This document shows, piece by piece, positions 1-64,000 of a stretch of 64,000 nt of DNA. The stretch is from Tribonema minus. Taxonomy: Eukaryota > Sar > Xanthophyceae > Tribonematales > Tribonemataceae. Position numbers and translations under genes: made by a program. Every line of letters starts with the position of its first letter. The first letter of the stretch is position 1. The notes below the pieces were generated by a model, which had not been told where the DNA came from, made no database searches, and saw only the letters and a program-made list of their open reading frames with translations. The stretch lies in assembly GCA_017506865.1 (NCBI GenBank), contig JAFCMP010000547.1, positions 806,001 to 870,000 of the forward strand, read 5' to 3'.

Positions 1-2
1 AC

Positions 3-500
3 CACAAGGGAGCGCTCATGTGCACAGTCGCAGACGGCACCGACCACGTCTTGTCACTGGTCGATGCAGCACTGAGGGACAAGAACGTCAGGGTGCTCCG
101 CTGGCTGCATGCGCGGCAGCCGCCCCTTCAGTTCACCGACATCACCATGACGGTGGCGGCCCTGCTTGGGGGGCTGCCCACGATGAAGTGGCTGCGTGCA
201 CACGGGTGCCCTCACGACATCAACGAGGTGGCCAGGACCCTGTTGCTGAGCTGCGGAGGAGCAGCAACGCCGCCAAAAATGGAGTGGGTCAGGAGCTGCA
301 GCGGAGGCGACTGGAGCGTGCAGGGGATGTCAGACATGCTGGTGCAGGCGTTGGCGCACAGCTCTCCCGCTCTCGCATGCTGGCTGCGCGCGGAAGGCGC
401 TCGCTGGCCATCGACCTTGGCGGAGGTCGTGATGACCAAGCCGGTTGCACTGCGCACCTTGCTCTGGGCGGTGCAGCAGGGCTGCCCATTTGGCCTGTGA
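3..500 (+). CDS. Ankyrin-repeat-type protein, 3' part only
   Basis: The frame is open from the left edge, so this is the C-terminal part of a longer gene. It contains degenerate ankyrin-like units typical of algal expansions: VLRWLHARQPP, MKWLRAHGCPHD, LACWLRAEGARWP and TLLWAVQQGCPFGL, each a Trp-Leu helix followed by Gly-Cys-Pro. A TGA at 498-500 ends the frame. The same frame continues without a break to a TAG at 603-605 and still looks ankyrin-like (VKLALHDLGCPCGC). The TGA may therefore be a recent nonsense change (CGA to TGA fits) or a read-through codon. Ankyrin repeats are protein-binding modules; no specific role can be inferred. Confidence 0.6.
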   Translation, partial: HKGALMCTVADGTDHVLSLVDAALRDKNVRVLRWLHARQPPLQFTDITMTVAALLGGLPTMKWLRAHGCPHDINEVARTLLLSCGGAATPPKMEWVRSCSGGDWSVQGMSDMLVQALAHSSPALACWLRAEGARWPSTLAEVVMTKPVALRTLLWAVQQGCPFGL

Positions 501-605
501 ACCACCGAGGTGTGTGACGTGTTGAGCGAGGGTTTGGCAGAGGCAGCTGCAGTCAAGCTTGCGCTGCATGACCTCGGCTGCCCCTGCGGCTGTCCGCGCC
601 CGTAG

Positions 606-2758
606 AGTACGCTCCTGAAGTTGAAGCGCTAGCGCGGGCTCACATTGCGCCAGTACGAGCGCACGGCGCAACAAACACTTGAAGGTCTGCTCGTATTCAC
701 ACACTTGCCTCGGCAATGGTGAGAGGTCTCGTTTTGCCTAAATGAGCACTGTGGCAATGATTGCTTTTCATGTTGAGGATCAAGGTTCATTGGCACTGCA
801 CTGCTAGCGAGCGAGCCACAGGGCGCGAGGCGCGCAGCGCCGCAGCGATGGCAGGCGCGAGAGCCAGTTGGCATGATTTGTCGGATTGCTGGTGCGGAGG
901 AGCGTGCTCTCAACCCGCCTCCTGGAAGGGGCACGCTCTCGCGGGTTTCACAAATGCTGATTGGTTGATGTCGCATATGCAACGCCAAGGTCTGCTTCGC
1001 AAGCCAAGCAGGGCAAGAGTGACTTTCATTTTCATTGGCAGAATGTGCTACGAGTGCAGAAGCTGCGTTCTGGCCGGGCTGTTGATGAGTGTAGAGACAT
1101 GAATATGGTGCACAGTACGAGGAGACACACAATGTGAACATGCATGGACTATGGTGGCCCAAGAGAGAGGCCAGGTGTTCTGCACGCGCATGCAGCCAGT
1201 GATTGCACATGTCACCGTTTGCCTTGTGTTGCATACATCAGCTACAGATATGGGGCTGTAGCCTTGAATAGGTGAACAGGCACTGTTGGATAGACAGGCT
1301 GTTGTACCTCAACTATACGTTCGCCCCACGCGCAGTCTGGGGGCACACACATGTACCATAACGTAGGCGCTCAGCTTCAGCCTCTACAGATATCAGGTAA
1401 GAAGCCCTATCTTGCTGGAGGTTGGGTATGCTTTTTGTGCATGTCACGAGTTAGAGTCGACAGCCGAAAGGGCAAGGCGCCAATGCTGCAGGCAAAGAAA
1501 CGCAGCAGGCCCATGGGTATACTGCCACCAAGCCGCCGGCTAGCCTATGGGTATACTGCCACCAAGCCCGCAGGCTAGCAGCTGCAGAGGCCATGCACAG
1601 CTGTATGCATGTCCAGACACACTGCCGCCAAGACCTTACAGCAAGCACCTCCCGTGAGGCCACCCATGCGCGTTGGGTAGGAAGATTGCAGATCACGCTG
1701 TTCCTGTACTAGGGGACTTGTGTTATTATTACGCTGTTCCTGTACGTGGTTGAGGGGCTGACTAACATCAATTGATATTTGGCACATGGGGTGTTCCTGG
1801 CAGCTGGTCAATTGCCCATTGATATGAGGGGGTGGCAGCCCTCAACCTGCACACCTCAAGAACTGGGCCAGAAACTGGCTTTCCTGAAATGACCAAGAAC
1901 ATGGGACACAACTCAGAAGCATACACTTCCAGTGCTGCACACAACAACCTCATTGTCTTCGCCATTCAGTCAACAGCGAATCACATGTGTTTGCATGAGC
2001 AAATGTAGGCAGCAGCAGCGCAGTCTGGCCGTCAGGCAGTTCATCTGCTGCCAAAATAAATTCCTGGGCATGCAAGCATGATGTGAGCACGCGCAGGGCA
2101 CTGTGAAAAAACGACTACCCGTGTCACAAAAGCAGGTCGTATTGATCACGTGCGCTACTGCAAGCTCGAGCGCTGCAGTGTGGACCCTGCAGTGCACCGC
2201 CAGGAAATAGCCAATTACAACTGGAACCGACAGAATGACTAATAAACAACAACATGTACCACATTGCATGTGCGAGCAGCAGCACTCAGCTCACCACACG
2301 CACCATACGCCCTGAGAGTAGCCACACTATCATGATGCTAATGAGCTCAGCATACCACGTAACCCTGTCCAACCTGCAGGACCTGGGCATCAAACAGACA
2401 TGGCTGCTGGCATGGACCTGCGCCTCTGACTTCCACAGGCAAGGGTTGTTTGGGTGAGATTAACGGTTAACCCAAGCTCTGCTCCTGCTACTTCCGCAGG
2501 CAAGACGGCAGCAGCCCTGCGCACCCTGCCTCGAACGCTGACGCCGCCGCCCTTGAGCGCGCCTACGCAGCAGCACACAATGCTCAGCCCAGCTGCCGCG
2601 CTGAGGAAAGCAAGAAAAAGCTGACGCTGCATGGAGGAAATGTTCTACGTCAGACATACGGCAGCGCTCAGTTAGCACGGGGCGGCAGCACCGCTCAGCA
2701 CAAAGCGGCAGCGATGCTCAGCGAATTCCCCGGTCACAATGCGCTGCTTCCCCCTCTG
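606..2758. other. Intergenic, no gene recognised
   Basis: About 2.1 kb of mixed, less GC-rich sequence. No convincing exon or protein family was seen on either strand. A short direct duplication occurs at 1510-1575 (a ccgcc...gctagc...tatgggtatactgccaccaagcc unit, twice). The stretch separates the ankyrin fragment from the 3' end of the aquaglyceroporin gene. Confidence 0.5.
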
Positions 2759-5700
2759 TCAACTCCAATAGCCGCCGAAAGTTGCCGTTGCGGAAGTGTG
2801 CCACGGCGGGTAGTCCTGCAGGTTGCGCGTGATCTGGTAGAAGCACGCCGCGATGAAGCCCCCCAGGTACCCCCCAATGAAGGGGACGGGGGCCCAGCCC
2901 CTGCGACGGCGGGGGCATTGGCGGCGGACGGAGGAACAGCGAGGCGGCGGCGGTTGGTTGGGTTGGTGCTGCCGCCGCTGCGGCACGGCTCGGCGGCACG
3001 AGTCAAGGGGGCTGGGAAACGGAATGAAGTTCAATTCTGCGTGGCGGCAGCAGCGCGTGCACGGCGGCGCGTGCGGTGTCTGGTCAGAGACGCAATTATG
3101 CGCGCAACTGGTGGGTCGTTGCTGTTGCCGCTGCGGTGCGTGTCGGCGGCACCAGTCAAGGGGGCTGGGGGAAACGGAATGAACATCAACTCTGCAGAGC
3201 GGCAGCAGTGCACGTGCGGTCACTGGTCCGGGACGCGAATTGTGCGTGCAACCTCAGGACGCCGGCGCCATAATGATACAAGCGGTTCGCTTCATTGAAA
3301 TTGCATTCTGGCCAGCGCGGCGTTCTCACCACTCGGACGAACTTCAAGACGCCGGCGACATCTTTCTTTAAGCACTGAACCTGAGTAAATCCTACGCAGA
3401 AGCGGCGTTCTCACCACTCGGACAACCCCTTGTTGGGCAGCGGCAGCAGCGCATGCGGTCTTTGGTACAAGACGCCGATCATGCATGCAGCCTTCAAGAT
3501 GCCGGTGACATCATTCTTCGAGCGCCTCGTTTCATTGAATCCTACCAAGCAGCAACGTCATCTCACCACTCCAAGAACCCCTTGTTGGGCAGCGGCAGCA
3601 GCGCGTGCGCAGCGCGCTGTGTCTGGTCCACGACGCCGATCATGCGTGCAACCTCATGAGTAAAGACGCCGGCGAAAAAAATCATTGTTCAAGCACTTCG
3701 CTTCATTGAATCCTACCACGCAGCAACCTCATCTCACCACTCGGAGGAGCCCTTGTTGGGCAGCGGCAGCAGCGCGTGTGCTACGCGCGGGCCGAGGTCC
3801 CTGGCGGGGTTGGCGCAAAAGCCGGTGGGCCCCGACAGCGCCATCATGAGTGCCATGAATGCGAACCCCAGGTAGTTTGCGTACACGGCGGTCCAGCCCC
3901 CCGGAGGAGGGTCCTCGTTTAACAGCTGCGTTTATGGTAGGGTTGACGGGGGCGTCGGACGCGAGCCAAGTGGGGCTAGGGTTAGTGCGCTGCCTTGACA
4001 AACATGCATGTTGGTGCTTGACACTTTCATACTGAGGTATGCTCTGTGCGTTTGGACTTTGAGTGTGTGGCGATCTGGGCGTACACGGCAGAGTACAGCG
4101 TCCCGGTGGAGGGTCCTCGTTGAACAGCTGCTTTTTTGGTAGGGTTGATGGGGGCGTCGGACGCGAGGTAAGTAGGGTTAGAGTTAGTGCGCTGCCTTGA
4201 CAAACATACATGTTGGTGCTTGACACTTGCGCACTGAGGTATGCTCTGTGTATTGTGACTTGGAGTGTGTGGCAATCTGGGCGTACACGGCAGAGTACAG
4301 CCGCCCGGCGGAGGGTCCTCGTTGAACAGCTGCGTAGGGTAGGGTTGACGGGGGCGTCGGACGCGGGCCAAGTGAGTGCGCTGCCTTGACAAGCACATGA
4401 GCTTCTTATAGGAACTTCACTAGTGTTTGACACGGACACATATCTTGAGGTCTTGCTAGTTCAGGCCCTACTGCCAGCAAATTGTGAGTCAAGTCGGTCA
4501 TGTCAGCTGCAACTGCTCCACAACATGGAACAATGCTGCTGGAAGTACTTCATTTCAAATGCGTTGCTTATGAATATGTACACAGTGTATTGTATGTTCG
4601 GACTTCATGTATGCTGTGTGTGGTTTGAACTTTGTATGTGAGGTATGCAGGTGTACATGGCAGGCTCAAGCTCCCCGGCGAAGGGTCCTCGTTGAACAGC
4701 TGAATCATGAATTGAATGGCGCGGAGCGAGGCGGGCCGTATGATTGTGCACGTATCAGGGACGAGGGGGGCAATTGTCTCTGACAGCGAAGGCTCAACAA
4801 GTGCATCCTGCTTCACGCCTAATGCACAGATGCCATGCATATCCGCTGTTTTTCGATGTTTCAGCTCCAATCCTAACTCCAACAAGCCTGACGCTGATCG
4901 TACGCCCGCGCGCGAGACGCTGGTGTCAAACAGTGTCATTGTATACAAGCACATGTACTTTGAGGTGTACTTCTATACATGTGATGTATCAAAAGTACGC
5001 TTTGAAGTGCACATTGCTGCTTGAGTGCTTGTTGGCAAAGTTCTCACCTCTCGTCGATCGTTGAACAGAAGAATGGCCCAGACCAGTACAAACGTGCACG
5101 CCGTCTCGCTGATCTGCAGTCATACACCAATGCAACAAACCTCATGAGTGATGACAGTGTTGGGGGTGTTTGAACTGTGTTGCGGTGACGCAACAACGCA
5201 CTGAACTTCGCGTTTGATGACAAGAGTAGGGAAAGCGGTGATGCAAGAAGTCACGCACTGAACTTCGCGCGTGATGACAGAGTTTGGGCTGTTCCGAATG
5301 CAGTTATGGAACAAGTCATGATGCAACAAGTCAAGCATCGAACTTCATGTACGATGACAGAGTTTGGGGTGTTCCGATTGCAGTGACACGAGCTATCGCG
5401 CGTTGGACCATACGAATGACAACAAGCCTCCAGCTTAGCAATCGTGCTGATGCGTGACCTGCTGATCAGCGCGCACCGCGACGAGGAGCGGGAACCCCCC
5501 GTGCGACCAGATCGGAGCACTGCGCATTGCGGTGACTGCCAGGCAAACTTCAAGCGCGCTGTCAACGGTTCTTCACTTCAAATGATCACGTGCTGAGCGG
5601 ACTCAGAAAGTTGTGACTCTCCGATGTGTAAGAGAGCATGATGTTGGACCGGCCCCCACCTTATCCACACATCACACTGTGCGTCATCTCCTTGTCTTCA

Positions 5701-8700
5701 ACTGACATGGGCGATTCGTGGGAGGCAGCGCTCGCGCCCATGTCAAGCGGCTCTCACGCGCACAGAGAGCTACCGCGACAGGACTGCAAGGTAAGCAATC
5801 GCAGCTGTGACGCACATGCTGTAAAGCGTCGCGCGTGCGCGCTACCGCTCACGCCCGCGCATGCACCACATGCACACAGACGCGGACGCCAACGACAACT
5901 GCAGGTCGAGCACTGTTGCTGAGCAAACTTCAATAACAACTTCAAGTCAAGCGCGTATGCTGAGCACTGCCAACAACGGCCCTCAAGACTCACCAAGTTT
6001 AGCGGGCGGTGGTAGATGGCGGGCCGCATGCAGAACGCCGACAGTTTCGCGTTCTGGTCCAGCTGGAGCGCGCCGCGGTACGCCTCTTCCGCCTCCTGAG
6101 CCGCTGCCACCGCCGCAGCCCTGCCGGCATCAGGGGTGCGATGGAAACTACTCAAAAGTTTGTACATAGAGCTGTCGGTGACATGGTGTGGTGAGCCACA
6201 AGTGCCTTCCATAAATGACCGCGGTCGCCGCTGCTGCAGCTATTGGCTATGATTCAAACAGTGCCACCATGTGGGGGTATCGGCGTACAAGCACATGCGG
6301 GGGTAGTGTACGGGGGCATGAGGGTGTAAGCGTGCTTATACAGGGTATGTCTACGCAGCCCCTGCTGGTATCAGGGGTATGATAGTATAGGTGTACCAGC
6401 ACATACAGGGTAGAGTAAGGGGGCATGAGGGTACAATGAGGGTACGTGTGCAGGGTACACAAGCGTATGCAGGGTACCGTATGGGGGTGCGAGGTCACCA
6501 GTGCATGAGCGTATACGGGTCAAGAGGATCTGGGGGTATCGGGGCATGCAATTGCGAGGCCAGTGCCATGTAACCGATGAGTACAGATGCTGAATCAAGC
6601 ACATGAGGGAGATTTGTATTCAACCAATTTGAGGCATCAGGGTTCGAGAGTATCACAGTATGGGGATGACACTGCCAAGAGTTGGGGGATGGTCGGGCTA
6701 GAAAGCAGTGCACATGCGTGAACACTGCCGCCTAACGCTGCTTCTGCCGCCGGCAGAAGCGGGTGACTACACTCTTCAACACTCGCCATGTCCCGGCTTC
6801 CGCCCTCCCTATGATGCACCGTACCGTGCCGCTGCTGCAGTTGTTGCTGCAATACTGCTGCTGCAGCTGCCACACAGACTGAGCAGTGCCACAGCGACAC
6901 CCAGCTCATGCTGCCACTGCGACGAAAAACATCAACTTTAAGTGCAGCAGACCGCTACACACGGCTCCTCCCGTACTTCGCACCCCCTCCCCCCCCAAAG
7001 CACGCACAACCTGCCACACTCGCAAGGCACCTGTCTGCCTGCTCTGGCCCCGTTGCGCCGACGTGCTGCTGGTGCTGCTGCTGTAAATGCTGTAACTGCT
7101 GCCGCTGGTCCGCCTGCGCCGCCAGCGCGCCCGGCTGCAGCTCCAGCTGTATCGACGAGCGCAGCACGCTGGAGGCGTTGCGGCGTGCGCGTTCGAGCCA
7201 CGAGGCGCCGTCGCCAACGCTGTCGCGCAGCCCGGAGCCGGCTGTGATCGCCGACACCTGCGCGTCGCGTGACAAATCGCGGCGGTGGTCAGCGCTCAGA
7301 GATATGTGCATCCGTGACGATACGCATAGTTGCAGCAAAATGCTTGCGAGGATTCAGGCATGAACCGTTGAAATTGTCGAATGCGGATCCTATGTAGAGT
7401 TCAAATGGCGCTGTCGTGCAGCCCGGAGCCGGCCGTGAGCGCGGGCAGCCGTCGCGCGACACGTGGCGGCGACGAAGCGCGGGGGGGTGGTGAGGGCGGG
7501 CGTGCGCTGCGAGATGTCCTCACAGTGAAAAACTTTGGAGTACTGCGGTAAAATGTCATCCCTGATCGTAGACCACCATGGATCCCGATTTGAAAGGCGC
7601 GGGACGCGCACCCCCCACCCTGCGCCGACCAGCAGCGCGGAGCAGCTGTCGCATGACGCGCGGCGGCGGCGGCGACGAAGGGCAGTGGGTGGTGATCAGT
7701 GCTCAGGCGTACGCGCGCTGAGACGTGCTCTCGTCAGAAAAGCGAAACGTGGGTGTTAGTTCAGGTGGCGCTGTCGCACAGCCGACCGTGAGCGCGGGCA
7801 GCTGTTGCGGCGGCAGCGGGTGGTCAGCGCTCAGGCGAATGTGCGCTTCGAGACACGCGTATACTCGCAGTGAAATGCTTCAAAGGAGTCATGTACTCAT
7901 GACAGACAAAGTGTCTCGATGCGCATGGGCGATCACTTCTGAACGACATCGCCAAGAATGCACAAGTGAGTCAACAAGTGAGTCTTTGCCACCTCCCGCC
8001 CGCGCTCCGCGTCGTGGCTTGCGCCATTGCCGTTGATCACCGATGCGTCTCCGCCGCCGCCGCTTCCCAGTGGCCCGCCACCATCGCCGCGTCCTATTGG
8101 TCCGCCACCGCCGCCGCTTCCCATTGGTCCGCCACCGCCACCGCTTCCCATTGGTCCGCCGTCAGCAGGCGTGGCGCCTGATTGGACGCTCGAGACGCGC
8201 CAGGAGCCCAGCTCTCCAGTGCTCCCGGCCTGTGGCAAGGGGGGGGGGGGGGGGGGCAGTCATTACGTGTCATGTCCACAGCGCATGCATGTCTTGCGCG
8301 ATGCGCGGGGCATTCGTCCGGTAAACCTCAATCCTGACCCCATTCCATTCCTGACCCTAACCCTGAAACCCCAGCCCTGACCCTAGCCCTAATCCTACCT
8401 CTAACCCTAACCATAACCCTAGCCCTAATTTGCAGGACACAAACACACGTGCACTGCGCCTGCCCATCGGCAGCTCCGACACCACCAGCGTCGGACATTC
8501 TGTGCGCCACATTTCCCGTGCGCATTCGGCCCCCGGAGACGGACAAGCGCAGCGCGCTTGCAAACTTCAAATCCATACTTCAAGAGAGCCCCCCCCCCCC
8601 GCCGTCGCCGTCGTGCGACACATGCAAGCGCACTTCGCGCGCTCAAGCAACAGCTCTCTTTGGGCACGCCAGCGTATGCACGAAGTGCGCACCTCACATT

Positions 8701-11700
8701 CACCGCGCGCTGCCCCCCCGCGCAGCAAGGTTATCACTGCTCGACGAGAGTGACAGTGTAACTCGCGCGTGCGAGCGCCGCTGCTGCGCGCGCTGCAACT
8801 CCCCCGCGCCGTCGCCGTCGTACCAGACGGACGCGCCGCGCGTGTCCGACGCGCACTCCGGCCGCACGTGTGTGGCACAACTTCAAGTCAATACTTCAAT
8901 GCAGCAGATCACGACAGAAAAACCAAGCACGTGCGAGCGCCGCCGCCGCCGCCGCAGCCCCGCGCGCTGCTGCTCCCCGCCCGCGCCGCGCGTCGTACGA
9001 GACGAATGCGCTGCGCGTGGCCCAACATCAAGTCACTGCTCCAACAGAGCAGTAGGGCACGTACGTGCGAGCGCCGCCGCCGCAGCCCCGCGCGCTGCCG
9101 CTCGCCCCCCGCGCCGCCGCCGCCGCCGCCGCCGTCGTACGAGACGGAACGCGCTCTCGTGTGTCATCTTCGGCCGCACGTGTGCGTCGATCCACCGCGA
9201 CCGCCGCACGACACAAATGAGCCGCGCGTTGCCAGACTTCAAGTCAGCATACTTCAAGTCTTTTTACCTCAAGTCAGTTTCCTTCAAGTCAGTATACTTC
9301 TACTTCGTATCAGTATACTTTCAGGTCAGTATACTACAAAAGCAGCACGTACACACATACGTGCGAGCGCCGCCGCCAGAGCTGCCGCTCCCCGCCCGCG
9401 CCGCCGCCGCCGCCGCCGTACAAGACAAACACGCCGCGCATATCCAACGCCAGCTCTGGCCGCACGTCGTGTGGCCCAACTCTAAACCGATACTTCAACA
9501 GAGCAGTAGTGCACGTACGTGAGAGCGCCGCCGCCGCAGCCCTGCGCGCTGCCGCTCCCGCCCCGCGCCGCCGCCGCCGCCGCCGCCGTCGTACGAGACG
9601 AACGCGCTGTCGCGCGTCGCCTCCGGCCGCACGTACGCGTCGATCCAGCGCGGCGGCTCCGGCGGCGGCGGCGGCGCAAGGCTGAAGTGCGGCAGGTACG
9701 CCAGGTAGACGACCACAGCGCCGAGGAGGGCCCCCGCAAAGTCGGCCGCCATGAGCGCGAGCGCCTCGCGCCAGCCGCGCACGCCCGTGAGCGCCTGGAC
9801 AGTGCACGGGGGGGGTGGCGCGGGGGGTAGGCAGGTGAACACTTCTGAGCGTGCAGCAGGAAAAGTGGGGCTTGTGGCCAGCGGGGCACGCCCGTCAGCG
9901 CCTACATGGCGCGCGCGTGGGGGTGCGCGTTAGGCAGATGCGTAATCATTTGAACATGCGGCGGGAAGAGTGTTTTGTTTTGTGGTACGGCGCGGCGGCG
10001 GCGGCAGCAGCGGCGGCGGCGTCAGCGGCGGCCGCGGCAGTCAGGGAGGAAGTCTTGTGAGCGCGCAGCAGAACGGATGGATTCTGCAGCACAGTGCGGC
10101 GGCGGCGGCGGTGGCGGAAGCGCCCCTGCGCGAGGACCGCGTGCCCATTCCTCAGCAAACGATGGGCATGCACGTGTGCTAGGAGAGCGCCCGCGGCCGT
10201 GCACCGAGTGCGCGGCGCTGCTGCGGAGCGGGCAGGGGTATGTATGTATGTATGTACTTCCGAAGTATTGACTCGCAACGGTGAGCGGTGACGCGAGGGT
10301 CACGCACGCGCCCGAGCGCGCGTGCGGAGCGCTGTCACGCAGCGACTCTACCTGCCTCACCCCCATCCCCTACGTAATCACTGTGCACACCCTGATTGCT
10401 TCAACAAACTTTGTTGAAGCTTATCATAAGTGCTGAAGTATGGTTAGGTCATCCAATTAAGCGTCTGTGGCGGTGCAAAGTGTCCTCTGTATGTCGAGCG
10501 TTGACATGACCAGCTTCTTCAACTTCAACCAATAGCGTTACGCTTGTCGGTGTTCTAAGGAAGCTGGACGCCAGATAAAAATGTAGTTTTATGCATGTCG
10601 GTGTTCCTCATGAATTTGGACGCCATATGAAAATCAAAGCCCTCCACCCCGCCTACGCGCGCTACCAGCGCCGCCAGACTCAGATGCCAAGTGTGTGCAG
10701 CAGCAGCACGCTGCTTCGTGCGACTTCACGGCAGCCTCCGGCGTTGAGGGCAGGGCCGATATGTATTGCGGTCGGCCTGGTGTGACGATGCGCCACGCAC
10801 TGTGCGCCGCTAGTGGTTAACCTAACCCTAACCCTAACCCGAAGCTAACCCTGAGCGGCGGCGCCGCAGCATGCGAACACTGCGTCGGAATGCCAGCCTG
10901 CATGTACCCAGCATCATGCGCGCGCACACACATAGTTCTGGAAGCTGGCGCGGTATTCGCACAACCTGCGCAATGCGCAAGCGTGACGTGCCGCAGCGTC
11001 ACTCTTGAAGTGCTGAATCTTCTCCATGCGGCAGCAGCGGCGGCGGCGGCAGCGGCGGCGGCAGCGCAGCACTGCCGTACGACTTGACGGGCACCGTCGC
11101 AAAGCTGCGCGAACGGTGAGCGGTCCATTACAGGTCTTTGAAGTAGTTCCTATGTGTGTTGAAAGTAGTGTTGTGGTGGTACGGCTCGGTGACGCTGGCT
11201 GTTGAGCACTGCCGCCGCGCAACAGCCCCCGGGCCGGTGGGCTGGTGGCGCCAGCTGCAGTAGCAACAGCAGCAGCAGTGGTGGAGCGCTGCCGTGTGAC
11301 TGCCACTGTTGCACACAATCGTTGCGCGCTCACCACTGCGAGTCATTCGTTATTGAGTGGCTAGGTTATGTTAACGACTCGAGGTAATTTCGCACGCACC
11401 TGCGCAAAGACGAAGGCGGGGTTGGGCACGGTGCTGATGTGTCCAAACATGGCTGTGGCGATGAAGAATGCCTGCACACAACACACCGTAATCAGAGCGC
11501 CAGAGATGTCAGCGTGACGCGTCACCCCGCCCGTAAGATGCAATGGTGGGGCCGACACCGACGTCAGGTGTGAATGTGAAAGGCGACAATTTTCCAAACC
11601 AGCAGCGCACAAAATATGGGTTGTGAGGTGCAGATTGTGCGTGGGCACGACCGGCAAGGGCTGAGCAATGCCATAGTCTGTGCCATTGCGGGTATGAACC

Positions 11701-12855
11701 AGCGGGTTGGCAGCGGTCAGCTGCATCTGGCGTGCCAGGTCAATATGTGTGTGTGTGAACGAGAGGAGGGAAGGCAGGGGGGGGCAGAGGGGGCAACATC
11801 CACTTGGTGTGTGCTGGACATCAGGCGGGTCCAAAGGGCAAAGGCTGAAAGTAATGACTGATCGGCGTTTCTGTCACTACACAGTACTTGGCCAGCACCA
11901 GCAACAGCATGCAGAGCGTGCAGTTGATGCTCAGAGGGCGTAATCACGCTGCTGCAATTGTTTCAAGCTTGCATTTACAGCATTGAAACAACGTGCTGTG
12001 CGTTATTGCACTGAAGAACGCCGTTTGAGACTCCAGAAATGCAACTCCATGTCAGCAGCAGCCAGAAGCGATGGAAACGTCAAGTGCCCACTGTGCACGC
12101 CACAGCTGAGTGTGGTAAGCGTTTTCATTAAAAAACTAATGCGTAAAACAAGGATGGGACTTGTACATAACAGCCAGCCAGCCGGCCTTTACTGGCGTGC
12201 CACAGCAAGGGAGGTGGAAGTAACAGATACTCTAATGATGAAGTTGTTGTGAGGGCCATTGGGGTATCAGGTTAAGGTTGAAGGCACTTGCATCAGCGAG
12301 CAAGGTGAGAAAGGTTTCATCGAGGACAGGTGTTGACTGTCACTGCAGAACAAAGGAAAGGTGTTCATCAATAGAGAACTTGACAGCGTTGGTCTTGCTT
12401 GCGCAAGCTTCGGCAGGCTGAGTGTGTTGCTCGCAACACAGTGGGTAAGAGGACTGCTCTCTGAGTTGAAGTCTGGTGTATGGGTTGATGTTGGCTCTTG
12501 ACGAAGGTTGCGCAACGAGTTCGAAGAGCCTAGTTGCTGGCTTGCTGCGGGAGGGCGACTCAGGCGCATTGTGCAGCTCCGCACTGGCAGCTAAAGCTCC
12601 TGAGCAAAGCTTTTTAACCGCAGCTTGCTGGCACAGATCGACACTCATGTTCACACCAACAAGGCAGAGATTCAGGTATAACTGTTCACAAGATATACGT
12701 ACCAGGCCATAGGCGATCGCCACGAATCCCATCCCCATAGAGTTGCCCTTGGTACGAGGCAGCACCTCATTGGCGGTGCAGCCATTGCCGATGGCAATGT
12801 AGACCGTCATGGATAGCAGTTCTGCTATGAACTTGGTGCTCAAAGAGTACGCCAT
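2759..12855 (-). CDS. Aquaglyceroporin (MIP/GlpF-type channel), 10 exons
   Basis: Exons on the minus strand: 12855-12703, 11471-11400, 9794-9519, 8229-7993, 7257-7031, 6120-5994, 5113-5048, 4807-about 4763 (donor unsure), 3925-3738 and 2900-2759 (stop TGA). Exon 1 starts MAYSLSTKFIAELLSMTVYI, helix 1 of the MIP family. Exon 2 carries the first NPA box (HISTVPNPAFVFAQ). Exon 3 is helix 3 (LMAADFAGALLGAVVVYLAY). Exon 6 has the post-loop motif KLSAFCMRPAIYHRPLNL. Exon 7 is helix 5 (ISETACTFVLVWAILLFNDR). Exon 9 has the second box TGFCANPARDLGPRVAHALL; NPARD is the glycerol-facilitator form. Exon 10 ends the last helix (PFIGGYLGGFIAACFYQI). Phases match at every other junction. The family conducts glycerol, water and small neutral solutes through membranes. 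Odd: exons 3-6 insert about 200 Gly/Gln-rich residues in loop C. Confidence 0.9.
3290..3790. repeat. Copies of aquaglyceroporin exon 9 3' edge in the following intron
   Basis: The true exon end plus donor lies at 3733-3780 (ctcaccactcgg...cttgttgggcagcggcagcagc). Near copies lie at about 3410-3455 and 3560-3607, with a shorter one near 3328. Period is about 155-170 bp. Each copy keeps the GTGAG donor (minus strand). A second tandem family fills 2985-3270 of the same intron. Confidence 0.85.
3886..4710. repeat. Copies of aquaglyceroporin exon 9 5' edge in the preceding intron
   Basis: The true acceptor and exon start (cag|ctgttaaacgaggaccc) lie at 3925. Copies of the acceptor plus about 35 exon bases occur around 4090-4135, 4300-4345 and 4675-4707, each followed by shared intron sequence. 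That intron sequence contains caaacatacatgttggtgcttgacactt and a TTAGGG-like tract. Period is about 200 bp for the nearer copies. Confidence 0.85.
5120..5400. repeat. Tandem repeat in aquaglyceroporin intron 6
   Basis: About four diverged units of 65-70 bp, recognisable by catcgaacttcatgtacgatgacagagttt variants followed by tgcaacaagtca or a similar string. They lie directly upstream (minus strand) of the acceptor of exon 7, whose own acceptor region resembles the unit. Confidence 0.7.
6350..6560. repeat. Imperfect GGGTA/GGGGGTAT-rich tract in aquaglyceroporin intron 5
   Basis: From about 6255 to 6560 the plus strand is a run of degenerate 10-25 bp units such as atgggggtgcgagg, gcatgagggtacaatgagggtac and gtgcagggtac. 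No coding signal was found. It looks like an old minisatellite. Confidence 0.5.
7400..7835. repeat. Copies of aquaglyceroporin exon 5 5' edge
   Basis: The start of exon 5 (ctgtcgcgcagcccggagccggctgtgatcg, plus-strand reading, 7220-7260) is echoed near 7408-7490 and more weakly near 7620-7690 and 7765-7830. The echoes are followed by cgacacgtggcggcg-type sequence and a variant of gtggtcagcgctcag. They lie in the intron before exon 5. Confidence 0.7.
8325..8431. repeat. Degenerate telomere-like CCCTAA tract
   Basis: About 105 bp of imperfect ccctaa/ccctga units lie inside aquaglyceroporin intron 3. Similar short tracts occur at 10817-10855, 15690-15712, 33862-33893, 37523-37557, 44697-44800, 45283-45330, 45404-45423, 45656-45705, 47335-47460 and 55912-55955. 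Confidence 0.85.
8560..9485. repeat. Copies of aquaglyceroporin exon 3 3' edge
   Basis: The true exon end (9519-9620: gtacgtgagagcgccgccgc ... gtcgtacgagacgaacgcgc ... ggccgcacgtacgcgtcgat) is repeated at about 8760-8880, 8930-9025, 9060-9200 and 9355-9475. Each copy has the acgtacgtgc donor palindrome, the polyglycine codons and the SYD/DAY-type exon residues. ACTTCAAGT motifs separate the copies. Confidence 0.85.
10817..10855. repeat. Telomere-like CCTAAC tract
   Basis: Three CCCTAA-type units and degenerate neighbours lie in aquaglyceroporin intron 2. This interstitial tract is too short to be a chromosome end. Confidence 0.8.
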
Positions 12856-13879
12856 CTCAGCCCTCCCTCCTGCTTTGGTGTGCTACCGCTGCTGCTCCAT
12901 TCCACCCCCACAGTCAAACAGCTTTGACGGCGTTACAGCTACCGCCTGTTGAGCAAACTACTCGATATCTTCTGCTCCGGTCCGCATAATGTGGGTAGCA
13001 GCTAGAGCTGCAGCTTCTCCGTGCACAGCACAGGTTCGCCTCGTCAGCGCTGAACCACACACTGCGTGGTGGGGCGGTATGCTATGTGTGGATCCACAAA
13101 ATCCCAAACTGCAAGAGGTTGACGCGCCCAAAAAGGAACATTCAAACTAACAGGCTGGGTGGTCTGGTGTAGTGTGTGCAGCACGTCATATTCAACGCTC
13201 TGCATGTTGCTACTGCTGATGTTAGTGGTGTGTTGGTGCAGAGGCCTGCCAACACGGGAAGGTACATTCTATGTGTGTTCCGTGTCATTCATACTCCCTC
13301 TAGTCCTAATTTTCTGTCGTTCATACATACTCCCTCTAGTCCACGTTTACACCTAGGTAATCTAGTGGTTGCGGTGTTGACGTCTACTGTAGGTGCAAGA
13401 ACAGTGCAGTGCTGCTTGCTGTGGGGCATGCTGGGGAGTTGTGGGTCGGACCAGGTCCTCATACATGTAATGGGCGCAATAGCTCCAGTTCAGCCTTTAT
13501 ACCGAAATGACTGCACCATTTAAATTTGGAGATGGCGTTCAGAAAATGATGGCGTCAAAAATGTCGCTCATTGCCAAGTCCATGTTGACTCTGGTAACAA
13601 GCTGGACATGTATTATATAACCACTATCTTTTGAGCCAACACACACAAGTTGAACGAGCCAGCCCCCCTGCGATGCGCGGTTACGCTTCCGGTGGTTGTT
13701 CCAACGATTTCTGGCACTTCAAGTCAGGCTTCTGTCTTTCTGTTTTTGCGTCCATGGCGAGTGATGGTGTGTGAAGTGAATTTGCAAACACCGCACGGGC
13801 GTTGTGGATCAGTGGGACAGCAAAGAAAAGGCCACACATCGACTATCACTCTGTAGCGCGCGTGAACCTGTGCTCTACG
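12856..13879. promoter_or_regulatory. Divergent intergenic region
   Basis: About 1 kb between the start codons of the aquaglyceroporin gene (minus) and the HPP gene (plus). No gene was recognised. The base composition is less GC-rich than in the genes. It should hold both promoters; no single element can be named. A short repeat, catactccctctagtcc, occurs at 13290 and 13326. Confidence 0.4.
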
Positions 13880-16800
13880 ATGTCCCGCAGCAGATTAAGA
13901 GACCTCCACAGCAGGGCAACGAAGACACGCAGTCTGTCGCCTTCCACCCTTGAGCTGGGGCACTTCTTCGAGCACAGAGCTCCACGACACGCTGCCGTGA
14001 CTGGTATCGCCACCGGGGAGCCAGCAGCAGCGCAGCAGAGTCCTCAGTCGCCCTCAGTAACAGGCACAATCGGGACAGGTCTCGACTACTGCGCCAGCCC
14101 AAGCAACGATGCGACGGAGGAGCAGTCCTCCACAGACACGACAGCAGGGCCACCTGCCAAGCACCACGGGGGAAGCAGGACCGGCTGCGCAGCGCACCTG
14201 AGGCGCTATCTAAGGAAATGGCGAGGCGTGCCAGAGAAAAAGCGGGTGGACGTCAAACTGCTGCTGTTCCCTCACTGGACGGAGATAGCGGTGGCGTTCA
14301 CGGGCAGTTTCATCAGTATGGGTGCTCTGGCTGCCATACACTACGACTGGTTCTCCAACGATGACATCACGCTGCAGATGACCATGGGTGAGTGACTTTG
14401 ATTGTGTGTTGAAAGATGTGCTGGAGGCGTGTTTGGAAGATGACTGGAAGTTCTGGCGTTGCATGCGCCGTCTTGAGACAGGCAGGAGATGCACAGGAGA
14501 TCACAGACTTGACTCACTGGCGACTACGTTGAGTCGTCAACCTTCTCTGCCTCAGGTAGAGTATAGACAAGCACCACGCTTGAACATCGCAGTAACTTGA
14601 TGCATTCTACAATTCTACATGTGCGTGTTGCTATACCTCAGGCAGTGCTATCAGAGTGAATCACTTAAGATGTGTAGCCACAACGTATTTCGTGCAGCCG
14701 TTGAATCATGCAATCATGATGCAGCGTGCATATCCGTTGCACCAATGTCTCGTTCTTGAAAATGCCGAGCCAACTACTACATGTTGGCACTCCGTAGTGA
14801 CGAAGACTTCAAGTTTTCAGTGGCTAAACGCCTCTTAGACGACCCACATACTAGGCTGCAATTTCTGTCATAAAACGCCAGCAAGTGGGTGGGTGTCAGG
14901 GCAATCTCGGAATAGATCTGCGCTCTGGCTGAAGAAAAGGGATGTGTCCCGTACTTCAAGCTCCTGCAGCATGCTGCGTCACCAAGCACGCTGCAAGCCA
15001 GAGCTGCCAACCGCAAGCGGCACGGCGCAACGCGTAGGCACTGTTGATCGCACTGCATGCTGAGCACTGCTGATGATACTACGCGCGGAGCATCAGCAGT
15101 GCCACAAGTACGCACGTCGCCCTCGTGGCCCTGGCGGCAGCGGTTGCGATTCCGCAGCTGCATGCAAAGATACTATTTGGTGGCGGAGGCCACAACGGGT
15201 TACGCATCTAAGGCCAATCTCTCCAGTTTTGCTGTGGCCTTCTCACGAGCTGCTGTTGCTGATGGCGCGGCCACGGTCCCTGCTGATTGACATCGCTACG
15301 TATTTGTGGTGCCAACCCACTGATTTCAGTGGCCACGCGAACGGCAGTGCACGGGGGTGCGCCGCGTGCCCCCGCCGTGCGCGTCGCGGCGGCAGATGAC
15401 CGATTCAGCTCACGCCGCATGGGCATTCAGCTCAGCACCAGAAGGTCGTATGCGTGCCAACACGGCAAGCACTCCGTCTCGCAGCCGGCACAGCTCAGCT
15501 CGCCTCGGCGCAGAAGCGCGTCGTCCCGCAGGCGCATTCGGCGCCTCGGCAGCGCTTCTCAGCGCGCGCTGCACGAAAGAGTTCCCTCATGCAGCAGCTT
15601 CGCAACCAAGTACTCAATAGCTGCGTCAATTGCCAATCGGTAGGGTGATCTCACGTGCCTCCGTCAGCGCCCGCAGGCCTCACGCGCTCAGCCTAAACCC
15701 TAACCCTAAGTAGGCCCTGGGTGCATGCGCGCGCGGCGGCACGACGCTCGAGATCGCTCCTCTGCCGCATATATATATATATATGCGCGTGCGCCCCGCC
15801 CTTTGGTGTGCGGGCTCGTTCGGCGCCATGGCTGCCCCCTGCACACTTCGCTGATGAGCCCGCTCACGCAGCCGTACAACGCATCGATCATCGCCAAGTC
15901 AGTCGGTGATTCCACACGTGATGGCGGCAACAGGCCTGCCGCACATGCAGTCCTGCGCACGTTCACTGCGGCACGTCGCCCAGACACCTTCGCCTGTTGC
16001 TCCACGTTTGCGCAGGCTCGTTCGGCGCCACGGCGGTGCTCCTCTACGCTGCGCCCATGAGCCCGCTCACGCAGCCGCGCAACGCATCGATCACCGCCAA
16101 GTCAGTCAGGGATTCCACACATGATGTCGGCAACGGGCCTGCCGCACATTAACAGCTTCCGCCGCTCGTTGCTCCGCGTTTGCGTAGGCTCGTTCGGCGC
16201 CACGGCGGTGCTCCTCTACGCAGCGCCCATGAGCCCGCTCACGCAGCCGCGCAACCTGCTCGGCGGCCACATCCTGTCGGCGATAGTGGGCGTCACGGTG
16301 CGCATCCTCATCACCGAGCAGCTCTGCGGCGCGCACGGCGCGGACTGCCGCTGGCTCGGCTGCGCGCTCGCCGTGTCCATCTCGATCCTCATCATGCTCT
16401 TCACCGACACACTGCACCCGCCTGGTGAGTAGGGACAACTTCAAGTATGTTCTTCATGAGGACTTCAAGTTGCTTGCCGTGTCCATCTCCATCCTCATCA
16501 TGCTCTTCACCGGCCATGCTGCACCTGCCGGGTGAGTGACAACTTCAAGTGTGTACTTCAACTCAAATATGCTCCACTGACCTGATGCACCCGCTGGGTG
16601 AGCGGCAACAAGTGGGTACTTCAAGTTGATGCTGCCCGCCTGTTCGCCGTCTCTATCCTCTTCATGCTCTTCACCGACATGTTGCACCCGCCTGTGAGTA
16701 GTGGCAACTTCAAGTGTGTACGTCAAGTGGGCTTGTTCGTGCAAAGTGTGTACTTCAAGTGGCCTTGTTGGTGCAGTGTCATCACCAACTTCAACACCAT

Positions 16801-17151
16801 AGCATTGTGCGGTTTAAATTTGTCACTTGATCACATCACCCTGGTGTTGTACCCTCACTCATCAATATTGTCGCCACTTTCCTGCTTGTTGTTACTCACT
16901 GACATCGTCGGCCATTTTCCCACTCGCTGTAACTCGCCCCACTGACATCGCCGCCACTCCCGTACATACCTACCCTCTCCGCAGGCGGCGCCACCGCGCT
17001 CATCGCCGCCATGGGCAGCCCCGTGATCGACGACATGGGCTACATGTTCGTGCTCGTCCCTGCGGCCTCCGGCGCGCTGCTGATGCTCCTCGTGTGCCTC
17101 GTCATCAACAACCTGGACCCGTACCGATCGTACCCGCAGTACTGGTTCTAG
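13880..17151 (+). CDS. HPP-family integral membrane protein (nitrite-transporter-like), 3 exons
   Basis: Exons 13880-14387, 16188-16424 and 16985-17151 (TAG) join in phase to 303 codons. Residues 1-115 are Ser/Thr/Ala-rich with no clear domain. Helix 1 is EIAVAFTGSFISMGALAAI. Exon 2 begins SFGATAVLLYAAPMSPLTQP, then RNLLGGHILSAIVGVTVRI, and ends with the family signature LFTDTLHPPG. Exon 3 is GATALIAAMGSP then FVLVPAASGALLMLLVCLVI and ends YPQYWF. Characterised HPP proteins of cyanobacteria and plant plastids carry nitrite, so an inner plastid-membrane role in nitrogen supply is an inference. The frame is open upstream to an ATG at 13802, so the start could be earlier. Three predicted membrane-spanning blocks after helix 1 match family length. 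Confidence 0.88.
15808..16190 (+). repeat. Two extra copies of HPP exon 2 5' edge
   Basis: The exon 2 start (gctcgttcggcgccacggcg ... ctcacgcagccgcgcaac, 16188-16254) is preceded by copies beginning at 16016 (almost identical, with a CAG acceptor) and 15814 (more diverged). Both copies continue with gcatcgatca(c/t)cgccaagtcagtc and a shared block ending caacgggcctgccgcaca. Confidence 0.93.
16465..16720 (+). repeat. Copies of HPP exon 2 3' edge with splice donor
   Basis: The end of exon 2 (gccgtgtccatctcgatcct ... catgctcttcaccgacacac ... cccgcctg|gtgagt, to 16424) recurs at about 16473-16540 and 16640-16695, with a fragment near 16580-16608. Each copy is followed by a donor-like GTGAGT and by acttcaagtgtgtact. 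Confidence 0.93.
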
Positions 17152-19740
17152 CGGCTGCTGCCGCCGCTGCGCAGTGCCACCGCCGGCAGCACTGCGCACC
17201 TGTGGAGCGCTGCCGCTTTCGGCCGCTCGCGCCAGCCGCAGCGCTGGTCTCTCTCAGCGGCGGCGGCGCTGCGCGCGGCACCCTCTTGTGGAGCGCTGCT
17301 GCCGGTGATCGCCGCCGCCGTCGTCTTCAAACGGCCGCCGGTCGATGCTTCAGCGTACATGCGTCGGTGCCGCGCGCGCCCTGAGCGATGCTGCAGGGGT
17401 ACTGCCGAGCGCTGCTGCTCGCCCTTTCGTCCTCCCGAGCTCCTATCCCGGGCGCCGCGCCGCGCGCACAACGCCACCACAGCGGCGGCGGCGGTAGCGG
17501 CAGCGCGATGCGTCGTCTGGGTATGTACAGGCGACTTGCGCGCTGCTCATCTTGCGACCGGTTGCCCCCCCCCCCCCCCCCCCCCCCCCCCGCGCGTGAG
17601 TACAGCGTTGCGGTTACTTGGCCGCGAACGCCCTGTTCGCATGTTCCCCCGACATGAGGGGTTTCCGCCCCCGCCCGCCCCCCCCCCCCCCCCCAACCTC
17701 CTTGTTTTCCCTCCCCGTGTGTTGCCACCAGGCTGGCCTATGGGCACTGACGCTATGGTAGCTTATAGAAAGAATCAGAGAGCGCAACAGATATACAGCA
17801 GTAAGTTTAAAGTAGGTGCCGCCGCCGTCGCAGAAGTTAAAGTGGTACCGGGGTGTGACGTGCCCCACGCCCCCCTCCACGCAAGCGTTTTCCCGCACAG
17901 CGTTGTCGAGTACTGCTGGCAGGAAGGAGGGGGGCACCACTGTCCCTTTTCCGGTCTCTATGTTTTCATCGGTTTGTGGCGTCGCACGAGATCAAGCACC
18001 TTGGGGTATGTATCATCGCCTGTACTGAAGCACAGAGAGAGGGGCCGCCGCCGCGCGCATTGCAAGTGTATTCGGGCTCCTTGCACACTGCCCACGCGTT
18101 GAATGACAGACGGTTTCTACAATGAGTTGTTCGCCAGCTATTTTTTGCCCCTACGCGTCTCTCCCTGTACAGCTGCCTTCAACTGGAAACCATCGCTTCA
18201 AGTGTTTTTTGTCAGTTTTGTCTTGAATTTGAGTCAGTATTGTTGCGCTGCTTTGCGTGTGCCGACGTTAAGTCTGAGCCGGTGTCTGGGTACAGTCCTT
18301 TGAGCATGACAGACTTAGTATACAATCGAGCTGAAATCACAGTACGTATTACTGCTGAGGCATGCTGCAGTGTCAGGTGGGAGCGTCACCTGCCTTGTCC
18401 GTACTTGAACCAATCACTCTACAGAGGAGTGCGGTACAGTGCTGCTTGTGTGCGCCCATATACAACACATCTCGGTACCTGTACGGACAACACCTGGGCG
18501 CACACTTGTTCAGCGCAATTCCGCCTGCCCAAGAGTGACTTTTATATGGGGGCCACACGTGGTGAGCTTTTGTGTCCGGCCCAGGGTTTACCAGGCTACT
18601 GCGCAAGAGCAGCAAGACTGGCCCCGCTGTGCCTGCAGGTGCGCAATAACATCAGGCTCACACGACTGCTCACTGTCATCAATGCAGTGCTCAGCATCAC
18701 CTGAACTCAGCTATACCTGACCTGCGCAGGCACCTGACAGACATTGCACTTGGCCAGCCAAAACGCGACAAAGCAGCGGCGCTTGACAGCGATGGCAGAC
18801 ACGAACAGCGCCCACGCACACGCACCATAGCCGGCAAGTGAGGAGCAACGGCAGCGCACAACTGCTGCCGCAGATAAGCAGTTGGCCAACACTGCGCACT
18901 GCAACCTCAATGAGCTCTGGCAACAACACCGCAACAGCAAACGGAGCACAGCACACAGGCAACAAGGGGGGGGGCACTGCAAGACCGCGCACTGTAGCTG
19001 CATGTGTGCATGCACGTGCTCCTGTAACGGGTAAAACGTGCCGAGAGACGGAGTCTCCTGCCCCGGCCTGCCTGCCGCGCCCGCACCTGATCCCCATGGG
19101 GGAAAGAGCCGGCAGGCACCTGACCAAACCAAGAAGCGCGCGCGCACGCGGGATGGGACGCGAGGCAGCTGTGCGACGAGCACAGCCGCGCCGCCTTCGT
19201 AGCCACGGGACACGGGAATACAGCGGAATTTCGGGGACATCTACTCTTACTGCGTCATCGTACAGGCGCCGTCAGGTGCGGTGGCGTGCGCGACGCGCCG
19301 CGAGCTAAAGGGATGTCATGCTTCGCCCGGGAGTGGCGACTCAGCATGCGGAGATTATGCGCAGACAGCAGCCTGTATCTGGTGGCACTGGGTGGGAGAT
19401 GAAACGGACTCACCACTCGGACCTGGTGGCACTGGGTGGGAGATGAAACGGGCTCACCACTCTGACCGCTGCACACGTGCATGATTTCCGGAAGCCCCCC
19501 CCCCCCCCCCCCCTTCTCCCCCCCCCCAATACTTTCCCTCTCTACTGTAGGCGCAGGTGGGAGCGCCGCTACCCAGACGCGCCACGCAACAATGGGCAAC
19601 TATGAATAGTACTAATACCAACACACCACTAATTGCGTGCGCTGTGCGCCTCGTGCCGCACACCGCAGCGTCTAACTGATCTTGCGCGCTGCTGCCGCTG
19701 CTGCTGCCGCTGCGGCGGCGGCCAACGGCGGCAGGCGGCC

Positions 19741-19776
<36 letters not shown>

Positions 19777-20162
19777 GCGGCGGCAGACAGCACACCTGAG
19801 CGACGTCAGCGGCTAGCAGGCACACCCTGCGCTGTATGTCACTGCCGCTACCGCTAATGCTGCTGTCACTGCCTCTTTGTCACAATGGTTGCATACGGGA
19901 ACCATAGAACATTTGACGGGACTTGCGAGCCACAATGCCGTGCAAACCGCACTGCCGCTGCAGCCCCTGCCGCTGCCGCCGCCGCCGCTGCCGCCGCCGC
20001 AGCAGCAGCAGCTCTGCTGTACCTCGCATCCGCGCACAGCTCGTACGCCGCGGACAGCAGGCAGTAGGCGACGGCGGCAGCGCACCCCGGACACCTGCGC
20101 CCGCGCAACCTCTGGACCCATGCGCGTGCGCTCCAGCCGAGCGTTGTGGATGCCATACATAC
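17152..20162. other. Intergenic, two genes converge here
   Basis: About 3 kb between the HPP stop and the EsV-1-7 stop. It holds long C tracts on the plus strand (17567-17591, 17682-17695, 19497-19527), a (GCA)n tract at 19742-19775 and GC-rich low-complexity sequence. The duplicated 24-bp phrase ggtggcactgggtgggagatgaaacg occurs at 19380 and 19426. A minus-strand stretch at 19990-20110 (CPGCAAAVAYCLLSAAYELC) could be an exon but has no partner. Confidence 0.4.
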
Positions 20163-20670
20163 CTACGCCACCTGCGACGCCGCCGCCGGCGCCAGCAGCG
20201 CTGCCGTTGTGCGGCCCTCTACATCGGCGAGCATCGCGGTGGCGCCGCCGTGTCCTCCGCCGGCCGCCGCCAGCGCAAGGGGCGCAGCGCCGCCGCCGTC
20301 GCTGCCGCCGCCGCTGCACAGCATGACCACGCTCTCTGCCCACGGGTCGGCGGCAGCGGCGGCGGCGGCAGATGAGAGGCCGTCCGAGGCGAGGCGCATG
20401 GGCTTCGGCGCGAAGCACTGCCAGTCCCACTGCCTGTGTGGCGGCTGCTGCATGTGGTACGGCAGCAGTAGCTGCACGCTGGTGCTGCTGCCGGCGCTGG
20501 CGGCGCCGCCGTTGCCGCTGCCGCCTGCGCTGCCGCTGCTGCCGCCATCAAACATGGAAAGCGCGTGCTGGCGCTGCCGCTGCTGCGCGGCCCAGCCGTG
20601 GTGCAGCAGCTGCGCGCCCGCCGCCGGTGTGGTGGTCGGCGCCTCCGCCGCCAGCGTCCACCCATCACTG

Positions 20671-20703
<33 letters not shown>

Positions 20704-21413
20704 TGCTGCTGCTGCTGCCGCTTGTGTGCTGCCGGCGGCGACGGCGAACTCTGCTCATGGGACGCCATGCCCTTGCTGCCGTCGCCATTGGGCGCCGCCG
20801 TCGCTGCTGCCGCCGATGCCATACGCCCCAGCAGCAGCGGCGCGCCGCCGCCGACGGCGGCGTTGGCGCAGCTGCTGCCGCTGGCTGCGGCAGGGGAGGC
20901 GGCGCTGCGTTTCGGCACCATGTGCATGTGGGCACTCAGGCCGTGCAGGAAGCTGTGCCGGTCAAATGTGTACATCGCTGTCGCCTGCTCACCAAACTCC
21001 TTGCTCGAGCCGCCGCCGCCGCCGCTGCCGCCGCCGCTGCCGTCGCCGCTGCCGCCGCCGCTTCCGCCGCCGATGCCGCCGCCGCCACCGCCGCTGGTGC
21101 ACCAGGCAAGCTGCGCTGAGGCCGCTGCCGCGGAAGCAGCAGCACCACCACCTGCAAACATGCCGCGCTCGTCCCAGGCTGGCGCTGCCTTGGGCGCATT
21201 GGCCACGGCAGCGCCGAGCGGCTGGCTCAGGCGCTGGCGCGACAGCTGCGGGGGGGATGAATAGCTGAGCACTGATGCAGATGTGCTGCGAGCGTCGGCG
21301 TCGAAGCCGCCGCCGTCCGCGCGGCCCGCCTGGTGGTGCTGCGGCTGCTGCTCGAACGCGGTGGCGCTGCTGCTGCACGTGCTGGCGGTGCTGTCGTCTC
21401 GTTGTAGCTGCAG

Positions 21414-21452
<39 letters not shown>

Positions 21453-21627
21453 CTGGAGATGGCGGAAATTGAATCCGGCGCTGCTGCTGCTGCTGCCGCT
21501 GCCGCGCCGCTGCGGCAGCTCTTGCTGCTGCTGAGGCGCAAACTGAAAGTCTGCACTGCCCCTGCCGCCACTGCCCTGCATCGGCTGAGGTGGGAACTCG
21601 AGTTTAACACTGCTGCAGTTGCTGCCA

Positions 21628-21671
<44 letters not shown>

Positions 21672-21858
21672 TGCAGCAAATTTATAGTCGTCGCCGCCGC
21701 CGCTGCTGCCCCCCTGCTGCTGCTGCCGCCGCTGGTGCTGCTGCTGCCAGTGCGACGCAGCAAACTCCAACACAACGGCGCCACTGCAGTCACCGCCGCC
21801 ACCTCCGCCGCCGCCGCCGCTGCAGCCGCCGCCTCCGCCGCCGCCGCCGCTGCCGCGG

Positions 21859-21901
<43 letters not shown>

Positions 21902-23982
21902 GCTGCTGCTGCTGCCACTGCTGCTGCTGAGCCATGAACGCGTCCGGCTGGAAGGCCGCGTGAGCGCCGGACGGCAGCCCATCGCTCAGCAGCGCGTCAA
22001 ACATGCGCAGGTTTGCGAGCTCCGCGTCGTCCATGTACGCGTCGCCCCTGAAGGGGCCGCGGGCGGCGGGCGCAGCGGCGGCGGCGATGGCGGCCATGAT
22101 GTCCAGCTGCATTGCGGTGTGCTGCTGCTGCGACTGGCAGTGGCGGCGCTGCTGCTGCAGCAGCGGGTCGTACCACGCCTCGCCGCCGCCGCCGCCGCCG
22201 CTGCCGCCGTCGAGGTCCTCCTCGCTGTACTCGCGCTGCTGCCGCGCGCTGCCGCCGCCGCCGCTGGGGAAAAAGTGGCTGCCGCCACCGCTGCCGGTAC
22301 CGGCCGCGCTGCGATCGTAAGCGGGATTATCGACGGCATGGCGGCCGTGCCACAGCGCGCCGGCGCGGCGCATCGGGTGCGCATCGCCGGAGCACGCCGA
22401 GAGGGAGTCGCCTGCGGCGGCAGCGGCGGCGGCGGCAGCAGCAGCGTCGGCGGCGGGCGTTCACGTGAGGTGATCTGATGAGCAGCAGCAGCAATGCTCG
22501 GCGTGAATCTGCTGCGCCCTGCCACGACCTGCGTAACGTGGGCAGCAGCAGCGCTCAGCCCCGCCCTCGCAGTGCGCGTGCGCGTTTGGGCCGATGAAAG
22601 CTGTGGCCAACGCGCCTCGCCCCTGCCGCACAGCTCCCGCGGCGGTGGCCATGCATGGACTGGCTACTAACCGCCGCGCGAGAACAGCACAGTACAGTAC
22701 AGTGTACAGTTCAGCAGGCTACTGCAGTACCCACATACCTGGCCCCAGCCGTATCCCGCAGCTTCGCGACGTGCTGCCTGCAGAACCGGTCACTCGACCG
22801 CCGCGCGCGACGACAGTACAGTGTACAGTACAGTGCAGGCCACTCTGTACCCCCCATAAACCACCAGGCCCGCTACTTGAGCCGCGAGCGGGACAGTACA
22901 GCGTACAGTACAGCCGACACGAACCTGTCCCTGGTGCCCCGTTGCCCGCGGCGTGGTGCCTGCAGAACTGGCACTTGACCGCCGCGCGCGATGGCATCGG
23001 CTGGCGCGTGCAGCCCGCAAATGCGCAGCGCCGCGACACCTGGTTCGTCATGCCCTCCGCCTTGTGCTTGTGGCAGTACGCGGCGCGCCGCCCGTCGTAG
23101 TTGTACGACGGGCGCCGGCGGCAGCCGCTCGCCGCGCACACCTGCGGCAGCGGCGGCGGCGCGGCAGCGCGCGCGCGCGTGCAAGAGCGTTGACGCGTCA
23201 AACAAGGCGCTTCGAGAGATGTCTGCGATGCCGTCGCAGCAGGCCTTGCGGTCCGCCAGCTATGTCTGGCCGCTGACGGACCAACGCCGTATCCTCGCCG
23301 CAGCAACTTGAAGCCACGTTCAGTCCCCATGTCAAAACTTTCTGGCGCGTCAGCGGCGGCGGCGCACGCGACACCACAGCGGCGCATGCGCGACACCGCA
23401 GCAGCGCAGCCATCCCGAGGCGGTCTGCGCCGATACGTCATGAAAGACTCGCGGCGCGTAGCTAGCGGCAGGGAAGCATTGCCCACACGAGCGCTCAGCT
23501 CTCCGCCAACCAGCGCCCAGCGGCGCGCAAGCAGCATCGAACCGCAACGCCTTGTGGGCGCCACATGCGCAGCAGCAGGACTGCTGCGCAGAAGCGACTC
23601 TGTGCTGTTGCTCTGTGGCGCAGACACGCTGTGTGAGCGAGCGCTGTTTCTGCTGGCAGCACCTGTCAGGGGCGACTGCACTCACACTTACGTCCGCACA
23701 CTGGGGTGCTCTGCACACAGTGCCGCTCACTGGGGTGCTCTGCACACAGTGGAGGTGAACTTCAATTGACGCTACAGTTTAGTTCGCTGCGCCACTCTTC
23801 ACACTAACACATGCTTGCCGAGAAACACGAGGCGGCGCTATGACATCACATGTCTGCTACTTGTTTGCAAAACACGTACCGGATTCTTGACGTCCACCAT
23901 GTTTGGCCTGATATGCGTTTTGCAGCGCGAAGGCCTCCCTCCAGGCTCTCCATACACAGCATACTTAACGCAGTCATCCGCG
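20163..23982 (-). CDS. EsV-1-7 domain protein with long Gln/Gly/Ser-rich C-terminus (5' end not found)
   Basis: Exons 23982-23880, 23141-22925 and 22411-20163 (TAG) join in phase (0, then 1). The first encodes most of an EsV-1-7 repeat (DDCVKYAVYGEPGGRPSRC, KTHIRPNMVDVKNP). The second encodes a further repeat (VCAASGCRRRPSYNYDGRRA, AYCHKHKAEGM) and a partial third (RCAFAGCTRQPMP ... VKCQFCRHHA). The last exon is about 750 codons of low complexity with polyglutamine, polyglycine and polyserine runs. EsV-1-7 is a Cys/His module first seen in Ectocarpus virus EsV-1 and in the brown-algal developmental regulator IMMEDIATE UPRIGHT; its biochemical role is unknown. The pattern C-X4-C requires an upstream exon ending with the first Cys and the split codon, which I could not place. 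A low-complexity tail suggests a nuclear regulator, by inference only. Confidence 0.8.
20670..22270. repeat. Trinucleotide (CTG/CAG) runs inside the EsV-1-7 gene
   Basis: On the plus strand (CTG)n-rich runs occur at about 20674-20720, 21414-21447, 21628-21668 and 21857-21935. They encode polyglutamine on the minus strand. CCG/GCC runs encode polyglycine. Such runs are length-variable. Confidence 0.85.
22640..22930. repeat. Copies of EsV-1-7 exon 2 3' edge
   Basis: The exon piece at 22960-22990 (plus-strand reading gcctgcagaactggcacttgaccgccgcgcgcga) is repeated at about 22778-22812 and partly at 22650-22685. Each copy is joined to an acagtacagtgtacagtacag block. Unit length is about 140 bp. 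Confidence 0.85.
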
Positions 23983-24832
23983 CTGTGAGCAATGCATACA
24001 ACACAAAGCAGTATCCGCAACGATGTCATAAATTTGGCGTGTACACCGAGCGTATGAGGCACAGGGAGGCGGCGTTTGCTGGCAGTGCTACTCTGGCGGC
24101 GATTCAGCAACATCCTCGAGCACGCTACAAGCGCCCATGACTTGACACTATCAGCAGCAGTCCAAGAGTCGCCATGTCATGATGCTGAAGGACCAGGCAG
24201 CTCGACAGGCGGACAGAGACAGCACGCAGTTCCAGGAAGAAGCAAAACCGGGTAGTGTGTGTGCGTGTGTGTGCGTTTGGAGCTCGGTGCCTAGGAAGAA
24301 CTGCCAGCCACCACGCTATTGTGCGTGCCACTCACGTGCACTTCCCAGGCATTCCTCAGGCAGATCTCAATTAATGGCGCAGCAGCAGCAGCTTTGCTCC
24401 AGTGTGTGTGTGTGTGTGCTGCGTGCTGAGACCAGGTTGCTACTTATCGTCGCCGCCCGCCCCGCCCACTGGCTGCCACGAGAGACATGGCAGCCGCGAT
24501 CCTTGGAGTCACTGCCAGTATCATTGGAGAGAGCTCGCCTGGACACTTTGAGCCTTTCCGTTTTCGGCGTTTTCGTGGCCTTTCGTGTCATGCCTTTTTT
24601 TCTTTAAGGGCTCAGCGCTGCGGAACATTCGAAGGTTTGCGGATCAAGTGCAGTCAAGCAACTCGAGCGATGAACATGCTGCCACCACTTCCGGGTACTG
24701 ATCAATCACTTGATTAATCACGATTAATCATTAATCACTTGAGACACATGTCGGGCATTTTGACGAATTTAAACCGTTTGGTGAGCCCCCCAAAAATCAC
24801 ACCGCACCCCCCCCCCCCCCCCCCCCCGCAAA
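23983..24832. other. Upstream of EsV-1-7 exon 1, no exon assigned
   Basis: Should contain the missing first exon of the EsV-1-7 gene. A minus-strand open stretch from 24591 (MTRKATKTPKTERLKVSRRA, Lys/Arg-rich) is a candidate, but no donor with the needed phase was found. The plus strand carries GT-rich microsatellites (24254-24272, 24400-24418) and a poly-C tract at 24806-24827. A short TTAATCACTTGA palindromic repeat lies at 24705-24742. Confidence 0.35.
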
Positions 24833-27203
24833 ATGAGAAGTGAGTCATGTTGCCTAATCATATTTGCATATAATATCTCATCCACTGGCGTGTCAATCGG
24901 ACGCAGCTGGTGGTCGAAGACCTCACATGGTGCCTTCAAGGACACTCCATGTGTCCCCCGCCGCTGCGCACACAACAGCTTGGCGAGGCTGAGAGGTGCA
25001 GCACTGCTACGCCAAGTTGTGCCGCACATGCAGGTACGAGGGCAGCGTCTCCCAACACGGCATGGCGGCCTTGGCATTACCAGCGCCTGCGACATCGCTG
25101 ATGCTGCGTATGTGGCGGGCACGTTGCAAGCGCTGCAACCAGCACTCTCTGGATGGGCGGGGGTGCTGCAGCAGGCGGCTCCTCAAGCGGCTGCAGACAA
25201 CACTGCTGGGGATGCGGCAACACAAGCGGCACCGGCAGCAGCGGCAGCAGCACCAGCACCAGCAGCATCAGCAGCGGCAACTGTTACAGCGGCAGCGGCG
25301 GTTGCCAATGGAGGCGCGACCGCTCCGGCAGCGGCAACTGCATCAGCGGCTGGCCGCGCTTATGGCGCAGCCATTCCGGCAACACACGACGCAGCTGCCG
25401 CTGGATCAGGGGCCGCGGCGGCAGCACAGGCGGCACCAGCGGCAGCAGCAGCAGCGGCGGCGCACGGCGCAACCACTCCGGCGGCAGCAGCAGCGGCGGC
25501 AGCAGCAGCTGCTCCAGCATCAGAGGCCGCTGCAGCAGCGGCAGCACATGTTGCACCTCAAGTGGCCTCGGCGGCATCACTAACTGCAGCATCAACAGCA
25601 GCGGCTGCGGGCATAGGCAACACAGCTGCTACAGGCCCTACTAGCCTAAGGGCTGCTGCAGCACCTGCAACAGGAGCAGCGTCGGCAGGCGGCGCCGCAA
25701 CCGTGCCGGCTGCGACAGCGGCAATGGCGGTGGCAGCGGCCAATGCGGCAGGTGCTGCACCAACACCTGCGGCAGCAGCAACACCACTGGCAGCAGCAGC
25801 AACGGCAGGCGGCGCATCTGCAGCACCAGCGCACGCTGCAGCGGCAGCCGTCAATGCAGGCGCTGCGCGTTCCACACCAGCAATGCTACAAGGCGCAGCA
25901 GCAGCAGAGGTGGCGCGCCTGCCCCTCATGCGGACGATCGCCACAGCTGCCACATTTCTACGTGCAGCAACAGGTGACAAGCTGGAACATATACTGCCAC
26001 CAGCGCTAACGCCACTGCAGCAGCAACCACCTACGCAGCAGCCGCCGCTGCGGCCGACAGCAGGTGGTGGCACTGGTGCGGATGCTGCTTGCGTACTTGA
26101 CGCCAGTGCTCTGCAGTTGCAGTGTAGCCTGAAGCGCCCCAATCAGAGTGCGCTTGCAGATGCCGTCGCTACCGAGCTTGCAGATAAGGTGGAGGCGGAC
26201 CTGCAACAGCTGCCGCAGGGCACGCAACGCACGCAAGCACTTGCTCGATTCCGGTCGCAGCGCCACATCCACTCGATCGGCATGGCATTCCTCAACGAGC
26301 CCATGTACTCCACAACGGCTTCGTTCGATGGCCTATCCTGGCAGCTGGCCGTCAAACGCGCCATCGGAGTAGAGGAGCAGACGGCAGGCTGCAAGCTGTG
26401 CGGGAAGTCGCCGGGCGGCACCCTGCATGCACGGCTGTGTCAAGCGCCACGCGTCAAGGCGCACGACACCATTGTCCACAATAGCGTCAAGAGGGCCACG
26501 CAGCGTATCCTGCGGCAATACCTCAAAACGGGACTGGTGGACGAGGACTACACGCCGTTTCTGGGGTCTGCCGGGCCGCCGGGGAGTCGCAGGATGGACA
26601 TCGTGCTGCCTGCCGACGCCTTCCCGGTGACCGGCTACGACGACCCGACACGCCACCTACCGCTCATGGTGGACGTTACCTGCTTCGAGGCACAGGTGGC
26701 GTCGCGGGCGGCGAAGACTGCAGCAGACCCCGAGCGATGCTGCCGCGACCAAGAGGCCGCCAAGACTACCCACTATTCTGGTCATTATGATCAGAATTGC
26801 TACAAACTTGCCACTTTGGCAATAGGGTCATTTGGCAGCATCGCAGCAGGGGCGGAAGCTGCTGGAGGCTGTGGCGACGGAGTATGCCAGCAGGATGTCA
26901 GTGCCCGGAGGAGCGCGCCCTAAAGCTCTCAAGGGCATCGCCCTGGCGCGCTTACGCTCGGCACTGTCGGCAGCGCTCCACATGGCGTACTCTGGCCGTG
27001 TCATGACACACATGGCAGAATCCAGGGGGGGGGGGCACATGGAGGAGGACGTAGGGGAGGACCCCGAGATGCCATTTGGCGGCGGCGGCGTTTGAGTGGT
27101 TGTCGTTGCGACACTTTCAGACTGTCATACGACATGTAGATTCCTTACAGCTAGATGCCAATCATCTGGGCTTTTTCGCGCCCTGAGCGAGAATTAATAA
27201 AAA
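24833..27203 (+). mobile_element. LINE (non-LTR retrotransposon), 5'-truncated, C-terminal part and 3' tail
   Basis: An open frame runs from 24833 to 26923. It begins with the end of a reverse transcriptase (RLPTRHGGLGITSACDIADA). Then come about 300 residues of almost pure Ala/Pro/Thr, then a C-terminal region with CKLCGKSPGGTLHARLC (CX2CX8HX3C). Next are RMDIVLP and LMVDVTCFEA, which resemble the restriction-like endonuclease found after the RT in some non-LTR families. The natural C-terminus seems to continue in another frame at 26832-27095 (LLEAVATEYASRMS ... LRSALSAALHMAY), so there is one apparent frameshift near 26830. The 3' tail ends aattaataaaaa at 27203 followed by GTAC. The same tail occurs at 43518-43642 and, as ten bases, at 28269-28278. 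Catalytic RT motifs are absent, so the copy is dead on its own. Confidence 0.8.
25150..25910 (+). repeat. GCA/GCG-rich low-complexity expansion in the LINE frame
   Basis: About 750 bp of imperfect gcagcggcagcagca units keep one frame open and encode a chain dominated by alanine. It sits between the RT end and the zinc-knuckle region of the LINE. It is probably a microsatellite that expanded inside the element. Confidence 0.75.
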
Positions 27204-27207
27204 GTAC

Positions 27208-27238
27208 GAGGGCAGCGGACGCACGCTCCCGCCCCGGC

Positions 27239-27271
<33 letters not shown>

Positions 27272-27956
27272 CGGGTCCCCACCTGGCGCCCATTCTCGCG
27301 CCGCCGCAGCATCAGCAGCAGCAGCAGCAGCAGCATCACGGCGACGCTGATGCCGCTGACGCTGCTGCGACGCGTGCTCGTGTGCGACGCGGCGCCGGCG
27401 GCTCCGCCCCAAGCGTACGGCAGCGGCGACTTTCAAGGGCAGCGGACGCGCGCTCGCGCCCCGGGTACACTGCTCTATGACGGCGGGCGGCGGCGCAGGT
27501 CAGTTGCTCGCGTCGCCACTGCCGTGGCACCCGCTCGTGCCGCACGTGTTTGGCAGCCACACCACTGCTGCGGCGGCGGAAGCAGCGCACCGCCACAACA
27601 TATGGCACTGCAGCAGCAGCTGGGCACACACACCCCCCCCCTTACGTCTGTCCGAGCGACATGTTCGCGCCTGCCCACCACCCCCCCCTCAATGGGCCCC
27701 CTTCCCTGCACCCAAGCCGCCGCCCTACAGCGTAGACTTCAACAACGGCGGCGGCTTCTTGGCGGCGACCTTGGTGACGACGGCAACGGCTACGATGGCG
27801 GCGGCCGTGGCGGTCAGTTGCCACCCGCCCCAGCCCCCATGACCCCACTCAATGGCAGCAACGGCGGTGGCGGCAGGGGCAGTGGCGGCGGTGGCGGCGA
27901 CCGTGCGTCGCCGCGCCGCTGACAGGCGGGCTTCTGCGGGCAGCAGCACGCGCGGA
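27208..27956. other. GC-rich stretch, possible exons, not resolved
   Basis: A duplicated block (agggcagcggacgc.cgctc.cgcccc) at 27209-27236 and 27438-27464 flanks Gln- and Ala-rich open stretches on the plus strand. Another phrase, PFPAPKPPPYSVDFNNGGGF, is encoded at about 27700-27760. No family was recognised and no splice pattern could be proven. Confidence 0.3.
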
Positions 27957-28440
27957 GTCAGAGCTGGTACTACAACCAGCAGCATCGGCGCCGTCAAGGA
28001 CCACACACGCCCCTGCCGCTGTGCATGCCAACAGCGTGTCAAGGCTGAGGTGCACCACTGCCGCGCCCAAGGAAGGAAGACTTGCCGTGCAGGTGTACCA
28101 CCTGCCCGAGCCGCATGGCGTAGCCGTCCCCACGCCGCTCTACAACTCCTGCGTGGAGCCTGAACCTAACCGCGAGGAGCCTCTCAAGCGTGTAAGGGAG
28201 CGCGAGGGGCGCATCAGGGCCGTCTTCAGCGATGAGGACACATTCTTCAGGCTCGAGTACAGGCTCAATTAATAAAAAGTACAGGCTCAAGCCCCTACAC
28301 GGCGAAATTCTGATGGTTTTCTTTGACGCCGCCAAGGCCACCCAGTTTGTACCATGGGCTGGGCGACACTTACTCCCTCGCACGGCTCACCAAGTTCTAC
28401 GCCGCATTCTACCGGTTGGCGGTCGTTCACCGTCAACACG
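27957..28440 (+). other. Unknown coding-like sequence, plus arm of an inverted pair
   Basis: The plus strand reads LAVQVYHLPEPHGVAVPTPL, YNSCVEPEPNREE and MVFFDAAKATQFV. A similar sequence lies in reverse at 29110-28605. I judge the two copies about 75% identical by eye over about 480 bp. A ten-base LINE tail is inserted here at 28269-28278. The protein is not recognised; it could be a gene fragment or part of a mobile element. Confidence 0.55.
28257..28290 (+). mobile_element. Ten-base LINE tail with perfect 12-bp target duplication
   Basis: The ten bases ttaataaaaa at 28269-28278 match the terminal bases of the LINE ending at 27203. They are flanked by gtacaggctcaa at 28257-28268 and again at 28279-28290. 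This is the signature of a target-primed insertion truncated almost to nothing. Confidence 0.75.
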
Positions 28441-28604
28441 CGAAGGTGCACGCTGCGCAGCTCGCTCAACTGCAGCCTTGGCTTCTGGCCGTCCAGCTTG
28501 GTGATGCCCTTCACCTTGCTGCTCGTGACTGCCGACCTGCGTGACACAGTCTGCACGCCCGCTCGCTGCCGCCGTGCACGGAACACGTCCTGACGGTCGC
28601 CGGC

Positions 28605-29110
28605 CGTCAGCCGGTGGAATGCGGCGTTGTATTCGTGAGTCGTGCATGCGAGTAGGTGTCGCCCGGCCCTTGCACAAACTGGGCGGCCTTGACGGGGTCA
28701 AAAAAATTGACCATGAGACCCACGCCGTGTAGGCACGCCAGCCTGCTCTCGAGCCTGAGAATGTATCCTGACCGCTGAGGGCGTCCCTGAAGCGCCCTCA
28801 CTGAGCTCCTTGCCCTCACACGCCCAATCAGCTCCTTGCGGTCAGGTCCAGGCTCCACGCAGGAGTTGTAGAGCGGCGTGGAAATGGATACGTCATGCGG
28901 CCCGTTCAGGTGGTACTCCTGCGGGGGAGGACTTCCTAAGTCGTCCTTGCTTAGGCGCAACGGTGTTGCACCTCAGCTTCGACGTGCTGTTTGTGTGTAC
29001 AGCAGCAGAGGACGTGGGGTGTATGTCGTCCTTGACAGTGCCGTTGCTGATGCTTTGGTGCCAGCGCGCTCATCCGGTGGCCATTGCTGCGCATGGGGCG
29101 TACAGGCAGA
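28605..29110 (-). other. Unknown coding-like sequence, minus arm of an inverted pair
   Basis: The minus strand reads EYHLNGPHDVSISTPLYNSC, VEPGPDRKELIGRVRARSS, GVGLMVNFFDPVKAAQFV and GDTYSHARLTN, matching the plus arm at 27957-28440. Downstream the minus strand continues open as SKVKGITKLDGQKPRLQLSE and LRSVHLRVLTVNDRQPVE (to about 28290), which may be the rest of the same protein. No family was recognised. Confidence 0.5.
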
Positions 29111-30807
29111 TCAGGGCTAATCCTCAGATGCATCCCAACAACTTCACCAGGCTGTGGCGCATGGGCCACAGACATTGGCATATTTTGATGGTTCTCACTG
29201 CGGCGCCCGCACCCGCTGATTGTGGCGCACCACGCGCGCGCACGTTTGTGAACCGCTTTGCGCGACGTCATTGCGCACTTCACGTGTGAATCTTGTTGCA
29301 CATATGACATGAGAGATGCTTGAGCTCTACAACATCAGGGATACATGTCACAAATACTACTTTGAAGTACATGGTATCATTGTGAGATAAACAGCATAAT
29401 TGCTCACCGCCATCGCTGCCCAGGCCTCTGCTCCCGCGATGACTGTAGCCGTGCCGCCCATGCGCTGTGCCGCAGAGCAGAGCAGAGCGAGCGAGCCGAG
29501 CCCTTTGGGGTTATTCCAGCTCCCACTTGTATTTAAAGTTGTGTACCAGCGACAGATGCAGCTCAAGCCGAAGTGAGCTTGTTGCTTTTTTAGAGTCGCG
29601 GCCGACTTACAAGGCATAGTGCGCCGCTACCACTTGCAGCCATTCGAGACGCCACTTCCCCCAGTGGACCTTGGGTTGCAGTTTGTGGTTGCGACTGCTG
29701 TGACAATTGTCACAGCTCCTCAGCAAATGCTCCACTGTCATCGGGGGCGCGTCATCAACTTCAACGTCAACCTTGACCTCGCAGCCACCGTTCGGATTCG
29801 GCAGGTGGAAGCGGTGGTTGTTTCATTCAAGTTGGCGTCTGCAAGGCTCAGGATCTGGGATTCGGCCGCAGCACGCTGAATTCTTCGGCATTGCCAGTCC
29901 CGCACGCCTAATGATGTAGTGATGGCGGTGCTGGGGTCCGTCGCATGGGTCAGACACAAGTCCGTCGTTGTCATCTGCTTCCTGACTGGCCTCATTGATG
30001 TACCTAGGCGTGTACTAACTAGAGTCTATTCTATCTTCCTGGTGCAAAGACGGATGGCGGGATTCCCTCGGGCGCTGCCCGGCCGCCGCCTCTTGATCCT
30101 CGGGAATGAAAAAAAAAGAAGAAACTCGTCGCAAGTAAATCAAAACGAGCCCTATGCCAGCAGACCCCACTGCTAACCTGAGACATCTCACCCTGCGGCA
30201 AGCTGGAGCTAGCTCTTTAGGAGCATAAAATTTCTAGGAACCTACCCAGTTCTCACTCACGTGTGCTCTCTCACGTGCACAGCACTCAACAGTACCTCAA
30301 AAACATTCGTGTGGACGCTTATGTCCAACAACTTTTTTGCCGCTTGCTGTACCAGCATCTGGCTGTAGTGGAGGTGCTGCAAGTATATTAAAAAAGAGGG
30401 ATCTGGAACGGCTTGGACGACACCTTTTCAAACATGGACCAGTCCTGAGGCATACGTAGTTTTGACATTGGTGCGCACGCACAACTCGCTCTGCTGGAAT
30501 TGGGAATGTACGGAAGCAGGGGCGTCCAGGCAGCGCACCCCCCACTCAGCAGGTTGTGCCAACACACGGGCGCTACAATGCTCACTGAGGCCCACCAGTA
30601 GACAACACGCTGAGCATTGCGCAACGCAGCAGCACCGTCCAGCAAAGCTCATAGACACCACACACAGCTCTGTTCATTTGCCACCGCAACACCTGCCAGT
30701 GACGGCGCCGTTCCTCGATCAATCTTCCTAAAAGCCAGCGTGGGTGACCGAAACACTCTACACGCAATCATGGAGCACACAGCGCGCAGCGCGCACCACC
30801 TCCGCTG
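29111..30807. other. Intergenic, mostly unassigned
   Basis: No gene was recognised. A minus-strand open stretch at about 29800-29608 reads GGCEVKVDVEVDDAPPMTVE then HLLRSCDNCHS and ends at TAA. It faintly resembles the zinc-binding end of a retroelement RT, but it is short and has no start codon. Base composition is near even. Confidence 0.35.
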
Positions 30808-33800
30808 CTATCCTTGAATGGAGCGCCAGAGCACGTGCGCCGCCGCAGTGCGCAGCCGCTCGACTGCCGCCACATCTGCGGTCATGTTCGCCTCGTAGAT
30901 CTGCTCGAAGCTGCGGCTGTTGCCGAGCACGGCCTCCTGAGGAGGGGGGGGGGGGCGACAGTTGCAGCGTAACTGTAAGATGATGGCATGGTCGCAGACG
31001 CAAATGTCGCACGGCCAGCAGACTCTACACAGGGCAGACGACAGCGGTAGAGAGGCATACTACTTCTACGGGCCTTCCTTGTCGATGGACAGACAACACA
31101 AGTGCATGAGACATGGTGGCAGTCTATCAGTGAAGGTTGCTTGCAAAGAAAGGTTCTATCATCGGGCCATGATGCAAGTTCTCCTGCTCCCGTGGCCACA
31201 TCAGCCTTGCAGGTGTGCTTGAAGGCGCAACGCTTGGTGCAAGACTCAGAGGCACAGCATGCCCCCCGCCGTGGCGGCAGCAAATCAATGATGACACGAC
31301 GCGTGACTGCAGTCACACAAGCGCGGCAGCATCCGCTCGAGCTGCGGCGGCTGGTGGGCGGGACTGGCTTGTCTGCAAGGTCGTGAATCGGACCTTTGCA
31401 GCGACAGCAACTGTTTATCGCAGTGTGCAGTCCGTCGCACAGCAGCGCTGTCAGTGAGCGTTGCGAAAGTGTGGCAGTATGCGCTCGCTCAAGCATGGCA
31501 GGACCTTCCGCGCACTGCCAGAAACATCGCAGCGTTTGCTGACAGTCGCTGTTTGTGGGCATGAAATCTACGGTAGAGCAGGGGGGCAGGGGGGATCACA
31601 GCGCGCAGGGGGGATCACAGCGCGCAGTGAAGAACTTCAACATTGGAACCTCATCCAATACCTACTCTCTACCTTTGTACAGTTCGTACAGCATGTACTT
31701 GTGACACTCCAAAGTGCACACACGGTGCCATCAAGTCTGCAATAACTCATACGTCAGAGTTGAAGTAGTACCTTCCACGCTTTGCCGCCGTCTACGTCCT
31801 TGGAGCTGCGCACGAGCGTCTGCCCCCCCTGCGCGTCCCCCACCCCCACTAGCACGCCCCCCGCAGCAACGCTCAACCCCTCCTCCGAGTCGTCCACGAC
31901 GTTGTATACTACCGCACCAGGCCCCGCCGTCACCTTCCTGGCGGTTACGTTCACGAGGATGCAGCCCTGCGACGCGCGGACAGGCGGAAATACAGCAGCG
32001 CTCAGGTTCCAGAAGATTGAAGACCACTAAGAAGGCATTGAAGTTGACTCACTCAACCGGGGTCAGAGTCGTTGCGGTTTCATGTTGTGAGTCAGAGCGG
32101 GCTGCTGGCTCTGGAGATTGCGTGCCTGCTTCTGCTGCGTCTGTAAAGCTCATCGGAGCTCCAAGACCGCCGCCTGTGCAGGCACACACCGCAGCAGCGC
32201 CGCGGAACCGCTGCTGTAGCGGGTCAGAGGCTGCGTGCAATGGCTCGTTGTGAACAGATACAGCAGTGCTCAGGTGACTGAAGACTGACAACCATAAATA
32301 GGCAGTGGAATTGACTCGCGTCGTCGGTGGCAGAGTCGATGCATGCGCCCGTGAACTGCATCACAGCTCCAACACTGCTGCGTGCGCAGGCACACACCGC
32401 AGCAGCGCCGCGGTGCCGCTGCAGCAGGTCTGACAGAGGCTGCGTGCGATGGCTCGTTGTAAACTGATACAGCAGCGCTCAGGTTACTGAAGACTGACGA
32501 CCACACAAAAAGGCATTGGGGTTTACTTGCGTCGTCGGTGGCAGAGTCTATGTGAACTGTGAAGCGGATCAGAGCTCCAACTGCTTGCTGCCTGCGCAGG
32601 GACACACCGCAGCGGTGCTGCTGCCGCAGGCTAGAGGCTGCGTGTGATGGCTCGTTGTGAACTGTGGACCGCGTCAGTGCTCACGCCGCCGCCTGCACGT
32701 GCGCGCTCCGTGTGACCGCCAGGGCGCAGCTGCGGACGCCCACGTCACCCATCCTATCAGTAGGGTATCTTACTGAACACATCTGGACACCTTGTGAACT
32801 GCCATTTGTCAGCGCTGGTTCTAGTACAGATGGTATCCGCGTGCATGCACACGTGCGCCCCAGACACAGTCGGGGGGCGTTGCCTCCAAAGCCGCTTGCG
32901 CCGCGGCGCCGCTGGCCGGCGCGTGACCTGCACAACCGCTTCCCGCAATAGGACTGTGCGCGTGGACTCCGCCTGAACTCCTACATGAACCGCATGTATA
33001 CTGTGAACCGCAGCACGGCCCGGCGCCCTCACCTCCGCCTCCACGCGCGCGCAGCGCACGAACGCCAGCGCGCTGCCGCGCACGCTCCCCGCGCCCAGCG
33101 CGCAGGCGCTCACCACGCTCGCCGCGTCCACGCTTGCGCCGCCGCCGCCGCCGCCGCCGCTGCCGCCGCCGCTACATTGCTCAGCGGCGGCGAAGCGCCG
33201 CAGCAGCGCCGCCTCGGGGCCTTGCGCGCACAGCAGCAGGCAGTTCTTGACGTACAGCGGCAGCTGGCCGTAGTCCCACCAGTACGCGGCGGCGCCGACG
33301 TCGACGGCGCCGAAGAGGCCGCAGGCGCCGCCGCCGTCAGCCTGCGCGCAGCGTACGATGGACGTGTGTGCGTGTGTGCGCGCGGGGCGACGGGGTGAGC
33401 CGGTGTACATGCGCAGCAGTTGAGGTCTGTGGCGATGCGGCGTGCTGCTGTATATAGCGCGGCTGTACTTGACTTGTGTGGCGATACGGTGACCCGGTGT
33501 GCACGCGCAGCAGGTGCGGTGCGTAGCGACGCGGCGAGCTACTGCACACGCGAGCACTTGAGGTCTGTGGCGCAGCGGTGAGCTGCTGGACATGTGCAGC
33601 AGTTGAGGTCACTGGCATCGCCGTGAGCTGCTGTATATACACACGCAGCGCTTGAGGTTCGTGGCAACGCGGGGAGCGGCTGTGTACAACGCGGCAGCAC
33701 TTGAGGTGTCTGGCACCGCGCTGCCGCTGCTGTGGTCTGTGCACAGCGGCTGAGGCGCAGAAACTGAGGTGTGTGGCGAAGCTGCCAGAGCCGCTGCGCC

Positions 33801-36800
33801 ACGCGCCGGCGTGTTGCTGTCAAGGCACCGCTGAACGCAGGCGTTGAGGTGGCTGACGCAGGGCTAGGGTTAGGGTTAGGGTTAGGGTTAGGCGGCCGCC
33901 GTTGCAGCGCGTGGTCTGTGCCAGCAGTTGATGGCGCATGCATGCGTGGCAATGCGGAGACCTGCTGGCAGCGCAGCGAGCTGCTGTCTGCACAGCAGAA
34001 GTTGAAGTGCAGGGCATTGAAATTCAAATGCTGCCCGCCGGCCTGCCGCCATGCATCACCAGCAGTGGGCATCAATCACGGCACCGACGCCACACTCGAT
34101 GCTGCTGGGAGTGAATGCGGCGCTCTCCTGTCAGCGATGCTGCTATGATTGCCAGTAGAAAAGGGCAATGAGCATCTACAATGGCTGCGCCTGTCATTAC
34201 GTACCAACCAACAAGGCATGTCTGGTGTGGTCGAGCTAAAGTACAGGGATGGACACGGGCGCGAAGACGCGAAGTGGATCACCGTGCGCAGCGAAGCGTG
34301 CCGTGAGAGTACGCGCCCCAAGTTCAACTCTGCTCATGTATCTTCGACTTTCGCCTGCGCGAGCCTCACGCGCCCGCCCGCCATGCGTACGTTCTGTGCC
34401 GCAGCGTCCCCTGCGCGACCCCGCTTCTGCATCTGACGTCGCTAACCGCGCTAGACTTCACCCGGTGCACCACCCACTACGCCGCATCACCCGAAGCGCA
34501 CCCCACTTCGACTGCGCACGTGCACAAGCCTCTTGCGCACGCCCGCCATGCGGCGCGTGGAGCGCCGCCGCGTCCCCCCCCCCGACCCCCTTCTGCGCCA
34601 TGAGCCCTACATCCGCTCTGCGCGGCAGCGTGAGCGGCATCGCATCACCTCAACTTCAACTCTGCTCATAAATAACTTCAACTTCACCTGCAAAAGCCTC
34701 TCGCGCACGCCCGCCATGCGCGCGCGGTGCCCCGCCGCGTCCCCCCCCCGCCACGCCTTTTCGTTTGATGCCATTCACAGTATCGGATGCGCACCCCAAC
34801 TTCAACTCTACTCATAACGAACGAACTTCAATTTTCACCTGCATGAGCCTCTCGCGCACGCCCGCCATGCGCGCGTGGTGCGCCGCAGCGTCCCCCTCCG
34901 CGACCCCCTTCTGCGCCATGAGCTCCACGTACGCGGCGCACGGCAGCGTGAGCGGCATCCACAGGTGCGGGTCCGTGTCAAGCTTGCCGGCGCGCGCGCG
35001 CAGCTCGCCCGCAAACTCGCTGAGCAGCGCTGCGAGCAGCGCTGCGGAGACGGAGAACGAGCCCAAGGAGGCGCCGACCTGAGATACGGCGCCGAGGGAG
35101 GCGAGCAGGCGCACCGCTGTCGCGTGGTCGACCTTCTCCACCTGCGCGCGCACAGGCATGTATGAATGCATGCAGTATGTTGGGGTGTACGTATATACTT
35201 CTTCTATATGCGTGCACATATGGGTGTGCGCGCTGCGCCGCTGTTTGTACCGCACGCATCAATGTGAGTCTGCTGTCCCATGACAATCGCCAAGAGCGTG
35301 CCGTACGCACCTGCGACGACCAAAGCTGTCTAGCAGTCAGTCACAGTGAAATCAACGCGACAGCTCACCGTTGGCGGTGACCGCGATGAGACCACGCTTA
35401 TCCAGGCCCCGCCGGCCGTACGCTCATGCGGCGCCCGAAGCAGCCTGTGTCGCAGTTACGCATGGCAGTTACGCATGACAGTCATGCTGTAACGGCCGCG
35501 CCGCGGCTCACCTACGCCGAGCCATCCGCGGTCACCGCAACGAGGCGGCCAAAGCAGCCTGTGCCGTAGCCACACATTGGCAGGTACGCATGGCAGTTAC
35601 AGCAGTTACGATGTAACCATCGCGCCGCAGCCTGTGTGGCGGTTACACATTGGCAGTTGCGGTCACTGGCCTCACCTGCGCCGCGCCGCTGGCGGTGACG
35701 GCGATGAGGCCGTACTTGTCGAGTCCGCGCGCGCGCCACGTCTCCGCGTCCGGCATCGGGCCCAGCGTGCACAGTATGTCCGCGTGGCACGTCGGCGTGT
35801 AGTCGGCGCTGACGCTGCAGGGGGGGAGGGGGGCGGCAGCGCACAGCTAAAAGCGCCGTGGGCTATCATCAGCTTATAGTGGCACCAATGGGGGGCGGCA
35901 GCGCACAGCGATGGGTGTCAGCAGCTGTCATGGGTGTCGTTGAGCATCATCAGCTATCACGGGGGCGGCACATCGGCGTGTAGTCGGCGCTGACGCTGCG
36001 ACGAGGGCGGGTGGCAGCGCACAGCGGTAGGTGTTGTTGAGCATCACCATGGGCGTGGCAAGTCGGCGTGTAGTCGGCGCTGACGCTTTGGGGGGGAGGG
36101 GGGGGGGGGGGCAGTGCACAGCAATGGATGTTGCTGAGCAGCTATCACAGGTTTCATTGAGCATCATGAGCCATCATTGGCGTGACACGTCGGCTTGTGG
36201 TCGGCGCTGACGCTGCGGGGAGGGGGGCAGCGCACAGCGATAGGTACGGTTGAGCATCATCAGCTATCACAACGTCGTGTAGTGCGCTGAGGGGAGGTGC
36301 GTGACAGTGCACAGCGATGGGCGTCATTGTTGAGCATCACCGGCGCCATCACGGGTGTCGTTGAGCATCATCGGCTATCATCGGCGTTGATGCTGAAGGA
36401 ATGCGGGGGTTATAGTGATAGGCACCGTTGAACATCATCAGCTGTCATCGGAAGCACGTCTGTGCCGATTGTGAGGGACGCACGCGTCGTTCGGCTCATG
36501 ACCGTTGGGTATACGGTGCCTTCAGCAGAGCACACCTAGCAAAGGCAGCAGAGGAGACTGAGAGGCATCGCCAGGCCTCGGGGGCTGGGCTTGCGGGACG
36601 GAATATTACTAGGCAGACAAAAGCAGCATGCGACCGTCATACCGTAGAAAGTCATCATCAAGTAATGCACATTCCCTGAGAACACGCCATGAAACTGCTC
36701 AACCACTTTGCACCGCGCAGCACGGACAACGTACGCAAAACAGAACTGCCCGCCCACTCTTGAGGAAATGATACACATGCAGCGGTCAGCCGCTCGCGCG

Positions 36801-39800
36801 CAGTTTCTGCACGCAGGCCATCCAGTAGAAGGGGTAAGTAGGTACGTGTGATCCGCATGATACATACCTCGCAATGAACACCTGGTCGCCCCAGAACACG
36901 CTCAGCCGCCCGCGCCGGCTGCGCGCGTAGATGCTCGTCTGCTTGATCACCGCCTCCAGTATGGTCAGCGCCACCGCGCTCTCGCCGTCAGCGCCGCCGC
37001 TGCCGCCGCTGCCGCCGCCGCGCCGCACCGCCGCGGGCAGCTTCACACCCGGCTTGTTGTTGCTCTCGCTGCCGGGGAGCGGCGCCAGGCGCGTTCCTTT
37101 CCCCGCGGTGTGGAACAGTCCGGCGCTGATCCTCCCTGCGCACCGGGGGGCGCACGTGGGATGCGACAATTGAGGATCATGCGCTATCTATCTTGCGTGG
37201 GACGCCAGGGAAGTGCCTTGCATGCGGCGTTTAGGACTCTGTGCTCTCGTGCGCGAATTGCTAGGGAATGGCCTTTGCCCTGAGCGGTGTCAAGGTGCCA
37301 CTGACGTGTAACCTTGCGTGCGGTGATTAGGGGGTTCCTGTGCTCTCGTGCGTGAAAATCGCTGTTGGATCGCCTTGCACTTGGCGGTGTCGAGGCGCCC
37401 GCGGCCGCTGACATGTGAGTCGAGTCGAGACGCCTGCTAAGCGCGCGAGTGTCTGCGAGGTGTCTGCGTGTGGCGTGAACGCCCGGGCCAGGGCCTGCCC
37501 TGGCCTGACCCTGAGCACCGTAAGGGTAGGGTTAGGGCCAGTAATAGGGTTAGGGTTGGCGCAAATGACCATGCGTCGCAGATGCGCAGAGGTCCTGCAA
37601 CCATCCTGCGACACCGAGCGATGGAACACGTGAGCATGCGCCCTCAGCCCCTTCAGCAGCAGAGCGCAGCGCACGCGCCGCGCGCCGTGGCCGCAGCTGC
37701 ACCTCGCCGCTCTCCCAGCAGACCGTCCCGCTGCAGACCTTCTTACCAGCGTGCACCTTACTGTCGCCTGAGCGCCATCGGAGCGCTACGGTAGTATGGC
37801 GTATGGGGCGGAGACTGCCTTCCCACCGCAGCGCTGGCAAACTGCTTCTTGGAATTCGCAAGTACTTGATGTTGCACCGTGTCGGTTTCAGCTGACCTGA
37901 GTTGAGTTCCGCGTCCAGATCGAAGCCCGGGTACCGCGCGCGCGCCAGCGCCGCCGCGTTCTGCCAGGCGAAGAGCGTTCCCAGCGCATTCCCCGCGCCC
38001 CCCGGCCAGTCCTCCGTCACCGCCAGCACCTTGCTGCCGTGGGGTATGATGGAGCCCTGTCCCGCCTCCAAGCGTGCCTGCATCAGCCGTGGCAGTGATC
38101 AGCACGGTGACGGCAGCAATTTAGTGGGGCGCTGGCAACGAGCGGCAACGTGATGGCAGCGATCAGCAGGACGACCCGGCATTAGGGCAATGGCAGCAAT
38201 CAGCACATGGATGGCAGCAATCAGCAAGATGATGGCAGCGATCAGCAATATGTTGGAGCCCTGCCCCGCCTCGAAGCACGCCTGAATCAGACGTGGCAAT
38301 GGCGTGGCGATGGCAGCGATGAGCAGACAATGGCAGTGGGCAATGGCAGTGATCTGCAGGGCGGTGGCAGTGACCATCGTGGCGACGGCAGCGATCAGCA
38401 TGGTGATGGCAGCGATCGACATGGCAAAATGGCAGTGATCAGCATGGCAGTGGCAGTGATCAGCAAAATGATGGCAGCAATCATCATGGCAGTCATCAGC
38501 AAGGCGATGGCGGCAATCAGCAGGGCGGCGGCAGCGATCAGCACATGAATGGCAGCAATAAGCATGGCAATGGCAGTGATCGGCATGGCAAAATGGCAGC
38601 AATCAGCAGGGCGATGGCATTGATCAGCAGGGTGACGGCAGCGATCAGCGGGCGATGGCAGCGATCAGCACATGGATGGCAGTGATCATCATGGCAAATG
38701 GCAGCAAGCAGCGTGGCAATGGCTGTGATCAGCAGGGCGATGGCAGTGATCACCATAGCAGTCAGGGACAGCGATCAGCGCAGTGATGTCAGCGATCAGC
38801 AGGGCGCTGTCGCTCAAGATCAGCACATGGATGGCAGTGATCATCATGGCAAATGGCAGCAAGCAGCGTGGCAATGGCTGTGATCAGCAGGGCGATGGCA
38901 GTGATCACCATAGCAGTCAGGGACAGCGATCAGCGCAGTGATGTCAGCGATCAGCAGGGCGCTGTCACTCAAGCAGCAACATGATGGCGGCGATCAGGCG
39001 TGTTGATGGCGGCCATGGCGGCGCGCGCGGTCGTGCCCACAAAGCGAAGTTCCCGAACTCCATGCACTGGAAGAATTGCATGGCAATAGGGCATGGGAAG
39101 CAAGGAGCAGCTGGCAAGCACGCCAGACATGCGCAATGGCGTCATCGTGCCACTTCGGGTGCCACAGTTCGCTCGGAGGTGCTGCTGCCGTCGTGTAGGT
39201 TTCGTGGAAATAAGCTTGCCATGAAAGAATTCGAGATCGTGCGCACATGGTGTTGCCACAAGAGGCGGCTACTTCTGTGCCAGTACCTTGGGCACTAACC
39301 ACTAATAATCACCTCGAACTGTGCGATGGTGCTGACATGATGCCCCAGAATATGCCAGATCGTAGCAGGTTCCTGTTCTATTTCGGCCTAGGTCCCGGTA
39401 CAACTGCGTAAGCCTCAAGAAATCGGATGTTGGTATCAGCGCTCATATAGTACTCTGGTTATTGCAGCGGTTCACCATAGTGGCATCACCAGGGCAGCAA
39501 CAGAGCAGATTCATACGTCCAGCACGCACGCTAGCCGTTGGAGCATGGGACGCCGCCGATCAGCGCTGTATGGGCTGTTGCGGCAGATGCAGCTCTCGCA
39601 GCTGCTGCTGCTGGTACAGCTGCTGCTGCCGCTGCTGCTGCTGCCGCTGCTGCTGCTGCCGCTGCTGCTGTTACTGCGTCGCATGCTGGTTCATGAATCT
39701 TTGGGCTTGACATATGTGGGTGATTGAGAACCCGCTGCTGCAGCTGCTGCTATTGCTGCAAGTGTTGCAGCTGACGCTGTTGCAGCGCCGCTGTCAATGT

Positions 39801-40212
39801 CTGTTGTAATCACGACTGAAATCCATGTCAGATGATGACAGCAGTGTCAAATTTGACGCTGTTGCGTCGCATACGGCAATTCAGCTAAATTCTACAGCAG
39901 TGGATGTTGCACGTTGTCATCGCCTGCAACGAAAAAGCGTTCCGAGATCAACTTCGTGCACACCTGCCAGTACGATGCCTGATGCTCGCTGCCTGTGCAA
40001 ACGATGATCACGTCGAATCCCTCCAAAGAGCACATGCGATCCACGTTGGAGGACCGCGCCTGGGCTTCCGCATCGCTGCCGCCTGATGCCATCGCCACCG
40101 CGCCGGACTTGCGGTCCACCTTCAGGATCTCTCAAGGGTACAACGCGCGCGGCTTTCCGGGCACATCGACGCGCGTCACGGCTTGAGGTTTTTCAACTTC
40201 CGTGGAAAGCAT
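30808..40212 (-). CDS. Sugar-phosphate nucleotidyltransferase-like protein, 8 exons
   Basis: Exons: 40092 (or 40212)-39964, 38077-37897, 37135-36868, 35814-35676, 35141-34839, 33341-33033, 31966-31772 and 30936-30808 (TAG). All phases match, giving 550 codons from ATG 40092. Exon 1 is a Rossmann start (GFDVIIVCTGSEHQASYWQ). Exon 2 has VTEDWPGGAGNALGTLFAWQ. Exon 3 has the nucleotide-binding loop GLFHTAGKGTRLAPLPG, then NNKPGVKLP and LSVFWGDQVF. Exon 6 has AYWWDYGQLPLYVKN. Exons 6-7 look like a beta-helix-type tail (LVNVTARKVTAGPGAVVYNV). The G-x-G-T-R-L-x-P-L loop is that of enzymes that join NTP and sugar-1-phosphate; substrate and pathway are not evident. The frame extends upstream to an ATG at 40212 but crosses a TGA at 40134-40132. 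Confidence 0.82.
32060..32660. repeat. Three tandem units of about 195 bp in intron 6 of the nucleotidyltransferase gene
   Basis: Units begin near 32145, 32355 and 32565. Each has ctccaa...gcctgcgcaggcacacaccgcagcagcgccgcgg, then gctgcgtg.gatggctcgttgtgaac and acagcagcgctcaggt.actgaagactgac. The first unit reaches back to 32010 (cagcagcgctcaggttccagaagattgaag). Confidence 0.85.
33390..33800. repeat. Diverged tandem repeat in intron 5 of the nucleotidyltransferase gene
   Basis: Six or so units of about 60-65 bp share cagcagttgaggtctgtggcgatgcggcgagctgctgtata variants. The tract ends near 33893 in four TTAGGG units. Confidence 0.75.
34340..34840. repeat. Copies of nucleotidyltransferase exon 5 3' edge
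   Basis: The true edge (acctgcatgagcctctcgcgcacgcccgccatgcgcgcgtggtg, from 34837) is copied at about 34358-34460, 34520-34645 and 34685-34760. Copies reproduce the exon for up to about 100 bp (cccttctgcgccatgagc...). Period is about 160-170 bp. Confidence 0.92.
35350..35680. repeat. Copies of nucleotidyltransferase exon 4 3' edge
   Basis: The edge at 35671-35720 (ctcacctgcgccgcgccgctggcggtgacggcgatgaggcc) is echoed at about 35364-35415 and 35508-35556. Both copies are followed by gcagcctgtg.cg and a cgcatggcagttacg phrase that also recurs. Confidence 0.85.
35805..36330. repeat. Four or five copies of nucleotidyltransferase exon 4 5' edge
   Basis: The edge (cacgtcggcgtgtagtcggcgctgacgctgcag, 35788-35820) is copied at about 35967-36003, 36058-36095 and 36187-36220, with a remnant near 36275. 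Each is followed by a G-rich tract, cagcgcacagcgatgggtgt and tgagcatcatcagctatca. Unit length is about 100-130 bp. Confidence 0.92.
38100..38980. repeat. GATCAGCA/GATGGCAG minisatellite
   Basis: About 880 bp in intron 1 of the nucleotidyltransferase gene is built of 12-30 bp units such as gatggcagcgatcagca and gcagtgatcagcatggca. Within it a 156-bp higher unit is present twice almost without change (38663-38818 and 38819-38974). Near 38250-38290 it includes a copy of the exon 2 5' edge (ggagccctgccccgcctcgaagcacgcctg). Confidence 0.9.
39590..39680. repeat. (CTG)n/(CTGCTGCCG)n tract
   Basis: About 85 bp of ctgctgctg/ctgctgccg units lie in intron 1 of the nucleotidyltransferase gene. A second, poorer CTG run follows at 39730-39790. 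No coding use is evident. Confidence 0.8.
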
Positions 40213-40238
40213 GATCAGAACAGTAGGTAGTTATAGCA
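40213..40238. promoter_or_regulatory. 26-bp gap between divergent start codons
   Basis: If the minus gene starts at ATG 40212, only 26 bp lie between it and the ATG of the plus gene at 40239. If it starts at 40092, the gap is 146 bp. Either way the two genes must share or overlap promoter sequence, or one has an unseen upstream exon. Confidence 0.5.
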
Positions 40239-41022
40239 ATGCTGCTCGTGCCGCTGCTGCTGCTGACGGCCCTCGCCCTATGTGACACCGCGCATGCTTT
40301 CGTGCCGCCGGCCGGCGGCCATACGCAGCGGCCTCACTCCACGATGTTGAGAGCAATGCCAGCTAGCATTGTCCTCTTGCCAGATACGCGAGCGGACCCT
40401 GACGCCCCACAAGGAGCTTGGTGTGCAGCGCTGCAGGTGAATCAGCACCGCGTGATCAGCGTCGTCCTACATCACCGTGAAGGGGGGAGGCGAGCCAGAG
40501 TTGACTGAGACGTCGCTCTGGTTGAATCACGTAGCAAGTGCTTGGCTGTACGTTCGCTGTACCTCTTGGACTGGCCGAACCAATGGCTTTCTGCATCAGA
40601 AGGAAACCATGGTCGGCGCTTTGCTGCTGTCCATGCTTCATCTGCTGCACCAGAAGTGTGTCAACGATTTTCGGCACTTCCCCGTTTGTCGCCCTGCCTC
40701 GCAGGCGCACATCGTGAGCCGCGGCTGGGCCCCCGAGGCCATCCGCACGGGCCACCTCCCCGACATCTACGCCTTCAACAACAAGCGCTACGAGCGCTTC
40801 TGGCTCGGCCTCATGGGCAGCGCGCAGGAGCTGCACATCACCCCCCACACCCTCGTCATAGCCGCCGGCGCGGCGGCCGACGCGACGCTGCGCTACATAG
40901 AGCGCTCACAGGTGCACGGCGCCATCCTGGTTAACGCCGGGGATCTCTACCACGCCGCGGAGCGACACGGGCGCGCCTACGCATGGGCGCAGATCCGCGC
41001 CAACTGCGACGGCGGCGGCGGA

Positions 41023-41057
<35 letters not shown>

Positions 41058-41790
41058 GCGCGTGGCGCTGGCGTATGGCGAGGGCGGCCTCGAGGAGGGG
41101 CGCGCGGTGCAGGTACGTAGGTATCATGTTCGTCAGCTTTAGCTGAGCAATGCTGCAGAGCTTGCGCAGAGGACTGTGTCCGCGAGGGCTCGCCGGCCCG
41201 CGCTGCGACCTACGGCAGCGACGCCGCTTCGAGCGTACTTGCGCGGGTGTGAGGGTGGCCTTTGTTTGTTTTGTGCGTGATGCGCTGAGGACAGCTGTGT
41301 GGTGTGCATGTGGGACGCAGTCAGAGCGCTGGCTGGGGTGAGTTCGAGTCGCTATCCTCAATGACGCGCACAGCCAAACTGCTCATGATACTGCCGTCCT
41401 TGTGCACCTTGATACTGCCGTCCTTTTGCGCCTTGCCCTTCTTCGCCTCGCCCTGATCCCGTGCGGGAGGCGTGCCAGTGTGAGGCAACTGGCTACCCGG
41501 TTGAAGAAAGCCCGACCAGGTGGTGCGCATACCTTTTGATGCAGTTGCAAGTGCCCCCGTCTTAACAGCGCTGTCCGCTGTCACGCCAACGCAATAGTAG
41601 CCCTGTCTTAACAGCCGTAAACTCTGTCACGCCAACGCAGGCGGCGCTGCGGGTACCGGAGGCGCTCTTCGTCACCGCGCCGGGCGCCGACGCCGCGCGG
41701 AGCGCTGCCGACCAGTCCGCCGCAGTGCTGAGCGCTGCCACAATGCTGTTTGACCGCCTGTGCGCTGCCACTGCTGCCGCGCCCGCATGA
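40239..41790 (+). CDS. RBBP9/YdeN-like serine-hydrolase homologue with plastid-type presequence, active site lost
   Basis: Exons 40239-40436, 40705-41112 and 41641-41790 (TGA) are all phase 0 and give 251 residues. Residues 1-20 are a signal peptide (MLLVPLLLLTALALCDTAHA) followed at once by FVPP and an Arg/Ser/Pro stretch. This is the bipartite form used to enter secondary red plastids. The body follows the RBBP9/YdeN alpha/beta-hydrolase order: IVLLPDTRAD, then FNNKRYERFWLGLMGS, AQELHITPHTLVIAAGAAAD and AILVNAGDLYH. Where active family members have GHSSGA around the catalytic serine, this one has AAGAAA. I also see no C-terminal catalytic His. It is probably a pseudoenzyme or has another role. 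A polyglycine run of about 16 interrupts the loop after residue 177. The exon 3 assignment is weaker than the others. Confidence 0.78.
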
Positions 41791-41814
41791 TCTGGCGGTA
41801 CTGCGCAGTGAATC

Positions 41815-42015
41815 AGCGCGCAGCAGCTGTGTTGAGCGCTGCAACGGTGCTGGCTGACCGCCTGCGCGCTGCTGCTGCGGCGGCGGCGGCGGCCGCGTGA
41901 TCTGGCAGCGCAGCTCAGAGAGTCGGTGCTCAGCGGTCCTGTTGTGCGCTGCTGCAGCGGTCCCAGCGACCGGCCGCGCGCCGCTGCCGCACCGGCGCGG
42001 CCTGCCCACAGCGCG
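41815..42015 (+). repeat. Copies of RBBP9-like exon 3 3' end, including its stop codon
   Basis: The block gtgctgagcgctgccacaatgctgtttgaccgcctgtgcgctgcc ... cgcatgatctggc (41732-41795) recurs downstream at about 41832-41906 (gtgttgagcgctgcaacggtgctggctgaccgcctgc ... gcgtgatctggc) and, more weakly, at 41937-42010. Period is about 100 bp. Confidence 0.85.
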
Positions 42016-43505
42016 GCGCTCGTTCCGCCGACTATTGACCCTGCTTCAGCAACACCCGCGCGCGCTCACCAACATCAACGCTCAGCATGAGAAGTGCGCA
42101 GGCGCCGAGCGCGTGCACGCCGCTCATCTTGTCGAGGTACTTTTGGAAGCGCGGCTGAAGCTCTTTTTTCCCGTGGAGGCGGCGGTTGAGTGCGCGCCTA
42201 AGGCAAGAAGTCAAGAGGTGCCGCTCGCAGCACACCGTTGCCGCCCGGGGGCAGCTGCGCGCGTGGCCCGCGCATGTGCGTGCCTCTGATGCAGAGAGCG
42301 ACGGTCGGACCCAAGCGCTTCCGCGCGCGCCTCTGGCCATCTGCACCGATGCGCCGGCGAGGCAGGCACTCGTGCAACCGGAGCGCCTTCGCCGCAGCAC
42401 GACGGGCGCCGCGCCATCAGCGTGTCCCGCGCTCGCGCGCGTTCGTGACGCAGCAGGCGACGGACGGGAAGCCGATTGGGGCACTGTCGCAGCTGCTCCT
42501 GAGGTGCGTAGTGACATGCCGCTGAGTCAGCCGCACGCACGATCGCCTTCGGTGCTGCGGGAAAGGGCTTTTGTTCTGTGGCCCGGTCAGGGCGCGGCGG
42601 AGAGGGGGACCTTAAGGGATAGGATTACGGTCAGGGAGTGTGATGGCACCCATCCCGCCCCGTGCGCCCCCCCCCCCTCCCCTTCACTGAGCACGTTGAA
42701 ATGCCCTTAACCCGTGCTTCCCAGCCTGTGATGGGGGGGCTGTCGCGCAGTCAGCACTGCTCCGTCAGCACTGCTGCACGCTTAGGGGGTAAGGGTTAGG
42801 TCATGCCTCTTCTGAGCGCTGCCGGATCTGACTGCTGTCACTTTTCCTTTGCTGAGCCTCCCTGACTTGTGAGAGCATAGTCCGTAATAGAGCATTTTGT
42901 GGATTCGCACACAACAACCAATGACGTGGGGCACTTCTTTGGTTTGTGCGGTGGTACTGACCCTGACGGCACATAGTGGGCTGCCGCGCTCGCACTTGCG
43001 TGGTCCTCGCATTGCGTTTTCTTGATGCATTCAGGCGTGACCGACTGCGCCTACACGCATTGCAGGACAAGTATCTGTCATATGCGCCGCCTGCGTGCTG
43101 CTACTCGAGAGCAAGCGTGCGATGCATGCGTCTAGGTGCACATGACCAGAAGCACCACAATACAACATCAACAGGCTGAGCTCTGCTTACACACCCCTTA
43201 TCTGTCACCTACTGGAGTGCAGGCCATGATGGTCTTCGTGGTACCTACCTGCCAATGCGGACCCAATGAGCCTTATTTACTTGCAAGTAATTGAATGTTC
43301 ACGTGCGTAACAATCGTTCTGTTGGCTATCTACAGCCTTGTGTTACTGCCAAACTGAGGTTCCGATGTCTGCGCGTCCCTCGCCCCCCCCCCCCCCTAAC
43401 GCCTCCTACTAAGGGGACAGCACCCCGAGGACACTGTTGCGAGCATATGCAGCAATTCTTTGTTGCAGCTGCCTTGCAGCGTCTGCGGTGTCTTGTCAGA
43501 GACAA
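42016..43505. other. Intergenic, weak exon candidates only
   Basis: A plus-strand open stretch at 42274-42503 (basic, starting MCVPLMQRATVGPKRFRARL) ends at a good donor (CTGAG|GTGCGT). A minus-strand stretch at 42190-42032 (KKELQPRFQKYLDKM then VHALGACALLMLS) also reads like protein. Neither has a partner exon or a known family. The rest is unassigned. Confidence 0.25.
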
Positions 43506-43654
43506 GTACAGCACAACGTTTGAGTGGTTGTCGTCGAGACGCTTTCAGACTGTCACACGACATGTAGATTCCGTACAGCAAGCTTCAAGTTAGATGCCAT
43601 TCATCTGGGCTTTTTCGCGCCCTGAGCGAGAATTAATAAAAAGTACAGCTCAAT
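43506..43654 (+). mobile_element. 5'-truncated LINE 3' tail with target duplication
   Basis: Bases 43518-43642 match the 3' end of the LINE at 27090-27203 (gtttgagtggttgtcg ... cgccctgagcgagaattaataaaaa). The copy has an extra short block, caagcttcaagt, near 43580. Flanks gtacagcacaac (43506-43517) and gtacagctcaat (43643-43654) match at 10 of 12 positions, as expected of an aged target-site duplication. Confidence 0.85.
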
Positions 43655-44539
43655 TCAACTTCAAGTGCCTGTGACAGCGAGCAAAACGCAGTCCACCTCA
43701 GCAGACGCACGAACATGTCCACATATCATTACGCGGCGGGCAGTCGCTGCCGCCGCCGACGCTGAGCAACCCACACACAACGAGAGTAGTCTAGAAACAA
43801 CGTCCAGGCAGGTGATCGTCCTGCACACAAAACCCACACGCGCGGAGCTGCGAGGAGCGCCGGAACTGCAACTGTGACTTGCCGCTGCGCGCCCGCAGGC
43901 GTACTTGCAACGCGGCGCCGCCGCTGCGTTCCCGGGCTGAGAGGTCGCCGTAATACACGGAAAAGGAAACAGATATATATCTTACCCCGCCCCCCCCTTT
44001 CCGCCCCCCACACGCGCTTTGATCGCCTCCTACCGCGTCCCCCCCCCCCCCCTCCCCCTTACGCTGCCCCCCAAGCACCAAGTCCCCTTTACACAGCAGC
44101 ACCGGCGCCACGCGCGGTGTTCCCCCCCCCCCCCCCCGGGTGTGTGCAGCTACCGGCACACCTGGACCGCGGCGGCACGGCTCAACACTACAGCAGCGCT
44201 TAGCTTGCCCCCTCCCCCCCCCTCCCCTCCCCCACCCCCTCCCCCCTCCTCCCACAATGCGTGCGCAGCGCTGCTGCATAGACGCGTGACACCGCCGCGC
44301 GCCGCATTCAACGCCCAGCGAGCACCTCCGCTGGCGCCACCAGCCGCTGCCGCCGCCGCCGCCGCCACAGCTGAGTCTCCTTTGGCAGCCGCAGCAGCAG
44401 CAGCAGCCGACAGGCACGGCGACCAACAGCGGCAGTTGGGGCAATGGCGGTGATGGCGGCGGCGGCGGGAGCAGCCAAGAGCCACAGTTGCAGCCACGGT
44501 CGTAGCGGCGGCGGCGGCAGCAGCGGCGGCAGCAGCGCG
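43655..44539. other. Low-complexity 3' flank of the Frizzled-like gene
   Basis: C-rich homopolymer tracts on the plus strand (44040-44052, 44122-44138, 44207-44250) and GCC/GCA runs (44340-44410, 44455-44535). Pro-rich plus-strand reading is low complexity only. No gene was recognised. Confidence 0.4.
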
Positions 44540-47500
44540 CTACTTTTTGTTGGCGGACGCGACACTGTGCGACGACGCCACCTTGGCGCTCGCGGCGCCG
44601 ATGCAGCCAAAGTACTCGCCCCACAGCGTGAAGTTCTCCTTGTTGGTGATGCCGTACGCGGTGAAGATGAGGATCACCTGATCGGCGCAGAGGACGGGGG
44701 TAGGGTTAGGTTTAAGACTAGGGTATAGGTTCAGGGTAGGGTTAGGATTAGGGTATGGGTAAGGGTTGACGCAGGCGTAGGGGCAGGGTGAGGGTGGGTT
44801 TGGGAGTATGGCGAGGGTGGGGCAAGGGCTAGGGGTCAGGGCCGGCCCTTGTTGTGATGTGAGACTTGCGGCCGCAGAGCAGATGGCGGTGGCAGTGGCA
44901 ATGCTCAGCGCCATGCGCGTTGTCTGACGCATGGCGCGCTTTGACACCAAAGCTTTTCTTCCCGCGCAAGCATGGAGAAAGCGCACGCGCAAATTGGCAC
45001 CGCCCCCTGACAAAAACTGCGGCGTGCCGGAAACAAATTTTTCCGAAAGCGCGGCCACCACCGGCAGACAAGAGGCACATCAACACCACGTTTGAAATAC
45101 TTGGCAACCCTGAACCTTGCTCTGACCCTCAATGCTAACCCTAACACTCAAGCACGTGCCGTGCGCCGCACCGACGAAGATCACTTGGCTATAGGACGAG
45201 GCATGATGGTGAGCGCTAGGGTTTGGTGTCAGGTAAGTCCCCTATATATATACCGCGCAGTGCTTTAGGTGCGCGGCTGGGTTACTATGGCCAGAATTAG
45301 GGTTGGGGTTTGGATGAATCCGAGGGTTAGGTGGCTGCAGATGCTGGCGACCGCAACGCTCAGGAGCGTGGCCAGCGTCATGCTTCCAACTAGGGCTTGA
45401 AGTAGGGCTAGGGTAGGGTTAGGTGAGTCACCTGGCCGTAGAGCGAGATGATAATTGCGACGGCGACGGCCAGCGGCATGCGCGTCGGCGCGGCGGGCCC
45501 GCACACGCCGATGTACGCGTCATTGTCCTCGCCCTTGTAGTTGGAGAAGACGCACGCCGCCCACTCCAGGAACGCCGCCTTGAACGTCTCAGTGTGCGTC
45601 TCTGCGTAGAACTGCACGCGTGGGGGGGGGGAGGGGGGGGGGGGGGGGTATTTCTTGGGTTAGGGCTCGGGTAAGATTATGAACAAGGTTAGGACTAGTG
45701 TAGGGCCAGGTCTGTCGGTGAAGATGCACGCCGCCGACTCCAGGAACGCCGCCCCGAACGTCTCGGTATGCGTCTCCGCGCGGAACTGCACCTACCACAC
45801 TGCTTCATGAATTTCATGAGTGAACTTCCATGAACGTCACAAAATAAACCTGAACTAGCTTCGACACAGATGCGCGCATCGCCTGTCGTGAATTGCTGCA
45901 GCAGCAGCACAACTTCAAGGTGCTCACCTTGAGCGCAAAGATGACGCACCACCATGATGAGGAACGTCAACCTCAAGACTCGCCTTGAGCGCGAAGATGA
46001 CGCACCACATGATGAGGAACGTCAACTTCAAGACTCACCGTGAGCGCAAAGATGTCGCATCACATGATGAGGAACGTCAACCTCAAGACTCGCCTTGAGC
46101 GCGAAGATGACGCACCACATGATGAGGAACGTCAACTTCAAGACTCGCCGTGAGCGCAAAGATGTCGCATCACATGATGAGGAATGTCAACTTCAAGACT
46201 CACCTTGAGCGCGAAGATGACGCACCACATGATGAGGAACGTGCAGACGAAGAGGAACGGCGTCTTGAACATGGCCAGGTTCTTGGCGGCGCCGCCCTGC
46301 CTGCTGACGCTGCGCACGATCGCCGTCACGACCGCGAGCATGAAATACAGCCCGATGAGGCTGATCACCGCCACGGGCCCGTAGAGCGTGCCGAAGACGA
46401 CGCCCTTGGAGGTGCCGCTGACGTTGAAGCAGTACGACGTTCCCGCTTCGTAGCCCTCCACGCCGAGAATGAGGCGCGGCACAATGTGGACGACGATCGG
46501 CAGGAGCATGGAGAACGCCTGCAAGAGTACGCGGCGGTACATAATGAGTTCATGTTTAGTTCACAACAGTACATGATGCGTTCACATGAGTTCACAGTAG
46601 GCCGTGCCCGCTTCGTAGCCCTCCACGCTGAGGACGAGGCGCGACACGATGTGCACGACGATCGACAGGAGCATGGAGAATGCCTGCGGAAATACACAGC
46701 GGTACGTAACAAGTTCATGTTTAGTTCACAGCAAACATGATAGTTCCCATGTGTTCACAGTACGCATGCCAGCCTAGCCCTCTACGCCGAGGATCAGGCG
46801 CGGCACAATGTGGACGACGATCGGCAGGAGCATGGAGAAGGCCTGCGGGAGTACAAGCAATACACAATGAGTTCATGTTCAGTTCACAGCGGTACATGAT
46901 GGGTTTCAGTAAGGTAACATTACGACATGCCAGCCCTAACCCTCTACGCCGAGGATCAGGCGCGGCACGAGGTGGACGATGCTTGGCAGGAGCATAGAGA
47001 ACGCCTGTGGGGGAGTGCACAATTATACACAATGAGTTCATGTTCGCTCAAAGCAATAAAAAACGTCCTTGACTCATTCTGGCAAGGAAATTTTGCGTGG
47101 AGCCAAGCCCTCATCGCGTAGTAACTGCAAGCCCTCATCGCGTAGTAACTGCAAACTGTGATGCTCCACGTTCTCGAGCTGCTTGAAGGCTAGCGGGGCG
47201 GGCACAAATCGAAGTTGGAGTTTACTGGTCCTCGCGACGGTCTCATTCGGTTGCTAGATCGACGGAAATCATGGATGGGAATGCTAGCAATCTGCTGACG
47301 TGCTTGAGTGATTCAGGCGAGCCGAGCTGTGCAGAGGCTTTGGGTCAGGGTTGGGGTTTAGGGTTAGAGGTAAGCTTAGGGCTAGGGTTATGAGCCCTCA
47401 CCGCGTAGGGTTAGGGTTGGGGATCAGGTGAGGGTTGGGGTTAGGGTTGGGGTCAGCCCTTACCGCGTAGTACTTGATGTAGTGCTCCACGTTCTTGAGC

Positions 47501-50500
47501 TGCTTGACGGCGCGCACCCAGACGTCGAAAGACTGGCAGAGCCACCAGCACGCCACGGACATGGCCAGGTAGCCCAGCATGACGGCCTGCAGACAGACAA
47601 CAGCGCAGTGGTGAGCAACAAGGGCATATACATACTGTATACCTGTTAGTATACACGTACTTCTATATACTTGAGGTATACATATATGTATACTATGTAT
47701 GCTGTCGCGTTACTGTGCTATGCATACTGTACAAGGACATCGCCAGATAGCTCGGCATGATGACGGCCTGCGGACGGACAACATTGCAGTGAGCAACAGG
47801 GCGCGTACATTACGCTTTCGGAGTATAAGCGTATGTATATGTGTGTGTGTGTGCGTGTGTTGTGCTGTGCATACTGTATATGGTTGGTAGTCGAGTGTGA
47901 TGGCCTGCGGACACCAACGCAGCGGTCAGCAACAATGGCGCATACAACATACTTCAAAGTACATACACGTACGCTTATGGCGAGAGTTAGAATCAGGGCC
48001 AGGGTCGTGCGGTGGCTGCTACATCGCTCATCACACACGTAAAAAAACTTTACATTCTGGTCCGCGTTCGTATGGCCCCAACACTGAGGCTGCGGCTATG
48101 GTGTATGCACAGCACATTGCTCAACACACACTTGGAAGGTGCAGTACCCGCTGGAGTTCTGCGTGTTGGCGCAGACTTTGTCCTGGCACTCAAGCTAGGG
48201 CTAGGGCTAAGTTCAAGACTCAGGGTCAAGTTGAAGCTGCGCACGCGCACCTGGAACGTGCAGTATCCGCTGGAGTTCTGCGTGTTGGCGAGGGTGTTGT
48301 CCTGGCAGAAGCGGTCGTTCATGGTCGGGTACGCCATGTACTGCACCGCGAAGATGAGCGAGACCAGCAGCGATTCAGCGCTCAGCATGATGACGATGGG
48401 CTGCTTGCGCTTCTTCTTGAAGATGGTCCACGTGGCGACCATGAAGACCCCCAGAGGCACCGAGATCTGTTTGGGGCGAGGGGGGGGGGGGGGTAGTGCA
48501 AGGATGAGTTAGTGACTGACTTAAGTTAGCGACGGACTTAAGTTAGTGAGTGACTTAAGTTAGTGACTCTGACTCGATGAATTCATGATGAATCAGCACC
48601 GGCTTGCGCTATCTCTAAAAGACGGTCCACGTGCGACCATGAAGACTGCCGAGGGCACCGAGATCTGTCGACTCAAAAGCAGAGGGGAGCAAGAGAGGGG
48701 GATGTGTAAGGTCGAGTCGGTCACTGATGAGTTCAAGAACAACGATGAATCAGCACCAGCTTGCGCAGCCTGTGTCAGTGCTCGCCACGCGCCTCGCGTG
48801 CGCGGCTGCAACGCGCTGCCCCCGCAGCGCAGCTGATTGACAACACGGCTCCGCTGCCGGAATGTCTTGCGACCGCCCAGAGCCTTGCATACTTGCTCTG
48901 CAGATACTGCGCTGCCGCTGTGGAAAATGGAGGTCTCTCTTCATTTGCGGAGCGAGTGTCTGACTCTACTCTGACTCTACTCGACGGTTGAGCTGCGGGG
49001 CCAGACGCACCGGTAAAGGCACGCCAGCACACCGCCTGTGCGCACATGTGCACAGGCGCGCCGCCCCAAACGCTGCTGCACCGCAAGAGCTTGAAGTGCA
49101 CAATTGAAGTGACTCGCCGCCGGTGATTGAAAATGAAGCACTTGAGTGCACAGTTGAAAAAGAAGTGACTCACCGCCGTGAGCATGATGGCCCACGTCCG
49201 CTGACTGAGCATGTACTCTCCACTAAATAAAAGACGCAAAGCACTTGAAGTGCACAATTGACGTGACTCACCGCTGTGAGCACGATGGCCCATGTCTGCA
49301 TGACGTGGTACTCCTCGTTGGTGAAGAGCGGTGCGGGGCAGGCAAGCGCGCAGCCCGTGCCCGGCACCCACGTGTTGTGCGGATTGTCGGGGTGCTCGGG
49401 GACCTCGAAGCCTGCCGGGCAGTCAGTTTGTGCCTGAGAGAGGGGGGGGTGGGGGGGGGGTGGGGGTAAATGATGACAAGTGGTGAGTCGCACTTAATGG
49501 GTAGTCAAGGGGGCGGAGGGGCGGGAACCACCACTTGTCACACTTCGAGGCGTGTGACAGTGTGACCGGGGTGGGGGGGGGGGGGGGGGGGTTGGAGACG
49601 AGGTGTGGTGATTCGCGCCAGCACATGCTACTATTTGTGTTCAGTTTGACCTGTGCTATCACAGCACCCCCCCCCAAATCATGTACCGCGTACGTGCTGG
49701 TTCTCGAAGGACTTGGCGTCCGTCTGCAGCGGCACGCGGCCGACGCCGGGCTGGCCACTCTACTTCAACTTCAACCGTGTCATGCGGGCATCGGTCAGGC
49801 AAAATTTGGACCAGCGCACGCTACTGTTTGTGCAACATGCACGTTTCACACAGCCCCCCCCCCGTTCCCCTGCATCACTCACCGCGTACGTGCTGTTCTC
49901 GAAGGAGTTGGGGTCCGTCTGCAGCGGCACGAGGCCGACGCCGGGCATCGGTATGCTGACGATCGTCTGCCGCGCCGCGGGAAACTTGAAGACGCCGTCG
50001 GCGCCCTGCGCGGTGCAGTTCTGCGCGGCGTCGGACCCCTTGGCGGCGGCGAGCGCGATGAGCCCCTTGCAGTCGGCGTTGTACGCTTCGCACAGCGTGC
50101 GCGCGGGGTACTGCGGCATGTACAGCTCGGGGAGAATGGTGGCGAGCGCGGGCTGGCCCTGCGGCGGCATGAAGCCGATGCCGCAGATGAGCTTGTGCGC
50201 GGTCGTGAGGCACGCCGCGCTGAGGAAGACGGGCAGCGACGCGAGCTTCTCCTCGATGACGCCCTCGATCATCGCCTGCACGACGCCCGGCGCCGCCATG
50301 GGCGCGAGCGCGGCGTTGAGCTTGGGCGCCCCCGGCACGTACGTCGTCTCGACAATGCCCTCGCACACGCCGCCGGGCCTGTAGGCCTCCTTCATGCCCG
50401 CGACGGCGGTGCGTGCGGCCGCCGCCGTGAGCGCGTTGCACGCCTGCGGGGCCTCGGCGTACACGGGGAAGTGGGTGGCGGGGTCGATGGCGGCGCAGTT

Positions 50501-50944
50501 CTTGCCCGCGCCGAGGGCCTCCAGCAGGCCCTTGCAGCTCGTGCCGGCGGCCGTGGTGGCCGTGCACAGGGACTTGCAGGGCCGCTCAAAGGGGAGCACG
50601 GAGTTGACGCCGTTGTAGGACACGGGAGTCCACGTCGCGTAATTGGCGAGGTCTATGTTGGGCACGCATTTTTTGTACACGTTGGCGCAGACCAGGAGCT
50701 TGATATCTCGCTGGCAGGTTGCAGACAGCAGGCTGAGAGCGGCGCTAGACACCGCGGTCAAGGCAATGGTGCCAAGAGTCTCGGCCGTATAGCCATCGGG
50801 AAGGTAGTAAGGATAGTCCACGACGCCGGAGCAAAGTTGTGTAAGTCCTGCAGGATAGGTCTGCGAGCATACGGCTGCGGCACTCGCCAGGGAAGCCCCT
50901 ATTGCTGCTGCAATAGCTAGCACGCGGTGCAAAGGTTGACCCAT
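44540..50944 (-). CDS. Frizzled-like seven-helix receptor with cysteine-rich extracellular domain, 7 exons
   Basis: Exons 50944-49883, 49433-49272, 48466-48251, 47586-47464, 46518-46204, 45611-45432 and 44677-44540 (TAG) are all phase 0 and give 731 residues. Residues 1-24 are a signal peptide. Then comes a Fz-type Cys-rich domain: CSQTYPAGLTQLC, VDYPYYLPDG, LLVCANVYKKCVPN and LPFERPCKSLC. A second Cys-rich stretch follows, with CPAGFEVPEH and GCALACPAPLF before helix 1. Helices: EEYHVMQTWAIVLTA/ISVPLG; PIVIMLSAESLLVSLIFAVQ; AVMLGYLAMSVACWWLCQSF; AFSMLLPIVVHIVPRLIL; VVFGTLYGPVAVISLIGLYF; FLFVCTFLIMWCVIFAL; LAVAVAIIISLYGQVILIFT. It resembles the Frizzled/Smoothened-like receptors of amoebae more than animal Wnt receptors. 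No canonical KTxxxW motif follows helix 7; the tail reads TNKENFTLWGEYFG. Ligand unknown. Confidence 0.9.
45715..45800. repeat. Copy of Frizzled-like exon 6 5' edge
   Basis: The exon start (aggaacgccgccttgaacgtctcagtgtgcgtctctgcgtagaactgcac, 45567-45615) is copied at about 45723-45792 with gccccgaacgtctcggtatgcgtctccgcgcggaactgcac. The acceptor CAG is kept. Confidence 0.9.
45925..46205. repeat. Five copies of Frizzled-like exon 5 3' edge
   Basis: The exon end with donor (caccttgagcgcgaagatgacgcaccacatgatgaggaacgt, 46201-46243) is repeated in the intron at about 45926, 45984, 46037, 46093 and 46150. Each unit is about 55-60 bp and is joined by caacttcaagactc. The copies alternate between gatgacgcaccac and gatgtcgcatcac forms. 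Confidence 0.95.
46590..47015. repeat. Three copies of Frizzled-like exon 5 5' edge
   Basis: The exon start (gcttcgtagccctccacgccgagaatgaggcgcggcac ... gagcatggagaacgcctgc, 46446-46522) is copied at 46610-46688, 46770-46846 and 46936-47012. Each copy keeps the acceptor CAG and is followed by acacaatgagttcatgttcagttcaca. Period is about 165 bp. Confidence 0.95.
47100..47175. repeat. Copies of Frizzled-like exon 4 3' edge
   Basis: gccctcatcgcgtagtaactgcaa occurs twice in a row, then gtgatgctccacgttctcgagctgcttgaaggc. It mirrors the true exon end at 47456-47508 (cccttaccgcgtagtacttgatgtagtgctccacgttcttgagctgcttgacggc). 5'-edge remnants of exon 4 also lie at 47740-47785 and 47895-47925. Confidence 0.85.
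48125..48190. repeat. Copy of Frizzled-like exon 3 3' edge
   Basis: The true edge (ctggaacgtgcagtatccgctggagttctgcgtgttggcgag, 48251-48293) is copied at 48133-48175 (ttggaaggtgcagtacccgctggagttctgcgtgttggcgc). The 5' edge of the same exon is echoed near 48608-48665. Confidence 0.9.
49135..49215. repeat. Copies of Frizzled-like exon 2 3' edge
   Basis: gactcaccgctgtgagcacgatggcccatgtctg at 49265-49298 is echoed at 49165-49198 (gactcaccgccgtgagcatgatggcccacgtccg) and in part at 49110-49130. An intron phrase, gcacttgaagtgcacaattga, recurs with them. Confidence 0.9.
49680..49755. repeat. Copy of Frizzled-like exon 1 3' edge
   Basis: cgcgtacgtgctgttctcgaaggagttggggtccgtctgcagcggcacgaggccgacgccggg (49884-49945) is copied at 49687-49750 with few changes, in the intron after exon 1. 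A C-run follows the copy, as it does the true edge. Confidence 0.93.
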
Positions 50945-53547
50945 ATTGCTTGTTCACTCGTCGCGCTTGCTGTGCTCTCTGTGCGTTCTGCTGGCGCGCA
51001 GACATTCTGCATGAAGCATAGACGAGACAGAGGGAGTTACAGTTCCTACAGCTGCAGCAGCCAGGCCCTAGGTGCTTGCACGACATGCTTGCGCGGTCGT
51101 GTTGACACGCCAATGTTGCTGACTTTCGCGTCGAGCGAGGCCCAGGTCGCTGCAGGGGGGGGTCCCCCGTTTTACGGCGGTTACGGCGCTTGTAACTGTT
51201 TGGTTTTATGTGTATGAGCGTAGTTCGGTCGTTCGTTCGGTCGTGGACTCGGAGTGACAGTCACAGTTGCTGGGGTGATTTCTAGGTGCGTGTGCAGGTG
51301 GGGCGGGGTGCGCATACACAAATCAGTGGACGCAACTGTGCCCGAGAAGGGGTGCTTGTCAATCATGTAACTTGCACGCATATGCAGGTATGTGCTGGGC
51401 GGGTGGTGTCGGGGAAGTCTGTGTCCACTGTGAGAGTGCAGCATGCGCACCTGATGAAGAGCAATCGATTCTTGTCTGCACGGCATACTGCAACATAGCC
51501 TGCTTTCATGATGCCCAAGCGTGGTTCTGGACAGCAGAAGGCACCAAAGATGCTGCTGCGACCAACACAGTTCAAGAGTCATCATGGCACTTGGCTCGGT
51601 CTGCAGGAGCATTAGCAGAAGCTGCTGGATGCAGTGACAGCGTACTTTCAAGCAGGATGTTTCTTGGCTCAGGTAGTCGGGCTTGAGCGCATGCAAGGGC
51701 CTGACCCCAGCTCACAATGCTATTGCCGGCGTTGAGCACTGCGCACCGTGCGATGTGTTGAAGTAACGACAGTTGTGTGGGCTTTTGCACCGCTGAGCAA
51801 TTGATGACAAAGCATTGTGCACACACATGCCCCTCCCCCCTTCCGCCCTGCCCTCAGGTGACCCAGCATCCCAATCAACTACATAGCTGCGCCACTACTG
51901 TAGTAAGTCTGCCGACACCGCAGGATGCGGGGAGTACTTGACAATGAGATCCACCCGCGCAGTGCTGCGGTGACAACTGACAATGACATTCAACAATGCG
52001 TGACAACAAGCAGTTGACAACACTGACAATCAGTTTCGTACGCTGCGCCTTTCGTTACAGCGGGGCATCGCCTGAAGGGGGCGCTCCACTGACTGATGAT
52101 GAGGCCTCACGGGTGCAATCATGGTCGCAAAAACACCCTTTGGAGAACCCAAAAAGACCTACTTCTACTTGCCAGGAACGATGTGCTGTCTGAAATAGAC
52201 GCAACTTGACCCCCCCCCCCCTCCCTCCTGCGCGTGTGCTATGGCACCTTGAAGAGAAACTGTGCGGCTGGCATCAGGCGTTAGCGCGACAAAAAGTGCG
52301 CCGCCTCCGGTGCTGCCTGGCTGCGCGCCTAGGCGCAGGCGCAGCACTGAAAGCCTGTGAAGTCTGGCAAACCTCAACTTGAACTTGACCGCGGTGCACG
52401 CATCAGCCGTTGTTCCTCCACCTCATCTATTGCCGACGGTGTTGTGCTGTTCTCATGGAGTCGAACCCGGCACCACCTTCCTCAGACAGGACTAGGCCAA
52501 CAGTGCGCACAGGCACACAGGTGGTGTGCTACCTCTGGCCGGCAGGCGGGGGGAGGGGTGTCAAGTACTTCTGAAGTATACTCACCTACTGCTTGCAGTA
52601 AAGTCTGGTCAGCGGTATGCTGCAGAGACAGACCGCTGGCGGCGTGTATGTTTGCTGACACCTTTGCCCCCCCCCCCCCCCCCAATGTGCCCGCCCGCTC
52701 CTACTGCACAAGCAGCTGTGCTGCGCCCCTACCGCTGCACTACCGTAATACGCTACCTGTAACTACGAACGTACTCGCTTCCCTGCCACTATTAGTACTC
52801 GCGCGCACACACGGCGTGCACGCCCGCATGCGGAAAGTGCTGTGGGCTGCAACAGCGCCACTGCCCGCAGGACAATCCCCCTACCCCCTACCCCCCTCCC
52901 CCATGATGACCCTGTAGGACTGCACAAAATTGGCCGCCGCGTGGGGCACCGCGCTGTAGCTACCCCCTGCATACCTCAGCAGTGCTCAAATTGTGCGCTG
53001 GCTGGCGCCTTACTGCCCGTCAGGCCGCCCCCGAAGAGGGGAGGCCTGAGGGGGACTGCTGTGATTGAGCGCTGCTGCACTATATTTCGGCCCTTTCAAA
53101 AACCACTTTCTCTTGTGATAGCGCCCCCCGTACCACCAGCCCCGAAAGGATTCCCGGTGAAACGAGACCGCCCCGCAAGATACCGCAGAATACGTGCGCC
53201 GGTGTGCTCGCCCCCCCCCCCCTTCCTGCCCCCCTGACAGCGACCCCAAGGAGCCCCTGTTCAGAGCGATAGAGCACTGCTGCTCGGGCTGTGCCGCACC
53301 CCATGCGAGCCGCCTGCTGCCGCCGCAGCTGGTGCTGCCGCCGCTGCCGCCGCAGCAGCTGCCGCCGCCGCCGCTGCTGTCGACGCAGCTGCCGCCGCCG
53401 CAGCCGCCGCCGCCGCAGCCGCTGTCACCGCAGCTGCCGCCGCCACAGCTGCCGCCGCTGCAGCTGCCGCCGCCGCAGCTGCTGCTGCCGCATTATGCCT
53501 CAGGCAACGCCCGCGTCGCCGTGAGAGAGACCCGTATGACAGCGCTC
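50945..53547. other. Intergenic, no gene recognised
   Basis: About 2.6 kb between the Frizzled-like start and the kinase stop. Long C tracts on the plus strand lie at 52208-52220, 52668-52683 and 53211-53222. The plus strand at 53300-53490 is a (ccgcagctgccg)n-type repeat whose Pro/Leu/Gln reading is low complexity. No exon could be supported. Confidence 0.4.
53300..53500. repeat. CCG/CAGCTG-rich minisatellite
   Basis: About 190 bp of ccgccgcagctg units lie directly downstream of the kinase stop codon. All six frames stay open for long distances because of composition, so open frames here are not evidence of genes. Confidence 0.8.
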
Positions 53548-55449
53548 TCACCACCCCCACACGCCAACGCCGATGGCAGCGCCGCCGCTGCCGCCGCCGC
53601 ACGGACTCGCACACGCGCTCATCAGGCTGAGCGTGCTGCTCACGCTGCCCGTGCTCAGCGCGCCGCCGCCGCCGTCGCCGCTGCCGCCGCTGCTGCTCCA
53701 CGTGAAACCGCCAGTGCCGCTAAAGCCGCCGAAGCCATTGCCAAACCCGCCGCCGCCGCCGCCGCTGCCGCTGGGCGGCCAGTTCCACGTTTGAGCGGGG
53801 GCGAGCGCAGGCGCGAGGATGGGCGGGATGGCGGCGGCGGCGCTGGCAGCAGCGGCGGCGGCGCGCGCGGCGAGAGGGTTGAACGGGCTGCGCACCTGCC
53901 TGCGCGCGAGCCGCTGCCAGTCCATGCCTGGGTGTGTTTGGGGGGGGAGGGGGGGGCAGCGGCGACAGTTAGCGCGTTCAGATGTGTCATATGCGGACGC
54001 GCATGGTTCCTGCACACGAATGCGTGCACGTGGCGCGGTGCGTCTGCTGCTGCTGCTGCTGCTGGGGTCATGCGCGCACGCGTGCGACTGCCGCCGACCG
54101 CCACGGCGCGACAGCCGCGCACGGCGCACCGCGGCTTGCAGACGCGGCACACGCATCGGAGCAAACCCGCATGGCAGGTGCGCGCGGTGCACTACTTCAT
54201 AGCATGAAGAGACCGGCAGTTACAAGCGACGAAACTGACCTGCAAAGAAGGCGTGCGCGCGCACTTCCCGCGACCCCCACGCCCCCAGCCGCAGCGTCGC
54301 GTTCGGCTCGAGGAGCGCTGCCACCAGGTCCCTAGCCCCCCGCGACAGGTACTGCGGCACCTTCAGCTCGTAATCTGGCTCGGCGTTAGGGGTGTCGTGC
54401 TGCAGGGGGGGGAGCGGGGGGTCGAAGTCGCTGCGGCCTTCAGCAGCAGTGCTCAGCTCCTGGACGGGCCACGGCAGGCTGCCCACGAGCATCTCGTAGG
54501 TGAGGATGCCTAGCGCCCACCTGAACGGGATGGGGCAAGATGGGGGGAAAAGAGGGGGGGCAAGATGAAGGGGAAGGGGAGGGAGGAGAAAGCGCATATT
54601 GGTTGAGTTTGCGGTCAACGTGCTAGGTATTTTAGGGGGAGCGGGGGAGAGGGGCGCAACAATGGGTAAGTGCAGACCGTATTGTTTCACTTTATAGGTA
54701 AGTGCAGACCGTACTACTGCAGCTTATGGTCACCATGCTATAGATAGGGGAGAGGGGGGGAGGGGGGGTACAGGCACAACAACGGCAAGCGCGTAGCAGG
54801 TTGGCCGCGTGCTCATGGTCAACGTGCTATGGCTGGCGCGGTGGGGGATGAAAAGGGTCGTTTGTCCTGACTGATTTCACTCACAAAATCCGCGTGAGGC
54901 AAGGTGGACGACGCTGAAAGCAGCAGCAGCAGCAGCAACAGCAGCAGCGCTCATCACACGACAGCAGTGCTGCAGCCGCCGCCCCGTGCGGCAGCGACGC
55001 ATACCCTACATACTTCAAAGTATCATGCGCGATGTGAACGGTACGGTGGCCGGCCGTGAGCTTGATGGATCCGGCATCCATGAAGCGCTGAACGCAGGAA
55101 TTCACACAAAACACAGAGGCAGACGGCCACGTAGCCGGCGGCGGCAGCAGCGGTCGACAGCGGTGCTGGAGCCGCCGCCGCACGCCGCGGCGGCGCACCC
55201 GCAGCAGCAGCAGTATGCCTCCGTTCACATCCATTGACCTCACCTTGAACTACAAGCGTGCACGGCATGGCTGCACAAGGCGGACGGCGACAAACAGCGG
55301 CAGCAGCAGCGCTCGCCAGCCTGCAGCCGCCGCCCCACGTGGCGTTACCGCTGCCGCAGCGGCTGCGCCTCTCACCGTGTGCGTTGCGAACGCGTGGCGC
55401 TGAGCTCACGTCACAAAACATGAGCGAGGCAGACGGAAATGACGCAAGT

Positions 55450-55488
<39 letters not shown>

Positions 55489-58063
55489 GCTCACCAGTCC
55501 ACGGCGGTGCCGTAGCCGCAGCCCCACGCCGCCGCGGCGCCGCCGCTGCCGCCGCCGCCGCCGCAGCGGCGAATCTCCGGCGCCGCGTACGGCGCGGTGC
55601 CGCACAGCGTGTGCAGGCCGCGCAGACCGTCGCCGGCGCGCTTGCTCAGGCCAAAGTCGCACAGCTTCACGTGGCCGTCGCCGTCGATGAGGACGTTTTC
55701 TGGCTTGACGTCGCGGTGCGCGTAGCCGAGCTTGTGCACGTGCGACAGCGCCGCCGCCAGCTCCGCGACGTACAGCTTCACCTGCGCCGCCGCGGGGCAT
55801 CGCGAATGACGCATTCATTGCAAACGAACGTGAGCATCAATTCTGATACTCTCAGGCCTGCGCAGGCCGCCAAACCCTAGACGCCACCTCATGGCCTTAG
55901 AGAGTGTTTAGGATTGGGGTTGGCCTGACCCCAACCCTCACTTTAACCCTCACACCCTCGATGTGTGAACAGAAACCTAGCGGCTTCATCACTAGGATCC
56001 CACACCCAAACCCTACCAGTAAGATAAACGTGGTCATCAGCCATCGCAAGTCTCAGGCATGGCGGCTTAACAAAGGGGTGCGTTGTCGCACCGCAACTGC
56101 TGGAAGCAGCGTCCGACAGCAGAATTTGGAGGTGAACTACACTTGAAGTTGACCGACGCGCAGCCTCTCCTGTCACCTCAAGGGCAATGTAACAAACTGT
56201 GCATGCAATGCCAAGCTAGAGCTTGCTGTGGGTGTCCTGCTGCCACACAGTTGAAGTCGACAGACAAGCCTCTCTCCTGTCATCTCAAAGCGGCAATTGC
56301 GCGCCGTGACAAGCTGAGAAGGTTGCTTTGGGTGCCATGCTGCCGCACCGGTCAGCAGCTTATGTAGAAGACTTACACCTCTGGCAAACCCGATGATGCG
56401 CATCGCGAGCCGCTTGCAAAGCTCTCAATGAGCGGCCGCCCCGACTGAACTTCTTCATGTTACTCACATGTCTTCATTTGCCAAAGCTGAAATGTAGACT
56501 GATGTTGCGCCCTACCGACGCCCCGCATTTTGTCACGACTCCTATGCGTCTCAAGGTGTGCATTGCGTGTACAGGTATCAGGACTGAATGGCAGCGATTT
56601 CGCCCTACACGTGAAGGGTGCTGTACAGGTAGTCAAGACCACAAAATGGAGGCGGTGTCGACCTACGCGTGTGCAACTTCAAGCGGTGCACGCACCAGCC
56701 GCTGCGGCAATGGCTCCTATGCGCCACAATGTGCACTGGGTGTACTGGTATTCCAGGACTACTAAGTGGAAGCGGTTCCGTCCTATACGTGCACAGCTTC
56801 AAGTGGTTGACTCAGGACGAGATAGAGGCGATTTCAACAGGTGTACAACTTCAAGCGGGTGACGCACCAGCCTCTCCGGCAGCGACCCCAGGTCCCGCAG
56901 CACGCCGAACAGGTCGCCGCCCGGCGCGTGCTTCAGGCACAGGTACACCCTGCGCTGCGTCGCGTAGCCGCGGATGAGCTGCACCACGTACGGGTGCGCG
57001 GTGGCGCGCAGGATGCGCCGCTCGCGCTCCACGTTCGCGACAGCGCACGCGCTGCCCCTGCTGACGACCTTCACGGCCTCCATGGAGGTGGGGTTCAGGT
57101 ACACCTTGGCTGCCGCGCCTGGGGTATTGACGCGTTTGGAGCTGATGAGAGCATTCAAGTTGCGTTGAGGCGCAACGCGACGAGGGATAGCGTTAAGACT
57201 CCAAAGGACGCGGCTCGCGCTCCTGCTGATAACCTCTGCCGCTTCCATGTAGCTGAGGTGTTGACGCATTTGATGCTGATGAGAGCTGCGAATTTGTGTT
57301 GGGAGCGACAAGGGAGAAAGGGGATTTACAAGAGACAGGTGCTCCAGCTGATAGTTTCTGCTTCTTACATGGAGCTGGGGTTCAGGTGACCTGTGGCCGC
57401 CGCGCCGGGACTTGACGCAGAGGGGGCTGGCAAATGAGGTTGAGTGTATGAGAACGACAACTTTGAGTCTGCGTTGAGAGCAACGAGGATGAGGGCTGAA
57501 GGTTATGAGAGGCGCTGCGCTCCTGCTGATAAATTCCATCGCCCCATAGCCACTCCTAGAACTCTACGTAGGGGCATTTTTTTCAGATCAGAGCGACTTG
57601 AAGTTGCTTTGGGAGCGACGAGCCAAGCCAGCCTGTTTGAGATGAGAGCGACTTGAAGTTGCTTTGAGAGCGGCAAGCTGAAGCCAGCCTGTTTCTGGTT
57701 GTAAACGCCTTAGAGTCTATGTGAACCTACATACCTAGGCACAGTCCTGAAGATGGCGCCAAACGGCCATGCAGGCAGATGCGAAATATCGCAAGGCTAG
57801 GCTGCTGTTTTTCCAAACACGCAATACTGAACGGACCATGCACATGGAGGCTTTGTGTCAATAGGCGGCGTGCGCACTATTTCCAGGAGGGGGGGTACAG
57901 GCGAGCAGACCGCATGAACGAAAAAACAGTGGGCCTCACCTGTCCCAATTAAAATCCAGTCATGCTCGACGTCCAATCGAGCGCTGCCATCGCCGTATTG
58001 ATGCATTGACCCACTGCAGCTGGCTGCTTTGCTGCCAGCGCCCCTCTCAACACTCGAGGCCAT
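53548..58063 (-). CDS. AGC-type Ser/Thr protein kinase, 5 exons
   Basis: Exons 58063-57940, 57118-56868, 55781-55495, 54520-54240 and 53927-53548 (TGA) join in phase to 440 residues. The ATP loop is split by intron 1 (HDWILIGTG|AAAKVYL). The catalytic Lys is in MEAVKVVSRG and the alpha-C Glu in VERERRILRATAHPYVV. The hinge is YLCLKHAPGGDLF. The catalytic loop is YAHRDVKPENVLID, the metal site KLCDFGLSK, and the activation segment LHTLCGTAPYAAPEI, interrupted soon after by a polyglycine insert. Exon 4 has WALGILTYEMLVGSLPW and LVAALLEPNATLRLG. After the domain, DWQRLARRQVRSPFNP resembles the start of an AGC tail, but the rest is Gly/Ser-rich with no hydrophobic motif. All catalytic residues are present, so it should be active; the pathway is unknown. 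Confidence 0.9.
54880..55480. repeat. Copies of kinase exon 3 3' edge
   Basis: The edge (agcagcagtgctcaccagtccacggcggtgccgtagccgcagccccacgccgcc, 55482-55535) is echoed at about 54950-55000, 55140-55200 and 55295-55365 as cagcag.gct.....cagccgccgccc. A (GCA)n tract of about 45 bp lies at 55449-55488 and another at 54918-54945. Confidence 0.75.
56560..56870. repeat. Copies of kinase exon 2 3' edge
   Basis: The edge region (aacttcaagcgggtgacgcaccagcctctccggcagcgac, 56848-56887) is echoed at 56678-56715 (aacttcaagcggtgcacgcaccagccgctgcggcaatgg). Related intron units begin near 56620, 56745 and 56820 with aaatggaggcggt.tcgacctacgcgtg variants. Confidence 0.8.
57060..57560. repeat. Copies of kinase exon 2 5' edge
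   Basis: The exon start (cctccatggaggtggggttcaggtacaccttggctgccgcgcctgggg, 57076-57124) is echoed at about 57240-57262, 57360-57417 and more weakly at 57525-57545. The intron phrase gatgagagc...ttcaagttgcgttg also recurs. Unit length is about 130 bp. Confidence 0.85.
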
Positions 58064-58894
58064 GCTCACGCCTGCGATCACGCTGCGATTGCAAATAGTT
58101 CGTCGAACTTGCTCCCAGCACCACGTGCCAGACACACGGGCTGTCGATTGCCGATGCTAAGCCTCCTGCCTATCTAACGCATGGAGGCTTTGACCCTGGC
58201 TTCAGCGCCCGCGCTGCTAGTCCAGTTTCACAGAGTCGCACACACACACACACTTCTGTTCCTTTCGCTGTCATGTTTGTGCGGAGCATCCAAAGAGCCC
58301 GTGTGCGGTCACAGTGCTACAACGAGGCTGTCACGCAAGGGCAGGCTGCTTCGCGGGTGGTGGTAGCTGCATTAAAACGCAACGAACGCTACTGCGAGAC
58401 GACACTCTCTCCGAATGCATGCTCCGCGTGCGCGATGCGCCGTGAGTTAGCGTCTTCAGGGTCAAAAATCATCGTTCACGAACCGGTAAAGTGACAGTGT
58501 ATTACACAGGATGCCTGTGGGCGCCTCTGGCAGCCCTGGCCTCTCACATTCTACATCTAGAGGTAGCGCGAACTCAACGACCTAGCCTTCTTCCTTTGAT
58601 TAATCCCAAACTGTGCACAGCCTAAGACCCCCCCCCCCCCCCCCCCACTCCTCTGCCCTGCCGTGTCAAGCGGCTGGAGCATGGTCTACATATGTGATGC
58701 AGCCAGCTCTGACACTGGCTGTGGCCCCCCTTGACAGCCAGATCCCCCATCATCTCACCCTTCTGCGGCAGCAATGCTGATCATGCCTGCAACGGCTGGC
58801 AACGGCACAGAACCACAGCTGCTCCATATGGCTGTCCCCGCTAGCCCCCCTGCCCCTTCCCCCCCGCTTACAGCCCTACAGTTGGTGATGCTCA
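58064..58894. other. Intergenic, no gene recognised
   Basis: Between the kinase start and the DUF2854 stop. A C tract lies on the plus strand at 58628-58646. The kinase promoter should lie in the first few hundred bases; no element can be named. Confidence 0.4.
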
Positions 58895-61800
58895 TCATGC
58901 CTTCTCCTCCTCGGGAACAGGCACTGCAGCAGCAGCAGCAGCGCTCGGCTCCTCCGTCGGCGCGTCCGGGTTCACCGTCGTGAGCTTGATGGCCACGAGC
59001 CGCGCCTCGCTGGACACCTTCTCGACGCTCGCCGTGACGCCGGGGCCGAAGAACGTCGTGTACTTGCGCACGCGCGCGGGGTCGACCCACATCTTGAAGG
59101 GCGTCTCGGGCGACGAGAAGATCATGGAGAAGGCGAGCTCGCCGTTGGGCGCGACCTCCTCCTTGAGGCCCTGCAGCTGCGGGTAGTCCGACTGCGGGAG
59201 GACGAGGCCGAGCGCCTTCACCGTGGAGTCGAGGTGCGCCTCGTCGCCGTAGCGGTGGCGCGTCACGTCCTGCGCGTGAGGGTCATGCAAAGTTGAAGCT
59301 GAAGTTCATGAGCGGGGTGACACCATCATTGACGCCAGGGCGCATTCACAAGTTGCAGCTGCACCGTGTAGAAACCGGCGCTTTACGAGCCCGCGTGGAA
59401 TTGGGCATGGTCTCCGTGGCCTTCTCCTCAAACAGCGCGGGTGCTCGACAGTTCCACCATGAACCAAGCTATGCAGACCCTTCCACACAAGCAGGTGGGC
59501 ACTGCCATACTGCAACTTCTGTGTGGCAGAGCAACTTCAACACGCAGACGCGCGCGTGCGCACCTTCTTGATCTTGCGCATGGTCTCCATGGCCTTGGCC
59601 TCAAACAGCGCCGCCGCGGCGGCGTGCTCGAGACTTCGAACATGAACCAGGCTATTCATAACCATGCTTTGACTTCAATGCGCAGTCGCGCGTGTGCGCG
59701 CGCACCTTCTTGATCTTGCGCATGGTCTCCGTGGCCTTCTCCTCAAACAGCGCAGCCGCGGCGGGCGTGCTCGAGACGCCCACGGGCGCGAGCTCCGCGT
59801 ATTTGAGCGCGAGCCCAATCAGCGCGACGGGGATGCCGTACACAAACCCCAGCCCCGAGAGCCCCGCGCCGCCGCTCGTGAAGTACTCGGCGAAGGACGC
59901 CGTCGTGATGACGACGCCGCCGATGAGGAACGCGTTGCCGAGAGAGAAGCCGCGGATCTCGAACGGCGCCTCGCCCGAGACGTTGATGCCGCCCGCAGAG
60001 ATCTGCGCGGGGCCCGTCTCGGAGTCGTCGAAGTCGTTGGAGACCTGGAAGGGGGGGGGGGGGGGTTAGGGGGGGCTGCCCGGGGACGGGGGGGTGCAGT
60101 GTGCAGTTTGGCAGCCGCTTCTCCCCGTTCCCGTCACAGTCGGAGTGATAATGAACCACTGCATAGCGCCTTGAAGTACATGTTGAGGTTGAGGCGCAGC
60201 TGCGTAATCTGTGGGTATTGTTTGATATGGTAGGAGTGGATCAACGCATTTTTATACAAGGGTGGCCGGGGGGACCCAGAAGAGGATAATACTAAAGTCT
60301 CTCCACGGATCATTCAATGTATGCAACTGCAACAAATGGGCTGCAATGGATTTGGAAGAATGCCAGGCCTTTAGTGGTATCACATTCACCAATTCAGAAT
60401 GCACAGTATACACTGTGAAGTATGCCAGCACTGTGAACCATTGGTGATAGTATGAGCGGCAGGGCCCCTTAGACCCTGACGTTGACTGATAACCAGCTGG
60501 GCGGAGAGCACCTACAATACTGCCAGCAACTCGCACGTACATTCAAAGGTGTTATGAATGTGTTGTTTGAGGCCATTGATTAACAGCGTATAGCACCAGG
60601 GGTGAAGTGTCTGATGTGTGCCAATGACGCACTGTCAGTGGTGGACAATGCTTACGGCCAACAGTAAAGGACCATGGTTTCCTACGACACGTGCATTATC
60701 ACAGCTCTGCTCCTGCCACCTGAAGTGAAATCCGCAGAGCTATGTGAATGCAGAATTTCACTTTGCGCGTGTTGGCAAATTCAGAGCGCCTCATCCAACA
60801 GAATAATTCTTGTGAATAAACACTTTCATGTACAAATTCATACATAATAAGTGTGCACTGGCAGAAAAAAAGTGTGCGAAGAAAGCATTCATAAAAAAAG
60901 TACTTCAAGTGGTGGAAAGGGTGATACGTCTACGCATGTTCACATGGGGGTTGGGAACTAGAGATAACAGAGACCTGGCACGGTGGATGGAGTGCAGCCG
61001 AAGTACCAGTTGCATCTGTCCATCGGCTGTGAAGGGCAGTGCTACAGGCCCGAGCAACATGGTTTTACATAAACTGAAAGACCATACATCTGTCTATCGA
61101 CAGACATTTGTAGGTGTTGTGGCCTATGTGTGTAGTTCAAGTATATACACAGACACTACTTGTGGCTGTAGTTAGACAATTGGTGGATGTTGAGCCATGT
61201 CCCATATGTGTATACATATACTTCAAGTATACGTTGACGTATACATATGTAGACCACACACTTGGCAGCACCGGTGGTCAACATTGTCACCACCGTCAGG
61301 TAAGCTCGGCACAGCTGCTCATTGCTGGGAAGTACATGCCGCAATGGCTGCTCGCCACAGCAAAGTTATGATATATATACATGCACTTCCGAAGTACTAC
61401 TTCACAGGAGAAGTGCTGCGAAGTCTATTGTGAAGCGGGCAAGACCACATGCCAACCGCACTTGTGGAACTTTGCCGCATGCCCATGGTCATACCAGCAA
61501 CGATGCGCACACACGGCGCCTACAGGTAATCGAGTAATTCTAAGAGTAACAAAAAGCCATGTCTTGGCATGTTGCAGTACCAAGTTTTGGCAACGCCCTT
61601 ACAGATGTCACTGGGCATTTTCATGCAGCAATGGATCGCCACATCGTGACGTGAGTGCTGCTTCAACGTAGCGGGCATCTGCACCAATGTGGTGCCAAAG
61701 TTGCCTAAACCCCGTAGTCAGCTGAAATCATTTTAAGGCAAATGCGCCGTTGGTACCGGCTGCCACAGCAAGTAGAACCTATCAGCAGCAGTGCTCACCC

Positions 61801-62994
61801 CCATGCTCCGTGCCTCCTCATAGGTGAGGTTCTGCCAACTACATTGTGTATTCAGGCATGCCATGTGCTCGTTGTTTGTTGCGACATAGGTGTGAAGGTC
61901 AATGCCTGCATATGCAGTGATTGTATTGCGGTACAATCAGGGCAGCGATTGAAAACTATAAGGTTGGCTGGAGAACAACAGGCCGCTGCATTGCAGGCGC
62001 GAGCGTGCGACAAAGCTAGAATTGGTATCTGTATTGCAGGCCCTTGCAGACGCTATGGCTACTAATCGTCACTGACTGGACAAAATCAGTTCAAAATGAG
62101 AGTGACAGATGGCCGTGCTTCCGCGACAGCTTTGCAAATGTTAACAGACGGTCAATGACATTGTAGGCATTAATCAGCTGTGTACGATTGTCAGTGAAGG
62201 ACCAATAAACCGCTGAGCTAGTTGCCCTGTCGAAACGGAGCACTGCCTAACAACCGCCATGCGCTTGCTTCGCCCTTACTGGGTCAGACTCAATCCAGAT
62301 CATCATGCATGCCAAACACAGACAACTGAAGTGTCTCGTACAGGCTGGCGCGTGCAGATGCCCTTGAAACCATTTGCATCGAATATGCAAGCTGCAGGCA
62401 GGCGTTCAGAAGGCTAACAAATCGATACAGTAGTTCAAGTGTTCAACAATTGAGAGCCCTCCTGAATCGTGCTGGCATCACCTTAGATTCTCTCGCACTG
62501 GACATGTTGTGCATGAGAGCGCCTGGCGCGCAATGAGTGTGCGAGACTGCACGACAATCGCCGGCGATTTGGGATTGACTTCGGTTTGTCAACAAGGTTT
62601 GTTTGGCATCTGGCACCTATTTGGCACCCAAGAAGCACGGACACTCGGCCAGACCAGCGCATCCAGCGGCATGTATCAAACTGCTAACAATGGCACATAG
62701 AAGCTGAGGCGACGCACTATCACACAACATGGTGCTTACGACGATGGCCGAATCTAGAATGCTGGTTTGCAACGCGCATTGACGTCTTGTCAGCCTCGCG
62801 CTGTTCCATGCACTTGCCTTCATTGCGAAGCACTGATGCCGCCGTTGTTGAGAGACAGCCACACCCCTCCGTAGCGCCACGCCAACATGCTGCAAGCGAG
62901 CTCTAGGCACCAGCGCTGCTCCACTTGAGGGCACAAAAGCTGAGCATGGTACGGCAGCCAGCGCTGCGGCCAGGGCCGTCACTTTAATCTGCAT
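58895..62994 (-). CDS. Plastid-targeted DUF2854 protein, 4 exons
   Basis: Exons 62994-62818, 61831-61799 (33-base micro-exon), 60044-59706 and 59269-58895 (TGA) are all phase 0 and give 307 residues. Residues 1-19 are a signal peptide (MQIKVTALAAALAAVPCSA), then FVPSSGAALVPRARL, the secondary-plastid bipartite pattern. The exon 3 core has ASFAEYFTSGGAGLSGLGFV and YGIPVALIGLALKYAELAPV, which match DUF2854, a two-helix family of cyanobacteria and plastids with no settled function. Exon 4 has QDVTRHRYGDEAHLDS and continues the conserved soluble part to an acidic tail. The micro-exon (NLTYEEARSMG) is less certain; exon 1 can also join exon 3 directly in phase. The exon 1 donor is GC type (AATGAAG|GCAAGT). 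The likely site is the thylakoid or inner plastid membrane. Confidence 0.85.
59395..59650. repeat. Copies of DUF2854 exon 3 3' edge
   Basis: The edge (gcgcaccttcttgatcttgcgcatggtctccgtggccttctcctcaaacagcgc, 59700-59753) is copied at 59558-59612 almost unchanged and at 59405-59440 without the donor. Copies continue with gcggcgtgctcgaga-type exon sequence. Period is about 145-150 bp. Confidence 0.93.
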
Positions 62995-64000
62995 GTTCAC
63001 TGAGCTGCTCCACTGCTGCTGCGCCTTGAGTGTGTGTGTGTGTGATCAAGGCGCGTGTGACATGTTGCACCGTCAGACAACGCTGAGGCACTCGCGACAA
63101 TTGTCGTGATTCTGTAAATGGCGTATGGGACAGACCCTGGACTCTCCAGCTACCCATGCGCACAAGGCCCTACGTTGTACGCTAACTTACATAGTGCACT
63201 TTGCACACCTTGCACGTTAACATTGCTTACAAGCAAACTAAGCCCAACATGCTGCTGGATGATTTCACTGGCGTCATGGCAAATCGACAAGCTCATTCCC
63301 AACAGCTCATTCTTGCTGCTGAATGATTGCATTGGCAATCTGGCACAGTGAAAGCGAACTCTGAGATATGCCGCAATGTGTGGATGCTGCCAGCTCAAGT
63401 ACCTTGATCATCATGAATTCCACACATCAATGGCGGGGCCACCAGCGTGTTGTGTCACCTGCAACGCCACATGAGTCCACTCGATTACTGCCTAACACGA
63501 CACGCACACACCAATACGCATTCAAGGCGAGCGCTGTAGGGGGCAGTAATCAATTGGTGCCGCACCATTCACCATTGAGAGTCACGCCCTTGTGCAGAGT
63601 TGACTGAGCATCAATAGGCACAATGACGACAAACTGCAACGGAAACACCATGTAGATCAGATCATGCGCATGGTTCACATATTACTATTTGCGGCACCTT
63701 GTCCTGCCCCTATTGCAACATGCTGTCCGCTACAGGCGCTGGTGGCTGCAGCATGTACGTGCACGCACCGCATTCAGAGCAGGATGCTTTACAGTACATG
63801 TATGAAATACCACGGCAATGTCTGCTGCTGCTCGCTGCACTTGCTCTCAGTTCCGCAGCCCCCATCAAAGCCCCTTGCCGCTATGGAGTCACCCCTCAAA
63901 ACCCTGGTGGCTCATGCCGAGTATCTAGAGTCCTGCCTGCGCCGCCGCGGTGACCACCACCGGAGCTGCTGCCTTTTGTCGCTGCTCCGTAAGCCAACTG
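62995..64000. other. Upstream of the DUF2854 gene; one weak secreted-protein candidate
   Basis: The promoter of the DUF2854 gene should lie just above 62994; a (GT)n run is at 63031-63043. A plus-strand frame at 63798-63953 starts MYEIPRQCLLLLAALALSSA and looks like a signal peptide. It is short, ends near the window edge and has no second exon visible, so it is only a candidate. Confidence 0.3.

Follow-up and report, generated by a model that had tools for sequence, protein, structure and literature searches.

About a quarter of the splice edges examined in Tribonema minus (48/178 in a deduplicated set) are accompanied, in the adjoining intron, by a copy of the neighbouring exon edge that includes the splice site. 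The copies behave as dead debris, decaying near-neutrally on average, and the phenomenon is probably, for the most part, ordinary tandem duplication at a very high level of activity, to which a modest additional bias towards splice junctions is joined. Copies of this kind had been noticed in the initial annotation of the window, the 64-kb stretch of DNA analysed here, and are now confirmed far beyond it.

The sample comprised 302 kb: the window and 52 loci from the same 158-Mb assembly, the light-harvesting proteins of which match red-lineage chlorophyll a/c proteins. GC content and CCCTAA repeats would be compatible with a haptophyte (PMC11347835), and a search for cryptophyte phycoerythrin alpha gave no match, as did its control. 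Two pairs of loci overlap (L019/L023 and L034/L037). With doubles dropped and each repeat family counted once, the tally was 89 introns, 178 junctions, 45 junction families and 15 internal families; before the doubles were removed it was 91 introns, 48/182 junctions with a copy, and 46 junction and 15 internal families. For exon prediction, kinesin, dynein, WD40 and light-harvesting exons served as the training set of a gene finder, which recovered 57/63 exons in a test that shared many exons with this set, and 0/4 in L041. The WD40 loci were left out of the exact-intron set because the WD40 repeat makes profile positions ambiguous.

A typical copy holds some 20–90 exon bases and the splice site, usually with intron sequence too, and lies mostly 100–300 bp away, towards the intron. 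The 128 copies tabulated comprise 58 of acceptors and 70 of donors, which were thus duplicated with similar frequency. The intron part ran to >40 aligned bases in 63 copies and to 13–40 in 39, and was almost absent from 26. For homology-anchored copies, the 60-bp intron flank matched the true flank (p < 0.05) in 33/45, a 46th copy being left out as its flank was too short.

Self-alignment of the window gave 74 direct local repeat pairs <3 kb apart. Of the 32 repeat families in the window, the gene finder places 22 on a strong exon's edge and 2 within an exon, the other 8 being on no exon. About 20 affected junctions had been claimed for the window. For 20 copies there, a donor or acceptor predicted by the analysis could be assigned. 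Pfam matches back three window genes (TM_HPP, protein kinase and DUF2854). The features are collected in Table 1.

Table 1 Exon-edge copies and their source exons in the window (percentages are identities)
Feature	Position	Strand	Basis
Acceptor-edge copies of predicted exon 3734-3925, 202-bp period, 85%	4079..4395	-	
Donor-edge copies of predicted exon 9519-9794 (87, 69%)	8768..9199	-	
TM_HPP acceptor region and exon start, upstream copy, 78%; decoy AG lost (AC)	15807..16083	+	
TM_HPP source exon	16156..16424	+	Donor 16424/16425; Pfam TM_HPP 1.8e-28
TM_HPP exon end and donor, first downstream copy, 86%; decoy donor CGG/GTGAGT	16472..16560	+	
TM_HPP exon end and donor, second downstream copy, 83%	16647..16734	+	
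Donor-edge copy of exon 34839-35141, 72%	34316..34641	-	
Three acceptor-edge copies of exon 35676-35814 (86, 84, 68%)	35967..36380	-	
Unit of ~104 bp x 2, coding-like end, stop codon in each copy	41719..42001	+	
Acceptor-edge copy of exon 45432-45611, 86%	45714..45791	-	
55-bp x 6 array: exon end, AAG/GTGAGT and TTGAAGTTG	45910..46242	-	TRF; 95% identity
Source exon, multi-pass membrane protein	46204..46542	-	Gene finder score 91; translation
165-bp array, by eye 3' splice site and start of exon 46204..46542	46430..47056	-	TRF 46449-47044
Donor-edge copy of exon 47464-47586, 79%	47130..47190	-	
Acceptor-edge copy of exon 47464-47586, 77%	47732..47810	-	
Donor-edge copy of exon 48251-48466, 87%	48129..48188	-	
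Acceptor-edge copy of exon 48251-48466, 82%	48602..48668	-	
Donor-edge copy of exon 49272-49433, 81%	49136..49205	-	
Donor-edge copy of exon 49883-50847, 94%	49685..49751	-	
Donor-edge copy of predicted exon 53552-53927, 67%	53316..53477	-	
Donor-edge copy of DUF2854 exon 59706-60044, 88%	59534..59634	-	Pfam DUF2854

The clearest case in the window is the 55-bp array, which includes about 15 intron bases as read by eye. The earlier description of serial copying that leaves decoy splice sites behind is borne out. The source exon of the 55-bp array, which by eye looks GPCR-like, has its donor at the low end; the high end is an acceptor by eye and a gene start according to the gene finder. The 165-bp array reads by eye as ...CCCGCAG followed by the start of this exon, and its acceptor rests on that reading because the gene finder begins the gene there, with no acceptor. 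In the TM_HPP gene, the intron at 16425-16984 links profile positions 33-108 to 107-157. A copy beyond a stop codon, previously placed in an RBBP9-like gene, is plausible as the unit of about 104 bp, which could not be assigned to that gene. Over all loci a repeat crosses 2/17 predicted stop edges and 7/20 predicted start codons, the predicted starts being unreliable. The copy beside exon 53552-53927 overlaps a 15-bp GC-rich repeat and may be a codon repeat. A 21-bp array (38045-38997) and the GCN repeats resemble minisatellite or codon repeats of the ordinary kind.

Copies were found on many contigs, in genes as unrelated as those for kinesin, dynein and WD40 proteins, and clusters of a donor plus the motif are present genome-wide, which supports the proposed spread over the genome. 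The observation also withstood the comparison with random positions that the initial annotation had named as able to refute it: 111/167 families lay at strong exon edges, where 500 random shifts gave 55.7 (sd 5.1, maximum 72). The local repeat pairs in the 302 kb were 415 direct and 4 inverted; at a single threshold, the window and 44 loci (some overlapping) gave 241 direct and 1 inverted, and Markov shuffles gave 0. Such repeats make up 23.0% of intron sequence, but they are not restricted to introns: they also make up 14.2% of the sequence outside predicted genes. The spacing of nearest copies had a median of 165 (IQR 120-202). Many families have one extra copy only, and some loci carry arrays of minisatellite type such as the 55 bp x 6. 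Young full-unit tandem cases were seen (128 bp at 97%, 146 bp at 90% and 130 bp at 91%). Pairs of high identity seemed at first to be short and not in tandem, but this was attributed to alignment selection, pairs of >90% mostly aligning over the exon part alone.

Ongoing local tandem duplication, with selection and decay, is probably the explanation of the exon-edge copies. It would account for their direct orientation, unit size, near-neutral decay and presence on many contigs and for the intron part of most of them, all of which are observed. Units of about 50–300 bp would be duplicated locally at the DNA level, nearly always directly and across the non-coding genome, presumably by slippage or break repair. 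A unit lying over one splice junction would leave the gene viable: the exon that still connects to the remainder of the gene retains its junction, and the added copy would end up within the intron. Units within an exon would be purged by selection. The extra copy would then drift as neutral DNA while the source exon stays, making junction copies recognisable for longer, and recurrence at one place would give arrays and a longer intron. Reading frame and profile continuity suggest that the upstream donor and downstream acceptor are the spliced ones, the original junction being kept.

How far junctions are favoured was judged against a simulated null, in which tandem duplication was uniform, exon-disrupting events were removed, and exon and intron decayed unequally. 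This alone placed 51–64% of visible families on a junction (P 0.51-0.64). The 89 introns gave 45/60, which differs from 0.51 with p 1.2e-4 and from 0.64 with p 0.048 and implies a modest excess, about 1.2- to 1.5-fold. In the 22 homology-defined introns 15/44 junctions were copied and there were 3 other families, and the resulting 15/18 gave p values of 0.005 and 0.066; setting aside two edge-reaching families leaves 14/15 arrays, and 15/18 is the full count. An end ≤10 bp from an edge was seen in six of the 15 internal families, and reassigning these six would give 51/60, but 45/60 is the fair figure because the simulation also scores near-edge cases as internal. Two cruder tests were abandoned. 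Coverage of junctions and of intron interiors (14/44 and 19%) was superseded by the family counts and simulation because interior points may sit in either copy, and an exon-masking test (1/44 edge points) was dropped because the mask shortens adjoining alignments. Uniform tandem duplication with selection on exons accounts for most of the pattern; the case for a special junction-copying process, as first suggested, is weakened by the null, though the modest excess remains in its favour.

That excess would also be expected if breaks, or stalling of replication or transcription, near splice sites seeded the duplications, perhaps at TTGAAGT/ACTTCAA, the duplicated units therefore spanning the junction. 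Up to 60 nt past donors the 7-bp word has a density of 5.73 per kb, against 1.17 in other intron sequence and 0.32 in exons. Its 6-bp core (TTGAAG/CTTCAA) was found ≤100 bp from the donor for 22/46 duplicated donors and 34/137 others (odds ratio 2.8 with p 0.005; limits of 30 and 60 bp give p 0.08 and 0.02). The core terminates the duplicated unit in 13/50 first donor copies, with 4.0 expected (p 1e-4), and, where the intron part is ≥60 bp, it does so in 8/37, with 2.1 expected. On the acceptor side, however, no link to the element was seen (odds ratios 0.9–1.15), and yet acceptors are copied about as often. Moreover, the word lies within 25 bp of the joint in only a minority of cases (17/128), it was noticed post hoc, after inspection of the joints, repeats occur outside genes as well, and the excess is marginal against the laxer null. 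Such junction targeting is tentative and, on balance, unlikely. Its fuller form, a splice-junction-directed engine in which TTGAAGT in either orientation just inside introns is a hotspot for breaks or template switching, the adjoining junction is copied repeatedly and introns grow from their edges, we consider unlikely; if true, decoy splice sites would build up in genes and the spliceosome would have to pass over them. Within the preferred reading of local tandem duplication, breaks near the donor-proximal element are a candidate cause of the modest excess.

The copies were compared with their source exons. Differences at codon positions 1, 2 and 3 numbered 178, 156 and 355 of 2031 (8.8, 7.7 and 17.5%), and the intron part of the copies was 19.0% different, a pattern that fits free decay of the copy alone with the exon constrained. 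Stops were found in 10 of 2031 codons. The decoy GT was kept in 59/70 copies and the AG in 50/58 (109/128 together), about what 8–9% per base predicts. Constraint on coding or splice sites of the copies was thus not detected in codon positions, stops or GT/AG, all of them roughly neutral, although the scarcity of indels in exon parts (0.0065 per bp, below half the 0.029 of intron parts) points the other way. In a few copies the exon part is better preserved than its flank would allow, for example with 0/66 differences beside a diverged flank; with the 26/128 copies almost without intron, these hint at conversion or exon-only copying.

Retention of the copies for a function, as cassette, poison or mutually exclusive exons or as splice-site buffers, might explain these well-preserved exon parts and rare indels, and a few decoys (in L042 and L048) have an AG just ahead of the exon piece and resemble small exons. 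It is nevertheless very unlikely, as the codon-position pattern, stops and GT/AG loss agree with neutral decay and the tabulated copies consist of part of an exon and a single splice site. Neutral average decay likewise speaks against the idea that decoys supply alternative exons or new introns, as does the absence of the duplicated-AGGT signature of intron birth, in which an intron's donor region aligns to its own acceptor region and which was found in 0/89 distinct introns; a few decoys might yet turn into small exons.

An assembly or haplotype artefact found no support and is highly improbable, given graded identities (64–100% over the 128 copies) on many contigs. Introners or another mobile element inserting beside splice sites and carrying exon edges can practically be dismissed: introners are frequent in aquatic eukaryotes (PMC9860276), but the copies were detected by likeness to their own exon, and of 42 inter-intron matches among 91 introns only 2 cover >70% of an intron, probably because the overlapping L019 and L023 share two intron lengths, while all of the 25 matches listed are short, most of them <35 bp.

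The origin of intron sequence is a long-standing problem, and decay has hidden it in most introns. Here visible local duplicates still take up 23% of the intron sequence analysed, so that intron growth can be dated and traced junction by junction. If a quarter of edges holds genome-wide, which is an extrapolation, splice-site choice could be studied in thousands of natural experiments, each setting a true site against a similar decoy about 100–300 bp away, and the decoys show no sign of being selected against. A concrete lead on what triggers duplication is the donor-proximal element.

In the portions of the literature covered by a search, exon-edge copies in adjoining introns were not found reported. 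Gao and Lynch are said to have described, in 2009, internal gene duplication taking in exon-intron junctions. The present copies are likewise within-gene tandem duplications that include a splice junction and by which intronic sequence can be gained, being direct and local and holding an exon part, the splice site and, in most copies, an intron part; they differ in being serial and decaying and, it would seem, in being very common (48/178 edges). In the intron gain of Hellsten et al. 2011, as outlined in PMC3443670, an AGGT-bearing exon segment is duplicated in tandem to give a new intron. The DNA event is a local tandem duplication in both cases, but that system creates an intron, whereas here existing introns lengthen. 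Introners (PMC9860276) are also a genome-wide habit shaping introns in aquatic eukaryotes; the copies here are instead local, and among 91 introns no intron-sized similarity reaching both splice sites was seen between unrelated genes. Intronic minisatellites share the head-to-tail arrays and variable copy number, but the arrays here are anchored at an exon edge with the splice site inside. Finally, tandem exon duplication, which gives mutually exclusive exons, also makes exon sequence recur in the adjoining intron; here it is a partial exon with one splice site, in near-neutral decay.

The window (G000:C544:806001-870000) was analysed together with another 298,427 bases of its eukaryotic assembly (158 Mb, 554 contigs). 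Judged by its light-harvesting proteins, the source is an alga of the chlorophyll a/c group, possibly a haptophyte. The extra loci were picked through conserved domains (WD40, kinesin, light-harvesting, dynein) and not through repeats; most counts refer to the window plus 52 loci, 302 kb in all. Direct repeats less than 1.5 kb apart outnumbered inverted ones by 241 to 1 in the window plus 44 loci, some of them overlapping, and shuffled sequence gave none, showing that the repeats are real. A slightly laxer threshold gave 415:4 over 302 kb. The nearest copy lay at a median spacing of 165 bp. In the 302-kb set, repeats covered 23.0% of introns between strong exons predicted by a gene finder, 19.3% of the remainder of predicted genes, 14.2% of sequence outside them and 15.2% of strong exons, where cover dropped from some 30% beside the edge to some 10% at a depth of 100 bp.

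In 16 kinesin and dynein regions, whose exons were fixed by profile matches, 46 exon-edge copies were found, with at least one in 14 regions. The 22 introns with both ends fixed by homology held 24 junction copies at 15 of 44 junctions and three other families of local repeats, two of which reach a junction with an exon overlap below 12 bp. The gene finder, trained on this genome, recovered 57 of 63 known exons, many of them its training data. With it, 111 of 167 families in the window and loci touched a strong exon edge (22 of 32 in the window alone), compared with 55.7 (sd 5.1, maximum 72) in 500 random shifts. Copies were present at 48 of 178 splice edges (89 distinct introns), at 111 of 368 edges on a looser count, and at 34 of 128 donors and 30 of 130 acceptors on a stricter one; the two sides were alike (70 donor and 58 acceptor copies). 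The exon-edge copying described in the initial annotation is confirmed as a widespread habit of this genome, the one in which its frequency was counted.

The exon part of a copy had a median length of 48 bp (5-95% range, 20-92 bp) and lay a median of 186 bp (107-531 bp, later copies included) from the exon. A donor-side unit consists of the exon end, GT and mostly 40-250 bp of intron, with the copy downstream; an acceptor-side unit consists of the intron end, AG and the exon start, with the copy upstream. The clearest young examples are the near-exact tandem units in the table; other copies have kept the exon part and lost the intron part. Of 128 copies, 63 aligned for more than 40 bases into the intron, 39 for 13-40 and 26 for 12 or fewer. 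Among the 45 copies anchored by homology, 33 still had a 60-bp intron flank that matched more closely than 95% of pairs of unrelated flanks.

Other features were recorded alongside (see table). Interstitial telomere-like (TTAGGG)n runs are scattered within introns (18 of 91) and may mark repaired breaks; TAGGGTTA occurred 148 times against 1.4 expected (both strands, 302 kb). A large 21-bp minisatellite of the GGCGATGGCAGTGATCAGCAT type adjoins a predicted exon edge. A cysteine-rich reading frame, recognised by eye, is presumably the EsV-1-7 gene named previously. Three light-harvesting genes are very similar, two of them in opposite orientation 17 kb apart, perhaps reflecting recent duplication or a haplotig.

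Coordinates of repeat units and other features (L, other loci of the assembly; C, its contigs)
Feature	Location	Position	Details
Near-exact young tandem unit	L057		128 bp, 97%
Near-exact young tandem unit	L016		146 bp, 90%
Near-exact young tandem unit	L070		130 bp, 91%
Near-exact young tandem array	window	45910-46242	55 bp x 6
Telomere-like run	window	8350-8428	
Telomere-like run	window	33860-33892	
Telomere-like run	window	44698-44767	
Telomere-like run	window	47406-47453	
Cysteine-rich reading frame	window	22722-23681	minus strand
Minisatellite	window	38045-38997	21 bp
Light-harvesting gene	C490	817487	(+)
Light-harvesting gene	C490	834530	(-)
Light-harvesting gene	C296	14307	(+)
Exon piece	L042	2422-2488	AG directly before, GT after
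Exon piece	L048	5124-5182	AG directly before, GT after

Exon and copy differed at 178, 156 and 355 of 2031 sites at codon positions 1, 2 and 3 (8.8, 7.7 and 17.5%), with 10 stops, and aligned intron parts differed at 19.0%. In intron parts both sides drift; a drifting copy beside an exon constrained at positions 1 and 2 alone should show half the intron value at those two and almost the full value at position 3, which matches the observation. The decoy GT was kept in 59 of 70 copies and the decoy AG in 50 of 58, close to expectation from 8-9% change per base; listing required alignment up to the junction, which may inflate these figures somewhat. The copies are, on average, dead, and selection neither for nor against the decoys is clearly evident. 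Two observations fit neutral decay poorly: indels were rarer in exon parts (0.0065 per bp) than in introns (0.029), at less than half the rate, and some exon parts were over-preserved relative to their flanks (e.g. 0 of 66 differences in L051). Both could reflect conversion by the exon. The gene finder calls the L042 and L048 pieces exons, and on sequence grounds these decoys could act as small extra spliced exons.

The word TTGAAGT (or ACTTCAA) was 11 times commoner than expected, with both strands alike in introns (50 and 59). Its density per kb was 5.73 over the 60 nt that follow donors, 1.17 in other intron, 0.81 outside genes and 0.32 in exons. For 43 of 158 donors, those 60 nt contained TTGAAGT(TG), 7-9 bp, or its reverse complement, and both orientations occurred (e.g. 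in the 55-bp array). Genome-wide, AGGTGAGT followed by TTGAAGTT within 30 nt gave 218 matches and the reversed pattern 23; with AACTTCAA as the second word the figures were 116 and 18, several matches being possible per donor. Among the matches listed, at least six places (TTGAAGTT) and at least eight (AACTTCAA) were seen by eye to carry two or more such donors on one strand, about 90-285 bp apart, which independently points to duplicated donors in other parts of the genome. The duplicated unit ended at the 6-bp core (TTGAAG/CTTCAA) for 13 of the 50 first donor copies (4.0 expected). Of 46 duplicated donors, 22 had the core within 100 bp, compared with 34 of 137 other donors (p 0.005; p 0.08 and 0.02 at 30 and 60 bp). 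The same tests showed no such link for acceptors. The word, spotted while inspecting the same joints, is a lead on junction duplication.

A special process copying junctions, as first proposed, was weighed against a simulated null in which tandem duplications fell uniformly, exon-internal and whole-intron units were dropped, exon and intron decayed unequally, and families were detected as in the real data. The null junction share was 0.51 (120 of 236 detected) with ancestral introns at 75% of their present length and 0.64 (142 of 222) at 50%. The observed 45 junction families among 60 distinct ones exceed both (p 1.2e-4 and 0.048, respectively); for homology-defined introns the figure was 15 of 18 (p 0.005 and 0.066). 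Most of the habit can therefore do without a special mechanism, with a modest excess left over. Copies also occurred at 2 of 17 predicted stop-codon edges, too small a number to judge the role of splicing as such. The exon-edge copies are explained mainly by local tandem duplication that is active in this genome and tolerated where it spans a splice junction; a minor targeted contribution is possible, though unproven.

Introners are disfavoured by intron-to-intron matches that are few and mostly short, the two long ones probably being introns present twice in overlapping loci. An intron born by duplication of an AGGT-bearing exon segment should have a donor region that aligns with its acceptor region, which was the case in 0 of 89 introns. 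Whole-exon duplication differs in its product, as the listed copies comprise a partial exon with a single splice site.
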